From assembly GCA_022606425.2 (NCBI GenBank), contig JAHDVF020000444.1, positions 434,001-498,000 of the forward strand: DNA of 64,000 nt, written 5' to 3'. Shown piece after piece: positions 1 to 64,000 of the stretch. The first letter of the stretch is position 1, and the number at the start of each line of letters is the position of its first letter. The position numbers were made by a program, and so were the translations under genes. The notes under the pieces are model-generated. The model saw nothing but the letters and a program-made list of their open reading frames with translations, was not told the DNA's origin and searched no databases. The stretch comes from Lepidostoma basale. Lineage: Eukaryota; Arthropoda; Insecta; Trichoptera; Lepidostomatidae.

Positions 1-185
1 GGTACACAGAAGCAAAGTCTAATTGTAGAAGCTTCTAAAAGTTTCTTATGAGTTTAATGCAGCTGAAAGTTTGAAGCTTAATAAATATTGAATTTTTGGT
101 AGTCAAGATATTAAGATAAAATTTGGTTTGTGTCCATTATATCACTACATATACGTATGTTCTATTTTCCTCCAATGAAAAAAAA

Positions 186-290
186 ATTAACTAACCATCA
201 CGCCGTCTTCCCGAAGATGAAGGCAGAAAGAATGGACCGTCACACTTTTCTTTCCTGGCATACTTCTCTCCTTCCTCAACATTCAACAAC
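186..290 (-). mobile_element. Family A LINE, 3' end only
   Basis: The reverse strand carries the characteristic 3' end of the GTTA-tailed non-LTR family seen repeatedly in this window. It has the tail (AACTAACC on the + strand), the block equivalent to the C-terminal Ser-Gly-Glu-Thr-Ala codons, then the Cys-Gln-Asp/Glu-Arg region. Only about 100 bp remain, so nothing is coding. Confidence 0.7.
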
Positions 291-292
291 AA

Positions 293-1090
293 ATTACAAA
301 GTTAAAAAATATTTATATACAAATGTTGTTCGAAATAATTTGACTTTATTGTTTCGATTATAATCTGTATAAGCGACTTTTAACTCTAGTTTGTGATGTT
401 GTGTATACGTTTATATACATCTGCAAGCAATTGAAATCTTATATGAATTTCAATTCCAAAATATTATTAAATACAATACATTGTTTCTGGAATTAATTTG
501 TTATAATAATCTTGGCCATTTTGTCCTGGTGATAATTATAAAACCATTTCGAAGTCGTAAATTTTTTACGACAAACATAACACCGTCGTAAAGCAGTATT
601 TTGGGAGCTTGTGGAATAATGAAATAATTGTTTGAGTAATCCTGAGTTAGATAGACTCGCCCACAGTCAACCTAGCGCCCGACCGCCTGCGTCAGAACTC
701 GTGACGCTAAAGCGCCGTTGTCACGAAAGCTCCGACGATGGTATTTTCCAGAACTTGGAACAGATTCATAATTATTTAGACTACCAGAGAGATCTTCTCA
801 TTCCGATGCAACATTATTTTATTTTTCACACGGTTTTTACAGAATATTTTATTCGTGAATTTCTTAAAACACGAGTAGCGTCACACTTGTATTTTTATTT
901 ATTATCCGTGGGATATTCGGATCTTTAATTTAAAGTCTAATTGTTTACGAATTTTCTCAAACAATATGTAATTTAACGTTTTTTTAAAGTAAAATAAATA
1001 AGAAACTATTGTACATGTACATGTAAATTTTTTGTGTGTACATGTAAACATATTTATTATTAAATGTACATGTAAATTTTCTGTTTTTGT
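293..1090. other. Unassigned intergenic DNA
   Basis: AT-rich and without a recognisable gene. A GC-richer patch at about 650-765 lies in an open frame (632-928, +) of 98 codons, but the frame turns AT-rich, shows no family motif and has no clear splice signals, so I do not call a gene. Confidence 0.4.
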
Positions 1091-1094
1091 TTAG

Positions 1095-1156
1095 TTATTA
1101 TACTACTCTGGTGAAGCTTGGGTCCCAGCGAAACTAGTTGGTATCAATTATAATAA
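1095..1156 (+). ncRNA. Hammerhead-like ribozyme module (family C)
   Basis: Core CTGGTGA at 1108-1114, one extra A, hairpin 1116-1129 (GCT...AGC), GAAAC at 1130-1134, two bases, then GTT at 1137-1139. The bases before the core (TACT, 1104-1107) pair with those after GTT (GGTA, 1140-1143). After an internal loop (1 nt versus 5 nt), TTATTATA (1095-1102) pairs with TATAATAA (1149-1156). This matches a type I hammerhead with minimal stem III and a looped stem I, as in Penelope-like elements. Deviations are A-to-G at core position 6 and the extra nucleotide before stem II, so activity is unproven. Confidence 0.45.
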
Positions 1157-2532
1157 CCATACCGTGGTTAAATACAAAGTGTTTTATTATTTTATATCTA
1201 TGAGAATCTATTTAAGTCCGCACAAATAAATGTAATACCCATGTATCCATTACACATATAACCCAGCCTACACCCCTCAAGGCGCACTAGACTGTTCTGT
1301 AGGTGGATAGAGGAAGCGAGTCAGACCTAGAGCCACAGGAAAAAAAAACCTACAGGACCAGTTAAAGGCGACAGACTTCATAAAGAATGGCGTTAAGCAT
1401 CAGGCGTGCGATATAATCGAGAGAAGGACCCTCGAAGCCCCATGCATCACGCAGGTGTGATAGAAAAACAAAAAGGTGTTGTTTACCCGAAACATGTTTG
1501 TGAAAAATTATATTAAATATTGTATTAATACAAATAATTTTGTGATAACTTTTGAAAAATATTGTGTCGTACTGACAACAACATTTTTTTTGACATTTCT
1601 TTTTACATTTAGGCTTTGGACCTCAGACGTCTTTCCTCAGTATTAAAATTTGAAAATATGTTTTAAAATATATACATATAATGAAGGAAGTCTGCTGTCT
1701 TAAACAAGTGAAAAAGTATTATACATAAAAACGTTACGTTTTTCGAGATTATATATGTGTAAATCTACAGCACAATGTGATGGTGAACGAAGAAGAAATT
1801 CAAAATATATTTTAAAAAAATGGACGTACAATACAACGTGCAGGCGAGTAAGGCATGCATCGATCAATGGCTAACACTAGCTTATAGACTGTATGGGTTG
1901 CACGCAACTGGTAAATGTATAATACTCGTATAATGACCATTCACACCCATCGAAGGTTATGACCATGATGGCCGACACCCAGATTTAAATTAGTCTAGCC
2001 ACGCCGTATTTCTCTCACTCTTAACTACCAAATCACATTACGTATTAAGCATTAGTCAAAACCAAATATATAAAATTGTACACTACAGGCTGGTATGTAA
2101 TTTATCAGAAGTGTCAAGTTGGCAATTAGTGTCAGGTACAGAGCTGAAGTGTCGGCCCAGTTATGTGCAGGTGCTAGCAGTGCCTACGTACTTACACGGA
2201 CTGGTGAGATACTTTGGCAAGTGATGTGCCTAATCTTCCTGATTCCACACCTACTGGATAATGTGTTAACATATTAATAGTACTTGACTAAACCTATTTT
2301 CTAGCCCGACGACTGTGAGCTGGACAATACGGAAATGACTTTTCTTACTGGCATGGGCGATGAAAGGAGAAATATTTTTAAAAATATTTTGAATGTATTT
2401 TTGACAATGAATCATACTGTGATTTTCATATTTAGTCACGTTTTACTAAATACTCACTGTTACACTTCAGAAAATAGGAAAATCCGTTTAACTATTTATT
2501 ATTAAGAAAACTTTCTGGAAGTTAACAATATA
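1157..2532. other. Intergenic DNA with degenerate repeat pieces
   Basis: No gene seen. Degenerate GAAAC-type modules occur near 1485-1500 (+) and as a diverged inverted pair near 1610-1720. The segments 1258-1480 and 1850-2330 are less AT-rich than their surroundings and are not recognised. Confidence 0.4.
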
Positions 2533-2732
2533 TTTTAAACTGTTCATGAATACACTTTGTTTTTTGTATCACAATTGTATTTTATTTTACGCGACAGTTG
2601 TTTTATCGACCTATGTTGACATCATCATTGTAACACCTAATGATGTCAACATAGGTTGATGAAACAGCTGTCGCGTAAAATAAAATACAATTGTGATACA
2701 AAAAAAAAAGTTTATTCATTAACAATTTAAAA
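2533..2732. repeat. 200-bp palindrome of family B modules
   Basis: Two arms (about 2533-2624 and 2641-2732) are near-perfect reverse complements around a 16-bp spacer. Each arm holds the family B module: TGATGAT, a GTCAAC/GTTGAT hairpin, then GAAACAGCTGTCGCG (direct copy at 2641-2675). Confidence 0.85.
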
Positions 2733-2734
2733 TG

Positions 2735-2880
2735 TTAAGGTATCATAGTGTTGCGGCCAAAACAATGGACTATTTAGTAAACGATATGTTATGTTATGAT
2801 ATTAATTCATTGTTTTGGCGGAAACATAATAATGCTTCAACATTATTAACTGTTTTAATTTTGAAACAGTGTTATAATAC
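2735..2880. repeat. Inverted repeat around CCAAAACAATGGACT
   Basis: Two inverted copies of a block containing CCAAAACAATGGA (about 2738-2780 and 2805-2860). The same block recurs near 16180, 39340, 45400, 51430, 51830, 52060 and 54450, often as the outer ends of family B palindromes. It looks like the outer part of the same repeat family. Confidence 0.6.
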
Positions 2881-2882
2881 TA

Positions 2883-3500
2883 TCTTCTGCAAATCTGTCT
2901 CTAAAATCCCAAATTAATAACACGGTCAGCGCTAGTTTCTTCCACCTAAGACGATTAAAATCCGTCAAAAGGAGTATTCCCCATGACACTTTCAAAACTC
3001 TTGTAAATTCCTTCGTTGCGTCACGACTTGATTATTGTAATGGAATTTATGCAAACATTCCAAAACAACAAATAAACAAACTTCAATCTGCGTTCAATGC
3101 AGCAGCAAGGCTCATTAAAGGCATTCCAAAAAAGTCACATATAACACAACATCTCAAAGAACTTCACTGGCTTAAAAGTCCGGAAAGAATCCAGTATAAA
3201 CTCTGCTGGACAGTCTTTAAAGCGCTACATAGAATGGCGCCAAGTCATATATCTGAACTCTGTATAACGGACAGCCTAAATTCACGGAAATCCACACTTC
3301 GCTCGGCAAACTCTTCAGCAATAGGAAGATTAGTTGAGCCGAAGCGTTGCCCCAGTACAAATTTCGGGGATCGAGCGTTCGCGGTAGCCGGTCCATCAGC
3401 TTGGAACAATCTCCCTTCACACCTTAGATGCATAAATGATCCGACAGATTTCAGATCTAAATTGAAAACCCATCTTTTTCATATTTCATACCCAATTTAA
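2883..3500 (+). pseudogene. Reverse transcriptase C-terminus (CR1/L2-like), 5'-truncated
   Basis: About 205 codons are open in one frame to a TAA at 3498-3500, with no start codon at the left edge because the element is truncated. Visible motifs, in order, are SRLDYCN, KLQSAFNAAARLI, LKELHWL, KALHRMAP, GDRAFAVAGPSAWNNLP and LKTHLF. This is the usual ending of CR1/L2-type RT ORFs. The catalytic YxDD box is missing. The unbroken frame suggests a fairly recent insertion, but it cannot be functional alone. Confidence 0.8.
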
Positions 3501-3661
3501 ACATTTATACTTTGTTCTACTATACTTTTAAACCGATCGTTTTTTAAGCGGTCACATTTAGATTTTTAGATTTAAAACACGTCTTAATGCGCCCTTGAGG
3601 TGATTACATCACAAAAACGGCGCTTTAAAAGTTAGCATATTATTATTATTATTATTATTAT
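2883..3661 (+). mobile_element. CR1/L2-like LINE, 3' fragment with (ATT)n tail
   Basis: A 5'-truncated non-LTR retrotransposon (family E). It has an open RT C-terminal region (2883-3500), a short 3' UTR with the element-end motif GCGCCCTTGAGGTG and AACGGCGCT, and a terminal (ATT)n array at about 3640-3661. A second copy of only its extreme 3' end lies at 25448-25503. The short simple-repeat tail and C-terminal motifs are typical of CR1/L2/Daphne-group elements. Confidence 0.8.
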
Positions 3662-4012
3662 CTTCTTCTTCCTTGTTGTGTGATCTGTTCTCCAGAGGGT
3701 TGCTCCTCCTGTGAGATGGATTCCCAGCTGTCATTCAATTTTTAGGAGGTCTTCCACGAGGACGAGTTCCGTAAGGCTGATTATGTAATGAAATCCAGGG
3801 GACTCTGATGGTATCCATTCTTTGGACATGACTGTACCAGTGCCATATTCGCTGTCTACACCATCTTATAATATCCTTAGCCATTCTGGTGTTCCTCATG
3901 CGATCTCTCGGTGTCTTGCTTGCTATCATTCTCAGTGTCTTCATCTCGGAACTCCTCAAAACCTGTTTGGTCCTGACTGAATCTGCCCTTGCCTCAACGT
4001 CATATGTTATTA
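3661..4012 (-). mobile_element. Family C LINE, 3' end
   Basis: The reverse strand encodes the C-terminal block of a non-LTR RT (about 3735-3990): LRSSEMKTLRMIASKTPRDR, then WCRQRIWHWYSHVQRMD, then GTRPRGRPP. It ends in a GAA-rich tail (TTCTTCTTCC on the + strand at 3661). It abuts the (ATT)n tail of the preceding LINE exactly, so one element inserted at the end of the other. Related copies are at 29205-29510 (-), 37620-38215 (+) and 40545-40800 (+). Confidence 0.75.
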
Positions 4013-4084
4013 TTGTAAAAAATATGCAATAATACGTATCAAATGAATAAATTAACTTGTATGAAATTATCTATGAAACTGTTG

Positions 4085-4150
4085 TTCGGAACACCTGCTA
4101 TGCCAACATAGGTTGGCGAAACATTCGTCGCGACGATTTTATAGAAATTT
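4085..4150 (+). repeat. Family B module, single arm
   Basis: One copy of the hammerhead-like family B unit (hairpin CCAACATAGGTTGG, then CGAAACATTCGTCGCGACG). It is followed by AT-rich 3' sequence and is not paired with an inverted arm here. Confidence 0.6.
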
Positions 4151-4248
4151 ATAAATAAATTGTCATACTATAATAACGGTGTTTTAAAATTAAAACAGAT
4201 AATACGAATGTGACATGATGCCCTAATCCAAATGTCAATGTAACATAT

Positions 4249-4507
4249 CGCACCGTGAGTGTAAAACCGAAACAAGTGCAAATATACAGTTTGGAGATAT
4301 GGGAGTTTAAAGACTTCATATTGTTTGGAAAAACTGTTTTTTTTTAATAAACCGATGATTTTCAGTTTAAAGTAATATACCTTTAAACCGAAAATCATTG
4401 GTTTATTTAAAAAAAAAAACAGTTTTTCCAAGCAATATGAAGTCTTGAAACTCCCATATCTCCAAACTGTATATTTGCACTTGTTTCGGTTTTACACTCA
4501 CGGTGCG
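4249..4507. repeat. 259-bp near-perfect palindrome
   Basis: Arms of about 125 bp run from CGCACCGTGAG (4249) to CTCACGGTGCG (ending 4507), centred near 4378, with few mismatches and almost no spacer. It contains ACCGAAACAAGTGC but lacks the CUGAUGA/GAAAC hairpin of the other families. It could be a foldback MITE or a recent inverted duplication. Confidence 0.85.
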
Positions 4508-4999
4508 AATGTACTATTTCACGAGTGTATATATGTAATTACGAGTACTAATATACCCTTATTATGTTTTAATATAATTATCGGACTAACCTTGTGCTAT
4601 AAATAATGTATACGATTACTTATATATAATAATATATTTTGTTTGTACTCGCAAATCATTTGATTCAATATTATATTTGGCTTTTAATACTCCTGGTACT
4701 GTAATTCAAAACACTAATTAATTAATGTTTCTGTAAGATTCCAGTCTCACCAACATAAAGCATACTCCTTGCATAATTTATTGAGTTCATGTGCAGTTTG
4801 ATATTAAATTAATCGGGCGTCGCGAAAGATTTACTGCATATGAATGTGATACTCATATAGTTTTGATGTTCCCAATGTTAAATTTGACAGATTTGTAGAT
4901 GATATCAAGGTTGGTCGAAGAGGAATATGACTAAGAAATCATACGCGTTCATTATGTACCTACATACACAATAATATAATAATCACACATACATATACA
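4508..4999. other. Unassigned AT-rich DNA
   Basis: No coding or repeat signal recognised, apart from short AT microsatellite-like stretches near 4620-4640. Confidence 0.5.
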
Positions 5000-5665
5000 A
5001 CTGGAACAAGTGGATGAATTTGTTTATTTAGGAAGTATGTTTACAAAGGATGGGAGAGTGGAGAAGGATATTGAAAGAAGGGTTGGGGCAGGCTACAGAG
5101 TAAATGGTGCACTTAAAGTTGTCATCGCAAACAAAAGCCTATCCAAAAAAGCTAAGATGGCAGTGCATAATGGTGTTCTTGTGCCGACCCTTATGTATGG
5201 AAGTGAAGCATGGAACTGGCAAATGAAGGATGAAAGTAGAATAAATGAAGTAGAAACGAGATCTCTAAGACGGATGTGTGGTAAATCTGTAGATGATAGA
5301 GTCTCAAATGCAAGTATAAGAAGTGAATGCTGTGCGAATGAAAGTGTTATGAACAGAATAATGAAAGGGTCGTTCAGATGGTTAGGACACATGGAATGAA
5401 TGAGTGAAGACAGAATGGTGAAGAAGGTATATGTAAACGACGTGAACGGAGCTAGAAAAAGAGGAAGACCGAGGAAAACATGGCACGATCAAATCAGTCA
5501 AATATTAAATATCAGTCACGTGAGGAGTCGGAGAAATCGACGTGCGTGCATGACAATATGTATGAATGTAGAGGAATCGAGAAAAGTATGTTAGGACAGA
5601 ACAGTGTGGCGTTCCATTCTTTCTGCCTATCCCTCCGGGGAGACGGCGTGTTGGTTAGTTAGTTT
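5000..5665 (+). mobile_element. Family A LINE, 5'-truncated, GTTA tail
   Basis: The C-terminal RT region and 3' end of the most abundant LINE here. Frame 5010-5399 reads FVYLGSMFTKDGRVEKDIERR, YGSEAWNW, SLRRMCGKSV and FRWLGHME. An in-frame stop at 5397-5399 interrupts the ORF, which resumes at once as MSEDRMVKKVYVN and continues to GRPRKTWHDQI. It ends TTGGTTAGTTAGTT, the family's short tandem tail. This domain order is common to RTE-like and related insect elements. Upstream catalytic RT and endonuclease are absent. Confidence 0.85.
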
Positions 5666-6040
5666 TATACAAGACTCGTACATTCTCACCCTGGAATTTA
5701 TATACGAAACACCGAATGATTTGCTTAAGTCGTAATGAAAAATATCATTTTAAAGAATTGAGTTTAATTCTATTTGCTCTCGGCTCTTCGCCATCATTTG
5801 GTACCAGATTTTGCATTTAAAATTACACGTAATAAACTGAAATCATCAATATTACGGAAGTCCGCAAGTCAACAATTTACGAATACAAAAATACATTCCG
5901 ATTTAATTGGAAAGATTTTTGATAAAAACCTAGCAAGGCCCTATACGTCACTTCCAGTAAATATAAAAATATCTGTTTTTATTAATAACTGTTAAAATTT
6001 ATAACACTGTATGCTATCGCTATTTTTATTATTCACTTCT
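5666..6040. other. Unassigned DNA with a short open frame
   Basis: A 73-codon frame at 5774-5995 (+) has no recognised motif and no gene-like context. It is not called. Confidence 0.4.
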
Positions 6041-6042
6041 CG

Positions 6043-6150
6043 AGTGTCGCGACAGCTGTTTCGCTAACCGATGTTAGCATCATCAGGCGTTACAAACAAT
6101 TGTTTTTATTAATAAAATTAAGGCGTTAACACTGCGGAATTCCATAATTA
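6043..6150 (-). repeat. Family B module, single arm
   Basis: Reverse-strand copy of the family B hammerhead-like unit (GTCGCGACAGCTGTTTCG...CATCATCAGG on the + strand). It is joined to the recurrent sequence GGCGTTAACACTG...GAATTCCA, which also appears near 21540, 24545, 38880 and 42665. Confidence 0.6.
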
Positions 6151-6732
6151 TTTTTTTTTATGAAATAAACCTCTTTTTCACTTTTGAGTTAATTGTGTGC
6201 CGTTTCAGAAGGTGTTGCTTTAATAATTTAATATTTTTATACCCCACGGAGCATAACTATTATCCTTTTTTGTACCCCTCAGTATTTCTCACAGGAATGT
6301 TGAAGTTCAACACTCTTGAAACTCGTCGAATGATTTTTCAAGGCAAGCATTTTTTTAAACTATAATATAATATTATCCCTAGGTATTTACAATCCAGGAA
6401 TACTGAGAGAACTTAATCTATACGTTCCCCATTTATTTATATATTTATTTAATGCCCCAAATTGTCGCACAGAGGCCCTTCGTAGTTCTCCTATATTAAA
6501 AACGATTCGTCTTTTAAATGAGGTGGCAAAAGAGATAGACCTCTTTGGATGCAATTATGGTGAATTCGTGAATACCCTTACGATAAGGGCAGAAAGGAAA
6601 TAACTGGCATATTCCTATTCATAAGGTTCTATGTATATTTCCTTCGATATTCTTTTTTTTCACCCTTAAATTGATTTGGCTCGCGCTGTAATGATGTAAG
6701 TGGTTTTTTCAACAAAATAATAATAATAATAA
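6151..6732. other. Intergenic DNA; stray minisatellite unit and SINE 3' end
   Basis: A single diverged unit of the downstream 55-bp minisatellite sits at about 6190-6230. The 3' end of the tRNA-derived SINE (reverse strand) lies at about 6645-6715, followed by (AAT)n at 6716-6732. No gene seen. Confidence 0.5.
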
Positions 6733-7240
6733 TAGTTGGTTTTTAAATTTCGATGATCGTGTACCACTTCAGAAGGTGATGCTTTAATAGTTGGTTTTTA
6801 AATGTCGATGATCGTGTACCACTTCAGAAGGTGTTGCTTTAATAGTTGGTTTTTAAATGTCGATGATCGTGTACCACTTCAGAAGGTGTTGCTTCAATAG
6901 TTGGTTTTAAATGTCGATGATCGTGTACCACTTCAGAAGGTGTTGCTTTAATAGTTGGTTTTTAAATGTCGATGATCGTGTACCACTTCAGAAGGTGTTG
7001 CTTTAATAGTTGGTTTTTAAATGTCGATGATCGTGTACCACTTCAGAAGCTGTTGCTTCAATAGTTGGTTTTAAATATCGATGATCGTGTACCACTTCAG
7101 AAGGTGATGCTTTAATAGTTGGTTTTTAAATGTCGATGATCGTTTACCACTTCAGAAGGTTTTGCTTTAATAATTGGTTTTTAAATGTCGATGATTGTGT
7201 GCCGCTTCAGAAAGTGTAGCTTTAATAGTTGGTTTTTTTC
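6733..7240. repeat. 55-bp minisatellite, nine units plus partial
   Basis: Units begin at 6733, 6788, 6843, 6898, 6952, 7007, 7062, 7116, 7171 and 7226 (partial); the units starting at 6898 and 7062 are 54 bp. Each contains TAGTTGGTTTTTAAATGTCG and CCACTTCAGAAGGTGTTGC. The 54-bp variants recur three units apart, hinting at a 164-bp higher-order repeat. The array ends inside the polypyrimidine tract of the splice acceptor at 7243, so it lies at the 3' end of an intron. Confidence 0.95.
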
Positions 7241-7243
7241 CAG

Positions 7244-7428
7244 TGAAACTCGGCGACGACTCTCCCCTGAGCACCAACAACAACAAGTGGGGCTGCGGCG
7301 GCGGCGGAGGGGGCGGGGGCGGATCGCTGTCCGCCCACCACGCCGCCTTCTCCAGCCTCCTGGCGGGCTCGCCCTACCTGCTGGCGGACCAGGTCAATGG
7401 CCTGCCCAAGCACAACCACCTCTTCTAA
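7244..7428 (+). CDS. Terminal coding exon of an unidentified gene
   Basis: After a strong acceptor (pyrimidine run then CCAG ending at 7243), an open frame of 60 codons plus a split codon runs to TAA at 7426-7428. The composition is strikingly GC-rich with GC-ending codons, unlike everything around it except the Mp20 exons, which supports a host exon. The encoded tail starts KLGDDSPLSTNNNKWGC, then has nine consecutive Gly, then SLSAHHAAFSSLLAGSPYLL, and ends PKHNHLF. It has no fold I can name. Gly, Asn and His runs with low complexity are common in C-termini of developmental transcription factors, but that is only a guess. Upstream exons are outside this window or unrecognised to the left; the reading phase assumes the previous exon ends with one base of a codon. 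The 3' UTR follows with AATAAA at 7674-7679. Confidence 0.7.
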
Positions 7429-7700
7429 GGGCGGCCAGCGAGACTGTTAGTGGCGGCAAAACTAGGATAAATTGTAACTAAACCTTGCATCACACAACCC
7501 CTAGCTTCACCAGGATTCAATATTAAAGCAAAAAAATATTATTATTTGAGAGACACTGAAAATATTTAACTATGAATAATTATTTATAATCTGTTCATTT
7601 CACGTATTATTTTTGTACAATATAATAGTATCTTATAATCATGTACAGATTTTCATGTATTATAAAAAATGAAAATAAAAAATGGATAATTTATTATTCC
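7429..7700 (+). other. Probable 3' UTR of the 7244-7428 exon
   Basis: AT-rich sequence between the stop codon and the first good poly(A) signal. No repeats were recognised within it. Confidence 0.5.
7674..7679 (+). promoter_or_regulatory. Poly(A) signal AATAAA
   Basis: Canonical hexamer about 245 bp after the stop codon of the unidentified terminal exon. Confidence 0.5.
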
Positions 7701-7715
7701 TTTATAGTTCTCGTA

Positions 7716-7861
7716 TACAGGGTTTCCCAGATTACGACGTCAACCCGGAAACAGATGATGAAAAATTTAACTTAGATTTTTTTTTACATTTTTCTCGTAA
7801 CCAGCATGACTTGCCCTATCATCTGTTTCCGGGTTAACGTCGTAATCTGGGACACCCTGTA
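7716..7861. mobile_element. 146-bp MITE, CAGGGTKTCCCAGATTACG termini
   Basis: Terminal inverted repeats of about 45 bp (from TACAGGGTTTCCCAG on the left; its complement ends CTGGGACACCCTGTA on the right) surround a short T-rich core. A TA dinucleotide flanks both ends (7714-7715 and 7862-7863), consistent with a TA target duplication. Confidence 0.75.
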
Positions 7862-7884
7862 TATAATATTATTATAATTATTAT

Positions 7885-8110
7885 TTTGTGGAATCGCTCT
7901 TTACATCATTACAGCGCGAGCCCAATCGATGTAAAGGGTATAGCTATCATATTCATTTTAATGACATGTGATAGGTAGCTAATCTATCGCCATTTTATTG
8001 TCACGTGAATTCTACACTAGACTAAACATAATGTGATAATCACACCGGGAATCGAGCCCGGGACGTTCGGTGTGTCGTAGCACTTACAACTCGCCCACGA
8101 AGGTCGTTTG
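7885..8110 (-). mobile_element. tRNA-derived SINE
   Basis: On the reverse strand, a tRNA-like head with a B-box (GGCTCGATTCCCGG, read from about 8060 to 8047) is followed by the body TCACGTGACAATAAAATGGCGATAGATT and the conserved end TCGATTGGGCTCGCGCTGTAATGATG. The same body is found at 35505-35760 (+), around 55340-56350 (-, split) and 58830-58990 (-). It is not a functional tRNA, because no cloverleaf acceptor stem is evident. Confidence 0.75.
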
Positions 8111-8290
8111 GTTTAAGTTTCACTTAGGTTTATGCCTTCGAACGGTCAGAAGATGGCAAAGCTGCCGAAACCGATCGAAGTCATGTACTAATTGGAATTA
8201 AATTAAATATATCAGAGAACTATAAAGGAATTTTAAATTATTTTTTATACTCATTATTAACAATTACCAGGAAATTTCAAATAACAACAA
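8100..8290 (+). repeat. Family G repeat (GAAACCG module)
   Basis: Contains AGAAGATGGCAAAGCTGCC then GAAACCGATCGAAGTC. It is a diverged copy of the palindrome arm at 15595-15725; a further fragment lies at 47850-47950. Confidence 0.6.
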
Positions 8291-8410
8291 TTAATATTTT
8301 TATGGATAGTACCTAAACCGTTTGATTAAATTTACATGAAACAGACTATTCGGAGATTATTATTATTTATTGTTTTTTGAACAATAATGTAAAACTCCAT
8401 ATTAAATAGT

Positions 8411-8578
8411 TAATACGAATGAAAACGACAGTTTTATAGTAGTTTCATTATATTTTATAGGAATGACATGTTTCGCCCTTCTAAGGCATTATCAAATGTC
8501 ATGCCTTAGAAGGGCGAAACAAATCATTTCCACAAAATATAATAATACTTCTAGAAAACTGTCGTTTTTAATTATTAC
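8411..8578. repeat. Family E palindrome
   Basis: Head-to-head arms of about 76 bp (8411-8488 and 8502-8578) run from AATACGAATGAAAACGACAG inward to the module TTGATAAT-GCCTT...AGGGC-GAAACATGTC. It is flanked by the recurrent GAACAATAATGTAAAACTCCAT motif. Sister copies are near 17035, 35240, 37292, 43540, 44580, 45126 and 51195. Confidence 0.8.
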
Positions 8579-8639
8579 TATGTTTTTAGTTAAATTTGTG
8601 AGCATTAAAACTCATTTGACGATAAAGATTTAATTAAAT

Positions 8640-8855
8640 TTACTTACTTATACTGTCGATGTCGTCCACTGCTGGACATAGGCCTCCCCCATATTTCTCC
8701 ACTCACTCCTATGTTGCGCCTTCTGCATCCAGTCTCCAGCAATTTTTCTTATACTCTGTCTCCCTCTGAATCTTCAATCTTCACGAGGTCTCCAATCCAC
8801 TAATCTTCTAGTCCACCGTTGGTCATCTGTCCGGCAACATGTTCCTATGAATGAA
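8640..8855 (-). mobile_element. LINE 3' end (RTE-like)
   Basis: The reverse strand gives a frame-broken C-terminus of a non-LTR ORF: a GHVAGQMT-like segment, a damaged RWTRRLVDWRP-like block, and an end equivalent to GEAYVQQWT. The + strand shows the familiar CCACTGCTGGACATAGGCCT signature. The tail is TAAGTAAGTAAA, a short tandem repeat. Confidence 0.7.
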
Positions 8856-8936
8856 TAAAAAAATTTAACCGTCAAATAACAGCAACTACTTTTTAAAATT
8901 TAATTATAAGACACTATATTTCAAAGGAATTTTATT

Positions 8937-9515
8937 TGATTGGGCCGAGACAACCAAACCGCAGAGCTAAAAAGAAGAATTGGACTAAGCTGGACAGCTT
9001 TCGGAAACATGAGTTACATCCTTAAAAACCGGAAAATACTGATCAACCTGAAACCAAAAGTCTATGAAGCCTGCGTTCTGCCAGTTGGAACTTATGGTCT
9101 TGAAACTGTTACATTGTCCAAACAAAGTGCCGAGAAACTACGAGTGACCCAAAGAGCCATGGAAAGAGCTATATGATAGGATGATGATGCCTAAGAGACA
9201 GAGTCAGAAACGATACGGTGAGAGAAAAAACAAAAGTCACTGTCATAATCCACCGGTGGCGACCCTAAAATGGCAATGGGCAGGTCACGTAGCCAGAAGC
9301 TCAGATGAGAAGTGGACAAGAAGACTGCTGACTTGGAGACCGTGGACGGCAAAGAGAAGTGCAGGGCGATCACAACTACGGTGGAAGGATGATCTGAACA
9401 GACACGTCGGAATAACCTGGATGCAGTCTGCACAGGACAGACTGACATGGAAGCGAATGGAGGAGGCCTTTGTCCAGGAGTGGACGGGAATAGGCTGAGG
9501 AAGAAGAAGCAGCAG
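8937..9515 (+). mobile_element. Family B LINE, 5'-truncated, GAA tail
   Basis: C-terminal RT region with motifs ELKRRIGLSWTAFG, KVYEACVLPVGTYGLET, LSKQSAEKLRVTQRAMERA, WAGHVARSSD, RRLLTWRP and RKDDLNRHVG-like text, ending GIG-stop and GAGGAAGAAGAAG. An in-frame TGA at 9174-9176 and small indels break the frame. Sister copies are at 22165-22700, 27118-27640 and 36520-36745. Confidence 0.85.
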
Positions 9516-10240
9516 AAGATATTTCAAAGAATCTTAATTTTAAAAAAATATGTCAAAGTTATAAAACAAAAATACGTCATAGCGTATATAAAAATAGTTT
9601 TTTTTTAATAACAACATTATTTATTTTCAACACTTATCTGTTCTAAATTGAATCCTGAAGTAACGTTTTCCAGATTTACAATGAATATAAAAATTTATTT
9701 GAATATGTTAGTTTTAGTTATTAGTTTTATATTTTGACGCTAATCAAATGAACATTAAGAAATTGAAATAATTTTCTCTCTAGCGTTTCTCTCCATTATG
9801 AATTTCAAATTAGATAAAAAATTAACATCCAAAAAGTTGTCATAAATTCTGCATATGTTTTGTAAGCAGAAAACAATTGTCAATCCACCCTCTCCCCCCC
9901 CCCCCCCTTTTTGATCCCTAAACTTATTATAATCTGTGTAATGTACAGTCTAGTTAATGAGAATAGGAACAATGTTTGATTTTTAATGTAAGCTGTAAGA
10001 TGAGATTAGTTTATTTTTGTAAAGATGGCAATGTTTTTCCATACGATATTTCGAGTCTAGTCAACGGTAATGAAAATGTACTGAAGAGTAATATATAATG
10101 ATATTTAATGTTGTCCAATACTTTTAAGGATTCCATATGCATTCGAAATTCAAATTAAACATTTTAAATGATTCCGAATAAACATTCCGTATTATTTTAT
10201 ATAACATACATAATAAAACAATTCTTAGTATGAGTTGTTA
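9516..10240. other. Unassigned AT-rich DNA with a poly-C run
   Basis: No gene seen. A run of about 14 C (9894-9907) is followed by T's; such a G/C homopolymer is rare in this AT-rich setting. Confidence 0.5.
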
Positions 10241-10310
10241 TTAAAAATATCGTTTTATTTAATTATTATTTAAAATAAACTTCCATCAAGAGATTTCAGT
10301 GAAATCATTT
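10240..10310 (+). repeat. Outer arm of the 58.6-kb palindrome family
   Basis: TATCGTTTTATTTAATTATTATTTAAAATAAACTTCCATCAAGAGATTTCAGT-type sequence, identical in layout to the arm ends at 58730-58790, 42470-42590 and 44180-44240. The module itself is missing here. Confidence 0.55.
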
Positions 10311-10781
10311 GATTATCTTAAAAATATTGTTGTGATATTATGAAGATTTATTAAAGAAAATCTTAAAAGTTCTGTATTTAATTAAAAACACAATATAATT
10401 TTCGTTTTAAAAATTCTCAATTAAAACATACCATAAAAAATTAATTTGATATTATATATTGTAGAAATAGAAGAAAAAATACGACGAATAACTTAGCTCA
10501 ATACGAATATCTGTATACTTAACTCTAACTGTATATATAATATATAATTTTATAAATGGAATCTTATGTATCATAATATATTCCTTATTATGTGTGTTGG
10601 AGTTCTGTTTAATTACAATGTATCCCGTCCGATTGACTTTGAGTTTCTTATTGCACTAAAATTATTAATGTTATATTTTTTGTTTCTTAAACAATGATGT
10701 AAAACTTCATACTAAATAATTAATACGAATGAAAACGTTTGTTATCTATAAGTTTTGTTAAATTTTATTTGAATGATATAT
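10311..10781. other. Unassigned AT-rich DNA; family E fragment at its end
   Basis: A family E outer arm (ACAATGATGTAAAACTTCAT...AATACGAATGAAAACG) is seen at about 10690-10770. Nothing else recognised. Confidence 0.45.
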
Positions 10782-11445
10782 TTTAACCATCACGTCGTCC
10801 CCCGCAGGGGAGGCAGAAAGAATGGACTGCCACACCTGACATATTTTTTCCGCTTTCTCAACATTCACGTGGCCGACATTCAATATTTGATTTATTTGAT
10901 CGTGCCACGTTTTCCTCGGTCTTCTTCAATTTCTATTTCCATTTACATCGTTAACTTATCATTTTTTTACCATTCTTTGTTCATTCATTCTTTCCATATA
11001 TCCAAACCATCTTAATGATCCTTTCATTATTTTGTTCATAACACCATCATTTGCACCGCATTCACTTCTTATATTTTCATTCGACACTATCATACACATC
11101 GCACGCTTAATAGTAAACTGACCGATTATGTTTTAGGTCACAATTGAGTTAATATTAGACAGAGGCTTGTGTTAAGGCTATCCATCTATTTTTCACAATG
11201 TTAACGCTATCCATTCGTAGTACGATAATCGTTCACAATGTTAACGCTATCCATTCGTACGTGTTTTTCAACTGTTTTTGTTAAAACACCGACTCATGTC
11301 AGATTGAGCAAAACTTGCTTTTTTGAGTTAAGCTAGTGTTCTATTAAGCGTGCGACATATTCGTCTTAGATATCTCATTTCCACTGCATTTATTTTACTT
11401 TAATTCTTTATTTGTCAGTTCCATGCGTCGCTTCCATACACAATA
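10782..11445 (-). mobile_element. Family A LINE split by a MITE
   Basis: Reverse-strand copy of the GTTA-tailed family: 3' end at 10782 (AACCATCACGTCG), then the RPRKTWHDQI-equivalent region, the RWFGYMER-like region and the IRSECGAND-like region. A 253-bp element interrupts the codons just after the region equivalent to SVYDRV, and the LINE resumes at 11354 with the complement of SLRRMC. Frames are broken. Confidence 0.8.
11101..11353. mobile_element. 253-bp MITE with GCACGCTTAATAG termini
   Basis: Exact 13-bp terminal inverted repeats (11101-11113 and 11341-11353). Inside, a 28-bp unit containing TTCACAATGTTAACGCTATC is present twice in tandem (about 11202 and 11231 onward), with a weaker third copy upstream. 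It is inserted in a family A LINE. I could not fix the target duplication. Confidence 0.75.
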
Positions 11446-11454
11446 ATAACATTT

Positions 11455-11515
11455 AATAATGCCTCAGCAAGGCGAAACAGGTCATTCCCATAAAATATAA
11501 TTCAACATCTAGAAA
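11455..11515 (+). repeat. Family E module, single arm
   Basis: AATAATGCCTCAGCAAGGC then GAAACAGGTC: hairpin GCCT/AGGC followed by GAAAC-AG-GTC, as in other family E copies. Confidence 0.6.
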
Positions 11516-11884
11516 AAATACTGATGGAATGGTATCGATTGTCGTGTTTCACATTCTAGAACTATTTGTTACATTATAATTTATAAGACTGGAATCCTTA
11601 CAGTTTACAGAGCGGATCCAGAATAATGTATGTTTAGAGAATATTCTTAATTTAGATTTATTGCTTGTTTGGCTCGGCTGCTCCACGACTTTGATCGCTC
11701 CCAGCTCCAATAAATATTTGCATTTTAACAAATATACAATCCTTGTGTATGCTTCGATAAATTCTCTATGGAATCGATCATTCAATTATTTTTAACATCT
11801 AAAAACTATCGTAAATCAATGGCTGCCTTATTTTATGTCAATTTTGATAGTAATGTATCTTTTTGTTTTTTTGAATTTATACTA
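11516..11884. other. Unassigned DNA with a 78-codon reverse frame
   Basis: The reverse strand holds an open frame (11549-11785) beginning MNDRFHREFIEAYTRIVYLL. It might be a relic of an element's coding region. I do not recognise the family, and neither flank shows splice or promoter signals. Confidence 0.35.
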
Positions 11885-12386
11885 ATACTTGTAGAAAAAT
11901 ACTGGATTTTAAACCATTGCGGGTTAATCATTTTTAAGGATTAATTGTATCTCAATAGAGACGAAGATGTAAATTGTTTTTTTTGGAAACATAATATGGT
12001 AGCCGATGCGTTTACATGACTGTCATTGGTTGGGTTAAGCGATCACTTTATGTTAACAACATTCCCCATTCCGCCCTTCTTACGACCACCACATCTGACA
12101 AATTTTTGGAAGATGTATAAAATATATGCTACTATGTTTGAACACTTCACATTTTTTAGGTCAATCTACACTAGCGCCATCTATTAAGATCAAATGTAAG
12201 CATTAAGCAGAAAACCTTTATTAATGCAATGTGAAAGGCTTATGCAATTATCATACTCCTAGACAACGCCTGGAGATCCAACCAATGATAGGTCGTAAGT
12301 CCTGTAAACGCCTCGACTACCATATTCTGTTTCCAAAAAAAAACAATTTACATCTTCATCTCTATTGAGATACAATTAATCCTTAG
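11885..12386. mobile_element. Full-length MITE (TGTATCTCAATAGAG family)
   Basis: Inverted repeats of roughly 100 bp begin at AAGGATTAATTGTATC (about 11936) and end at GATACAATTAATCCTT (12385). The internal part includes TTGGGTTAAGCGATC and the block CACTAGCGCCATCTA. An internally deleted copy (61505-61745) and a left-half copy (40029-40290) exist. About 50 bp to the left (from 11885) is also shared with the 61.5-kb copy, so the true element or its host repeat starts earlier. Confidence 0.8.
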
Positions 12387-12399
12387 TAATGTATCTTCT

Positions 12400-12640
12400 T
12401 TCTTCTTTTTGTCCTGTCACACCTCCGTGGTGCACAGGGCCTCAAGGAACCTTCTCCATCCGACTGTATCACATGTCTGAGGTCTAACATCATCCCAAGT
12501 GAGGCCTGCTGCTTTAACCTCTTCCTGCAAGGCTCTTCTCCAGGTGGCTCTACCAAAGGAGGCGATTTGTATATCTGTTGTGAGTACTGCGAGCAACATG
12601 ACCCATTTCATTTTGACAGCGTCATTTTATTCTTGCCATT
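12400..12640 (-). mobile_element. Family F LINE, 3' end
   Basis: The reverse strand encodes a C-terminal LINE segment: ATWRRALQEEVKAAGLTWDD, then VGWRRFLEALCTTEV, then stop and a GAA-rich tail. The WRxLEALC pattern is the usual ending of this class of non-LTR ORF. Related pieces are at 34740-35125 (-) and possibly 16771-16890 (+). Confidence 0.7.
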
Positions 12641-12699
12641 CTTCCAATGATTTCCGACACTCCTGTTTTGCCGCTATACTGATAACCAATGAAGCTATG

Positions 12700-14470
12700 G
12701 AAAAAGCAATTTCGTAATCTATACATAAAAAAACGCACGGTTAATTTTTGAGTTCCGCGAGTTGGCGGAGCTTACAAATTTCAGCGAAGATTAAAATCTA
12801 TATAATAAAATTAAAATCTATATAATAAAAAAACCTAAAATATCAATACCTTAAAATCTATGTAAAAGTTTTTACAATATATGTTTCATACACACTAGAA
12901 AAGAAATAATGCATTATTAAAATTAAAAGGTCTCAAGTCAGCTATTGAAATTATAAATTTTTTACAATTTTTATTAGAATTTTTATGAATCAAAACATAA
13001 AAAATATATATTACTCTTATTATCTCGAGGTTTTTCATGAATAATATATCTTTATTATGAGAAAGTAAAATTTTTATGATTTAAAATGTTAAGATAAATA
13101 CGTTATCTTAGAAAAGTGAAAAAAATAATGTTCTTATTTATTTTTTAAAAATTCAAAATTATGGAATTCAAGCGTCATCAAAAACATACATTTTTAAAAT
13201 TTTGTGTTGGCTCTTTATATGTATAGAAGATTAATGTTTCATTATTTTCTCATCACCTGGCCAGGTATTTCCATAATTATGATAATTGAATATTTTTGTT
13301 TTTCAAAGATAAATGTACATAATGATAGTGCATAGTTTAAGAATGTAAATATTTCCCTTTCAAAGAAACGTTCCAATGCGCCCTCCTTTTAAAATAATGT
13401 TTCTAGTCATAATATTTACGAAAATTAAAATGTAATTGATAATAACTAAAATAGTTGTTAAAACGTTATACAAGAAACAGATATTTTTATTATTCCCATT
13501 TAAAATATTTCAAAAAACAACATATTATTTATTCACAATTTAACTATATCAAAATAAATTTTCCACCCTGATGTTATTCCTAAGTTAAATTTTTTTTATT
13601 TAAGAATGTATTCAACTATATAAAAAAAACATGCTTGTAAATAACCATATCTGTTTCTTGAAGTGGCATTAATGTTTGTGTGATCACAGATGGTGTCAAA
13701 TAAAATCGAGTTTTCGAATAAAATTCAAGTTTATTTTTCATGTCCCATTTTGTTTATTAATACTCTATTTAAAACTTTGTTAAACTGAGGATACAAATAA
13801 TCGAGTATTACAGGTAAGTCGCCAATCAATCAAAGGATTTGACACTGAAAGAAACTAATTTCTAAAATAACAGAACAGAGAGAGAATTGCACACGGAGTA
13901 AGTTTTATAATGGGTGTTTTTTTTAGAAGTTTGGTTTTTAAACTGCCAACATTGTTTCTACAGACTGTCAATTTGACAATTGAGAATTGATTTGTAGTTA
14001 ATACATTTTGCCATTTTACCCAATTGCTTAATAAAGTTGTCGAAAATTGCACTTCACCATTGCGCTTCATTCGAGCTAGCCGTTAGCTTATATGCCCCAA
14101 ATTATATTTAAACAAAAATGGCATAAAATTATCTATTTAATGAAGCCAATATCATAGACATTAACATTATTTTAGTGTGTTTTTATTTATTTTATATTTG
14201 TATACCTCTAAAAAAACACTCTTAAACATGTTGTTACATAAAGCGATTATATGAAATCTGCTATTCTCTAGCTTATTATTAAAATTATACTAAATTCTAT
14301 TTTGTTTTATATATCGATGTAACTGTCTATTAAAGAACTGGTGTCTTGTCATATACATCAGTCAAATATGATATCCAGTGGAACAAGATGCCATTGAAAT
14401 AATATGCTACTTGGTCACATAATATTCGAGTATTCCTTTTAAAAATAATTTCTTTTTTTCTTGTTTTTTC
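12700..14470. other. 1.8 kb of unassigned AT-rich DNA
   Basis: No gene, terminal repeat or module recognised. A short direct repeat (AAAATCTATATAATAAAATT) occurs near 12790-12835. The reverse frame at 13855-14070 is AT-rich and has no motif. Confidence 0.5.
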
Positions 14471-14474
14471 ACCA

Positions 14475-14645
14475 CCTTATTTTTGATTTATCAAAGCAAC
14501 CAGTTTTGCTCCCGCCGAAGCTTCATCAGGATTACAAAACAAACAATTTTTTTAACATTTTAAGTTCGTTTTGTAACCATGACGAAGCTTTGGCTGGAGC
14601 GAAACCTGTTGGTTTGATAAAAAAAAATTAAATTGGTAAAAAAGT
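14475..14645. repeat. Family D palindrome
   Basis: Arms at about 14475-14542 and 14563-14645 are inverted copies of the module (C)CTGATGA-A-GCT...AGC-GAAAC. The flanks give AT-rich arms with TTTGATAAA. Confidence 0.75.
14575..14614 (+). ncRNA. Hammerhead-like module (family D)
   Basis: Core ATGACGA at 14579-14585, one extra A, hairpin 14587-14600, GAAAC 14601-14605, CT, GTT 14608-14610. AACC (14575-14578) pairs with GGTT (14611-14614) as stem I. Core position 3 is A instead of C, so this copy may be inactive. Confidence 0.35.
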
Positions 14646-14929
14646 AGAGTATTGTTTTTTAATTAATTTAATAGTGTCACATTGCAAATTAAGTTCTTCA
14701 TACAAAAGTATATTCCTTTACATCAATTAAAACATTATATTTTTTGAGGTATTATACCTCCATCGTCTGCAGAGCTATATAAACTGTTAGCACTAGAAGT
14801 TAATTAAAAAGTTTTAGTAAAATACCAGAAGAATATGCTCTCTCATTAACTTTGCGATAGAATGAATTAGATCCGTGGTAAGTAAATATGAATCGACGTA
14901 ATAAATAATTTGGAAAACAGGCAACCCAC

Positions 14930-15150
14930 ATATCGGATCAGTTGTGATAATGATCTAATAACAAAACAATGAGTCAGAGGCATTCTTGGTCCATTCCGCG
15001 GAGATTATTCTGGAAGATCGGTGATACGGGAGTCGGGGCGCGGAATGCGGGGAGCCGCGCGAAGGTGATTCTCATCCAATATTCACACTAAAATTAGGCC
15101 CGCGGAAAAACTACAGTAGCGGAGAACTCCGCAATCCGAAATTATAAGCT
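14930..15150. other. Non-repetitive GC-richer block
   Basis: Contains GGGAGTCGGGGCGCGGAATG and several CCGCGG/TCCGC motifs, with no long frame and no repeat relatives in the window. It lies about 2.8 kb upstream of Mp20. A regulatory element is possible but not shown. Confidence 0.3.
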
Positions 15151-15317
15151 TCCAGAATTTTCATATGAAAAGACAGAAAGAAAATATATTTTAAGTTATG
15201 TTAAGTAAATAATGAACATAAACTTTATATATTGTATTATTTATTTGCCAAAACTTTGTGTTGCAGATTCATTGAATAAAGTTTCTTTTTTTAACTCCGT
15301 ACACTTTATTAGAAAAC

Positions 15318-15510
15318 AAAAGTTAAAAAAGTAAACATGTTCGGACAAAGAAGTCCTTCATCAGTGGTGTAAATATTTAAAAAAATAATTCATGAATGTG
15401 TTAAGCTTTGACATCTGTCAAAACAGACCACACTCATGAAAATTAAAAAAAAAATTATATAAATGATGTAGGGCTTTTGTGTCCGAAACATTTTTGTTGT
15501 TTAATTTTAT
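15318..15510. repeat. Inverted pair of GTCC-GAAAC modules
   Basis: The left arm (reverse strand, 15340-15366) reads CTGATGA-A-GGAC...GTCC-GAACATG. The right arm (15464-15492, +) reads ATGATGT-A-GGGC...GTCC-GAAACATT. About 95 bp separate the arms. Confidence 0.65.
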
Positions 15511-15594
15511 AATTTTTAAATTTTAATAAGGTTGGTATTGGGTACTAAGTATTTATACAGTAAATCTTTTAAAAAAATATTTATATAGTATTTT

Positions 15595-15725
15595 TAGTTG
15601 AATTCCACTGTGTTTATGGAATCGACCAGTTTCAACAGCTCGCTGCCATCTTCTGGTCTGGCACCAGAAGATTGCAGCGAGCTGCCGAAACCGGTCGAAG
15701 CCATAAACCTAAGTGAAATTTAACT
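15595..15725. repeat. Family G palindrome
   Basis: Near-perfect head-to-head arms (15595-15661 and 15662-15725) with almost no spacer. The right arm reads CCAGAAGATTGCAGCGAGC, TGCC, then GAAACCGGTCGAAGCC. The 5-bp hairpin GCAGC/GCTGC precedes GAAAC. Confidence 0.8.
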
Positions 15726-16176
15726 AGATATATACTAAAAATAAAAAATAAAATTTAATATTCATTATTTACATTGAATTTCAAATAAAAACATTAATAT
15801 TTTATGTTAAGTAGGTGACCAATGAACAAGGATTTTTCCATATTTGTAAATTACTGTATTTTGATGAAATAATTTACGCATCAATTTGACAAAAGATATT
15901 CATGCATTGTTTTAGCGAAGTCTCAACCCTTACAATATAATAACTGTTATTTATATAGAGGAAATCGTAAGTTTTCTAGAATATTTATATTATTTTAAGG
16001 AAGGGTCGTATTTCGCCTTGCTATCGCATAAAAAAATAATAATGTTCCAATTAAATGTTTCATTTGATGTTGCCATAATAGAGCGAAAACTTCACTTAAA
16101 AAAAGATACAATAAAATGTTATATTATAGCATCCTGTTTAATATAAAAACACAAAACAATTAAAGATAGTCGAAAA
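15726..16176. other. Unassigned AT-rich DNA
   Basis: A degraded family E remnant is possible at about 15960-16085. No gene seen. Confidence 0.4.
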
Positions 16177-16360
16177 AAATAGTCCATTGTTTTGACCGAA
16201 ACAGTATGATACTTCAACATTATTACTGTTCAAATTTAAAACACTGTTATTAGATCACAATTTCTTTTATTCACTGAGAGTGTCGCGACAGCTGTTTCGC
16301 CAACCGATAAAAATAAATTCTGATATTATAACAGTGTTTTAAATAAAATAAAAATAGTGA
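16177..16360. repeat. Family B repeat with TCCATTGTTTTG end
   Basis: Left end TAGTCCATTGTTTTGACCG, then the ACACTGTTATTAGATCACA block, and a reverse-strand family B module (GTCGCGACAGCTGTTTCGCC). It ends in the inverted AATTCTGATATTATAACAG. It is an incomplete copy of the element seen whole at 51810-52090. Confidence 0.6.
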
Positions 16361-16654
16361 TTAAAGTGATAAGAACGAAGTAAGAAAAAATACGTTTAAA
16401 CAATCAGATCACTCAAAAATATTAATTACATGAAAGACATTGATTGTTTTTATGAAATAATCGAATCCACATTTATAAATGGAATTGTGTATGTTGTTCT
16501 CAACTGATAACTAGATTTTATAGTCTTTCGCATAACACTATCATCTTCCGTGCCAACTGCCCTAGCTTTAGTGGTGATGGTCCAGTCATTGAAGTTTCAG
16601 AATACCAGTTGACTCCCCATCGTATCTTAGTTGATTAAATTTTTACCGAGATTT
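16361..16654. other. Unassigned DNA
   Basis: No gene or recognised repeat. Confidence 0.4.
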
Positions 16655-16770
16655 TTATAGTTATAATTATAATGATTATAGTTATAATTATAATGATTAT
16701 CGTTATAACGATTTATAATATGAAGTGACCACATTGAGAGTTATAACGATTTATTATATGAAGTGACCAC
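16655..16770. repeat. AT tandem repeats
   Basis: TATAATGATTATAGTTATAAT-type repeats, followed by two copies of a 38-bp unit containing TTATAACGATTTAT and ATATGAAGTGACCAC. Confidence 0.7.
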
Positions 16771-16890
16771 CCAGCGAGGATTCCCAAGATCGTGATGCAT
16801 GCTCGAGACTCCAGAGGGCCATCGTCCACCAGGACGACCACCAAAGAGATGGAGACAAATCTGAACGTCTTCAACACAATGTAAGATTTT
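16771..16890 (+). mobile_element. LINE C-terminal scrap
   Basis: Reads as a frame-broken piece resembling GRPPKRWRQ (CCACCAAAGAGATGGAGACA), the GRPxxRW motif of non-LTR C-termini. Too short to assign to a family. Confidence 0.4.
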
Positions 16891-16984
16891 TTTTATAAAG
16901 AAAAATAAAAAAAGAAGTTTTTAATATACTTATTTCATACCGAATATGTTAATGAATATATTAAATACTATGTTATAGTATTTA

Positions 16985-17206
16985 AAAAAAAGTTTTTTGT
17001 TGAGCAATGATGTAAAACTAAATATTCAATAGTTAATACGAATGAAAACGTCTGTTTTCTGGAAGATTTATTAGATTTAATGTGAATGATATGTTTTGCC
17101 TGTCCAAGGCATTATCAAATATTTGATAATGCCTAAGGCTGGTGAAATATGTAATTCACATTAAATAAAATAAATTTTCCAGAAAACAGACGTTTTCATT
17201 TGTATT
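16985..17206. repeat. Family E palindrome
   Basis: Arms at about 17035-17120 and 17121-17206 meet at TTATCAAATATTTGATAA. Both run outward through TTTTCTGGAA to AAACAGACGTTTTCAT. The left flank is GAGCAATGATGTAAAACT. Confidence 0.8.
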
Positions 17207-17209
17207 ATT

Positions 17210-17932
17210 TACCACTATTTTAATCTTAACGAAACAATATTTTGACACCATTGCTTGGTTAAAAAAAATTAATAGAAATATAAAATTTATTTGATTTGGT
17301 ATAATTAATAATTTAGAAGAGAAATATTTTTAATTTACATTTTTTTTCAAATTTATCTTGCACATAATATAGTCGTAATCAGTGGCGTACATTTCATATT
17401 AAGAAATTGGATGTACATGGAAAACAATTAATGTAAAAAATATCATAACCTTATAAAAACAACCAACTTCTGATGTATCTTTTTATGCTAATGAATATTA
17501 TATATTTTTTAAAGAATATACTCGTTTTTTACTTTGCTTAACCTAAAGCTTATATAGCTTACATGCTATTGAGCATGGTATTTATATAATCCATAAAAAA
17601 ACATGCACATCTGTAATGTAGCCGGTAATTGTAAGGAAATTATTATTGTAAACCAGTCCATACTAATATTCTGAGTTAAGTATAATTTGATTGCAATTGT
17701 ATAACGTACGCAAGGACGTTATTAATATTAATGTAATTTATATATATCTCTTATTCCACATGTAATAAGCCATTAGTTATTATAAAAAAAACTTATTTAC
17801 GTCTATCATCAGACACGCCAAGAGCTACAGGAGTCTGAAAATATGATTCCAATTAATTTTCTGGTTATGACGATACCGCACTGTGAGGGCGGCGGGTATG
17901 GCGGGAATGGCGGGGGAGGGCGACTGGCGGGC
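17210..17932. other. Upstream region of Mp20
   Basis: AT-rich DNA that becomes GC-rich over the last 50 bp (GGCGGG repeats, 17889-17945) just before the TATA box. The GGCGGG cluster may be promoter-proximal binding sequence. No other gene seen. Confidence 0.45.
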
Positions 17933-17967
17933 TATATAGGCGGGAGCAAGCCTGCTGCAGGTCAGTT
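17933..17967 (+). promoter_or_regulatory. Mp20 core promoter: TATA box and initiator
   Basis: TATATAGG at 17933-17940 and an arthropod-type initiator TCAGTT at 17962-17967. The presumed +1 A at 17964 is 31 bp from the first T of the TATA box, the standard spacing. It would give a 48-nt 5' UTR before the ATG at 18012. Confidence 0.7.
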
Positions 17968-18011
17968 CAGGTCTTCCTTTAGCCCGCCTAGCTCCTCACA
18001 AAACCCTAAAC

Positions 18012-18041
18012 ATGTCTCTGGAACGTCAAGTCAGAGCCAAG
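18012..18041 (+). CDS. Mp20: Mp20 coding exon 1
   Basis: Ten codons, MSLERQVRAK, ending at AAG before the donor GTCAGT; phase 0. It is too short for simple frame searches but matches the conserved N-terminus of the family. Confidence 0.93.
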
Positions 18042-20299
18042 GTCAGTCCAAAGTGTTGTGATACCAAGTGATGTGTTGTGAATTTAAAATTTGTGCAGTC
18101 TTCTATAATGGAGAAATTATTCGACATGCCGCAATTTTTTCTCTTCTTTAAATCGGGTCTAGTTATCCTAGTTGAAATAAGAATAATAAATCGTAAAACT
18201 TCATCTAATTATTTTTTTATAATGAAATGTTCTTATTTTGAAAACAGATAAAAACAAATGAATGCGAGTTTAAGATACGATTTACGAACTATTATAATTA
18301 ACCATATTTATTTAAAACACTTTGAATACAAATTTACGAGAACAAAGCTGTTTGAATCGATATTTTGGAAGACTGCACATTAAATATATCAGATTTGGAA
18401 TAATAAAAAAAATCGTTTTAGCTGTATATTTAATTCTGACATAGCAAAAAAATTTCATTTGGAGATAATTTAGAAGCATTAGTATTTTTCAATTGGGACC
18501 TACCGATCGGTTAATAAGAATTATTATATTGCAGTTGGCTGGAAAGCGCGATGCCAACCAGGAGAAGGAAGCCCAGGAGTGGATGGAGCAGGTCTTGGGA
18601 GCCAAGTTCCCCCCCGGCGAGCTGTACGAGGATGTCATCAAGGATGGCACCGTCCTCTGCCAGCTGATGAACAAGATCCATCCAGGAGCCGTCGCCAAGA
18701 TCAACACCAGCGGTGGACAGTTCAAGATGATGGAGAACATCAACAAGTGAGTAGCAACTTCATTTATCAGATCCAAGATTCAAAATTAGACTACAATACA
18801 ATTTTTGATTAATACAATGTGGTTGCCTTCATTTACGGTAAAAAAAAATTACCTCGAACATTGTCCGGCTATATTTGCAGCTCAGACAAATTGTTCATCA
18901 TTATTTTAAGTACAATTTATTGTACAAATAAACAACTAAAATAAAAAGGTTTTTAAGACACATTCATATATGAGCTGGAAATGTAGCCATCTGCAATACG
19001 TAACATTTTTTGGACTACAAATGAAGCCAGCCGCACTTTAGGGGTTAAAGAAAGTTTCCTTGTGAATATATAAAAAAAATTCAATTTGGAACGAAATTGG
19101 TAAAATTAATAAAAAATGATATTTTTAACAGCACAACAACTTCTTTTAACGTGTCAATTTCGGATTAAATTATTTTTTTAAATCTTACTAAAGAAAGATA
19201 AGAAAATATATTAACGAAGAAGTCATAAAGAAGAGTATTAATTATGGTCAGTAATACAAATAAGAAAGTTACTTGTTAAGATAAGTCTCATCTTCTTCTT
19301 CGTCATGTTAATGAACATCTAGTTTTGTGGGGATGGTTCTAAATAGAACCATAACTCCAAAGATTTTGCCAAAGATTTTGCCGATATTTTATAATTTCCA
19401 AGGGTGCCAGGTGTTTTAATAACACTGCATGTGGAGGCACTTTGCCTCCCTCGTCACTATAACCAAATACTGATCAAGTATATCTATTACTCAAGCTTCC
19501 AGCACGCCCTGAAGAACTACGGAGTCCAGGACATTGACGTGTTCCAGACCGTCGACCTGTACGACAAGAAGGACATCTCTCAGGTCACCAGCACACTGTT
19601 CGCTCTGGGCAGGCAGGTTAGTAAAGCGAAGTTACTTTATCTGAAGTTAAAAAAAATCAACTTTAACGTATGATATGATTACACCAAGAATTACATAAGC
19701 TCTTAATGAACAGTGAATATACAGAATGGAAAACTTACTTGAACAAATAGTATAACGCTTTATTTTTCGATCTGTAGACATAATTTGGCTTTCTTCTAAT
19801 TTGCAAATCGAAAAATGACATGTTTTAAAAATGTAATATGTGGTTCTATTTATTCAAATGTGAATTCACAACACAAAGTGAAAGCGAATATAGAAGAAAA
19901 ATCTTACATCATAACTACTAACTAGAAGGAAAATGATCTAAAATTCAACAACAGATTTTATGTATTTATTAAATACTGTCTTAAGTAGAAACGATCAAAC
20001 AAAAGAGCAAACATTTGATTCAATAAGAGTTGATGAAAATATAACTGTTTATTTCAGTATTGTTTTTTAAGGATTACAGAATAATTATAATGAATATTTG
20101 TTTCCAGACATACAAGCACCCCGAGTGGTCCGGCCCCTACCTGGGACCCAAGCCCTCCGACGAGTGCAAGAGGGACTTCAGCGATGAGCAGCTCGCCGCC
20201 GGCAAGACCATCATCGGTCTCCAGGCTGGCTCCAACAAGGGCGCCACGCAGGCGGGACAGAACATGGGCGCTGGCCGCAAGATCCTCCTCGGAAAGTAA
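18012..20299 (+). CDS. Mp20: Muscle protein 20 (calponin/transgelin family)
   Basis: The spliced product is 184 aa, the same length as the insect Mp20 family. Exons are 18012-18041, 18535-18746, 19496-19616 and 20108-20299, with introns of 493, 749 and 491 bp, all GT-AG. Residues about 20-125 form one calponin-homology domain (EKEAQEWMEQVLGAKFPPGE; DGTVLCQLMNKI; NTSGGQFKMMENINNF; DVFQTVDLYDKKDISQV; TLFALGR). Residues 157-178 carry a single calponin-like repeat (IGLQAGSNKGATQAGQ). The family binds actin and is abundant in synchronous insect muscle, where it acts in the cytoplasm on thin filaments. The ATG is chosen because the family begins MSLERQVRAK. All reading phases join cleanly (0, 2, 0), there is no break, and codons are GC-ending. 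It stands alone among repeats, with its own TATA/initiator promoter and two AATAAA sites downstream. Confidence 0.96.
18535..18746 (+). CDS. Mp20: Mp20 coding exon 2
   Basis: The acceptor TATTGCAG ends at 18534 and the donor GTGAGT starts at 18747. It encodes residues 11-80 plus two bases of Asn81, the first two thirds of the calponin-homology domain. Reading on through the donor gives an immediate TGA, so splicing is required. Confidence 0.95.
19496..19616 (+). CDS. Mp20: Mp20 coding exon 3
   Basis: The acceptor ...CTCAAG ends at 19495 and is preceded by a weak pyrimidine tract; the donor is GTTAGT at 19617. The first C completes Asn81, then FQHALKNYG to LGRQ121. It contains the conserved DVFQTVDL motif of the family's CH domain. 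Confidence 0.93.
20108..20299 (+). CDS. Mp20: Mp20 coding exon 4 and stop
   Basis: The acceptor TTTCCAG ends at 20107 and the stop TAA is at 20297-20299. It encodes TYKHPEWSGPYLGPKPSDE, the linker, then the calponin-like repeat and the C-terminal GRKILLGK typical of insect Mp20. Confidence 0.95.
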   Translation, partial: TYKHPEWSGPYLGPKPSDECKRDFSDEQLAAGKTIIGLQAGSNKGATQAGQNMGAGRKILLGK

Positions 20300-20740
20300 T
20301 TCCAGAGACAATGTTTACAACCACCAACCACGGCCACATGAAGCACACTCGAAGCATTGGACAATCTTACTACTTTTGTCAAGTTACCTCGGATCCAACT
20401 GATTACATCTCGAGTGTCTTTAATATAATTGAAAAGAAGATATCAGTATTCCACGCCTTTACCACCTTTATAATTAGTACAAAATAACGACAATAAAAGC
20501 TTAACTTTTCGTTTCATGATAGTTTGTACAAGAAGTACCGCAGAGACTCGGTCTCGGTGCGCCAAAGTGTGAAATCTAGTCGAGGAAGACGTTTTGTGTA
20601 TTTTGTACATATTTTAATTTTTATTCTTAATGAAACCTAATTTTATTTTGTATTATGTAACATTTTATACGAAAAAATACAACATATTTTAAATTACATC
20701 CATTCTTTAATTTTTTACACCTGTTTCCCACAATAAACTA
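20300..20740 (+). other. Mp20 3' UTR
   Basis: Non-coding tail after the stop. AATAAA hexamers at 20492-20497 and 20732-20737 would give alternative 3' UTRs of roughly 0.2 and 0.45 kb. Confidence 0.6.
20492..20497 (+). promoter_or_regulatory. Mp20 proximal poly(A) signal
   Basis: AATAAA about 193 bp after the stop codon, in a T-rich context. Confidence 0.6.
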
Positions 20741-20779
20741 AACAATTCATAAAATACAACTTTTTTATTATCATAGACA

Positions 20780-21200
20780 AATGCGAGAAATTGATGAGAT
20801 GTTAAAGAGATTGAAAGTGATGTCCAAGAATGCGGTTAATTCGAGAGAGTTTTCAAATAAATCTTTCTGTCTCTCCTCATCCCTTTGTGAGATAATTTGA
20901 GTTTAGCGCTTCTTGCATCACCTTCAGAAATATTTCCACAGCCACCCACGCTTGTTGGAAGATCCTCAGCTCCTGAGATGAGATACAAGATGTGGGATTA
21001 TTATTAGCGCGGTGTTATCGTGACACGCTCTGAGCTACACTTTATTTGGAGGCGGCTCTCGACTCTGGAGAGGGGGTCGGAGCACATTTAGTCATCCAAC
21101 AGAAAGGGAACCGTGGAAAATTCTCGTTGAAAACTCCGCTAAGAATTTTTGTATTCGCCCGCTGTCGATGCACTCAGCCAGTAAACATTTTGATTCAAAC
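20780..21200. other. Non-repetitive block downstream of Mp20
   Basis: A less AT-rich stretch with GGAGGCGGCTCTCGACTC and GTGACACGCTCTGAGC, no long open frame and no relatives in the window. It could hold regulatory DNA or an untranslated exon; I see no proof of either. Confidence 0.3.
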
Positions 21201-22160
21201 TGCTAAATGTATTGTGTGAATTATTTTCATTCTATATAAAATAGAGTCTTATACAATATAAATCTAATCGAATATTTAATTAAAAGTTTTTTTCGTTTTG
21301 GGTTTAACAACGATTAATTTCTTGATGAAATTTGTTTTGTATTTTTAATTACGCTGATGAATGTATTTTGTATTTTAACTTAATTTAATTTTTAAATATT
21401 CGTATATAAAAATAATTTTAGTTACAAAGAAAGCAAAAATATTCCATATAAACTAAATTTAATATGAACTAAAATAATTGAGAAATTATGTCAATTGGAC
21501 ATTTAAGATACAATATAATATAAACTTATTGAGCGCTACGGTATTAACACTGTGAAATTCCACAGTAATATACTTAAGAAATTGAAAAAAACTTTGTTTA
21601 ATACACAAAATATAAAAAAAAAAACACCTTTAGGAGGATACCTCCATCTTCACGTGTAAAAATATAATTATATTTTTACACAACACTCCGAAACATGTCG
21701 TGTTTTTAAATATTTTGTGGATTTAACAAAGTTATTTTCAATTTTGTAAATACAATATAAACATGACGTTTCAAAATAATTTTAGTTCTATGTTTTTCCG
21801 AAAATCCAAAATGTATTCATTGGACAATTTAATGACTCAAAACCATCAAATATTTTTTTAATTGATAATGTTAAAAGTAAATTTTTAGTAATTTTAACAA
21901 ACTTGAAATGTTTAATAATGTTATTGTTAATAACTTCATCGTTGTTATACTATCTATGTAGGATTTTGAGATTTTTTAATTTTAGAAAAAAAATAAGATT
22001 ACAGTGAAGACTATGCGACGACTTATAATAATAAACGAAGAAACAAGAAAGGATGGAGATAGACAAGGAATGCGTCATTAAGAATATTAGAAGGGTCACT
22101 AAGATGGTATTCATATATGCAACTAATAATTGAGGGTTTAAATGTAGTATTAAAGCAATG
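21201..22160. other. Unassigned AT-rich DNA
   Basis: A copy of the ATTAACACTG...GAATTCCACAG motif sits at about 21540-21570, and a possible inverted CGAAACATG-type module at about 21600-21710. No gene seen. Confidence 0.4.
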
Positions 22161-22164
22161 TTAA

Positions 22165-22700
22165 TAGAAAAACGTTTCCGAAAGCTGCGGAAACATGTAT
22201 TACATCCTTAAAAACCGGAAAATACCGATCAACTAGAAACAAAAAGTCTATGAAGCCTGCGTTCTGCCCATTGGTACTTATGGTCTTGAAACTGAAACAT
22301 TGTCTAAACAAAGTGCCGATAAACTACGAGTGACCCAAAGAGTCATGGAAAGAGCCATGTTAGGAATAAGCCTAAGAGACAGAGTCAGAAACGATACGGT
22401 GAGAGAAAAAAACAAAGGTCACTGACATCATCCACCGGGTGGCGACTTTAAAATGGTAATGGGCAGGTCACGTAGCCAGAAGCTCAGATGAAAAATGGAC
22501 AAGAAGACTGCTGACTTGGAGACCGTGGACGGCGAAGAGAAGTGCAGGTCGACGGCAACTACGGTGGAAGAATGATCTGAACAGACAGGTCGGAATAACC
22601 TGGATGCAGTCTGCACAAGACAGAGTGACATGGAAGCGAATGGAGGAGGTCTCTGTTCAGGAGTGGACGGGAATAGGGTGAGGAAGAAGAAGATGAATAA
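22165..22700 (+). mobile_element. Family B LINE, 5'-truncated
   Basis: Same 3' region as 8937-9515 (SKQSADKLRVTQR, then GHVARSSDEK, then RRLLTWRPW), with stops and a frameshift. It ends GGGTGAGGAAGAAGAAGATG. The frame is broken near 22430 by an indel at the family's TDIIHRVAT-equivalent. Confidence 0.85.
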
Positions 22701-23428
22701 TAATTGAAAAATAAGACAATGAAGGTCAAGGTATCTATATTCGAAATCGGTCATATTGGCGAGCGTGCGTGTCACGATGTTTGTCAGTGTGACGGTTTAT
22801 CTCTGTAATTCCAATGAAATCGGGTTAACAATTTTTTTTATATTGTTATAAAAACAGAATAGTTTTATCAAATTGGATTCAATTTATAAAAATAATTTAT
22901 TGGTTTCCCGCGTATATATGTCCTTGGATGGAGTCATTCAATTTATGACGTACACTGACATCACAGGTTTAATGGGTTAAACAAGGATGAGCGGGAATGC
23001 GGCGGTGGGGGGCGAGAGGTGTCTTTTGCACGTGGCACGCACGTGACAGATGGACCGATTCATCACAGTTGCTCTTGGCACACTTTCAGTGAGATCTCTG
23101 GACCAAGCTCGTCTCGAGTCCAATGTCGCCGTAATTTCTCTCAGATTCCGGGATAAAAGTAACATTCCGAATGAGCGATAGACACTTTAAGGCACATTTA
23201 ACATTTTACGTAATTTGAATGAAATACGGGATTTTCTTTTTATTTTCATTTTGTTTTTTGGTGCAGGTGGAAAAAAATACTTTGAACATCGTACTACTCT
23301 TGATTGATGTCAGTGTGGGTGTTTTATTCCGTATGGATTTAAAATATAAACAGGAATATATATTTTATTTAAATACTTTTGCTTTGTAATTTTTATCATT
23401 TTTACACTACATATTATATAATATTTAA
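22701..23428. other. Intergenic DNA with a GC-richer block
   Basis: About 22970-23200 is GC-richer (GGCGGTGGGGGGCGAGAGG, CACGTGGCACGCACGTG) and non-repetitive; the remainder is AT-rich. The paired CACGTG-type motifs (23029-23045) are worth noting as possible bHLH sites. No gene called. Confidence 0.35.
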
Positions 23429-23875
23429 AAAAGACTTAAGTAGAATAAATGCAGTAGAAATGAGATCTCTAAGACGAATGTGTGGCAAATCTGTATATAA
23501 TAGAGTGACAAATGCAAGTATAAGAACTGCATGTGGTGCGAATGAAAGTGTTATGAACAAAATAAGGAAAGGGTCATTAAGATTGTTTGGACACATGGAA
23601 AGAATGAGTGAAGACAGAATGGTAAAGAAGGTATATGTTAACGGCGTGAACGGAGCTAGAAATAGAGGAAGGCCGAGGAAAACGTGGCACGATCAAATCA
23701 ATCAAATATTGAATGTCGGTCTCGTGAGGAGTCAAAGAAATCAACGCGCGTGCATGACAAGATTTATGAATGTAGAGGAAGCGAGAGAAGTATGTCAGGA
23801 CAGAACAGTGTGGCGTTTCATTCTATCTGCCTATTCCTCCGGGGAGACGGCGTGATGGTTAGTTAGTTGGTTAGT
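23429..23875 (+). mobile_element. Family A LINE, GTTA tail
   Basis: Open from the truncated 5' edge to the family stop (frame 23379-23855): SRINAVEMRSLRRMCGKSV, then FGHMERMSEDRMVKKVYVNG, then GRPRKTWHDQINQI, then SGETA-stop, then GGTTAGTTAGTTGGTTAGT. The C-terminal 135 codons are intact, making this a relatively young copy. Confidence 0.88.
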
Positions 23876-23904
23876 GATTTAAAAAAGACTTTATATAACA
23901 TAAT

Positions 23905-24225
23905 TGATAACATAAATGAAGATTCTCCGATCCGTTGCGGGAACGACACTCCGAGACAGAAGAAATTCTGAAATAAGAAAGATCTGCAATGTAGAAGATG
24001 TCGTGCTATGGGGAAGACTGAGAAGACGCTTCTGCAGAGATCATGTGGAAAGAGCATGTTCTGAAAGAGTGATCAATATAGCCGCAAATAAAGTTCCAAC
24101 AGGAAATCGATTAGCAGGAAGACCACATAAAATATGGCGAGACAGTTGGACATCTGTATCCTAGGAACAGGCTCCGAGAAATAACAGGACACAGTCTTAA
24201 ATAAAGCAGAAGAAGAAGAAGAATT
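23905..24225 (+). mobile_element. LINE 3' end related to family C
   Basis: Frame 23916-24164 reads MKILRSVAGTTLRDRRNSEI, then WGRLRRRFCRDHVERA, then RLAGRPHKIWRDSW, and is followed by AAGCAGAAGAAGAAGAAGAA. It has the same C-terminal architecture as family C but is diverged. A weaker relative lies at 61170-61400. Confidence 0.75.
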
Positions 24226-24440
24226 ATAAAGTTACGTTTTTAAAAAATAAAACCTTGTTATGCTTTTGAGTTTATTTTTCACGGCGAGTTTCGAAGTTAT
24301 AATTCTTATTATTCGAAATTTAACCAATTGATATGTCTATTGTTATTTTCTTAGTACTAGCCAAGTTAACTAACACATATTACTCGTATATATAATTCTA
24401 GGTTCTTGCACTCAGTTGGTAATAATTTTGGTTAGTTTGT
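24226..24440. other. Unassigned AT-rich DNA
   Basis: Nothing recognised. Confidence 0.4.
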
Positions 24441-24444
24441 GTCG

Positions 24445-24486
24445 TTCTCCCGATGATGAAGGTGTGCCTTCGAAACATGTTGAGAA
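24445..24486 (+). ncRNA. Hammerhead-like module, best stem I/II pairing
   Basis: Stem I 5' strand TTCTC (24445-24449), core CCGATGA (24450-24456), extra T, stem II GAAGG/CCTTC with TGTG loop (24458-24471), GAAAC (24472-24476), AT, GTT (24479-24481), and stem I 3' strand GAGAA (24482-24486). All five stem I and five stem II pairs are Watson-Crick. Core position 4 is C instead of U. It is followed by AATAAACTCA and the recurring ACAGTGTTTTAATTC tail. Confidence 0.45.
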
Positions 24487-24690
24487 AAATAAACTCAATT
24501 GTGGAAAAAACAGTGTTTTAATTCATAAAAAATCGACACTATGGAATTCCACAGTGTTAACGCCTTAAGTTTAAGTAAAATTATTATTCTTCTCTTTCTA
24601 GGAGATAGATATAGAAGAAGAAAGAATTGACAATGCTAAAATATTTTTTTATGGTAAGATTCTTAAGGATTAACAATAATAATAAAATTA
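24487..24690 (+). repeat. Body of the 24.4-kb module repeat
   Basis: AATAAACTCAATTGTG..., then CACAGTGTTAACGCCTTAAG (about 24555-24575). The same ending occurs near 6120, 38880 and 42665, which links these copies into one family. Confidence 0.5.
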
Positions 24691-24699
24691 AGACCCTAA

Positions 24700-25372
24700 G
24701 TAATACGAACAAAATTATGAAAGGATCATTGAGTTGGTTTAGACCAGAGGTTTCCAAACTTTTTTGTCCCGTAGACCCCTTGCCGATTTCTTCTATTTTG
24801 TGTAGACCCCCTGCTTTCCTAAAATTGATTCTTTATCAGGCCAAAAAAAAATCCAAAACAAAAAAGCCGGAATTCATTGGCGTTCATTTGTTTTAGATCA
24901 TTTGGGAAAATCGAATGTCCGATCTTTGCCGAATGAGCTAAAAGAAAAAGAAGACGAATGAGCTTTGCGTTTTAATATTCAGCTTCAATTTAGTTGAACA
25001 ATCTCGTGGACCCCTATTTACATATCATGGACCCATATTTTTTTTTAAATTGACGTAGACTCCTTGCAAGTTATTGTAGACCCCTGAGGGTCTATATAGC
25101 CCACTTTGGGAATCACTGGTTAAGACAAATGGAACCCATGAATGAAAAAAGATAGGTTAAGAAAGTGTACGTTAACAATTTGAATAGAACTGGAAAACTT
25201 AGCATGACCAAATTAATCCAATTTTATAGAAAAATCAACGTATGTGTATGATTTGGTGTATGAATTTGAATGAAGGTAGAGAAGTGTGTCAGGATACAAT
25301 GGTGTGGCGTTACACTCTCTCTGTCTACGCATTCGGGAAAACAGCGTGATGGTTTGTTGTTGTTAAATACGC
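24700..25372 (+). mobile_element. Family A LINE carrying a nested hAT element
   Basis: Left part 24700-24744 (NKIMKGSLSWF), right part 25119-25372 (from TTAAGACAAATGGAACC to GTGATGGTTTGTTGTTGTT). It has decayed frames and a (GTT)n tail instead of (GTTA)n, like the copy at 47143-47607. Confidence 0.8.
24745..25118. mobile_element. Non-autonomous hAT element, 374 bp
   Basis: Termini are CAGAGGTTTCCAAAC and GGGAATCACTG (imperfect inverted repeats of the CAGTGGTTCCCAAAC type). Flanks are GTTTAGAC (24737-24744) and GTTAAGAC (25119-25126), an 8-bp target duplication with one mismatch. Internal 'gtagacccc' blocks are shared with 57086-57606. No transposase remains. Confidence 0.85.
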
Positions 25373-25447
25373 GAAAAAAGTAAGGTGTATCTACTTGAGG
25401 TGTTACTAATTGCTGGTGTGTGATGCAGCTCCCATGACTAAAAAAAA

Positions 25448-25503
25448 CATTGTCAAAGCGCCCTTGAGGTGAGTTACTCACGAAAACGGCGCTATACAAA
25501 TTA
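25448..25503 (+). mobile_element. Family E (CR1/L2-like) LINE, last 55 bp
   Basis: AAAGCGCCCTTGAGGTGAGT...AACGGCGCTATACAAATTAG matches the extreme 3' end at 3590-3640. Confidence 0.65.
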
Positions 25504-25507
25504 GACT

Positions 25508-25670
25508 AACTAACTAACCATCACATCGTCTCCCCGAATGGACTGCCACACTTTTCTTTCCTGACATATTTCTCTCTCTTCCTCAACATTCATACATCGT
25601 GTCATGCACGCGCGTCGATTTCTCTGACTCCTCACATGGCCGACATTCAATATTTGATTTATTTGATTTA
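25508..25670 (-). mobile_element. Family A LINE 3' end, head-to-head partner
   Basis: A GTTA-tailed 3' end on the reverse strand (CTAACTAACTAACCATCACA on the +), carrying the NQILNVGHVRSQRNRRACMTR codons. It stops at a junction near 25671, where a + strand copy begins. Confidence 0.85.
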
Positions 25671-26250
25671 TTTGAGAGGGATATTGAAAGAAGGGTTGGG
25701 GCAGGCAACAAAGTGAATGGTGCACTTAAAGTTGTCATCGCAAACAAAAACCTATCCAAAAAGCTAAAATGGCAGTGCACAATAGTGTTCTTGTACCGAC
25801 CCTTATGTATGGAAGCGAAGCATGGAACTGGCAAAAGAAGGATGAATGTAGAATAAATGCAGTAGAAATGAGATCTTTTAGATGAATGTGGGGATACTCG
25901 GTGTATGATAGAGTGTCGAATGAAAATATAAGAAGTGAATGCGGTCCGAATGATGGTGTTATGAACAAAATAATGAATGAATCATTAAGATGGTTTGGAC
26001 ACACGGAAATAATAAATGAAGAAATAATGGTAAATAAAATAGATGTTAACGATGTAAATGGATCTAGAAATATAGGAAGACCGAGGAAAACGTGGCACAA
26101 TCATATAAATCAAATATTGAATGTCGGCCACGTGAGGAGTCAGAGAAATCGACGATGTGTGCATTTTGAGAAAGAAAAATGTCAAGAAAGAAAAATGTGG
26201 CAGTCCATTATTTCTGCCTACCCCTTTGGGGAGACTTTGGGGAGTTAGTT
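25671..26250 (+). mobile_element. Family A LINE, broken frame
   Basis: From ERDIERRVGAGNKVNGALKV through YGSEAWNW to GRPRKTWHNHINQI, ending GGAGTTAGTTAGTTAACT. A frameshift near 25765 and an in-frame stop (Phe-Arg-stop at about 25880) break the ORF. With the preceding reverse copy it forms a head-to-head pair with tails facing outward. Confidence 0.85.
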
Positions 26251-26490
26251 AGTTAACTAAATATAATTTTTAAAAAGATTTTTAATTTTTGTTTTATTTT
26301 AAAAATATCCTTTGTTTTTGAGTGTATAATTAATGAAAAATATGAAATTTCTGCTTTTATTTAAAAAAAATATATGTTTTTTGTTTTATAACTAATAAAA
26401 ATAATGAAATAAAACATGCATAAATGAATAAGAGAAAACCAGAGAAAAGATAACAATGATATTAAAAAGAGCGTTGGCACAACAATTTGC
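26251..26490. other. Unassigned AT-rich DNA
   Basis: Nothing recognised. Confidence 0.4.
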
Positions 26491-26499
26491 GTTTTCCAT

Positions 26500-26960
26500 C
26501 CCAAAGCCCTAAAGCCGGGTTCACAATGAATACGTAAATCAGCCCGGCTCATTACAGCCGCCCGGCTAGCGGCTACTGCGCTGCGTATCGGCCATTCGGC
26601 GCGGGTCGGGCGCGTTACGGCGCGTTACGGCACGTTACGGCGCGGTGGCGGGTTATTACGCTATGGGTTCACCTTCCCGCGCCATAACTTTCATTGTTAT
26701 TCAACTTTTTATACTGGGACGACGGTTATTCGGCGCAGCTTTATGCCGCCATGAAATCTTCTCATTTTCATTCCCGACGCACGCGAGAGTGTGAAAATGA
26801 AGGAAATGTACGGGAATACTGCTTTTAAAGAAGTTATTTCAAAGGTTAACTACCCACTGACGCACGGGTTTGCTGTTGCGGAATGTTTTTTCAACTTGTA
26901 AGCTAGTCTCATTGCCTCCGAATACGGCTTAATTGACGGAGTTTTATTCTACGCCTAAAC
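26500..26960. other. GC-rich block with a GGCGCGTTAC tandem
   Basis: AAAGCCGGGTTCACAATGAA at 26511 starts a strongly GC-rich stretch (26530-26690) with three to four tandem copies of a 10-bp GGCGCGTTAC unit (about 26608-26645). A less GC-rich tail follows to about 26960. It resembles the subterminal region of a DNA transposon (a second TGGGTTCACC occurs at 26663), but no transposase or partner end was found. Confidence 0.4.
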
Positions 26961-27117
26961 AGAAGTCCAAATGGAGTAATGAAAAACGAAGTAATTGGGT
27001 TATGATCTATAATAAAAGCAATCACAAAAATACAACAATGATTTGTCAATATACTGATTTTATCATATATAGTTTTGACGTAAATAATTATTTTAAAACA
27101 TATGTAACACATACACA

Positions 27118-27640
27118 TGGACAGCTTTCGGGAACATGGGTGACATCCTTAAAAACCTTAAAATATCGATCAACCTGAAACGAAAAGTCTATGAAGCCTG
27201 TGTTAAGCCAGTTGGTACTTATGGTCTTGAAACTGTAACATTGTCCAAACAAAGTGCCGAGAAACTACGAGTAACCCAAAGAAAGAGCCATGTTAGGAAT
27301 AAGCCTAAGAGACAGAGTCAGAAACGATACGGTGAGAGAAAAAACAAAGGTCACTGACATCATCCACCGGGTGGCGACTCTAAAATGGCAATAGGCAGGT
27401 CACGTAGCCAGAAGCTCAGATGAAAAGTGCACAAGAAGACTGCTGACTTGGAGACCGTGGACGGCAAAGAGAAGTGCAGGGCGATCGCAACTACGGTGGA
27501 AAGATGATCTGAACTGACACGTCGGAATAACCTGGATGCTGTCCGCACAAAACAGAGTGACTTGGAAGCGAATGGAGGAGGCCTTTGTCCAGGAGTGGAC
27601 GGAAATAGGCTGAGGAAGAAGAAAGAGAAGAAGTAACACA
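27118..27640 (+). mobile_element. Family B LINE, 5'-truncated
   Basis: GNMGDILKNLKISINLKRKV-type region, then LSKQSAEKLRVTQR, then the GHVARSSDEK region and the GAGGAAGAAGAAAGAGAAG tail. A deletion removes the AMERAML-equivalent residues near 27285, and indels break the frame. Confidence 0.85.
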
Positions 27641-27735
27641 AATTATTTCTTGAACAATGATGTTAAACTAATTATTAATTAAAATTTTCAGATGAGGTCC
27701 TCACTTTGTATTTAAAAATTTAGGTATTAAATAAT

Positions 27736-27930
27736 AAAACACTTGTATTTGAACATGGTATAGTTTTTATAATTGATGCATACTAGTTTCGCTTGGACTC
27801 AAGATTCATCTGGGAAATATAATTACGTTTATGTTTATATTGTCCTGATGAAGTTTGAGTCTAAGCGAAACTAGTTGGCATCAGTCATAAAAACCATACC
27901 GTGTTTAAACATAAATATTTTATTATTTTA
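27736..27930. repeat. Family C palindrome
   Basis: Arms at about 27736-27818 and 27842-27930 with a 23-bp spacer. Both run outward through GAAACTAGT to ATAAAAAC and CATACCGTG/CATGGTATAG. The family is also seen at 1095-1215 and near 43310-43370. Confidence 0.75.
27834..27891 (+). ncRNA. Hammerhead-like module with consensus core
   Basis: TGTC (27841-27844), perfect core CTGATGA (27845-27851), extra A, stem II GTTT/AAGC (27853-27856 with 27863-27866), GAAAC (27867-27871), TA, GTT (27874-27876), GGCA (27877-27880) pairing with TGTC. Beyond an internal loop, TTTAT (27834-27838) pairs with ATAAA (27887-27891). Apart from the extra A this satisfies the whole hammerhead consensus. Confidence 0.5.
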
Positions 27931-28049
27931 TATCTATAAGTTACTTATTAATTAATTAATACGAATATAATATTCAATGGGACATTTGGAAATGCTTGCA
28001 AGGCGAAAATGTCATGCAAAACTTAAATAAAGCTTCTAGGAAACAGGCG

Positions 28050-28215
28050 TTTTCTTTATCTTCTTCCTAGCTTCCATTTATTTGGGGTTGTTTCTTCTTA
28101 TATGACCTCTCTACTGAGTAGCGTCTGGTGGGACCCAGTTTCTTTTGAGTCACGTCCTCTGTGTCACTGGTCTATTTCCATCACTTGTTCTGTAGCATAT
28201 CTCTGGTCTCATGAC
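28050..28215 (-). mobile_element. LINE 3' UTR-type fragment (family H)
   Basis: TTCTTCCTAGCTTCCATTTATTTGGGGTTG resembles 60690-60785 (TTTCTCGCCTAGCC...TTTGGGGTCGGC), a known kind of reverse-strand LINE end. No frame recognised. Confidence 0.4.
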
Positions 28216-28289
28216 GAGAAAAACACGTTTTCATTTGTATTAATTACACATATGTAACTTAATTTAAGTTACACTTTTGCTTATTAGTG

Positions 28290-28880
28290 TAATTTTATTT
28301 ATTAATTTACGGATTCAAAATTAGTAAAACTGCTTTTGGAAAACTAGGGAATTTCATTTATAAAAGCGCCATCTGTACTTAAAATGTTAATGTATGTAGT
28401 CATATTTTGAAGTATACAGGTATATTGTAAATTTGGGAGTAGTTTTCACGTAAAAACTGTTTTTTTTTTAAATGCTTCGTCAAAGTTTCAGCTGATTTAA
28501 TAGTTATGAGGAAATTTGCATCTTCTCATGTTGTGCAGATGTCTGTAAATATAAGTAAAAATCTAAAGCTTTTATCATAATATACTTTCATATAATATAA
28601 TACGTATAAATGCAAGTTTTATAATTAAAAGACTACAAAAAAATATATATTAATTGGATTTTTTTAAACAGTTTCTAAATATTTTATAGGTCCATAAATT
28701 GAATAATTAATTAAGTATTCATATTCATTTTGTGTTTTAAATTCATTCTTAAATATAAAGTGAGGAAAATGTAATATTTAAACATATTTTCTGTTTAAAA
28801 CACGTTTCGGGAGAACATTTCATTTTCTAAATTATTACACTTACGAAGGATGACGCTCATATTAAATTTATTAACCCAGA
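28290..28880. repeat. 0.6-kb dispersed repeat, copy 1
   Basis: Roughly 80% identical by eye to 30175-30770, starting at ATTTACGGATTCAAAA and running through AAAGCGCCATCTGTAC to CGAAGGATGACGCTCAT. Both are in the same orientation, 1.9 kb apart. It includes a reverse-strand GAAAC-type module (AACACGTTTCGGGAGAAC). Confidence 0.8.
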
Positions 28881-29204
28881 TAAATTTTACAACTTTCATT
28901 TGAAGATGCTTCCTTACCCGTCTATTTCACGCGTCTAATACCTATTACAATTATAAGTGAAGTACGCCGCCTTAACATTGTCCTGCAGTTTTCTTCAGAT
29001 TTTTGTATTATATTTAACAGAGGTGCAAGGAAGGTGCCACCAGGGTACAAGGGGTGTTCCATAACGCCCCTAGAAACAACACTAAGCCGGACAAACCTTC
29101 TACCACAATGGCAAGAGAAGCGGGAGGATATGGTCCTTTTTAGGACCATCCCTACAAAACAAGCTTGTCATTGACACGACGAAGAAGATTGGATACATAA
29201 AAAT
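28881..29204. other. Unassigned DNA
   Basis: Less AT-rich than its flanks (AAGGTGCCACCAGGGTAC), with a 75-codon reverse frame lacking any motif. No call. Confidence 0.35.
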
Positions 29205-29512
29205 AACCTTCTTCTTCTGCCTTGTTGTAGACCTATGTGGTCTTTTCTCCAGAGCATTGCTCCTCCTGTGAGGTAGATTCCTAGCTGTCCTTCTATCTTT
29301 AAGGAGGTTTTCCGCGAGGACGAGTCCCATGAGGCTGATTATGCAATGCAATATAGGGGAGTCTAGTGGTGTCCATTCTTTGATCATGACCGTACCAGTC
29401 TCTTTTTCGCTGTCTGCTCCATCTTATATTATTCTCAACCTCACATATCTCTCTTTTTCTGTTGTTCCTCACGCGATCTTTCAGTGTCTTGCCTGCTATC
29501 GTCCTCATTAAT
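29205..29512 (-). mobile_element. Family C LINE, 3' end
   Basis: Reverse frame MRTIAGKTLKDRVRNNRKREI, then NNIRWSRQRKRDWYGHDQRMD, then GTRPRGKPP, with the GAA-rich tail at 29205-29215. Frameshifts follow the Pro-Pro. Confidence 0.8.
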
Positions 29513-30174
29513 AAAAATAACTAAAAACTTAAATATAATATTTCAGCGTCGACCTTTGATTTTATTTGTATAATACATACGAATATAATGCTTTATGTTG
29601 GAATAAAAAAACAGTATATTTGAGTTCAAAATACCAATTAAACTAATCACTGTTCTGAACTGATAAATTCCAGGTATATATATACAATTAGAAAAGTGTT
29701 TTTTTTTAATGCTTGTATACCTAATTAAAATCACATTCTAACCAAATTAATGTGTACCACTAGAATAAGACATGATAAAAAATGTTTAATATGTGATACT
29801 AAATAAATGATTCAATATTATTCTTTGTCGTGTGGCAATCATTATAATTATATCAATTATAACACTGTTTTAATAAATAAAAAAATATCAGTATGTAATT
29901 TCACTTACAATGCCAGTTTAATAAATCATTTCTTGTCAAAAAAAAATTTATTTAAATTTTTTAAACCAGTAAGAAGAATTAAAATCATCTGTATTATAAT
30001 TTATTACAGAATTTCTAATGAGAGCAAAAATAAAGCTCATTATTATGAAGAAAATACCGGGTGGCGTCTAAGATTGCACCTTAGTACCTTGGATTAAAAA
30101 CTAATTATTTTGTTTAACCACATTTGATTTAAATTTGTATGCTCACCATCTATCAAACATTCGATTAACTAATT
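29513..30174. other. Unassigned AT-rich DNA
   Basis: A 96-codon + frame (29807-30097) is AT-rich and has no motif. No gene called. Confidence 0.4.
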
Positions 30175-30770
30175 GCCTTAATAAAATAATTTACGGATTC
30201 AAAACTACTTTTGGAAAACAAGGGATTTTCAATTATAAAAGCGCCATCTGTACTTTAAATGTAAATGTATGTAGTAATATTTTGAAGTATATATATTGTA
30301 AAATTGGGAATAGTTTTCATGAAGGAACTGAAATTTTTTGAAAGCTTTGAATAAGTTTCAGATGCTTTAAAAGTTATGAGGAGATTTGCTTCTTTCCATA
30401 TTGTGCAGATGGCGGTAAAAACAAGTAAAAATCTAATGATTTTATCATATTTACTTTCAAATAATATAATTCGTATAAATGCAATATTTATAATTAATCG
30501 ACTACAGAAAAAAATTATACAAATTTTAAAATTTTCGAAATAGTTTTTATGTATTTAATAGGTCCATAAATTAAAAAATTAATTTAGTATTCAAATTCAT
30601 TTTGTGTTTTTAATTCATTATTAAATATAAAGTGTGGGAAATGTAATATTTAAATTTGTTATTTTTTTAAAAACATGTTTCGGACAAACAATATCCGTTT
30701 TCGAGGAAAAGCATTTCATTTTCTAAATTAATACAGTAACGAAGGATTGTGCTCATATACAATAAAACAT
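30175..30770. repeat. 0.6-kb dispersed repeat, copy 2
   Basis: Partner of 28290-28880. Near its right end the reverse strand shows GGATATTGTTTGTCC then GAAACATGTT, a hairpin-GAAAC module, suggesting the repeat is an older, longer member of the module-bearing families. Confidence 0.8.
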
Positions 30771-30929
30771 GTTTTTGGTAAATAACGGATTATATTCCAA
30801 CGTTTTTCAAAATTTATTCAAGTAAACTAATATTTTTTATGTATGATATAACGTTATCACAAATGTATCTAATTTTCCATGTTTAATACATACAGATAAT
30901 TTGTAAATTAAGTGAATCAATAAATTTGT

Positions 30930-31010
30930 AAAATTTTCGGAAAAAGTAAATAAATGTGTTCATTTAAAAAAAAATTTCGGAAAAAGTAAATAAATGTGTT
31001 CATTTATAAA
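30930..31010. repeat. Tandem duplication of about 39 bp
   Basis: Two adjacent copies of a unit containing TTTCGGAAAAAGTAAATAAA and TGTGTTCATTTA. Confidence 0.85.
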
Positions 31011-31102
31011 AAACCGTTTAAAAAAAAATTACACTTTATCTCTAGTAAAAAATAAATGCCATATTTATTATATTCATACTATTATCATATACTCGTATGC
31101 AC

Positions 31103-33032
31103 TAGGGTGTCCCTTATTTTTTAAATTTTTAATTTTACAATGCATAGGCTATTATTTTATTCATTTGGGCCTAAAACATCCGAAAACATTTTTTTTTCTT
31201 ATTCGGAACAGTGTAACCCGTGCCGACTTGCGCGCAAAGATGTCCCATACAAATTGCGTCCAAGGAGCGGCGCGTTGTCGTCGTAATTATAATTTAGTCT
31301 TGGCTTGGCGGGTAGTAAGCACGGATTGTTTTATATTTCGAAGATGTTAGTGGAACTAAGAAGCAATTCAAAAATTGTTTTCGTGGTTGGTGAAGTAAAT
31401 CACCAAAATCACATGTGTAAACTACCATCTAATCGTCAAATTCTCGCAGTTCTATTTTTCAACATACGTGAAGTTAATTTGACTGATAATGAAAGCGCAA
31501 ATCTTGTCATTCTGGAGTGCAATATATTCTGAAAAAGGCTAGAATACCTACCAGAGCTGTTCCTAATTATGTTAAGAAGTTAGTGTATCTTTGTCAGGTC
31601 TGACAAGAACTCCGAAAAATAGCAAGAAGATTCAGGACTTACATAGGCGCCGCGAAGAGAACTTTCAACTTGAATTAGATAATTTATTCGATATCGCACA
31701 CGCCGATGCTTTTGAATGTGCTATGATACGACAGCATCTTATACAGGATGCTTGAACGGAGCTTGTGTGCAAAAACTAGAAAGAGATTTGTTACTCTTTG
31801 CTTGCCACCATCATATATACGAACTGATGCTCAAAAGTGCGTTTGAATCGCAAAATTGATTGTACAAGATGATTGTACAAGGTGAAGAAAATAAAAATAA
31901 AATAAAAATCAGACCTGCTGGCCCAATGCATCAAGCACGATGGATGTCAAGAGCTATTTATTCCTTAAAAATACGTTTACTGCAGTCCCAGTTTAAAATG
32001 TGCGCTAAGGACAAACAAGCTTTAGGAAATGTTGGTTTATGTATTGTGGCAGTTTATGTGAAACCCTGGCTTGAATGTAGTTTGGCGATAAAAGCTCAGA
32101 ACCAAGGTTTTTGTTTTTTTAAAGATCTTAAAAGATTACGAAGAAGTTGACAATTTCCAAAGCGGCTTTAAACAAGTTCAGTTAACATTTGTGGTGCTGT
32201 CAGAAAAAATAGCCGCCCTTTTAATTTTTGATAACAACGTTGATGAGCACACTAAAGGAAACATTGTAGAAAACTTATAAAAATAAAGTTTTGGTGATTC
32301 GGGAAAGAGATATGTTCCATCGAAGGAACAGATGTCTGGCTCTCTATACGGTACGTAAGTAGTGTTTAATCTGGTATTTAATTTAGAACTTATTTGTTTT
32401 ATTTATAGGTACTACAAGTATTTGTTATCTTGTTTAATAGAAATCTTTGAGTGATTTTTTTTCTGTCAAGAGTAAAGATTTATTTTCACGACTGAAACTT
32501 GATAGTAGTTTCCTTCAAGAAATTTTATCTTCATAGAAAGACAGCGCGGCGTTTGTAACCAGCTTAAAAGCAGTTAATAACACAGCTGAAAGAGCTATTA
32601 ATCTAATGACAGACTTTCATGGTTTGATTACCGCAGATAAAAAACATAAGCAGTTCATATTATGTTGTGTGCAAGAACATAGAAAAATTTACCCAGACTG
32701 TAAAAAAAGAGACTTTGAAGAGAAAATATCCAAGTAAATAAATATAAATTTGGATATTTTTTGATAATTACAAGAAAAACATTAAATAAATATATGTTTA
32801 CATCAATATTTATCTAACTTAATTGTTTTAAGTGATCATCTACAACTACATTTAAGAGACACCTAAAGCAGCTATTTTCTTAAAGTTTGAGGCCAAGTCG
32901 GCACGGGTTAGAATTAACGTATTAAGTTAAAATTCTGTATTTGGGTAATTAGTAGACTATTAAACACAATTAGGGTGTATGCGTTTCAATAATGCAAAAA
33001 AAATTTTTTTTGCCCATATAAGGGACACCCTA
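31103..33032. mobile_element. 1.9-kb DNA transposon relic, TAGGGTGTCCCTTAT ends
   Basis: Left end TAGGGTGTCCCTTAT (31103-31117); right end is its exact complement (33018-33032). A TA at each edge fits a TA duplication. A second inverted pair lies inside: AACCCGTGCCGACTTG (from 31214) and CAAGTCGGCACGGGTT (ending about 32909). Between them are coding remnants. The structure is that of a class II element with long subterminal repeats; I cannot name its superfamily. Confidence 0.75.
31300..32740 (+). pseudogene. Broken ORF of an unassigned transposon-type protein
   Basis: Pieces in different frames along the element read as one protein: VELRSNSKIVFVVGEVN-like text, RRREENFQLELDNLFDIAHA (about 31645-31705), MHQARWMSRAIYSLKIRLLQ (from 31928), ALIKAQNQGFCFFKDLK-like text, and NNTAERAINLMTDFHGLITA (about 32577-32636) ending near QEHRKIYPDCKK. 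Several stops and frameshifts separate them. From memory, proteins with MHQARWM...IYSLK and NDCAERxxNLxxDF motifs are widespread as uncharacterised, multi-copy proteins in arthropod genomes. Their occurrence here inside matched terminal repeats suggests the product is element-encoded. Function unknown. Confidence 0.55.
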
Positions 33033-33329
33033 ATATACACGTTGTTTTTTTATATTTCTTTATAGTTAATTAATTTAATACAATACCTACATAATCTAAG
33101 CTGATTAACTTATGTTCTTAAAATATTAATATGTAAATAATATTCATGAAAACTCAACTAAGAGTATATAAATATTTCTTTTAATTTTAGATATGTCTAA
33201 TTTATTTGATTTAGTGGCAGTTAATCCTATTTTTAAATAAACAAAAATATTTTTATCATAACCAATAAACGTTTTCAACATTCCACAGGTAGCCAAAAAT
33301 ATTTTATGTGTCTGAATTAAAATTATTTG
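33033..33329. other. Unassigned AT-rich DNA
   Basis: Nothing recognised. Confidence 0.4.
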
Positions 33330-33600
33330 TTACCACGCCGACCCCCGCTCCGCGGCTCTCTCGCCATTTTGTAAGTCAAGCTGCCGCAGCACAGGTGAGA
33401 GAACCCCTCCCGTCTCCCTCCCACGCATGAGGTCAGGTGAGTTATTATAAGGAGGGTGGAGGAACAGAAATAGCGCACTCTTCGAGCGAGCGCAGTAACT
33501 CAATACCTGACCCGGCTGTGAAACCAAATTTAGGCGGTGACGTAGCACGACTGGCGGTGAAAACCCAAAACAGTTAACACCTAGCGTCCGTATCAGTAAA
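33330..33600. other. CpG-rich non-repetitive block, possible untranslated exon
   Basis: GC-rich with several CpG, a GCCATTTTG motif at 33363-33371 and two strong donor-like sites on the + strand (CAGGTGAGA near 33390 and CAGGTGAGT near 33434). A TTATAAGG lies at 33443-33450. This could be a promoter plus first exon of an outside gene. There is no coding frame with a recognisable motif. Confidence 0.3.
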
Positions 33601-33845
33601 CAATCGAACGTTCGCTTTTCAAATTTTTATTGAAATCTTTATAGAGTTGAAATAGGGTACTTACATCATCGGCATAAATCAAAACATGCCGATACAAAAT
33701 TAAAAATATTCAAGCAGAGTCCTTCACATTTTTGTCTATGATAAATTTTGACAGCCATGTTATTATTGGCTGAGGTTATAATACTATTTTAAACACCTTT
33801 ATTCTAAAATGAAATATTTATATTAAAATATGAACTTGACTGTTT

Positions 33846-34060
33846 AATTTTGAACACAGTTATAATATCACAATTCAATTTCTATGAAATTGTCGCGAAG
33901 TATATTTCTTTAACCTATGTTGACATCAGGTGTTAAAAACAACAGAGCTGTTTGGAACACCTGATGATATTAACATAGGTTTACGAAACGACTAATGTAA
34001 AATTTCATAAAAATTAAAAAAATTAATTGTGATATTATAATAGTGTTTCAAATTATAATT
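33846..34060. repeat. Family B palindrome
   Basis: Arms at about 33846-33932 and 33958-34060. The right arm has CTGATGA at 33961, a weakened hairpin and GAAACGAC. The flanks give TATAATATCACAATT in both directions. Confidence 0.75.
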
Positions 34061-34289
34061 GTTTTGTCATAAATAAAACTTTGGAGAATATATATTTTTT
34101 AAATAAGTAATATTATACTAGCACGACTTATCCTTAAAGAAAATAATGTGGTAATATTAACACTTATTAAAAAGAAACTTTAGATATTAATAACTATAGT
34201 TGGTTGAGTTATTTTACCAAAAGATGATGGGATCTTCTAATATTATATTGTAAACTTATTAAAACATCCGAAACATTGAAATCAGCGCT

Positions 34290-34665
34290 TAATTAACAAA
34301 CAAACTAACCGTCACGCCCTCTCTCCGAAGGGGTAGGCAGAAATAATGGACCGCAATACTATTCTTTCCTGACATATTTCTCTCGCTTCCTCAACATTCA
34401 TACATCGATTTCTTCGACTGCTCACGTGACCGACATTTTCCTCGGTCTTCCTCTATTTCAAGTTCCATTCACATCGTTAACATAGTAAACTTTATTCACC
34501 ATTATTGCTCCATTCATTGGTCCAAACCATTTAAATGTTCCTTTAATTATTTTGTTCATAACACTTTCATTCGCACTGCATTCACTTCTTATATTATCAT
34601 TCCACACTTTCAAATACAGATTTTCATTTTTAGTGCATTTATTCTACTTTCATCCTTCTTTAACC
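34290..34665 (-). mobile_element. Family A LINE, 3' end
   Basis: + strand reads CTAACCGTCACGCCCTCTCTCCGAAGG, then the equivalents of the Cys-Gln-Glu-Arg and RNRR regions with deletions. The copy reaches the AVEMRS region near 34650. It is degraded, with several deletions. Confidence 0.8.
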
Positions 34666-34739
34666 AGTGCATGTTTTAATAGCTGTTTAAGATTTACAAA
34701 GTGTTTCCTAAAGTCGATTTTATAATAGTTAATATGTCG

Positions 34740-35125
34740 ATTGTTCTTTTTCTTTCTCTTAGCCATAAATCCTATCAGTTGGATCGCCCTTCTTGTAAAC
34801 ATTTTCCACGCCAACTGATCTTAGCTCTGCTGCTGACACAAGTCGCTGTGTCGTTCCTTCTTAGTGCTGGTCCACCATGTTGCCAGCTGGCGTCCTTTGT
34901 ACTTTGATGTGTTTGGGATGCTGAGCGCTTTATTAACAACATGAGTGTAATTTCGGCGTATACATGGCTAAACCACAGGAGTCGCATCTCTTTAACTTTT
35001 CTGTTATTGGTGTAACTTTGAAGCTGTATCTGACATTCTGGTTTCTAATCTTACATAGCCTTGTGACGCCTCCATCCCACCTTAGCATGGATCAACTCCT
35101 ATAATTTCTTGTTTGCAGTATTTCC
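34740..35125 (-). mobile_element. Family F LINE fragment
   Basis: Reverse frame (34775-34987) reads MRLLWFSHVYAE, a form of the LxWFGHV motif. Upstream on the same strand is a degraded RWDGGVTRL...RNQNVR region. No tail seen. Confidence 0.6.
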
Positions 35126-35234
35126 CAGTGAAACAAGAATTAATCAAATATTAAAGTTTTGGAGCAAAAACTGTATACAATTTCATGATACGATATTTTA
35201 AACAGCAAATATAATTTTATCAATCAAAGGCTTT

Positions 35235-35420
35235 TGATTTATTTATTGTTTCTTGAACAATGGTGTTAATCTCTATATTAAATAATTTATACGAATTAAA
35301 ACGTTCGTTTTCTAGAAGTTACATATTTATAATACATTCATTTGATAATGCTTTAGCAATGAGAAATATGTCACTATTCTAAAATATAATAAAACTTCAA
35401 GACGTTTTCATTCGTATTCA
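35235..35420. repeat. Family E palindrome, degraded
   Basis: TTGTTTCTTGAACAATGGTG...ACGAATTAAAACGTTCGTTTT on the left and the inverted equivalent at 35350-35420. The central module has decayed (GCTTTAGCAATGAGAAATATG). Confidence 0.6.
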
Positions 35421-35504
35421 CGATAACGATTTATTTTAAAATCACGAATAAAATAAGGAAAATTTACAAGCGAATTTAGGTTATTCGATTATATTTACAT
35501 TAAC

Positions 35505-35760
35505 GACGACCAGAGTGGCAAGTTCTTTGACTGACACACCGAAGGTTCCGGTTTAATTCCCGGTGATGGCAGTGTGAATGTCACACTGCATTTGGTCAAG
35601 TGTATTCACGTGACAATAAAATGGCGATAGATTACCTACCTATCACATGTCATAAGAATCAATATCAATAGCTTTATCCTTTACATCGACTTGGCTGGCG
35701 CCGTAATTATTTAAAGAGCGATTCAACAAAAATAATAGATAAATAAATATCATTAGTAAA
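35505..35760 (+). mobile_element. tRNA-derived SINE
   Basis: tRNA-like head with A-box-like AGAGTGGCAAGT (35512) and B-box-like GGTTTAATTCCCGG (35549-35562), then the SINE body TCACGTGACAATAAAATGGCGATAGATT and the end GGCTGGCGCCGTAATTATTTAAAGAGC. It is the most complete copy in the window. Confidence 0.75.
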
Positions 35761-35769
35761 AGAAGATTT

Positions 35770-36009
35770 TCAAGTAGCTCTTTTAATTTGCAGTGGTGCT
35801 TGCGGGGTAGATGAGAGTAAGATGAAAGCAGCACACAGAAGACTGTTATCCAAAGCCACAGGATAAACTTGAACTATGGCGTGTGCGGTGGAATCTTTCA
35901 GCCGTAATACTGTCACAGAGATGCTATCTTTAATATCGCGAAGACAGCTGCGGCTGATAAAAACTTCGCCGAGAAGAACGACAAGAAATACTATAAGACT
36001 AGATAGCAT
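35770..36009 (-). CDS. Possible exon with N-terminal signal peptide
   Basis: 79 codons from ATG at 36009 to TGA at 35770. It starts MLSSLIVFLVVLLGEVFISR, a plausible signal peptide or signal anchor, then continues CLRDIKDSISVTVLRLKDST, then HAIVQVYPVALDNSLLCAAF. The second part faintly resembles the start of a secreted trypsin-like domain, but no His-Asp-Ser residues are present. Codon use is more balanced than in the surrounding DNA, and TTATAAG lies just upstream on the same strand. I see no compelling splice donor, so it could be a small secreted protein, the first exon of a larger gene, a gene relic, or chance. It is not part of any repeat found here. Confidence 0.3.
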   Translation of the reverse strand: MLSSLIVFLVVLLGEVFISRSCLRDIKDSISVTVLRLKDSTAHAIVQVYPVALDNSLLCAAFILLSSTPQAPLQIKRAT

Positions 36010-36515
36010 ACGCTACTTTGCAACTTATAACCAATTCAGCGAACCGATAAATTAAGAGGTAAAATAACTTATATTTTTTACGGTAATTACTTAAGGTTAC
36101 AAATACTTATAATATTAATAAGCAAAAAACCTCAAATTAAAGATAGAATGTCACCAAGAAAGAGTAAAATAATATTTTGAATACAAGAGAACGAGAGAAG
36201 AATACTTCTTTGAATTTTGTGCTGATTCTGAATATTTTGAACTATGTTCTGATTATTGTTGTATGATAGAAGTATAGAAAACAAAATCAGAACAAATTGG
36301 TATTGTATATTGGGAAATTTTAACGTGGGTGAAAAAAAAACTGATTTACATTAAAAGTTACAACTTATTGCTGATTACGATTAGTGAATCAAGCTTTTAC
36401 AGGGTAGAAAATCTTTACTTCCGTGAATATTACGATGGTTGCAACTAGTTACTTATTAATATGTATGTTTACATATTTAGATTAAAAAAATATGATATGT
36501 TAAAATTTGTTTGCT
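36010..36515. other. Unassigned AT-rich DNA
   Basis: Nothing recognised. Confidence 0.4.
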
Positions 36516-36519
36516 GTCT

Positions 36520-36745
36520 ACGTTCTGCCAGGTGGTACTTATGGTCTTGAAACTGTTACATTGTCCAAACAAAGTGCCGAGAAACTACGAGTGACCCAAA
36601 AAAACATGGAAAGAGCCATGTTAGGAATAAGCCTAAGTTAGGATGCAGTCTGCACAGGACAGAGTGACATGGATGCGAATGGAAGAGGCCTTTGTACAGG
36701 AGTGGACGGGAATAGGCTGAGGAAGAAGAAGAAGAAGAATATTTT
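36520..36745 (+). mobile_element. Family B LINE with internal deletion
   Basis: The TYGLETVTLSKQSAEKLRVTQ region joins directly, at about 36639, to the DAVCTGQSDM-equivalent end, skipping about 210 bp present in the other copies. It ends GAGGAAGAAGAAGAAGAAG. Confidence 0.85.
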
Positions 36746-37290
36746 TTTAAAGTTTTGAGCGACGAAGAAAAATTTTTAAAAGCCTTAATTTTTGCACACA
36801 AATAAATTAGTTATGAATAATGCGTAAAGCGAATACTAAATGTTGTAACATTAGTCTAAAATGAGTATTATATGAACATATTGTACGAGTTATTTCGACG
36901 GCCTCTGAGTGCTGAATTGTTTATGAATCTGGTGCTGACCTTAGCCGCGCCACTTCGGAGACAGAAGTATGATTTAGGGGTGGACCCCTTGGCAAACCGC
37001 TGTATCTATTAACAACTGGTTTTTTACTGTAATTTGTCATATTTTAAACACAAACTACATACAAATTCATTATATTGCCAAATTAATAAACATAAAAAAA
37101 ATGTTTTTTTTTTTTTTTTTAAATATATAATAATAAATTTCCTTTTTTACTTGATTCACTGGATAATTATTGTTGTGACCGATTTTGTAAGTATCGTTAA
37201 CATTGATAAATTGGTAAACAGAAGCTGAACAAATAAGTAATAAAAATAATTATAAAATTGTTGAAGAAACTAAACGTTTATTAACATTAT
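36746..37290. other. Unassigned DNA
   Basis: Includes a short GC-richer piece (36895-36985) and a run of about 18 T near 37102-37120. No gene. Confidence 0.4.
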
Positions 37291-37291
37291 T

Positions 37292-37535
37292 TTATTTATT
37301 TATTGTTTCTTGAACAATAATTTATTATAAAACTCTATATTTAATAATTTATATAAATAAAAATGCTATTTTATAAATATTTTATTTTATTTTATGGGAA
37401 AAACATATTTCGCCTTACTAAAGCATCATCGAATGTTTTTATTTATAATGCCTTAGTAAGGTGAAACATGTCATTCCCAGAAAATATAATTACACATCTA
37501 GAAAACAGACGTTTTCATTAGTAGTAACTTCTTTT
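37292..37535. repeat. Family E palindrome
   Basis: The left arm carries TTTCTTGAACAATAA...AAATGC and CATATTTCGCCTTACTAAAGC. The right arm carries GCCTTAGTAAGGT then GAAACATGTC (GAAAC at 37463-37467) and ends AACAGACGTTTTCAT. Confidence 0.75.
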
Positions 37536-37619
37536 TTTTTAATATTAAAAAAATAATAATATGATAAACTCAAAAATAATGCCTTACACACAAAAAGAAG
37601 ATAATAAAATTCACAATTA

Positions 37620-38215
37620 AAATGTACAAGTGGTGGATAAATATGTGTACCTTGGTCATTTTTTGGCTTTTCTAAGAGTAGGTAAAGTCAAGCAGTGAAT
37701 GGAGACAAGCACACGAAGTAAAATTAAAAATCAGATGAATTTATTAACACGAGATTAGTGCACCAGAGAGGCAGCTGCAATTTCTGGAGCTCTAAAATCC
37801 GCAATATGGAAAAACAAAGACATGGCCATTAAGAGTAAGATGAGAGTTTATAAGGCATGCGTAAGACCAATAATAACATATGGCGTCGAAGCAAGGGCAG
37901 ACACAGCAAGGACCAAACAAGTTTTGAGGACTTCCGAGATAAAGACACTGAGGACGATAGCATGCAAGACGTTGAGAGATCGCGTGAGTACCAGAATAAG
38001 AGAGATATGTGAGGTTGAGAATATTATAAGATGGAGCAGACAGCGAAAAAGGGACTGGTACGGCCATGTTCAAACTCCCCTATATTGCATAGCATAATCA
38101 ACCTCGTGGGACTCGTCCTCGTGGAAGATGGAAGGAAAGCTGGGAGTCTACCTCACAAGAGGAGCAACACTCTGGAGAACAGACCATATAGGTCTGCAAC
38201 AAGGAAGAATAAGAA
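37620..38215 (+). mobile_element. Family C LINE, longest copy
   Basis: From a VDKYVYLG-like start (about 37633) through MRVYKACVRPIITYGVEAR, VLRTSEIKTLRTIACKTLRD and RWSRQRKRDWYGHVQ to an EEQHSGEQTI-equivalent and AAGGAAGAATAAGAAGAGA. Frameshifts occur near 37810 and 38075. Confidence 0.8.
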
Positions 38216-38690
38216 GAGATTAGTGCTTGCATATACTCGTATATCTATAATTATAAATATAATATTATTACAATTTACGTAAAAAAATTGTATTCACTTT
38301 AAGCCGAATATATAAAATTGAGTGGAAATAGTTAATAATACTAGATAACGTATACATGCGGTTTTCTTCCATACACATACTTATTTTTAAACGTCTCACT
38401 TTTATCCGTGGGTACATAGAGAATATTTTTGAAATAACCGAAGGTCTCCACTCCTACACAACACTCGCAGACGTGGACTTACACGTGTAGTATAAATTGC
38501 TGGCTTTTTGGCTACAAGATGACAAAAAGCATGTAATTATTCTGATAACTCAATCTAACTGTCGCCACAAACTATGAAAATTCTTAGGATTTAAAAATAT
38601 ATATACCAATTCTTTTATTATTATTGAATGTTAGGGCGTTAACCCTAAGACCCAACCCATTGTTAATTTGGAAGGAGAATTTAAAACACT
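38216..38690. other. Unassigned AT-rich DNA
   Basis: Nothing recognised. Confidence 0.4.
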
Positions 38691-38699
38691 ATACAAACC

Positions 38700-39065
38700 A
38701 TAATCTATGATACTTCTAAGTTATTAAATGTTAAAATTTAAAACACTGTTATTACATATCACGATTTATTTATATGAATGTGTCTCGATAGCTGTTTCGC
38801 CAATCTATGTTGGCATTATTAGGTGTTACAAACAACTGAAGATTCAACAAAAAATAATTCTAAGATAAACTTAAGGCGTTAACACTGTGGAATTCCATGA
38901 TGACTATTTCTGATGAATTAAAACGGAAGGCCTTAGAAACATATCGAGAAAAATAAACTCAAAAATGAAAGAACATTCACAAAAAAAAAATCGAAAAAAT
39001 ATTTCATTTATGTTACCAACATAGGTTGAAGAAACAGCTGTCGCGACATGATACGTAATGAGAGT
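38700..39065. repeat. Family B and GTTAACACTG repeats, jumbled
   Basis: A reverse-strand family B module (38770-38830), the GGCGTTAACACTGTGGAATTC motif (38876-38896), a weak GGAAGGCC...AGAAACATATCGAG module (about 38925-38955) and a + strand family B module (39015-39055). It looks like nested or rearranged copies. Confidence 0.55.
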
Positions 39066-39479
39066 GTTTTAAATTTAAACTTTTAAAACTGTTTAATCCA
39101 CTTAATATATATTTTTTTACTTTCTCCATAAATACTATTTTATTATGGAATCTTCCAAGCCCCCATTCCCAATACAAATATTTAACTAGGCATTATTTAT
39201 TAATTAGTATCTAAGCGAAATATTTCGATACCAATGTAATTTCCATTTTTTTTTATTGTTTTACTCCGTAATTGTGCGTTTAAAATACAAGTGTGATACC
39301 TAAACCAAATTTTTTAATTTAAAAGTTTTTTAATGTTAAAGTTTCATAGTGTTTCGGCCAAAACAATGGACTATTTAATTAATTATATATGTTTAATTAA
39401 TATTAATTGAGTAAATTCACTGTTTTTTATTTGTCTGATGGAGATAACTTTGGTTATGGAGTTTTTGGTTTGTTAGAAA
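39066..39479. other. Intergenic DNA with a CCAAAACAATGGACT block
   Basis: The outer repeat block of family B elements recurs at 39340-39385. Otherwise nothing recognised. Confidence 0.4.
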
Positions 39480-39800
39480 TAACAGGGTTAACTGATTACA
39501 TGCGTACATTCTTCATTGCAGTCTTATTATGAGTATGTTCTTATTGTAGCCGTACACAGAACAATTTAGGGGGTTTGACAGATAATGTATAATTTCACTG
39601 ATGTAAGAAACGTTTATCCTATCTAAATCGAAAGAATTCCGGTTCACCTGACACCGACAATCTAAATTAAATAAAGTCATCAAGCTGTGGGAAGTTTCCA
39701 TCGCCACTCTCGACATTCTCGGTGAATTATTCCGCTGTGAATGTATTATATACGGAAACATAAATTTAGAACGCCATGACAACAGTTATAATTAAAAAAA
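39480..39800. other. Non-repetitive block
   Basis: Balanced composition, no relatives in the window. It contains an 89-codon reverse frame (39513-39782) with no recognisable motif. Could be conserved non-coding DNA or a coding relic. Confidence 0.3.
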
Positions 39801-40028
39801 TCTGTTAGCGTATAATTTAGCCTGGTACGATGTTTCTGTAAAAACGCGATTTTCATTAATTTTTAAATACAGCTTGTTTCTTTTATTAACTAATTAATAA
39901 TATGCATTTGTAAAACAACGATGATACAAATCTCTCACAAAAGGAATCAGTATGCTAATTTATTAATCTGTTGTAATAAAAAGATAAACCTTAATTATTT
40001 TAGTATAAAAATATACACCTTTTTTTCA
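39801..40028. other. Unassigned AT-rich DNA
   Basis: Nothing recognised. Confidence 0.4.
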
Positions 40029-40290
40029 GAATTAATTGTATCTCAATAGAGACGAAGATGAAAATTATTTGGAAACAGAATATGGTGGTCGAGGCATTTA
40101 GGGGACTTATGACCTGTCATTAGTTGGGTTAAGCGATCGCTTTATGTAATACAACATTCCCCATTCCGGCCTTCTTACGAACACCACGTCTGACAATTAT
40201 TTTTGAAAGTTGTATATATGCTACGATGTTGAGAAACATTTCACATATTTTAATTCCATCTACGAGTACACTAGCGCCATCTACCCTTTT
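40029..40290 (+). mobile_element. Left half of the TGTATCTCAATAGAG MITE
   Basis: Matches the left 250 bp of 11936-12385, from AATTAATTGTATC to CACTAGCGCCATCTA. The right terminal repeat is absent. Confidence 0.8.
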
Positions 40291-40544
40291 TAATCTGAAA
40301 ATGTGCTTTTACGCATTAAATGTTCATTATGATTACAGAAGAGTTTTTTTGTTGTATTTTAAAATGTGATGGTCCAAAAGGACGTGTGATTTCGTAAATA
40401 TCATAAATACTGCTCACTGAAATATTTATTATATATGTTTTAAGTGCGTTTCGATCATTTGAACGTTTATAAAAATAAAGAAAGGATTAAAATTTGAAGA
40501 CGTCCTTTTAATTCGTTTCTTCTTCATATCAAAGGTAACTCGGT
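40291..40544. other. Unassigned AT-rich DNA
   Basis: Nothing recognised. Confidence 0.4.
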
Positions 40545-40800
40545 CGAGGAACACCAGAAAAAGATAAATATGTAGGTAAGGTTGAGAATATTATAAGATG
40601 GAGCAGATCATTATTTAAACGAAATCATGTTCAAAGAATGAACACCACCAGACTTCCCTATATTGCACTACGTAATCAGCCTCATGGGACTCGTCCTTGT
40701 GGAAGACCTCCTAAAAGATGGAAGGACAGCTGGGAGTCTACCTCACAGGAGGAACAACACTTTGGAGAACAGATCACCTAGGTCTACATCAAGGAATAAG
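40545..40800 (+). mobile_element. Family C LINE, 3' end
   Basis: VENIIRWSR, then HVQRMNTTRLPYIALRNQPH-like text, PRGRPPKRWKDSWES and EEQHFGEQIT. It ends near AAGGAATAAG. Short indels. Confidence 0.8.
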
Positions 40801-40859
40801 TTACTGACTACAATTTAAAACGATATAGCATTACATTCAGTTTTAACATCTCAGTCTCA

Positions 40860-41250
40860 GTAAGGAATTGAATATGACAGAACTTTTAATAATGAATGAA
40901 TCAAGGACTGTTCGTATGCGAAAGTCAGCCGAGTCCGTATAACACCTCGCCGATACCGGCACGCCCGATCGTATCACAAGCCGCTATTTGTGCTCGCCAT
41001 TTTATGATCTAATGCACGAAAATAGGATTCCGTAACCGTGGAAACTTTCAAGTCCGATGCCCGTTCGCCGGTGGAGAATTCATAATTAAATTGTTTTTAT
41101 AGCGTCGCTACCCGGAGAGCATCGCCACGAGGAGACGGAAAAACAGATTCACTACAAGCATCACGGAAAAGTGTCGAAACTTTTACGAAACTATTTCGAG
41201 GACTTGCTGGAATATTGTGTTACCGATACCGAACACTAATTTAGATTTAG
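40860..41250. other. Non-repetitive CpG-containing block
   Basis: Noticeably richer in CpG than its flanks (GATACCGGCACGCCCGATCG, TTCGCCGGTGGAG, GCATCGCCACGAGGAGACGG), with no repeat relatives and no long frame. A candidate for regulatory or conserved non-coding DNA. Confidence 0.3.
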
Positions 41251-43380
41251 ATTTCCACAATCAAAAATAACGGTTCCTCTTGTAGGCAACCATTTTACAT
41301 CAAAATAAAAAAATAAAACAAAATATGAAATGCAAAGGTATCCGACCTGGTAACAGTTGGAAAATTGCCATTTCAGTTGAAAAAAAATTGTTTTGATACG
41401 TGAGTTCAAATTTAAAAGTATTTTTACTTACTTGCATTATTTATGAACGACAGGTATGTTCCAGATGAATGACACTCCCTTCATTGTAACCTAAAAAAAC
41501 TCACGTTTATTTAAACACAATTTTAAAATAAACATGGCAATAAAGATGAACAAATAAAAAAATTCAAATAAATAGCTTTTAAAAAACATTGCGTTTTTAC
41601 AGCATATGTTTAAATTATAAAGGTTTTAACAAGCTTAAAATTTTACACTGAGAAAGGACGTCTGTGATCTGAAACATGCTAGTTAAAAGTGAAAAAAAGA
41701 GTTTATAATAATGCTATGTTTTTAAAATGATTGATAAAATAAAATTATATTTAGATTTGATTTTTTTTATAATGTCGAATAGTGATAAAAAATAATTACT
41801 TATTTTGCGATAGATGAAATATCTAAACATTTAATAGCTTTTGGCATGAATGCCTTCTTTAAAAAACACAAAAATAAAGAAAAAAAAAATTATGTTGGCA
41901 TGCTCGTAAATTCTTTTACATGTTTTTCTAGATTTTTATTTTGAAACTTTGCGATTCGTAAGAAGATTAATTATAGTAAAAAAAATCATACTTATTATCA
42001 CGAACACAATGCGGTAAAAAAATGGTTATTTTTGTTTACAATAATTTTCAATTGATGGGTTGACCGACGAAGAGTGTGCCAATATTCGGGGGTAAAATTA
42101 GATTATTATTTAATCGATAATGTATTTATAGGCCTACTCACCAATTTCCAAAAATATACACATCTAACTAATACGGCTCGCGGAATTGGGCGAATCCAAC
42201 TGGACGTGTTCTTATTTTTGTTCAAACGGCTATTGGTGAACAATTTTATTAGCAGACTATCAATACGTATTATCGGCCATTAAACACGGCCAATTTTTGT
42301 AACAATAACACGAGCTGATGGATAGCTTACAATATCACAATCAAGTTCATGGATACCCATAAAAATATACATTTATTTCAAATATGTTAATATTTTCGTT
42401 TGGCACAATTTTAAACTAACAATATTTATTTCAAAGCATATTAGATAAAAAAATTAATTCAATGTAATCAAATGATTTTACTGAAATCTCTCGATGGAAG
42501 TTCATTTTGAATAATAATTTATCGGTCGCTGTCGAAATAAAGACAAGAGTGGAAGTAGTTAAAAAACATTGTTTTATTAATAATTATTTAAATTTAATGT
42601 GTTCGAAATATTGACCAACTTCATTAAATACTATTTTTCACTTTAAACATTTAAAAAACGGTATGGAATTTCAGTGTTAACGCCTTAAGTTTATAAAAAT
42701 ATGTTATATATTATAAACTGCAATATATTAACCAATCGTTTAAAAATAATAAAATTTTAAAATATGTAAACATGTCTTCCTAAACCGGTACAAAAATATT
42801 GATTAATTATTTATAAAAATTTTTTGGCAAATTTTTTAATCAGTTTAAATCAGTTTTAAAATATTTCAAATAAAATGAGTCCCAAACCCATTTTTTTTAA
42901 GAAAAAAAAAAGTTTGAAAGCACGAAAAATATATTTTATATCCGTCTTCACACTGTGTTGTGGTTTCATATTTCAATAACTTTTGAAAAACAACAAAAAA
43001 TGTGAAAATATGATGTTTTAAAAAAATATACATTATTTAATGGTTTCAAAATAATTTTGTAAATTTTTACATTATTTTTTATTAAAGGAAACGTCTGTTT
43101 TTTTAGAAACGTAAATGTATTTTTTAGAGTGACGATTGAAGCATTATCAAATGTCAAATATTTTCTGTCATTTTCATTAAAAATATAAATACAATTTTAA
43201 AATTTTGACATGAAGTACTCTCTTTGTGGTTAGACATTTTAAATTATTACATATGTGTATAAACTAAAATAACACAATATGTACAAGTATATTAACCCCG
43301 AAATTGTTATTATGCCGACTAGTTTCGCTTGTACCCAAGCTTCGTCAGGGAAATAGAATAACTAAATAAAAATACAGATC
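41251..43380. other. 2.1 kb AT-rich DNA with scattered repeat scraps
   Basis: GGACGTCTGTGATCTGAAAC module at about 41650-41690. Outer arm of the 58.6-kb family at 42470-42595. GTGTTAACGCCTTAAG at 42675. A reverse-strand family C module at about 43315-43365. The 42050-42280 segment has a 69-codon + frame without motif. No gene called. Confidence 0.4.
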
Positions 43381-43384
43381 ACAT

Positions 43385-43452
43385 GACAGTCCATTCTTTC
43401 TGCCTACCCTTTCGGCGACATGGCGTGATGGTTGGTTAGTTAGTTTTTTATA
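43385..43452 (+). mobile_element. Family A LINE, last 65 bp
   Basis: CAGTCCATTCTTTCTGCCTACC...GGCGTGATGGTTGGTTAGTTAG, the extreme 3' end and tail. Confidence 0.75.
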
Positions 43453-43539
43453 GTTAAATACAGATTTACATTTGGAACAGGCCAAACTAGTTGGTAATTC
43501 ATTTTATTATAGTGACATGTTCTCAATGTATCTATTAAT

Positions 43540-43625
43540 GCCTTAGAAAGACGAATCATGTCATTCCCAAAATTATAATCATACTTTTAGAAAACATACG
43601 TATTCATTCGTATTATTTTTTTATT
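43540..43625 (+). repeat. Family E arm
   Basis: AATGCCTTAGAAAGACGAATCATGTCATTCCC, then AAACATACGTATTCATTCG. The GAAAC motif is mutated (CGAATC). Confidence 0.55.
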
Positions 43626-44090
43626 ATTAGTACACGTATGCCTATTTTTTTCTTTCACTCAGTGAAATGTTAGTTTATTCTTCTTATATATTTATTCATA
43701 TGTCAGTTGTTATGAAATATTTTTGGTAGCATGTAATTGCCCTTGTTTTGTTGCATCTGTGCGCTTGTATTGTATATTGAAATCGATTTTTGTTACCTTT
43801 TGTAATAAATAAAAAATATAAATACATATATGAAATTTTACATTTTTGTTGAAGAAACAATAAAGAAACGAATTGGCGTTATCACAATTCCATAGCTATT
43901 ATATTTTATATATGTAATATTTTTTTTGATAATAATCTCATAAAACGATTGAATACGAATCCTCTTAAATAAATTTAAAACTAATGTTTAAATTCAGTTA
44001 ATTTTACATAATTAATTTAAGATTATTTTTGTACAGAATCATGTTTACCATCCTTGATCTGTATGCACATAAATGACTTAGTTTGCAAGA
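43626..44090. other. Unassigned AT-rich DNA
   Basis: Nothing recognised. Confidence 0.4.
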
Positions 44091-44097
44091 GTGTCAC

Positions 44098-44240
44098 CAG
44101 TCTGTTGATGCCAGCGAGCCTGGCGAAACGAATTGCTGTCGAAATAAAGAAAAAAGTGGAAGTAGTTAAAAAACATTGTTTTATTTATTTATTATTTAAA
44201 ATGAACTGTGATCAAGAGATTTCAGTAAAATAATTTGATT
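44098..44240 (+). repeat. Single arm of the 58.6-kb module family
   Basis: CAGT (44098-44101), CTGTTGA (44102-44108), extra T, GCCAG/CTGGC hairpin (44110-44124), GAAAC (44125-44129), GA, ATT, GCTG (44135-44138) pairing with CAGT. It is followed by GAAATAAAGAAAAAAGTGGAAG and the outer arm. Compared with 58590-58630, GTC is replaced by ATT. Confidence 0.65.
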
Positions 44241-44325
44241 AATAAGTTTTTGTTGTGGTAGTCGGACGAAGGAATTCGCTAAAATTTTCATATCGAAGAA
44301 GTATTTTTTTACGAAGCAAGATACA

Positions 44326-44563
44326 ACAACAAACCATCACGCCGTTTCACCACAGGGGTAGGTAGGTAGAGAGAAAGGACGCTAATCTTCTCTATCCTGA
44401 CATTCCTCTCTAGATTCCTCCACATTCATACAACGAGTCATACACGCACATCGATTGTCCCGACTTCTAACATGACCAACCTTTAAAATTTGATTGATTT
44501 GGTCATGCCATGTTTTCCTCGGTCTGCCTCGACCCGTACTCCATTTACATCATTAACGTAAAC
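44326..44563 (-). mobile_element. Family A LINE 3' end, (GTT)n-tailed subfamily
   Basis: + strand AACAACAAACCATCACGCCG; reverse-strand equivalents of the RNRCA...MNVEE and KTWHDQINQI codons follow. A GGTAGGTAGGTAG expansion lies near 44361. Confidence 0.8.
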
Positions 44564-44579
44564 TTAGACAGGCAAATGG

Positions 44580-44705
44580 CACAGGCAATGGAATGCAATT
44601 CTCATAAAATATTATATAATAAAACTTATAGAAAACTAACGTTTTCATTTGTAATAATTATGTAATATGCAGTTTTACATCACTGTTAAAGAAACAATAA
44701 ATAAG
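44580..44705 (+). repeat. Family E arm
   Basis: GGCAATGGAATGCAATTCTCATAAAATA...AGAAAACTAACGTTTTCATTTG, then the inverted ACATCACTGTTAAAGAAACAATAAAT motif. Confidence 0.55.
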
Positions 44706-44749
44706 ATTGCCTCTCTTACAAATTTATTCCTAAATCAATTTTAATGAGC

Positions 44750-45060
44750 TTGTATCAAAGCGATGACGCTGTCTGCGTTTTCCGCCCAAAGGACGAAACT
44801 CTGTTTGATGCAATAGATCTCGCGTGAGTCGTATTTCAATCCGAGAGTGATAATTCTCTACAATTCACCTCGGCTTTGATCTAAGGAATGCATTACTTTG
44901 CACCATTTAAACTAACAGTCTTGCAAAGCGATGCAACAAGATTTATTTCTCTCTCTTATAACCTCATTTCCAATTCCGCTAGTTATTTTTTTTAATTATC
45001 AAACTCTTTCGCGGTGAAATCACCCCGCACTAGCACAAGTAAAAATAACTAGAATAAAAA
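44750..45060. other. Non-repetitive block
   Basis: GC-richer (GATGACGCTGTCTGCGTTTTCCG, GATCTCGCGTGAGTCG) with no frame or relatives. Possible regulatory DNA; no proof. Confidence 0.3.
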
Positions 45061-45125
45061 GCATTATTGCACACTATATTGCAATGTTTATTTTCAAACA
45101 TTTCACGTGCCAAATAACTTAGAGA

Positions 45126-45365
45126 TCATTAATACGAATGAATTCGTATCAACGATATCCTGAATAAGTTTTCTAGAAGATTTATTTTAATTTATTGAAA
45201 GACAATTTTTTCTTTGCTGCGGCATTATCAAATTTATACATTTAATAATACCTTAACGAGGCGAAACATGTCGTTCCCATAAAATAAAACGAGACTTCCA
45301 GGAATCGGGCGTTTTTATTCGAATAAATTATTGAACATAAAGTTTTGGATTCAAGAAACAATAAA
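45126..45365. repeat. Family E palindrome
   Basis: Left arm 45126-45229 and right arm 45240-45365. The right arm has CCTTAACGAGGC then GAAACATGTCGTTCCC and ends in the AAGAAACAATAAACAA motif. Confidence 0.7.
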
Positions 45366-45699
45366 CAACTTGGTGATTTAAACGATTTCTTAAATAGTCC
45401 ATTGTTTTGGCCGTTTTAACAGATGTTATAAAGATTTATTTGGAACGTTTTTTGCTTTGGTTATAACAAATATTATGATTCAATATATTTCAAAAAAATA
45501 ATTTAAAGTTCATATTGGGGTTCAGGTAATAACTTACAACAAAGGAAATAAATCAAAGATTGGACGTGACGTTAAATTTATTTGATTATATAATATTTTC
45601 TTTATTTTTAATAGCTTTTTTAATTTCTAAAATTTCGAGATTGCTCAAAGTTATTTTCTATTATTAATACCCTAAATTTTAAATATGTATCTTTATAAT

Positions 45700-45775
45700 A
45701 TGTATCACTGAAGAAGGACTGGTTGTCCGGAACATGTCTGTGTAATTATATATTTTTAATATAAGTGTTGTATAT
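45700..45775 (+). repeat. GGAC/GTCC module, isolated
   Basis: CTGAAGA at 45708-45714, extra A, GGAC...GTCC hairpin (45716-45728), then GGAACATGTC. Four perfect stem II pairs, but GAAA is changed to GGAA and stem I pairs poorly. Confidence 0.45.
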
Positions 45776-46575
45776 ACTAACTAACTAATTCGAGTAGGCA
45801 GAAAGAATGGAATCCCGCACTGATCTGTCCTGACATACTTCTCTCGATTCCTCTACATTCATACATCTTGTCACACACGCACGTCGATTTCTCCGACTCC
45901 TCACGTGACCGACATTCAATATTTGATTGATTTGATCGTGCCACGTTTTCCTCGGCCTTCCTATATTTCTAGCTTCGTTCACGCCGTTTATATATACCTT
46001 CTTTACCATTCTGTCTTCACTCATTCTTTCCATGTGTCCAAACCATCTTAATGACCCTTTCATTATTTTGTTCATAACACTTTCATTCGCACCACATTCA
46101 CTTCTTATACTTGCATTTGACACTCTATCATTTACAGATTTGCGACACATTCGTCTTAGAGATCTCATTTCTACTGCATTTATTCTACTTTTATTCTTCT
46201 TTTGCCAGTTCCATGCTTCACTTCCATACATAAGGGTCGGCACAAGAACACCATTGTGCACTGCCATCTTGGCTTTTCTGGATAGGCTTTTGTTTGCGAT
46301 GACAACTTTAAGTGCACCATTTATTCTGTTGCCTGCCCCAACCCTTCTTTCAATATCCTTCTCCACCTTCTCATCCTTTGTAACCATATTTCCTAAATAA
46401 ACAAATTCATCCACTTGTTCCAGATTTTCACCGTTTACACTAATGTTGCAGACTGTCATGCTTCCTTCTTTTTCGAAAATCATTACCTTGGACTTATTCA
46501 TATTCATCATCAAATCGTATCGCTTGCATACCTCATACATACTAGACACCAGGGTTTGCACAATAAAGTAGCCCT
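45776..46575 (-). mobile_element. Family A LINE, youngest-looking copy
   Basis: An 800-bp 5'-truncated copy. Its 3' end at 45776 carries a CTAACTAACTAATTCG tail from which the GGAGACGGCGTGATG block has been lost. It contains the long open frame listed next. Confidence 0.9.
45785..46561 (-). pseudogene. Family A LINE ORF C-terminus, uninterrupted
   Basis: 258 codons without a stop, the longest open frame in the window. Order: YEVCKRYDLMMNMNKSKVM (just after the RT YxDD box, which is missing), FVYLGNMVTKDEKVEKDIERR, YGSEAWNWQKKNKSRINAVE, SLRRMCRKSV, LRWFGHMERMSEDRMVKKVY, GRPRKTWHDQINQI, RACVTRCMNVEE, and the end SILSAYSN. It has neither catalytic RT residues nor endonuclease, so it is an element remnant and not a gene. 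The intact frame implies recent insertion. The motif order resembles RTE-like and related insect non-LTR elements. Confidence 0.85.
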
Positions 46576-47142
46576 GAGAAAAAGAAGAATATTGTTTTAC
46601 AATATATTTTAAATTAATTTTGGAACACCCTGATACAGCGAAGTTAACTTTTCTTATAAATCGGCGTCAAATAAACACGTGGTCTGAAATGAAAGTGTCA
46701 TTTTTTATTCAGGTAACGAGTTAATGTTGTTTTTCTGGCTGATCTCCAGACTCCCTTCCCTTCTCTCCCATCTCTGCCACCACAAGCACTCCATACGAAT
46801 ATTTGTTTTCAAGGTATCGGATTGCAATACTTTTTTAAAATAAACAACTTTCACCGCGAACAGTGACTTCTATTCATCTAGAATACAGCTTCTTTAAAAA
46901 TAAATATTTAAAAAAATATATTATGAAAGAGTTTTGTATGTATGTCAAATCAAAAGTTTTAAAAATAAATTAAAGGGTGCGTTGTTTAAGTTTTTTTCTG
47001 TTTAATTACATTTAAATATTCATTTACGCTTAATTGTACAGAAAGAATATATTTCCCACTTGTGATCCATGTTCCTCTAGAAACTCTGTTTTTTCCTGAA
47101 ATGTCGATGTATCGAATAATAATGTTTTTGTATGTAAAAGGT
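46576..47142. other. Unassigned DNA
   Basis: Contains GGAACACCCTGATACAGCG near 46622 (a lone ACACCCTG-type end) and a GC-richer stretch at 46735-46795. No gene. Confidence 0.35.
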
Positions 47143-47607
47143 TCACAATGGAGCTCTGATCCCAACCCTAATGTATGGAAACGAAGCATGGAACTAGCAG
47201 AAGTAGAGATGAGGACCTTAAGACGTATGTGTGGTAGAAAGAAATACGACAGAAACTCAAATGCTGATATAAGAAAGGAATGTAGAGCTGAAGAAGGTAT
47301 TGTGAACAAAATTATGAAAGGATCGCTGCGTTGGTTCGGAGATATGGAGCGCGTGGATGGAGAAAATGGATGGAGACGTTAATGATTTAAATGAAGTTCG
47401 GAGTCGAGGTAGACTGAAGAAAACATGGCATGACTAAATTAATCAAATTTAAAGGTTGGTCATGTTAGAAGTCGGAAGAATCAACGTGCGTGTATGAATG
47501 TGGAGGAGGCCAGAGAGGTGTGTCAGGATAGAGTAGTGTGGTGGTCCATTCTCTCTGCCTACCTCTGCGGAGGAACGGCGTGGCGGTTTGTTGTTGTTGT
47601 AAAAGGT
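47143..47607 (+). mobile_element. Family A LINE, (GTT)n-tailed subfamily
   Basis: VEMRTLRRMCGRKKYDRNSN, then IVNKIMKGSLRWFGDMERVD, then frameshifted GRLKKTWHD-like and ACMNVEEAREVCQ regions. It ends GGCGTGGCGGTTTGTTGTTGTTGT. More diverged than the GTTA-tailed copies. Confidence 0.85.
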
Positions 47608-48895
47608 TATTTTTTAGTGTATATGTTCGTACCTCTCCAATGAATATCATAACATAATAATAAATACAATATCATAACATAATTATAAATTCCCTAATGC
47701 CTAATTAAAGGTTAACAACAAAAATTAGGACGGATAAAATTGTTCATATTGTAATAAGTATGTAACCTAAATATTCGATTTTATTATTTTTTGTATAAAA
47801 TACGAATATGCAATGATAAATTAAATCAATAATAGTTTACTTACAACCGACAGTAAAGAAGATTGCAGCGAGATGACGAAATCGATAGAAACTAGCAGGA
47901 GAAGTCGAATAACACTTAATACTCGTATATAATATTTATATATTTTTATTACAACTTTTACAATGAACAGAATTATTATTTTTAACTGTACATTTTTCAT
48001 TAGTTTTTACGTTTAATTTTAATGTTCAAAGGAAAAATGTGTTATTTGTAAAAAGGCGTTTAAATAATAAATAAAAATATCACAATTACCTTACTAAATA
48101 AATTGATGCATTCATAATTCTCGTCGCACTTTGATTATGTATTTGATATTATTAAACACACTAATATTAAAATCATATTTTTACTGTCACTTTAATCAAG
48201 GTTATGCTTATTAACTTATTTTATTTAATACGAAAACTACATATGTCATAGACAAATGTATACACCAAGGAATGAATAGATTAAACTGATTCGTACTAAA
48301 TCTCAATCTGCATTATGGCGAGTTCTCTATGCACTTGAGGTCTTCAGAAATATTGTTTGTGTTACTATGCCCAATCCACGAAATTTTTGCGTCAACAAAA
48401 AACTCTGTTTTTTTTAATCTTCAGTTCAGCTCGAGTATATATAAAAAATGAATACGTTAAACAGTAAAATCATTAATTTATTTTCAATTCACCGCTTGTA
48501 TCTTTTAAATTATTTTGTTTTCTACCCTGTAATTGTAGATACGAGTAAAACAATATGATGGCTGCAATGGAAAACACTTTATACTAACAGTCGGTTTTAA
48601 AACAACTAATGTCGACCTTGCCCAATAATCAGGTAACTTGTTTTATTTAGATAGTCAACAGAATTTCACTATAAACGAAGCTTGCGAAATAAATGAAAAT
48701 ATTTATTTTATGTAATAATTTTACAAGATTACGATAGTTTTTTTTATGTAATTCAGCATTATTTATACATTTTTTCTTTTTGGCTGATTTATGTGTATTT
48801 TGCCATTAAAAATATATCAATGAAATTATTCAAATTGAAATAGGAACAAATACATATAAAGATTCGAAAAATCACGAAAATTTGACAATTGATAT
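47608..48895. other. 1.3 kb of unassigned AT-rich DNA
   Basis: A decayed family G piece (AAGAAGATTGCAGCGAGATG, ACGAAATCG) at about 47855-47960. Nothing else recognised. Confidence 0.4.
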
Positions 48896-48899
48896 ATTA

Positions 48900-48985
48900 T
48901 TATAACACTTGATGATGTCAACATAGGTTGATGAAACAGCTGTCGCGTAAAATAAAATACAATTATGATACAAAAACAAAGTTAT
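48900..48985 (+). repeat. Family B arm
   Basis: TTGATGA, extra T, GTCAACATAGGTTGAT hairpin, GAAACAGCTGTCGCG, then AAAATACAATTATGATACAA; the same as the right arm at 2641-2700. Confidence 0.7.
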
Positions 48986-49482
48986 TAAATTTAACAGTTT
49001 AAAAAATATTTGATTTATTATAAATTTCTGATGGAAACATGTTGTCTTTTTGTTAATTCTAATGTTCTAATAATCAATTAGTATATTTTTGATTTATCAC
49101 TATACAATTCTCTTGGCGAACTCTCAAGTTTTGCGGACGCCATTTTGGCTACGCGTTTTCATTTGTTTAAGCTTACTACAATAATGTTATAACATAATCA
49201 ATTTGTTTTGTGTCTATCAATGTAATATTGTACATAAAGAATTCGCACACTTTATAATATTTCATCCCCAGGGCCGGTTTAACCGGATTAAACATTTCCG
49301 AAGTAGGAGGTTAACAACTGGTGTCAAGCTTGGAATGAATTAAACGTAATATTCAATTATATGCCATATAAAAAAAAACATAAAAAAATTATTTGGGGCT
49401 TAAGCTTTGTGAAAATGCATGATTTTAATTATTTATGAAAAAACAATAGAATAATTAAATTAATAATAAATTCTTACGTTTT
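48986..49482. other. Unassigned AT-rich DNA
   Basis: Nothing recognised. Confidence 0.4.
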
Positions 49483-50400
49483 TTGTACCTCAAAGAAAAC
49501 GGTTATTATCCCTGGCTGCTTATTATTATCAAAGAAAACGGTTATTATCCCAATTGCTTGCTGGGTCAATCATTGGAAATTAGACGAACTATCCATTTGC
49601 GTGTTAATTTTTTTCAACTAATTCGTGGTCGAATGCATAATTCAGATATTTTGAATGACTTTACTTTGTTTGTCTCTGAATATTATCTGGTTTGTCCGGA
49701 AATCTACCTAAGGTATTGCCCGTGGGCAGAACAATAATTGCTCTAAGCCGCATCTCTTCCGAGGTTATCCTCAGAAAGCATCTATCTCTTGTACTTGTAT
49801 ATTAAAATGGTATTTGTCTTTCTTGGTTTTCTTAATGTTATACGTTGTTTCCTTATATTTCTTCTTTCTTTTTAATTGTTCATATATTTTTTTTAAATTG
49901 TCTTATATTTTATCTTACTCTATTGTTCCTTTCTATCTTGTTTTTCCACTTGTTCTACATTGTTTCTTTATTTTCTTCTATATTTTTTAATAATCTTAAT
50001 TTTTTTAATTGTCTTATGTTTTATATTACTCTATTGTTCCTTCCTATCTTGTTTTTCTACTTGTTCTACATTGTTTCTTAATATTTTTTCTATATTTTTA
50101 AATGATCTTAAAATTTTAAATTGTCTTATGTTTTATCTTACTCTAATGTTCCTTTCTATCTTGTTTTTCTACTTGTTCTACACTGTTTCTTTATATTTCT
50201 TCTATATTTTTGAATGATCTTACATTTTTAAATTTTCTTATGTTTTATCTTACTCTACCTTCCTTTATATTATTGTAATCATAATACTAATTTATTTCTT
50301 TACGTTTTTTTTATTGTTCTTGAATAATTTTTAATTGTTATCATAAACGCATTGGAAAATGTCTGTAATGTTAATATTTTTTTTTTAAATAAATTGAAAT
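49483..50400 (+). mobile_element. Jockey/I-like LINE 3' end with tandem T-rich UTR
   Basis: The coding remnant at 49483-49800 reads SLEIRRTIHLRVNFFQLIRG, then LNDFTLFVSEYY, then frame-shifted LPKVLPVGRTIIAL. It is followed by a 3' UTR of four tandem units of about 113 bp (49840-50340) and an AAATTGAAATTGAAATG end. The same coding end and UTR type occur at 52690-53067. A 21-bp duplication (AAAGAAAACGGTTATTATCC) sits at 49491-49551. Confidence 0.7.
49840..50340. repeat. About 113-bp tandem repeats, four units
   Basis: Each unit contains TTGTCTTATGTTTTATCTTA, CTCTATTGTTCCTTTC and TACTTGTTCTACATTGTTTC. Units begin near 49895, 50006, 50115 and 50226, with diverged edges. Short hydrophobic frames through it are by-products of the T-rich repeat. 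Confidence 0.8.
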
Positions 50401-51120
50401 TGAAATGATACAATTTATGTTTAAAAAATACATTAAGTGACGTGAGGTTCTGCATCATTTTGCTGTAGGCCAATGCTATTAACACTTTTTTTAAAGACCT
50501 TTATCTCTCTGCAACTTGTATTATATTTCAGTTCGTTTCTTCCGTTACAGTTTCCATTTTGAGCATAATAGACGTCAAAATGTATGACCAAATGGATGGG
50601 AAGCGATCTAAGAAATATTATTTAAATAATTGGATCTTCATACAATTGGCGACTGTGTTTTTCTGCACCATCTGAACCTGTGGTGTCACCGGCTCTGTGA
50701 GTATGCTGCAAACTTGAATTGAAATTATTATTCAAGCATCCTGAAATAATATGAAGTGACTTCAAGTTGTTGTACAGGTAGGTCCGGAGTGTGCGGCGGG
50801 AAATGCGTAGAGCAAGAAAAACAAGCAGTCTCGGCTTAAGACCATTCATTGGGAACATCTTGTTGCCATTAATCACGAAACCCCACAATAAAACATCAGT
50901 CGGCACTTGGACTAGAATCAAAATCTCGTACTCGAATAGCTTCTTTGTCTAATGTGGAAGACTACAATGAAAACATTATACATTCACAAACGTATTTAAT
51001 TTATTGTATTGTGAATTCGAAGGATTATTTAAATATATATTTATTTAAAATATTTCATTATAGTCACGATATTGCTGACAATAAATAAATATAACATTAC
51101 AATAAATGCATGAAATCAAT
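50401..51120. other. Unassigned DNA with a 99-codon reverse frame
   Basis: The reverse frame at 50622-50921 (MILVQVPTDVLLWGFVINGN..., LKPRLLVFLALRISRRTLRT...) has balanced codon use in its first 60 codons and no relatives in the window. It then turns into low-complexity text. No family recognised; possibly an exon or relic. Confidence 0.3.
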
Positions 51121-51124
51121 ATAT

Positions 51125-51178
51125 CCTCTAACTAACTAACTAACCATCACGGTGTCTGTCCGGATGGGTAGGCATTAT
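51125..51178 (-). mobile_element. Family A LINE, last 50 bp
   Basis: CTAACTAACTAACTAACCATCACGG, then CCGGATGGGTAGGCA: tail and extreme 3' end only. Confidence 0.75.
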
Positions 51179-51194
51179 TTGCAATATAAGTTTG

Positions 51195-51660
51195 CAATTT
51201 TTTATTGTTTCTTGAAAAATGTTGTAAAACTTTATATCAAATAATTAATACGAATTAAAACGTCTGCTTCTTAGAAGTTTTATTGTAATTTATGTGAATG
51301 ACGTGTTTCCCCTGTCAAAGAGGTTATCAAATGTCTTTGTATGTAATTCACGTAAATTATTATAAATCTTCTAGAAAAGAGACGTTTTTATTCGTATTAA
51401 TTATTTAATTTGCATCAATAATATTTTAACTGAAGATAACCCATTGTTTCGGCGGAAACACTTTGATATTTCAACATTATTAGCTGTTTAAATAAAAAAC
51501 TTCGTTTTAAATATCACAATTGATTACATTATTATTTCTTCATGTTATTATTTCATATTGTTGTAGGCAAAACAGCTGTCTCGACAAAATATAATCAATT
51601 GTGATATTTATAACAACGTTTTTTTTGTTAAAAGTTTAACTATTTAATTGTAAAACTTTG
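51195..51660. repeat. Family E palindrome followed by family B inverted repeat
   Basis: 51195-51420: arms with AATTAATACGAATTAAAACGTC and its complement around a decayed module (GTTTCCCCTGTCAAAG). 51425-51660: outer CCATTGTTT block, the ATCACAATTGATTA/TAATCAATTGTGATAT inverted pair and one family B remnant (CAAAACAGCTGTCTCGAC). Confidence 0.6.
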
Positions 51661-51699
51661 ATTGGGTATAACAATTTATATTTTTTATTTTTTATAGCT

Positions 51700-51790
51700 G
51701 ACAGATTATTGTTACACCTAATGATGTCAACATAGGTTGACAAAACAGCTGTCGCAAAAAATATTAAAAATTAATAAATATTAATTTTGA
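51700..51790 (+). repeat. Family B arm
   Basis: ACACCTAATGATGTCAACATAGGTTGAC then AAAACAGCTGTCGC. Confidence 0.6.
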
Positions 51791-51809
51791 TACATAAACA
51801 AAATTTTAT

Positions 51810-52090
51810 AATCCATTGTTTTGGCCGAAACACTATGATACTTCAACATTATTACTGTTAAAATTTAAAACACTGTTAATGGTGTTACAATAAACTTTGA
51901 CAGAGTTTATTGTAACACCTGATGATGCCAACATCGATTGGCGAAACAGCTGTCGCGACACTCTCAGTGAATAAAAATAAATTGTGATATTATAACAATT
52001 TTTAAATTTTAACAGTAATAAAGTGTTATAATTTGACAGTTAATAAAGTTGAAGTATCATAGTGTTTCGGCCAAAACAATGGACTATTTA
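51810..52090. repeat. Complete family B element with 75-bp inverted ends
   Basis: Outer ends AATCCATTGTTTTGGCCG (about 51811) and CGGCCAAAACAATGGACTAT (ending about 52088) are inverted repeats extending through CTTCAACATTATTACTG. In the middle are one consensus module and an inner hairpin (TTACAATAAACTTTGACAG/TTTATTGTAA). This is the clearest view of the whole unit. Confidence 0.7.
51919..51955 (+). ncRNA. Hammerhead-like module (family B)
   Basis: Consensus CTGATGA (51919-51925), extra T, stem II GCCAA/TTGGC (51927-51942, six-base loop), GAAAC (51943-51947), AGCT, then GTC. Core, stem II and cleavage triplet are intact, but I find only isolated complementary bases for stem I, so folding is less certain than in the other families. 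Confidence 0.35.
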
Positions 52091-52689
52091 ATTCAAATTT
52101 TAAACTATTCTTCATTTAAATAAAACCATTCGAGTAAAATATACGAAAACCCAACATCACCACAAACTGTCTTCACTTGATTCAAGTTTGAAATCAGAGT
52201 AGTTGAAAAGTTTTGACGTTTTAAGTATCCAAATTTCATCAAATTCTTACAGAGATTATAAACAGTTAGTTTCTTGTCATAATAAAATTGTACGCCTCAT
52301 ACTCAATTTACAATTTCGAATGTCGTAAAAGACGTATTATGAAATATCGTCTTATGCTTATGTAGTCTGGTGATGTTAAGAGTTTAATCCTGTAGCGGGA
52401 GAGTAATAATCTTGGGGGTATTTCGGTCCGGCTATAATTAGCCCCCAATATTTCTCAAGACCGAGTGAGCTCCACTCGCGGCTTTCGTTACCGGAGGGAG
52501 TAAAACCCATCACTTGGGACCGGCCAGTTCATTCTCGAGCCTATTCCCAATTGATTTAACTATGAACTTGACTCCGGGACTCCGGGAATTTCTGTGATAT
52601 CTCTATCTTACGGAGTATGGATATTACCCTTGACTCTCTCCGACTGATTTCTTGCTAGGGATGCTAGGCTACCAGTCACTCAAGAGAAT
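52091..52689. other. Non-repetitive block with GC-richer core
   Basis: 52380-52640 is GC-richer and CpG-containing (GGTCCGGCTATAATTAGCCC, GTTACCGGAGGGAG, GGGACCGGCCAG), with no long frame and no relative in the window. Possible conserved non-coding DNA. Confidence 0.3.
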
Positions 52690-53067
52690 ACGAAACATTC
52701 ACTTTGGTGTTCACTTCTTACGACTGATAGGCGGTTGTACAATATATACAACTCAAAAATCCTGGGTGTTGTGGGTCTGTTCGTTCTGATAATCTTCGAC
52801 AAAGGGGTCATAGATTATTTTATCTCCCACGATGCAGAACCGACTTGCCAATGGTTATGCCCATAGGTAGAGCAATATCTTTGCTAAATCTAGCTCACCC
52901 AAGGGAAGCACTGTCTTTATTATAATTGTGTATTCATTTTATTAATTTGTCATGCATCTTATGTTTCTCGCTCTTTTTATTATTTTATAATGTATTACTT
53001 ATTATTGTGTATCTCTAACATGTATCTTTAGTGTATTGGAAAATATTTCTGTGTTAGTTTGTATATA
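52690..53067 (+). mobile_element. Jockey/I-like LINE 3' end, split by mariner
   Basis: A coding remnant in shifted frames includes RCRTDLPMVMPIGRAISLL (about 52835-52885), homologous to LPKVLPVGRTIIAL at 49.7 kb. It is followed by T-rich 3' UTR up to the mariner insertion at 53066. Sequence resuming at 54361 (ATTTAAATAAATAAATTAAA) is its probable tail. Confidence 0.65.
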
Positions 53068-54360
53068 CGAGGGCGGTTTGATAAGTCAGGGACTTTTTGC
53101 ATAAAACGTATATTTTTCGGCAAAAAAGCATTTTATTTCCCAACATAGTCTCCTTTTAGCTAGATACAATTTGTCCAGCGTTTTCCCAATATTTTTATTC
53201 TTTCCAAAAAATAGGTTTTCTCAAGGCCTTCAAAATAGGCGTTCGTTTCAGTGATGACCTCTTCATTCAACCCAAATCTCTTACCGCCCAAACATTTCTT
53301 CAGGTTTGGAAACAGGAAATAGTCACAGGGGGCTAAATCTAGAGAATATGCCGAATGGGTTAGCAGTGCGTAGCCCAATTTATGGATTTTTGCCATGGCG
53401 AATGCACACGTGTGCACCCGTGCATTGTCTTGATGGAACAGCACTTTTTTCTTCGTCAAATGCGGTCGTTTCTGCTTCAAATCAATATCGAATATGTCCA
53501 AAAGCTTTGAATAATATTCGCCGGTGATCTTTTTACCCTTTTCAGAGTAATCGATGGGAATACACCGCGTGCATTCCAAAAAACTGTGACTATGACCATG
53601 TTGGCCGACAGACCCACCTTGGCCTTCTTTGGTGCACGTTCACCCAGAGAAACCCACTGTTTTGAATTTTCCTTAGTCTATAGTGTAATATGATGGATCC
53701 ATGTTTCGTCTACGATAACGAATCAGCGCAAAATCTCATTCCGATTGCGTGTGAACATCGCCAAACATTCCTTTGAAGTGGTCACACGGTTGCGCATATG
53801 GTCGAGTGTGAGCAATTGCGGCAGCCATCGCGCGGATAGCTTTTTAATATCCAAATATTCATGTAAATGTGATGTACCCGCTCAGTTGAGATGCCTACAG
53901 CCTCAGCCATCTAGCGCATTTTCATTATTCGATCGTCTAATACTATTTCATGGATTTTATCGACGATTTCTGGCGTGATGACCTTTTTGGGCGACCTGAA
54001 CGTTCGGCGTCTCTTGTGCTGGTACGACCACAACGTAACTCAGTAAGCTACTTCTTAACCATTGAAATTGATGGTGCAGAGTCCACATAGTATTTATCAA
54101 GCCTTTTCTTGGTTTCGGTGATGGGTTCTTTTCGCAAAAAATAATTCTTAATCAGCATACGAAATTCACTTTTTTCCATTTTCGTTACAATTCACCAGGT
54201 TGTTTGCTTTCAATGGCTGTCAAATACGAACAAAATGGCGCAGCCTTCTCAAAATTGTACAGTAGTCTATTCATAGATGGTAGTTGACGAGAGCAGTGTT
54301 ATGTTTAAAGTTACTGCACGGGAAATTCACAAAAGTCACTGACTTATCAAACCGCCCTCG
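53068..54360 (-). mobile_element. mariner transposon, 1293 bp, TA duplication
   Basis: Inverted termini begin CGAGGGCGGTTTGATAAG on both ends (about 27 bp, one mismatch), flanked by TA at 53066-53067 and 54361-54362. Length and ends are those of a complete mariner. The transposase is broken. Confidence 0.95.
53133..54179 (-). pseudogene. mariner transposase, inactivated
   Basis: Read from ATG at 54179, the N-terminus is MEKSEFRMLIKNYFLRKEPI. A stop replaces the conserved Trp after MVKK, and further stops and frameshifts follow. The last part (53160-53579) is open. The catalytic residues are still recognisable: VDETW (first Asp), HQDNARVHT (second) and LAPCDYFLFP (third), with 34 residues between second and third, i.e. 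DD34D. A premature stop follows TNCI (53160-53162), nine codons before the ancestral end near 53133. The original would be about 348 aa, the usual mariner length. The enzyme cuts and pastes the element at TA sites; this copy is dead. Confidence 0.9.
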
Positions 54361-54475
54361 TATTTAAATAAATAAATTAAATGAAATAAATAAAAATACA
54401 AATTAATAACACATCATTTAATGCGCATATTAAGTAATATAGATAAACCATTGCTTTGTCCGAGACATTATGATA

Positions 54476-54916
54476 CTTCAACATTATTCTTCTTCTTCTT
54501 TTCTCCTACAGCTCATATCGAGCCATAGTCTCCATTATTCTTCGCCTCATCTCTCTTAAACTCATTCTCCCATCGCACTCTCAGTCATCCAATTGTTCTT
54601 CTACCACCTGGTTACTACTCCAGCATCCTTTTTGGGGTTCTGCACGTGACCGGCCCATCTCAGTCTATTCAGTCTGACCTTTGTGGAGAGACTGAGAGCA
54701 CTATAAATAAATAATACATTATAAATAATAAATATTGTACACCTCGTCATTATGCCGCACTCTCCAGCCTTCACCGTCATTCACAGGTCCCAGGATTCTG
54801 CGCAGCACCCTTCTGTCAAAATTATCCAGTAGCTCTGCGAATTTCGCTGTCATAGTCCACGCCTCACACCCATAAGTCACCACAGTTCGGATGATTGTCT
54901 TATCTTCAACATTATT
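54476..54916 (-). mobile_element. Family D LINE with 13-bp target duplication
   Basis: CTTCAACATTATT occurs at 54476-54488 and 54904-54916. Between them is a reverse-strand LINE 3' end: TTCTTCTTCTTTTCTCC tail at left, then equivalents of RLNRLRWAGHV, ERRVLRRILG and YGCEAWTMTA, with a deletion near 54580-54640. It is inserted in a family B repeat block. Confidence 0.88.
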
Positions 54917-55080
54917 AAACGATAAATTTGAAACACTCTTATTATACCTATTACAATTTATATTTATGCGTCGCGACAGCTATGCTGACATCATCAGGTG
55001 TTACAAACAACAGATGTTTGTAACACCCGATGATGCCAAAATAGGTTGGTGAAATAGCTAAATGGCACCAATTTCTCCAT
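54917..55080. repeat. Family B palindrome
   Basis: Inverted modules around AACAACAGATGTTTGTAACACC: the left reads CATCATCAGGTGTT and the right reads CCGATGATGCCAAAATAGGTTGGTGAAATAGC. The stem is largely kept, but GAAAC has decayed to GAAAT in the right arm. Confidence 0.65.
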
Positions 55081-55335
55081 TTCTTAAATATTCTATTTTT
55101 GTATTGTTACATTATATTTATTATACATATGTTTTGAAACTAAGTTAACGCTTACACGTGCATATATAATATATGAATTATACAAATATAATTGAAGTTT
55201 GAAATCAATTTACTTATGCCATCCAACAACATGTTTCTTCAAATACATGACTTTTAGCAATGACTTCCGTAAATGAATTAAATTTTTCTTTAAATTCACG
55301 GGCAAACAATAACGATCTATGACAATCTACTGATG
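55081..55335. other. Unassigned AT-rich DNA
   Basis: Nothing recognised. Confidence 0.4.
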
Positions 55336-55339
55336 ATTG

Positions 55340-56350
55340 GCGGCTGTCATTGAACCTTATCGATGTAAAGGGTAAAGTTATTATATTTTCTCATGACATG
55401 TGATATGTAGCTAATCTCTAGTCATTTTACTTCTTCTTCTTCTTCGATGACCCTACAGCCCATATCGAGCCTTAGCCTCCAGTATTCTTCGCCTCCAAAT
55501 CCTCCTGTCCTCCGCTTCGACCCTCCAATCTGACACTCTTAACAATCTTGCTTCATCTCTCCCAACTTCATCCTCCCATCGCAGCATTGGTCATCCAATT
55601 GGTCTTCTACCACCTGGGTGCCACTCCAGCAATCTTTTTGGGGTTCGCGATGACGGCATCTTCTGCACGTGACCGGCCCATCTCAGTCTATTCAGTTTGA
55701 CCTGTGTGGAGCGACTGGGGGCTTTGTAAATATGGTACAGCTCGTCAATATGCCGCACTCTCCAGCCTTCACCGTCATTCACAGGTCCCAGAATTCTGCG
55801 CAGCACCCTTCTCTCAAAAGTATCCAGTCGCTCTGCGGATTTCGCTGTCATTGTCTACGCCTCACATTCATAGGTCTCTACTGTTCGGATGATTGTTTTA
55901 TACAGGATGATTTTGGTTTTCCAGTGTACGTTTCTTGATTTGAGCGCTGGTAGTAGAGAGAAGAATGTTTTGTTACCAATTGTGATTCTTCTTTCGATTT
56001 CCTTGTGATCTTCGTTTTCTTTTGTTATAGACGAGCCCAGGTAAGTGAAGTCCTCCACCATCTTAAAGTTGTATCTATCCTTGAATCTGATGGTTCACCT
56101 TGAGTTATGGGTTGCATTCCTGGTTTGTTTAATTTTTTTTGTCTTTTCTTCGTTTATCTCTAAACCCACCTCCTTGGTTGCTGTCTCTAAAGCCATTTTA
56201 CTTTAACTTAAATATTGTATTAGATCAAAGGCAGCATAAGAATCACATTGTCATCGTAATTTTTTCGACACTGTCATCGCCGGGAATCGAACCCGTGACC
56301 TAAGTGTAGCTGTCATAGCTGTTTCCACTCTGCGGCGAATGTCTTCTTTT
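55340..56350 (-). mobile_element. tRNA-derived SINE interrupted by a LINE
   Basis: Reverse-strand SINE in two pieces: 3' part 55340-55442 (CTTATCGATGTAAAGGGTAAAG...GATATGTAGCTAATC) and 5' tRNA-like part 56194-56350 (CGCCGGGAATCGAACCCGTG). The LINE at 55443-56193 sits between them with a duplicated target. Confidence 0.8.
55443..56193 (-). mobile_element. Family D LINE nested in SINE
   Basis: Target duplication CATTTTACTT at 55433-55442 and 56194-56203. The GAA-rich tail (TTCTTCTTCTTCG) lies next to the left copy. The reverse strand reads FTYLGSSITKENEDHKEIER, RTVETYECEA-stop, TMTAKSAERLDTFERRVLRR, RLRWAGHVQKMP and WRRRILEAKARYGL-like text. A stop after CEA and indels near 55600 break the frame. 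It is 5'-truncated. Confidence 0.92.
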
Positions 56351-56705
56351 GTATTTCATATTATAATTAAGTACCAAATTACTTCAAAATAAGTTTTTTT
56401 AAATGACTATTTGAGGTACAATCAAAAGCAGAAAGACATGTTTGCTTAATTTAAAATATCTATAAAATTATTAATGATTTTTTTTTTTTGCATCGAAACA
56501 TTTAATATATTAAATAACATAAAACATTTCTTTATAAAATCATCAAGTATCCGAAGTATTAGAGAACGTAGTTCTTAAAAATGGTTTTATTTATTTTTTA
56601 TTTAACTATTTTTGATGCAATTTTATTGAAATTTTAATAAAAGCCCTTTCAAAAATGACAAAATAGCATAATAGTAGGTTCATTTGATTATTCATATTAT
56701 ATTTA
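56351..56705. other. Unassigned AT-rich DNA
   Basis: Nothing recognised. Confidence 0.4.
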
Positions 56706-56707
56706 AG

Positions 56708-57640
56708 ACTAACCAACTAACATCACGCCTCTCTCCGAAGGGGTAGGCAGAAATAATGGGCTGAAACAATTTTCTTTTTTAAAATAAATTTCTCGCTTCC
56801 TCAACATTCACGGCGATTTCTCCGACTCCTCATATGCCGACATTCAATATTTGATTTATTTGACCGTGTCATGTTTTTCTCAGTCTTCTTCTTTTTCTAG
56901 TTCCATTTATATCCTTAACATATACTTTTTAACATTCTTTTCATTCATTCTTTCATGTGTCCAAACCATCTTAATGTTCCTTTAATTTTTTTTTGTTCAT
57001 AACACTTTCATTCGCACCGCATTCACTTCTTACATTTCCATTCGATATTCGGTCATACATAGTTTTTCCACACATTAGTCTAAGACAGTGGTTCCCAAAC
57101 TTTTTTGTCCCGTGGACCCCCTGATGATTTATTTTATTTTGAGCAGACTTCCAACTTTCGTGAGATTGTTTTTTTTTACAAATTCACCTATAACTATAAA
57201 ATGAGTTTTTGGAGCTGACACAGAGCAAAATTAGGCCAACAGAAAAATAATCTGGAAGTCGTTGTCGACCTTTTTTTGCTCATTCGTGATCCAAACTTCA
57301 CAAATGAGCAAAAAAAAGTCTACAACGAATTCTAGGGTTTTTCACGGATATTTTTCATTGCCGACCATTTTTTTTTGTTCATTTGGAAAAACCGAATGTC
57401 GCGGCTTGTCCGATTTTCATGAATGAGCAAAAAAAGGTCAATAACTAGAAATATCCGTAATTATTTATTCAGACTTCCATAGTAATAAAAAATTGTCACA
57501 ATTTGACGTTGTTCAGGGACCCCCAAATCAATTTAATTTTTCACGGACCCCGTGAATGATCCCAGGGACCCCTGGGGGTCCGTACGGACCACTTTGGGAA
57601 CCACTGGTCTAAGAGATCGGATAAGATTTAATACATAAAC
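56708..57640 (-). mobile_element. Family A LINE carrying a nested hAT element
   Basis: 3' end at 56708 (CTAACCAACTAACATCACGCC), body to 57085, hAT insertion 57086-57606, and the remaining LINE (complement of RSLRRMCG) after 57607. Several small deletions. Confidence 0.85.
57086..57606. mobile_element. Non-autonomous hAT element, 521 bp, 8-bp duplication
   Basis: Termini CAGTGGTTCCCAAAC and its complement GGGAACCACTG are flanked by perfect GTCTAAGA duplications (57078-57085 and 57607-57614). Internal inverted blocks around AATGAGCAAAAAAAG are present. Same family as 24745-25118; no transposase. Confidence 0.95.
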
Positions 57641-58260
57641 GGCGAAATTTATATATGATTGATTTTTCATGTTTTTAATTTTTCCGAATGTTCGAATCGC
57701 CCAAATTGTTTTCACGAAAAATCAGCATCAGTTACTGCCATTAAAATGAAAAAGCTGTCTAATAATACGGATAACATGAATCGCCATCTGTCTCCCGAGC
57801 TACACGTGAAGAAATGGAATCTTTTCCGGTTTTCTTATAGATTCCCCTGGTCCGGGAGACGTGACAGGTGTGGCCGGTGATGGCGGAGCGGCGATCCCAT
57901 TTATCTCTCAGCTTTCTTGGACGTTCTCGGTTTGATTTCTCGTCAGTCATACATTCCTCCTCCCACGCGGATCGACCATTGTTGCCAACTTGACTCATTA
58001 GTCAACGGTTGCCAACTGGAAAATCTCAGGTAGAGGTGTTAATTAAAGTATGCACGCGTTAAATAACATCGTTCAAGTGTATTCTTCACTTTTTATGTAA
58101 TAGGACCAATTTTCTGTGGGCGTGTTTTGAACGCTGCCGAAGATATTTCTGAGATGAGAAAATCGCTTTTACTTTTCATGTTTCTTGTACAACTCTCTGT
58201 CAAAATATCTCGGGAAATAGGTACGTCTTAAAGCCATGTGTTTAGTTTTACTTTCAAACA
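57641..58260. other. Non-repetitive block
   Basis: 57760-58030 is GC-richer (GTCCGGGAGACGTGACAGGTG, GATGGCGGAGCGGCGATCC) with short frames on both strands but no motif. A promoter/5' UTR or conserved non-coding element is possible. Confidence 0.3.
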
Positions 58261-58530
58261 TGTTTTAGAATTTGATTTGAAATATTGCAAATATTAATAA
58301 ATATTTAGTTGAGCATTCAATGCTTCAGGTTAAAAACGTTAATATTTTTTCAATAATACAATACGTCATTACGTAAGCGTTTATACTCGTACATAGATAT
58401 ATACTTTAAAGTTTCAATCCTAGGGATTGGTTTGCATCAGAGTGTAACATTGTTGCTGGTTCTTGGGATGCTACTTTAATGTGGTCGTCTCCCATTGTTT
58501 TCCACATTTATGTATACAACAAGTTATTTG
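58261..58530. other. Unassigned AT-rich DNA
   Basis: Nothing recognised. Confidence 0.4.
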
Positions 58531-58534
58531 AAAT

Positions 58535-58790
58535 AATAATTAAATAAAACGATGTTTTTTAACCACTTCCACTTTTGTTTTTATTTCGACAGCGACCGGT
58601 TTCGCCAGGCTCGCTGGCATCGACAGACTGGTGAGACAGGTGGTTGACCAGTCTGTCGTTGCTAACAAGCCTGGCGAAACCGGTTGCTGTCGAAATAAAG
58701 ACAAAAGTGGAAGTAGTTAAAAAAACATCGTTTTATTTCATTATTATTTAAAATGAACTTCCATCAAGAGATTTCAGTAAAATCATTTTA
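58535..58790. repeat. Palindrome of CTGGC-GAAACCGG modules
   Basis: Arms 58535-58634 and 58646-58747, about 95% complementary, extend from AAATAAAACGATGTTTTTTA through CCACTTCCACTTTTG to the module. The right flank continues into AACTTCCATCAAGAGATTTC, shared with 10.2, 42.5 and 44.2 kb. Confidence 0.88.
58590..58630 (-). ncRNA. Hammerhead-like module with GUC triplet
   Basis: Reverse strand: CAGT (58630-58627), CTGTCGA (58626-58620), extra T, GCCAG/CTGGC hairpin (58618-58604), GAAAC (58603-58599), CG, GTC (58596-58594), GCTG (58593-58590). Stem I CAGU/GCUG and stem II pair completely. Core positions 6 and 7 read U and C instead of A and U; the conserved A6 is therefore lost in this family. 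Confidence 0.4.
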
Positions 58791-58829
58791 ATATCTTAAA
58801 AAGTTATTTGAATTCAATTTGTTATTGAC

Positions 58830-58990
58830 TCTGATGACATAGTAGCTAGTCGATTGTTATGATTAATGTCACGTGAATTCTACTAGACTTAAGACAGTTT
58901 GATTTTTTTCACAATGTCATCTCCGGAAATCGAACCCGGGATCTTCGGTGATGATGCCATACCTGTTGCCACTCTGCCACGAATCCCGTT
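58830..58990 (-). mobile_element. tRNA-derived SINE, partial
   Basis: Reverse-strand copy: ATGTCACGTGAATTCTACTAGAC body and CGGAAATCGAACCCGGGATC (B-box complement). The 3' end is missing. Confidence 0.7.
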
Positions 58991-59639
58991 CATATATCAG
59001 TTGTTTACATGTGCATACAAGAGTGTCGAACATCATCGGAAGAGTACATACAAAGTTAACCATATTAAATGTACATACACTAAAATATTGCTAAACATAC
59101 TCGTATATCTTTTCAAATCTAAAAAACGTGTTCTTCCACCTAACCTAACACTTTTTTGCGTTGAAGCGTGAGTAAACAATATTTATTAATGTGATCTTAT
59201 AATAGAAATGATGAGAGAATCCGTGAAAATATGCTTTGTAACGCCACAGCCTACATTCGGTACTTTTCCGCTTCCTTTGAGGTCGTTTTTTTCTGTGTAT
59301 GGAAAATCTAATGAACTGCCAAGATTTTTTGTTCACACTTCGACTAGATTATTCCAGAAAACGTTTCGTTAATTATAATTTCATTTCAGAATAAGTTATT
59401 CTAATGTGTGTTTAAAATGAAAATAATATTCTGAAATCTTTTAATAAATGTGAATGCTTATAAAATAAATCATTTATTTGAACTGCATATTTTAGTCGAC
59501 TATTCTAGAAACTTACTAATGAAAAATGTTTATCTTTTATAAATACATGAGATTATATAATATATAATATATATATTTTTTTATTTAATTTATTTTTTAA
59601 AAACTTAATTGGGTTATATGGTTTCATTTTTAGATCTTA
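58991..59639. other. Unassigned AT-rich DNA
   Basis: No gene or recognised repeat. Confidence 0.4.
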
Positions 59640-59715
59640 CTATTAATTACGTATTGTTTAAGATATTTTATTAATTACGTATTGTTTAAGACTATAAATT
59701 ACGTATTGTTTAAGA
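59640..59715. repeat. Three tandem copies of an AATTACGTATTGTTTAAGA unit
   Basis: Units of 28 to 33 bp at the exact 5' junction of the following LINE. They may have arisen during insertion or by slippage. Confidence 0.85.
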
Positions 59716-60530
59716 TATTACAAGTCCTGGTGAATTGTATGTATGAGGTATGCATGCGAAATGATCTGATGATGAATGTTAATAAGTCCAAGGTAATGAT
59801 TTTTGAAAAGGAAGAAACCATGACAGTCTGCAACATTAGCGTGAATGGTGAAAATTTGGAGCAAGTAGTTGAGTTCGTGTATTTAGGTAGTATGTTTACA
59901 AGAAATGGGCGAGTGGAGAGGGATATTGAAAGAAGGGTTGGGGCAGGCAACAAAGTGAATGGTGCACTTAAAGTTGTCATCGCAAACAAAAACCTATCAA
60001 AAAGGCTAGAATGGCAGTGCACAATGGTGTTCTTCTACCGACCCTTATGTATGGAAGCGAAGCATGGAACTGGCAAAAGAAGGATGAAAGTAGAATAAAT
60101 GCAGTTGAAATGAGATCTCTTAGAAGAATGTGTGGATACTCTGTGTATGATAGAGTGCCGAATGAAAATATAAGAAGTGAATGCGGTGCGAATGATGGTG
60201 TCATGAACAAAATAATGAAAGGATCATTAAGATGGTTTGGACATATTGAAAGAATGAATGAAGAAAGAATGGTAAAAAAATTATATGTTAATGATGTAAA
60301 TGGAACCAGAAATAGAGGAAGACCGAGGAAAACGTGGCACGATCAAATAAATCAAATATTGAATGTCGGCCATGTGAGGAGTCAGAGAAATCGACGCGCG
60401 TGCATGACACGATGTATGAATGTTGAGGAAGCGAGAGAAATATGTCAGGAAAGAAAAGTGTGGCAGTCCATTATTTCTGCCTACCCCTTCGGGGAGACGG
60501 CGTGATGGTTAGTTAGTTAGTTAGTTAAGA
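59716..60530 (+). mobile_element. Family A LINE with perfect GTTA tail
   Basis: CMYEVCMRNDLMMNVNKSKVM, then FVYLGSMFTRNGRVERDIERR, in one frame to about 60000. A one-base loss there shifts the remainder (60011-60505) into another frame: YGSEAWNWQKKDESRINAVE, LRWFGHIERMNEERMVKKLY, GRPRKTWHDQINQI, YPFGETA-stop. The tail is GGTTAGTTAGTTAGTTAGTT. Apart from the single frameshift it is nearly intact. Confidence 0.92.
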
Positions 60531-60689
60531 TATTTTTTATATTGAATTGTAGTGAGATTCCTTGTCTCTTTTGGTAGGTCATTGTAAAGTTTCAGTCCAT
60601 TGTTCAATATCCTTGATTGTCCTTGAAAATTGTAACATATTAGGAAGTGAATTAACGTTGAAATTTAAAATCGATATGTTTTATCTTCT

Positions 60690-60785
60690 TTTTCTTTTCT
60701 CGCCTAGCCATTTCCCGTTATTTGGGGTCGGCTTTCCTAATATGGCTCCGCCAAGTTTCGTGATCTTTAGCTTTTTTGTTATATC
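60690..60785 (-). mobile_element. LINE end fragment (family H)
   Basis: TTTGGGGTCGGCTTTCCTAATATGGCTCCG resembles a common reverse-strand LINE 3' end and the piece at 28050-28215. Confidence 0.4.
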
Positions 60786-60910
60786 GATGTTTTTATATAT
60801 ATTTTTCTAATTATAAATACAATAAATACATGTTTTATTTATACATAAACGATTTAAAAGTTAAAATTATGTAAAGCACTTAATTTGTCTAAACTTCAGT
60901 TTATTCTCTA

Positions 60911-60949
60911 ACCCTGACGAAGCTCCGGCGGGAGCGAAATGGGTTGGTG
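60911..60949 (+). ncRNA. Hammerhead-like module (family D, isolated)
   Basis: ACC (60911-60913), CTGACGA (60914-60920), extra A, GCTC/GAGC hairpin (60922-60935), GAAAT (60936-60940), GG, GTT (60943-60945), GGTG. Stem I has three pairs (ACC/GGT). The last base of GAAAC is changed. Confidence 0.35.
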
Positions 60950-61169
60950 TTAACAATTAAAGTGGTTTAGATACAAATATTAAAAGTATATTATTATTTT
61001 ATTAAAATTATGTACTGAATAATGATTGAAATAAGTCATATTATATAATATATATCAGGAAGTTTATGGAACACCATCTGGAAAAACAAGTAATAACAAT
61101 CCAAAACAATGACCTAGAATATTGAATCTTCAGTCGACACTATCAGAACCAAAACCTTCCCTTGAACCA

Positions 61170-61400
61170 GTGAAATAAAGACATACAGAAACATTGCTGG
61201 CTAAACTGTTCGTGACACAATAAGAAATACAGAGATCTGAATAACATGCGAAGCCGAGGATATTGTAAAATGGGACGGCAGAGAAGAAGGTTCTGGAATG
61301 AACATAAAACCAGAATTGAAATAAGGGTCGTAAGAACAGCAAGCGACAGTTTACCTCTTAAGAGAGAACTTAATTCATGGAGTAGCAGCCTATATTTTTA
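61170..61400 (+). mobile_element. Degraded LINE 3' end
   Basis: Frame-broken text resembling RNTEI...CEAEDIVKWDGR and RRRFWNEH, related to 23905-24225. Heavily decayed. Confidence 0.5.
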
Positions 61401-61446
61401 AAGTTGTTTGATATTTTCATATAATAAAATTACAATTTTTTTTTTA

Positions 61447-61745
61447 AATATATACAAATACTTGAAGACAAATACTGGATTTTTCCATTACGGGTTAATC
61501 ATAATGAATTAATTGTATCTCAATAGAGACGAAGATGTAAATTATTTGGAAGCAGAATATGGTGGCCGAGGCGTTTACAGGACTTATGACCTGTCATTGG
61601 TTGGGTTAAGCGATCGCTTTATGTAATACAACATCCCCATTCCGCCCTTCTTACGAACACATAAGGTCATAAGTCCTGTAAACGCCTCGACCACCATATT
61701 CTGTTTCCAAATAATTTACATCTTCGTTGAATACAATTAATTCTT
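61447..61745. mobile_element. Internally deleted TGTATCTCAATAGAG MITE
   Basis: Terminal repeats AATTAATTGTATC...CAATAGAGACGAAGATG and the complement ending GATACAATTAATT (missing the CTCTATTG stretch) enclose only the first and last 100 bp of the 11.9-kb copy. The deletion joins CTTACGAACAC to ATAAGGTCATAAG. Confidence 0.85.
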
Positions 61746-62640
61746 TACAATTATTTTTTAAATTAAATTATCTCTTATTTTCTATCTTCCAAGAAAATCG
61801 TAAACTTGGATTGACCATTGATCAAACCAGGATTTGAATTACGATATTGACACGACGCAAATACGTTAAATTAACCAGAAGCGACTTGAATAACAGTCAA
61901 CATTCGTCCCTTATTTTTTTTGTCAGATCACGATAATTTAAAACACAATAAATTTCGGCCAAAGCGTGACTAGCGTGTGGCCAAGCGGTGTTATTCAGAA
62001 CACAAATATTCCGTCAAATAACATTGTTGTTTGTGGTCAGATAAGCGGGCAGGTGAACGTTACGAGACGTTCAAAAATAAATGCAATTGTGTTTCGGTCA
62101 TCTCTTTATTTTCGGTACGGAGTCCTTCGACCCAATCGCCAAATAAAAGCGCCCCGAAATAACATCTATTACTCACACGATCTTATTTAATATTTACGTA
62201 CGCCAATCGGCTAAAGGAGGAATATTCTAGAATCAAGTTTGGCGTAACAACTCCGGTTCAATTCATAACCTATCCTACAGTCTGGCCGGACAGAAATATA
62301 ATATTAGTCATAAGAAGTTCTCAAGTGCCAACTTTGCGATTGGAAATATCACCAGCGCACCTAAGGAGCATCAGCGAATTGATGTTTCGACTGATTTATT
62401 TATGCCTCTTAAGAATTATGTTGTGCGCGGACCCATTAGCGAAGACATTAATATCAGTATCTGGTGCTAAAATGCTCCTCACGAGCTCTGATTCGATGAT
62501 TTCGATGCAAAATTTAACGCTTTGATTTAGGATAATTTGTGTTATAACCCTCGCCCTCGTTGAAGAAAATTCAACGCTGAAGGAAGCATCCATCATCCAT
62601 TGTGCGGGGTTCATTAGATGCTCACAGCCGTTTTAACCAA
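61746..62640. other. 0.9 kb of non-repetitive DNA
   Basis: Balanced composition with CpG (GCGTGACTAGCGTGTGGCC, CGGTACGGAGTCCTTCG) and no relatives in the window. A reverse frame at 62396-62614 (72 codons, MNPAQWMMDASFSVEFSSTR..., ELVRSILAPDTDINVFANGS) and a + frame at 61966-62190 have near-coding composition but no family I recognise. This is the largest unexplained block that does not look like element debris. Confidence 0.35.
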
Positions 62641-62880
62641 AACTCTTTGATGAAATAATAATATTCATAATATAATACATAATATTTTTGGTATTCAAAC
62701 AAAATATTCATTTTGTTAGGGCCGTACAAATGTTATTTAAACATAGTTATAATAAAAATCGGTAAAACATTTTTATTCTAAATATAGCGTAGTTGTAGAT
62801 ATTTTATGAATGTCTAGTCAGGTTTTTAATAAGAACTCATTGTTTTTTGTAGAATATAAAAAATAAAAACATTTTAATAT
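62641..62880. other. Unassigned AT-rich DNA
   Basis: Nothing recognised. Confidence 0.4.
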
Positions 62881-62884
62881 CTGT

Positions 62885-63355
62885 CAAAACTGTATAAAAC
62901 AATAATCCGAACAGTAGTGACCTATGGATGTGAGGCGTGGACAATGACAGCGAAATCCGCAGAGCGACTAGATACTTTTGAGAGAAGGGTGCTGCGCAGA
63001 ATTCTGGGACCTGTGAATGGCGGTGAAGGCTGGAGAGTACGGCATAATGACGAGCTGTACCATATTTACAAAGCTCCCAGTCTCTCCACACAGGTCAGAC
63101 TGAATAGACTGAGATGGGCCGGTCACGTGCAGAGGATGCCGTCACCCCAAAAAGATTGCTGGAGTGGCACCCAGAAGGTAGAATACCAATTGGACGACCA
63201 AAGCTGCGATGGGAGGATGAAGTTGGGAGATATGGGGCAAGATTGTTAAGAGTGTCAGATTGGAGGGTCGAAGCGGAGGACAGGAGGAGTTGGAGGCGAA
63301 GAATACTAGAGGCTAAGGCTCGATATGGGCTGTAGGGCCATCGAAGAAGAAGAAG
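62885..63355 (+). mobile_element. Family D LINE, 5'-truncated
   Basis: TYGCEAWTMTAKSAERLDTF, ERRVLRRILGPVNGGEGWRV, RLNRLRWAGHVQRM; then a one-base shift near 63140 to PKRLLEWHPEGRIPIGRPKL, RWEDEVGRYG and WRRRILEAKARYGL-stop; then GAAGAAGAAGAAG. Only one frameshift, so relatively young. Confidence 0.9.
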
Positions 63356-64000
63356 ATGAAGTCAAAACTGACCACATTAATGAAAAAATGTGTTTAAATA
63401 TTTATTTTGTATATAAAATAATTAACTATACTGATGAAGGGCTTCTGTGTCTGAAGCACGATCAGTTTCGATAGATTTGACAGAAAGCCACAATATTTCT
63501 ACACACAATTAGCAACAGCAGTAAGTCAGTGAAATTTGGAGAAAACATAATTAATAATCAGATTCCTCCATTTACTCCTTTCTCCTTAAATACCCTTTCT
63601 ACTTTTAATCTTCAAAGCTCCCATTCTCAATAATATTGTCAACTCAAATTAACCAATTATTAGTATCTAGGCATAATATGTCTTTTTAAATGTACGTTTT
63701 TTTTTTCAAAATATAATTTTATATTATCACTTATAATTATTATGTGTTATTATTACTGTTAAAAATTTATTATTAGTTCTTAAAGCAATCAGTCCAGGTA
63801 TTTATTTTAAATTCAAATGTATTGTTTTTTGCATTGTATCGATTTTCAAATGTGTTTTAATGTCTTTCTTTGTTTAGTTTTTTTGTTATATATTTACACC
63901 GGAAGAAGGAGGTCTTCTCCGAAACATTAAGTGGAAAATTAACAGCGTTATTTTTCAATTCCAAAGAGTATTTCAATGAACTTCTACCATGATATTTCAA
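63356..64000. other. AT-rich end of window with two modules
   Basis: CTGATGA-A-GGGC...GTCT-GAAGC at 63431-63456 and CGGAAGA-A-GGAG/CTCC-GAAACATT at 63900-63928, both + strand. The second has a perfect 4-bp hairpin, but GTG where GTH is expected. No gene seen. Confidence 0.45.

Follow-up and report, generated by a model that had tools for sequence, protein, structure and literature searches.

Hammerhead-Like Repeats in the Window

The window, a 64-kb stretch of Lepidostoma basale DNA (assembly GCA_022606425.2, contig JAHDVF020000444.1, positions 434,001–498,000, forward strand), contains many short repeats that carry the ordered core CUGANGA...GAAA...UH together with stems I, II, and III, as in type I hammerheads. 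Searched with a covariance model seeded with 16 copies, the window yields 32 hammerhead-like copies at E ≤ 0.05, the 16 seeds among them, and 45 at E ≤ 5. They form seven families, A to G (labels coined in the present analysis), which bears out the more than 20 copies in at least six repeat families noticed in an earlier, sequence-only reading; its description of these families as unrelated is too strong, since an arm layout common to them can be recognized by eye. Seven of the 32 copies lie below 22 bits, and most of these are palindrome partners. By inspection, the whole core is kept in about five copies (27845, 43348 reverse, 51919, 6086 reverse, and 60914).

Family A includes intact cores at 51910–51962 (+, 46.6 bits, stem III ACAGCUGU) and 6043–6095 (−, 46.9 bits), and a head-to-head unit at 51802–52093 retains both outer ends (..CAATGGAYTAT), its left arm being partly missing. 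The copy at 2628–2680 (+, 43.0 bits) forms the right arm of palindrome 2522–2738, whose arms are 93% complementary and whose left-arm copy reaches only E 0.12; 48900–48952 (+, 42.9 bits) is a single arm, 51709–51761 (+) scores 36.2 bits, and 38779–38831 (−, 37.6 bits) is a left arm that family D sequence separates, by eye, from the right arm. Palindrome 54980–55044 combines a left-arm copy with a deletion (54962–55006, −, 20.4 bits, E 0.008) and a right-arm copy (55018–55072, +, 24.7 bits). In family B, 27836–27883 (+, 42.8 bits) has the intact core CUGAUGA-A-hairpin-GAAAC-UA-GUU and the self-complementary stem III ACUAGU, and is the right arm of palindrome 27721–27936; the left arm carries 27773–27821 (−, 19.1 bits, E 0.018), and the arms are 81% complementary. 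Single arms of the same family lie at 1099–1147 (+, 41.4 bits, core change A6G) and 43309–43357 (−, 49.8 bits, intact core). Family C occupies the right (14570–14618, +, 45.2 bits) and left (14490–14538, −, 39.9 bits) arms of palindrome 14465–14643 and a single arm at 60905–60953 (+, 39.6 bits), and family D is found at 24441–24489 (+, 42.3 bits, core change U4C, stem III ACAUGU).

Palindrome 58521–58760 contains two family E copies, the left one at 58589–58635 (−, 34.7 bits, core change A6U), homologous to the pseudo-LTR (pLTR) in genome loci L053–L056, and the right one at 58644–58690 (+, 23.9 bits); a single arm with a tail lies at 44093–44139 (+, 31.0 bits). The family F copy at 15616–15664 (−, 21.6 bits, E 0.004), the left arm of palindrome 15578–15743, is E-like with box 1 partly lost. 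Family G fills the left and right arms of three palindromes: 8406–8581 (8457–8504, −, 39.8 bits, with U3-A8 in place of C3-G8; 8489–8532, +, 19.7 bits, E 0.013), 37285–37581 (37394–37441, −, 28.1 bits; 37436–37479, +, 23.6 bits), and 17034–17207 (17080–17127, −, 27.3 bits; 17114–17161, +, 22.1 bits), in addition to single arms at 11444–11491 (+, 40.4 bits) and 45233–45280 (+, 40.5 bits). A possible further family is represented by 45699–45746 (+, CUGAAGA-A-GGACU-GGU-UGUCC-GGAA-CAU-GUC, 24.6 bits with model R2).

A first descriptor, tolerating 0–3 additional bases before stem II, gives 13 matches in the window; a single extra base occurs in 12 of them and none in the thirteenth. Six order-1 Markov controls gave 0–2 matches with one extra base and 1–5 over all classes. 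A second descriptor was applied to the window together with 35 genome loci, 20 of them selected and 15 unselected, and gives 60 matches; the backward-read versions of those sequences give one match in all. A model trained without families A and G recovers their copies weakly (best E 0.008). Rfam returns no hammerhead match at E ≤ 10 for the whole window or for two copies searched singly, and was dropped as direct proof of hammerheads; its 25 window matches are all under the gathering scores, and several coincide with palindromes. This is an outcome of the library and not a defining feature of hammerheads. Relatives were also sought in IMG/VR and GTDB, where a generic pattern picked four phage coding matches, judged to be chance, and six further patterns gave zero matches. 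As those phage stretches reach 12.7–21.7 bits with model R1, scores of about 20 bits are insufficient proof by themselves.

Stem Pairing, Core Changes, and the Extra Base

Compensatory change retains stem II and the proximal part of stem I. Across 16 sequences, 88.2% of cells are paired versus 69.0% in shuffles (none of 500 as high), and pairing drops to 23.5–53.0% when partners are slid by 1–3 columns; in seven copies of families B–E, the values are 96.1% and 74.4% (0/500). The five stem I pairings read earlier are all present, namely UACU/GGUA (1104) and UGUC/GGCA (27841) in family B, UUCUC/GAGAA (24445) in D, CAGU/GCUG (58630, reverse strand) in E, and AACC/GGUU (14575) in C. When stem I strands are swapped among six family representatives, the matched score is reached in 0 of 719 swaps for three representative sets, copy 44101 having been entered with a one-base offset that reduces the matched score. 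There is no support for stem I extending further outward (matched duplexes −5.5 kcal/mol, mismatched −5.8). The open stem I has 3–5 bp, stem II mostly 5–6 bp, and stem III one or two pairs. Stem I is weak in family A, with an A-C mismatch in most copies, and in family G (1.5–2 of 4).

Positions follow the hammerhead numbering. Family G shows a switch from C3-G8 to U3-A8, a change known in natural hammerheads (PMC3088659), and this covariation further supports the type I hammerhead with minimal stem III previously suggested. Family E has A6U, also in young copies of Penelope-like elements (PLEs), so that its ribozyme may be weak or dead; box 1 is partly missing in family F, and G5A or other core changes occur in many copies of families A and G.

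Exactly one extra base precedes stem II in 52 of the 60 matches of the second descriptor (T 38, A 13, C 1, G 0), and the near-constant A or U described before thus holds for 51 of these 52. In the genome stretches examined, copies as a rule carry this base, which is not part of the textbook consensus. The CChMVd (+) hammerhead of a viroid is of type III. It has an extra A at position 10, where U is favourable and C and G are harmful (PMC3705267), a preference like that found here, although it belongs to a plant viroid RNA and not to a genomic repeat. The extra base, the main ground for doubt in the sequence-only reading, matches this documented natural A10/U10 variation.

The stem III loop is self-complementary in 17 of 35 readable copies, and in five more with G-U (39 of the 45 covariance-model matches at E ≤ 5 were entered and four were unreadable). 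Minimal dimer-type type I hammerheads have reportedly been found in Penelope-like elements, in work by Cervera and de la Pena in 2014 and Lunse et al. in 2017. Self-complementarity occurs in families A, B, D, E/F, and G, whereas in C one arm alone shows it, and then with a G-U pair. Judged from letter counts, a loop of two bases would be self-complementary one time in four, so the weight lies in the recurrence in several families. Self-complementarity is described as a mark of dimer-acting hammerheads (PMC6466107, PMC3088659). The PLE hammerheads described in PMC7761336 and PMC6466107 likewise have an open stem I, a minimal stem III with a self-complementary loop, and a pLTR setting, whereas the nearly constant extra A/U before stem II may distinguish those studied here. 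In family D, a count that starts at A9-U10-G10.1, taken as AUG, comes to exactly 26, so the published PLE may share U10.

Head-to-Head Palindromes and Tails

Many copies in the window lie in head-to-head palindromes, in which the ribozymes read outward on both strands. Of the 32 copies, 14 are inside the 25 longest inverted repeats, versus 1.4 expected from random shifting (a count this high in 9 of 5000 shifts), and none of the 14 has the opposite orientation. In family E, one arm is longer than the other in all seven evaluable pairs, like the published Penelope "tail"; in the window, the family E palindrome bears a plus-strand tail at 58761–58798 on its right, longer arm, which reaches reference position 185, and the left arm, without tail, reaches 147. 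Family A has three long/short pairs, two long/long, and four without a long arm. The tail counts cover these two families, with the left arm of L054 as the reference for E and the right arm 51941–52093 for A; excluded from those for family E were L019, whose right arm is truncated where the locus ends; L047 and L059, which combine fragments of separate elements; an additional right arm in L054; and a cross-pairing between 42445 and 44062.

For those palindromes of the window that could be judged, from a comparison covering pairs below 0.27 with at least 50 sites, the nearest relative of an arm is an arm elsewhere and not its partner, as expected for old bursts, and thus the two arms can only be presumed to derive from a single RNA. 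Folding is somewhat more stable than in shuffles for two family G outer ends (z −1.8 and −2.3) and for one from family E (−1.25); outer-end hairpins were rejected as a general feature, since five other ends show no such advantage. No clear target-site duplication was seen by eye in the AT-rich flanks. Both the palindromes and the self-complementary stem III had been overlooked in the sequence-only reading.

Link to Penelope-Like Elements in the Host Genome

The host genome (769 Mb) contains 32,135 exact CTGATGA...GAAAC cores versus 666 reversed, and at least 62 GIY-YIG matches; among the matches listed, there are five minus-then-plus pairs within 2.4 kb and no plus-then-minus pairs. A search for GIY-YIG beside the copies, as previously proposed, places family E hammerheads 450–455 nt behind GIY-YIG at 5 of 12 loci (12 of the at least 62 matches). 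In L053, the hammerhead lies behind both GIY-YIG copies, and the locus is its own inverted repeat, a 2-kb palindrome 97.5% identical over 2,046 columns. A further hammerhead family, not seen in the window, follows GIY-YIG in L051 and, with a weak match (E 0.13), in L052. The family A palindrome located 3' of GIY-YIG in L052 may have inserted separately. Among nine homologues of the L059 ORF, one combines RVT_1, GIY-YIG, and PF26215, the others having one, two, or none; RT was found solely in these homologues, the short genome stretches themselves giving no RT match.

Within the 12 loci, no direct GIY-YIG linkage was seen for families A, B, C, D, and G, whose arm layout, shared by eye, suggests the same PLE origin. 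The Penelope link made in the sequence-only reading is therefore direct for family E and for one family outside the window, and indirect for those five. By eye, no PLE ORF was recognized among the 72 window ORFs of at least 85 aa, and ten window ORFs searched against Pfam gave one calponin-homology match and one sub-threshold transposase match.

Proposed Origin of the Repeats

The repeats are very probably PLE pLTRs with minimal dimer-type type I predicted hammerheads, many of them paired head-to-head; those in the window are most likely short, old pLTRs without a recognized ORF. Published PLE anatomy has inverted pLTRs, head-to-head being the commonest arrangement, with an optional tail on one (PMC3846280). 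The tail is described as the stretch between two RT start sites, with both target strands cut and extended (PMC11167929). For the repeats studied here, we infer cleavage, dimerisation, and two-sided priming: two RNAs would join through their self-complementary stem III loops to form a double hammerhead, which would cut after GUC or GUU, and the PLE enzyme would use both cut target strands as primers for reverse transcription, beginning at either of two internal RNA sites about 45 nt apart and proceeding toward the RNA 5' end. The joined products would be an antisense copy and a sense copy with hammerheads facing outward, often with a tail on one arm. Nevertheless, in an anole PLE the start sites are alike on both strands and insertion needed no hammerhead cleavage (PMC11167929), both of which count against this explanation. 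It seems rather unlikely that each insertion uses both RT start sites, one per target strand, with the double hammerhead holding two template RNAs together and coupling two-sided insertion rather than (only) cutting, and with the extra A/U being lineage-fixed.

It is quite possible, though less likely than not, that the same elements form head-to-head pairs by self-priming on an antisense RNA template instead of two-strand priming, as put forward for rotifer Penelope from palindromes at inverted junctions in Adineta vaga (PMC3846280), and palindromic centres are present in the window too. However, self-priming does not by itself predict an arm ending at each of two start sites, and the anole PLE extends both target strands in vitro (PMC11167929). 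A conserved hairpin with another function, such as protein binding or a DNA cruciform, and no ribozyme would accommodate the amplification of families E and F despite their core deviations; yet the unpaired letters are conserved, C3 and G8 covary, and the insertion is almost exclusively A/U, all as hammerheads require, and an active hammerhead is reported in the anole PLE (PMC11167929), making this reading very improbable.

Metazoan retrozymes, head-to-tail tandem repeats of 150–450 bp with type I hammerheads that spread by small circular RNAs, resemble the present repeats as short, AT-rich, ORF-less, non-autonomous sequences of the size range given in PMC7229834. The window's larger tandem arrays (6730–7237 and 49817–50257), considered as candidates, were rejected because neither has a hammerhead match; one same-strand pair lies 200 nt apart (51709 and 51910), whereas the recurrent layout is head-to-head and the family E pLTR stands behind GIY-YIG ORFs, so that we regard a retrozyme origin as highly unlikely. 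Palindromic MITEs moved by a DNA transposase and carrying the hammerhead by chance would explain near-complete inverted repeats of about 200–380 bp with many copies and family-specific ends, but are hardly credible given the unequal arm ends in family E and part of A, the same layout in a GIY-YIG-bearing copy, and the lack of a clear target duplication.

Significance for Penelope-Like Elements

The probable PLE pLTRs of L. basale resemble in layout those of rotifer Penelope, which also has head-to-head inverted pLTRs, one of them shorter, with an optional tail on one, of 31 bp as compared with about 38–61 nt here (PMC3846280); the pairs found here differ in being often ORF-less and in high number. 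Keyword searches of the literature, with subscription journals mostly outside their scope, turned up no insect for which head-to-head pairs of hammerhead-bearing pLTRs lacking an ORF have been reported, and the Rfam scan made here reported no such extra-base copies. One PLE inserts in vitro without hammerhead cleavage (PMC11167929). The elements are of a known kind; what recommends them as a natural test set is their copy number, near-constant extra base, and mirror layout. Since one genome combines cores by the tens of thousands, several families, head-to-head insertions, and young near-identical PLE copies, counting can show whether the ribozyme, dimerisation, and the two RT start sites are needed for insertion.

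Hammerhead Structure and Core Variation

A covariance model trained on an alignment of 16 copies matched 32 copies in the window at E ≤ 0.05, its 16 seed copies included, and 45 at E ≤ 5. The module proposed from the sequence alone, that is, box 1, one base, a hairpin, GAAAC and GUH, is found in that order, and the five stem I pairings reported with it are all present. Among the 16 sequences, 88.2% of paired cells are able to pair versus 69.0% after shuffling (0/500 shuffles as high), and pairing falls to 23.5–53.0% when partner columns are slid; in the seven copies of families B–E alone (the hammerhead repeat families of the window being lettered A–G), the figures are 96.1% and 74.4%. Two-sided changes are seen in stem II, proximal stem I and the C3–G8 pair, and no exchange of stem I strands between six families equalled the true match (0/719, three sets). 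The expected covariation is thus borne out in stem II and proximal stem I, where pairing exceeds the shuffled, slid and swapped controls, and the stem I strand tests gave no support for an extended outer stem I. A second model, trained on families B–E only, matched copies of families A, F and G weakly (best E 0.008), as well as a possible new family at 45699–45746, in which GGAA replaces GAAA. Seven of the 32 matches of the 16-copy model score below 22 bits, a level that phage stretches picked by pattern almost reach.

The main doubt of the sequence-only reading concerned the extra base before stem II, which lies outside the consensus. Exactly one base separates CUGANGA from stem II in 52 of 60 descriptor hits, drawn from the window together with genome loci, of which 20 were selected and 15 were not, while the reversed-sequence control gave one match in all; the inserted base is T in 38 of these one-base hits, A in 13, C in 1 and G in 0. 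This doubt meets known variation, since the same insertion, reported as A10, occurs in a viroid hammerhead (chrysanthemum chlorotic mottle viroid, plus strand), where U increases the rate 3–4 fold and C or G is harmful (PMC3705267). U10 may be common in hammerheads of Penelope-like retroelements (PLEs). In the families with T, A9–U10–G10.1 spell AUG, and the cut position of family D is exactly 26 nt counted from this AUG.

The stem III survey comprised 39 rows, four of them unreadable. The A15.1–U16.1 stretch is self-complementary in 17 of the 35 readable copies (a raw count), requires G–U in 5 more and is not self-complementary in 13. The sequence is ACAGCUGU in family A, ACUAGU in family B, ACAUGU in families D and G and ACCGGU in families E and F, and family C has the G–U form only, in one arm. 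Self-complementary stem III loops have been tied to hammerheads acting as dimers (PMC3088659, PMC6466107).

Regarding the core, U3–A8 replaces C3–G8 in all three family G copies of the 16-copy alignment, two of which also have G5A; this replacement is reported among natural hammerheads (PMC3088659). Family E departs by A6U and family F by partial loss of box 1, and an A6C variant is described as slow, at <0.1 per min (PMC3088659). The window copies are old, as distances between related arms extend from 0.11 up to the cut-off of 0.27 among the matches listed and the whole core is retained in about five copies, by inspection.

Head-to-Head Palindromes and Unequal Arms

Fourteen of the 32 hammerhead copies lie inside the 25 longest of the 44 inverted repeats found in the window, compared with 1.4 under random shifts (14 was reached in 9/5000), and none of the 14 is the wrong way round. 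Seven palindromes, at 27721–27936, 58521–58760, 14465–14643, 8406–8581, 37285–37581, 17034–17207 and 54980–55044, have a hammerhead match at E ≤ 0.05 in both arms and read from near the centre outward; therefore, a transcript of either strand carries a hammerhead. Family D sequences are seen by eye within or beside the centre of family A elements, at 38850–39008 and about 6100–6200.

Arm ends of family E were placed on a 200-nt reference arm from L054, one of the numbered loci of the same assembly. They fall at 136 and 184 in L053, 200 (the reference itself) and 140 in L054, 185 and 139 in L055, 137 and 185 in L056, 179 and 136 in L037, 147 and 185 in 58521–58798, and 200 and 139 in 42445–42592. 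All seven evaluable pairs, L019, L047 and L059 being not evaluable, thus combine one long and one short arm, for which an even-odds draw gives about 1 in 128 by our arithmetic. In family A, three pairs show this combination (L023, L025, 16177–16344), two have two long arms (L024, 51802–52093) and four lack any long arm (L020, L021, L052, 33839–34058).

The palindromes correspond to known PLE anatomy, because inverted pseudo-LTRs (pLTRs), a tail and two start sites are described for such elements. In rotifer Penelope, inverted pLTRs are most commonly head-to-head, with one shorter, and an optional 31-bp tail is present on one pLTR (PMC3846280); in an anole PLE, both strands are cut and extended, and reverse transcription starts at two adjacent sites, the stretch between them being the tail (PMC11167929). 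Beyond this, the present analysis contributes the number of short pairs, and the few pairs available suggest that a single pair tends to use both start sites.

Linkage to Penelope-Like Elements

A Pfam search of the genome gave at least 62 GIY-YIG matches, a lower bound with 150 of 541 candidates scored. Among the matches listed, five pairs in minus-then-plus order lie no more than about 2.4 kb apart, a proximity that no plus-then-minus pair shows. The longer GIY-YIG copies include two open frames of 758 codons. Sequence around the matches was analysed at 12 loci, and in five of these (L053, L054, L055, L056 and L059) a family E hammerhead lies 450–455 nt behind GIY-YIG. These are copies of one element: L053, L054 and L059 are 97–98% identical among the matches listed, and the L055 and L056 arms are 97–99% identical to the L054 arm, to which the family E stretches of the window show 87–96% identity. 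L053 is itself a head-to-head palindrome, with arms at 265–1253 and 1320–2308 (locus coordinates) and an inverted self-match of 97.5% over 2,046 columns. At L051, another hammerhead family (CUGAAGA-U-GGAA..UCC-GAAACAUGUC; E 0.0008) lies 355 nt behind GIY-YIG, and L052 has a weak match (E 0.13). Thus, the Penelope linkage first proposed from the repeats alone was found for family E and the L051 family. Among nine proteins homologous to the L059 ORF, one combines RVT_1, GIY-YIG and PF26215.

The five young PLE copies have A6U in common. At two others of the 12 loci, L048 and L050, long GIY-YIG ORFs of about 600 codons look bacterial (UvrC-like by eye), and the contigs may come from a symbiont or a contaminant.

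Abundance and Genomic Setting

In the 768.8-Mb assembly containing the window, the exact pattern CTGATGAN{8,30}GAAAC occurs 32,135 times, compared with 666 for the reversed control. Across 150 kb selected without regard to hammerheads, the 16-copy model matches 18 copies at E ≤ 0.05, about a quarter of the density in the window (32 in 64 kb), on whose copies the model was trained. Its scan found no hammerhead match in the tandem arrays at 6730–7237 (55-bp units, 9.3 copies) and 49817–50257 (112-bp units, 3.9 copies).

The window overlaps a host gene, as an exon with a calponin-homology domain is present at 18469–18750 (E 1.4e-11). Several copies (C-terminal parts) of an endonuclease/reverse-transcriptase element occur at 45785–46666, 59634–60505, 23373–23855, 25518–26248 and 5010–5399, and the nearest named relatives of one of these RT ORFs are lepidopteran proteins. 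A mariner-like transposase fragment at 53160–53639 gives a sub-threshold match to Pfam Transposase_1 (20.2 bits; cut-off 24).

Origin of the Hammerhead Palindromes

The repeats are very probably pLTRs of Penelope-like elements, bearing minimal type I hammerheads that probably depend on dimerisation and contain an A10/U10 insertion. The sequence-only reading was right in the main. Structure, layout, linkage for two families and the unequal arms of family E are established by this analysis; cleavage and dimer action are presumed, and families other than the two linked to GIY-YIG would also be of PLE origin. Two-sided priming would give the head-to-head pairs. Self-priming on antisense RNA, as proposed for rotifer Penelope (PMC3846280), is a possible alternative route to these pairs. 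Palindromic MITEs that carry a hammerhead are a highly improbable source, slightly favoured by the two-long-arm pairs of family A. Those pairs, and the raw nature of the stem III counts, weigh slightly against the PLE pLTR reading.

A required role for cutting is disfavoured, because an anole PLE is reported to insert in vitro with a dead hammerhead (PMC11167929) and A6U is present in the young copies of family E. Mobility of these elements may therefore not need an efficient ribozyme, and the genome of Lepidostoma basale constitutes a large natural test set for PLE hammerheads.
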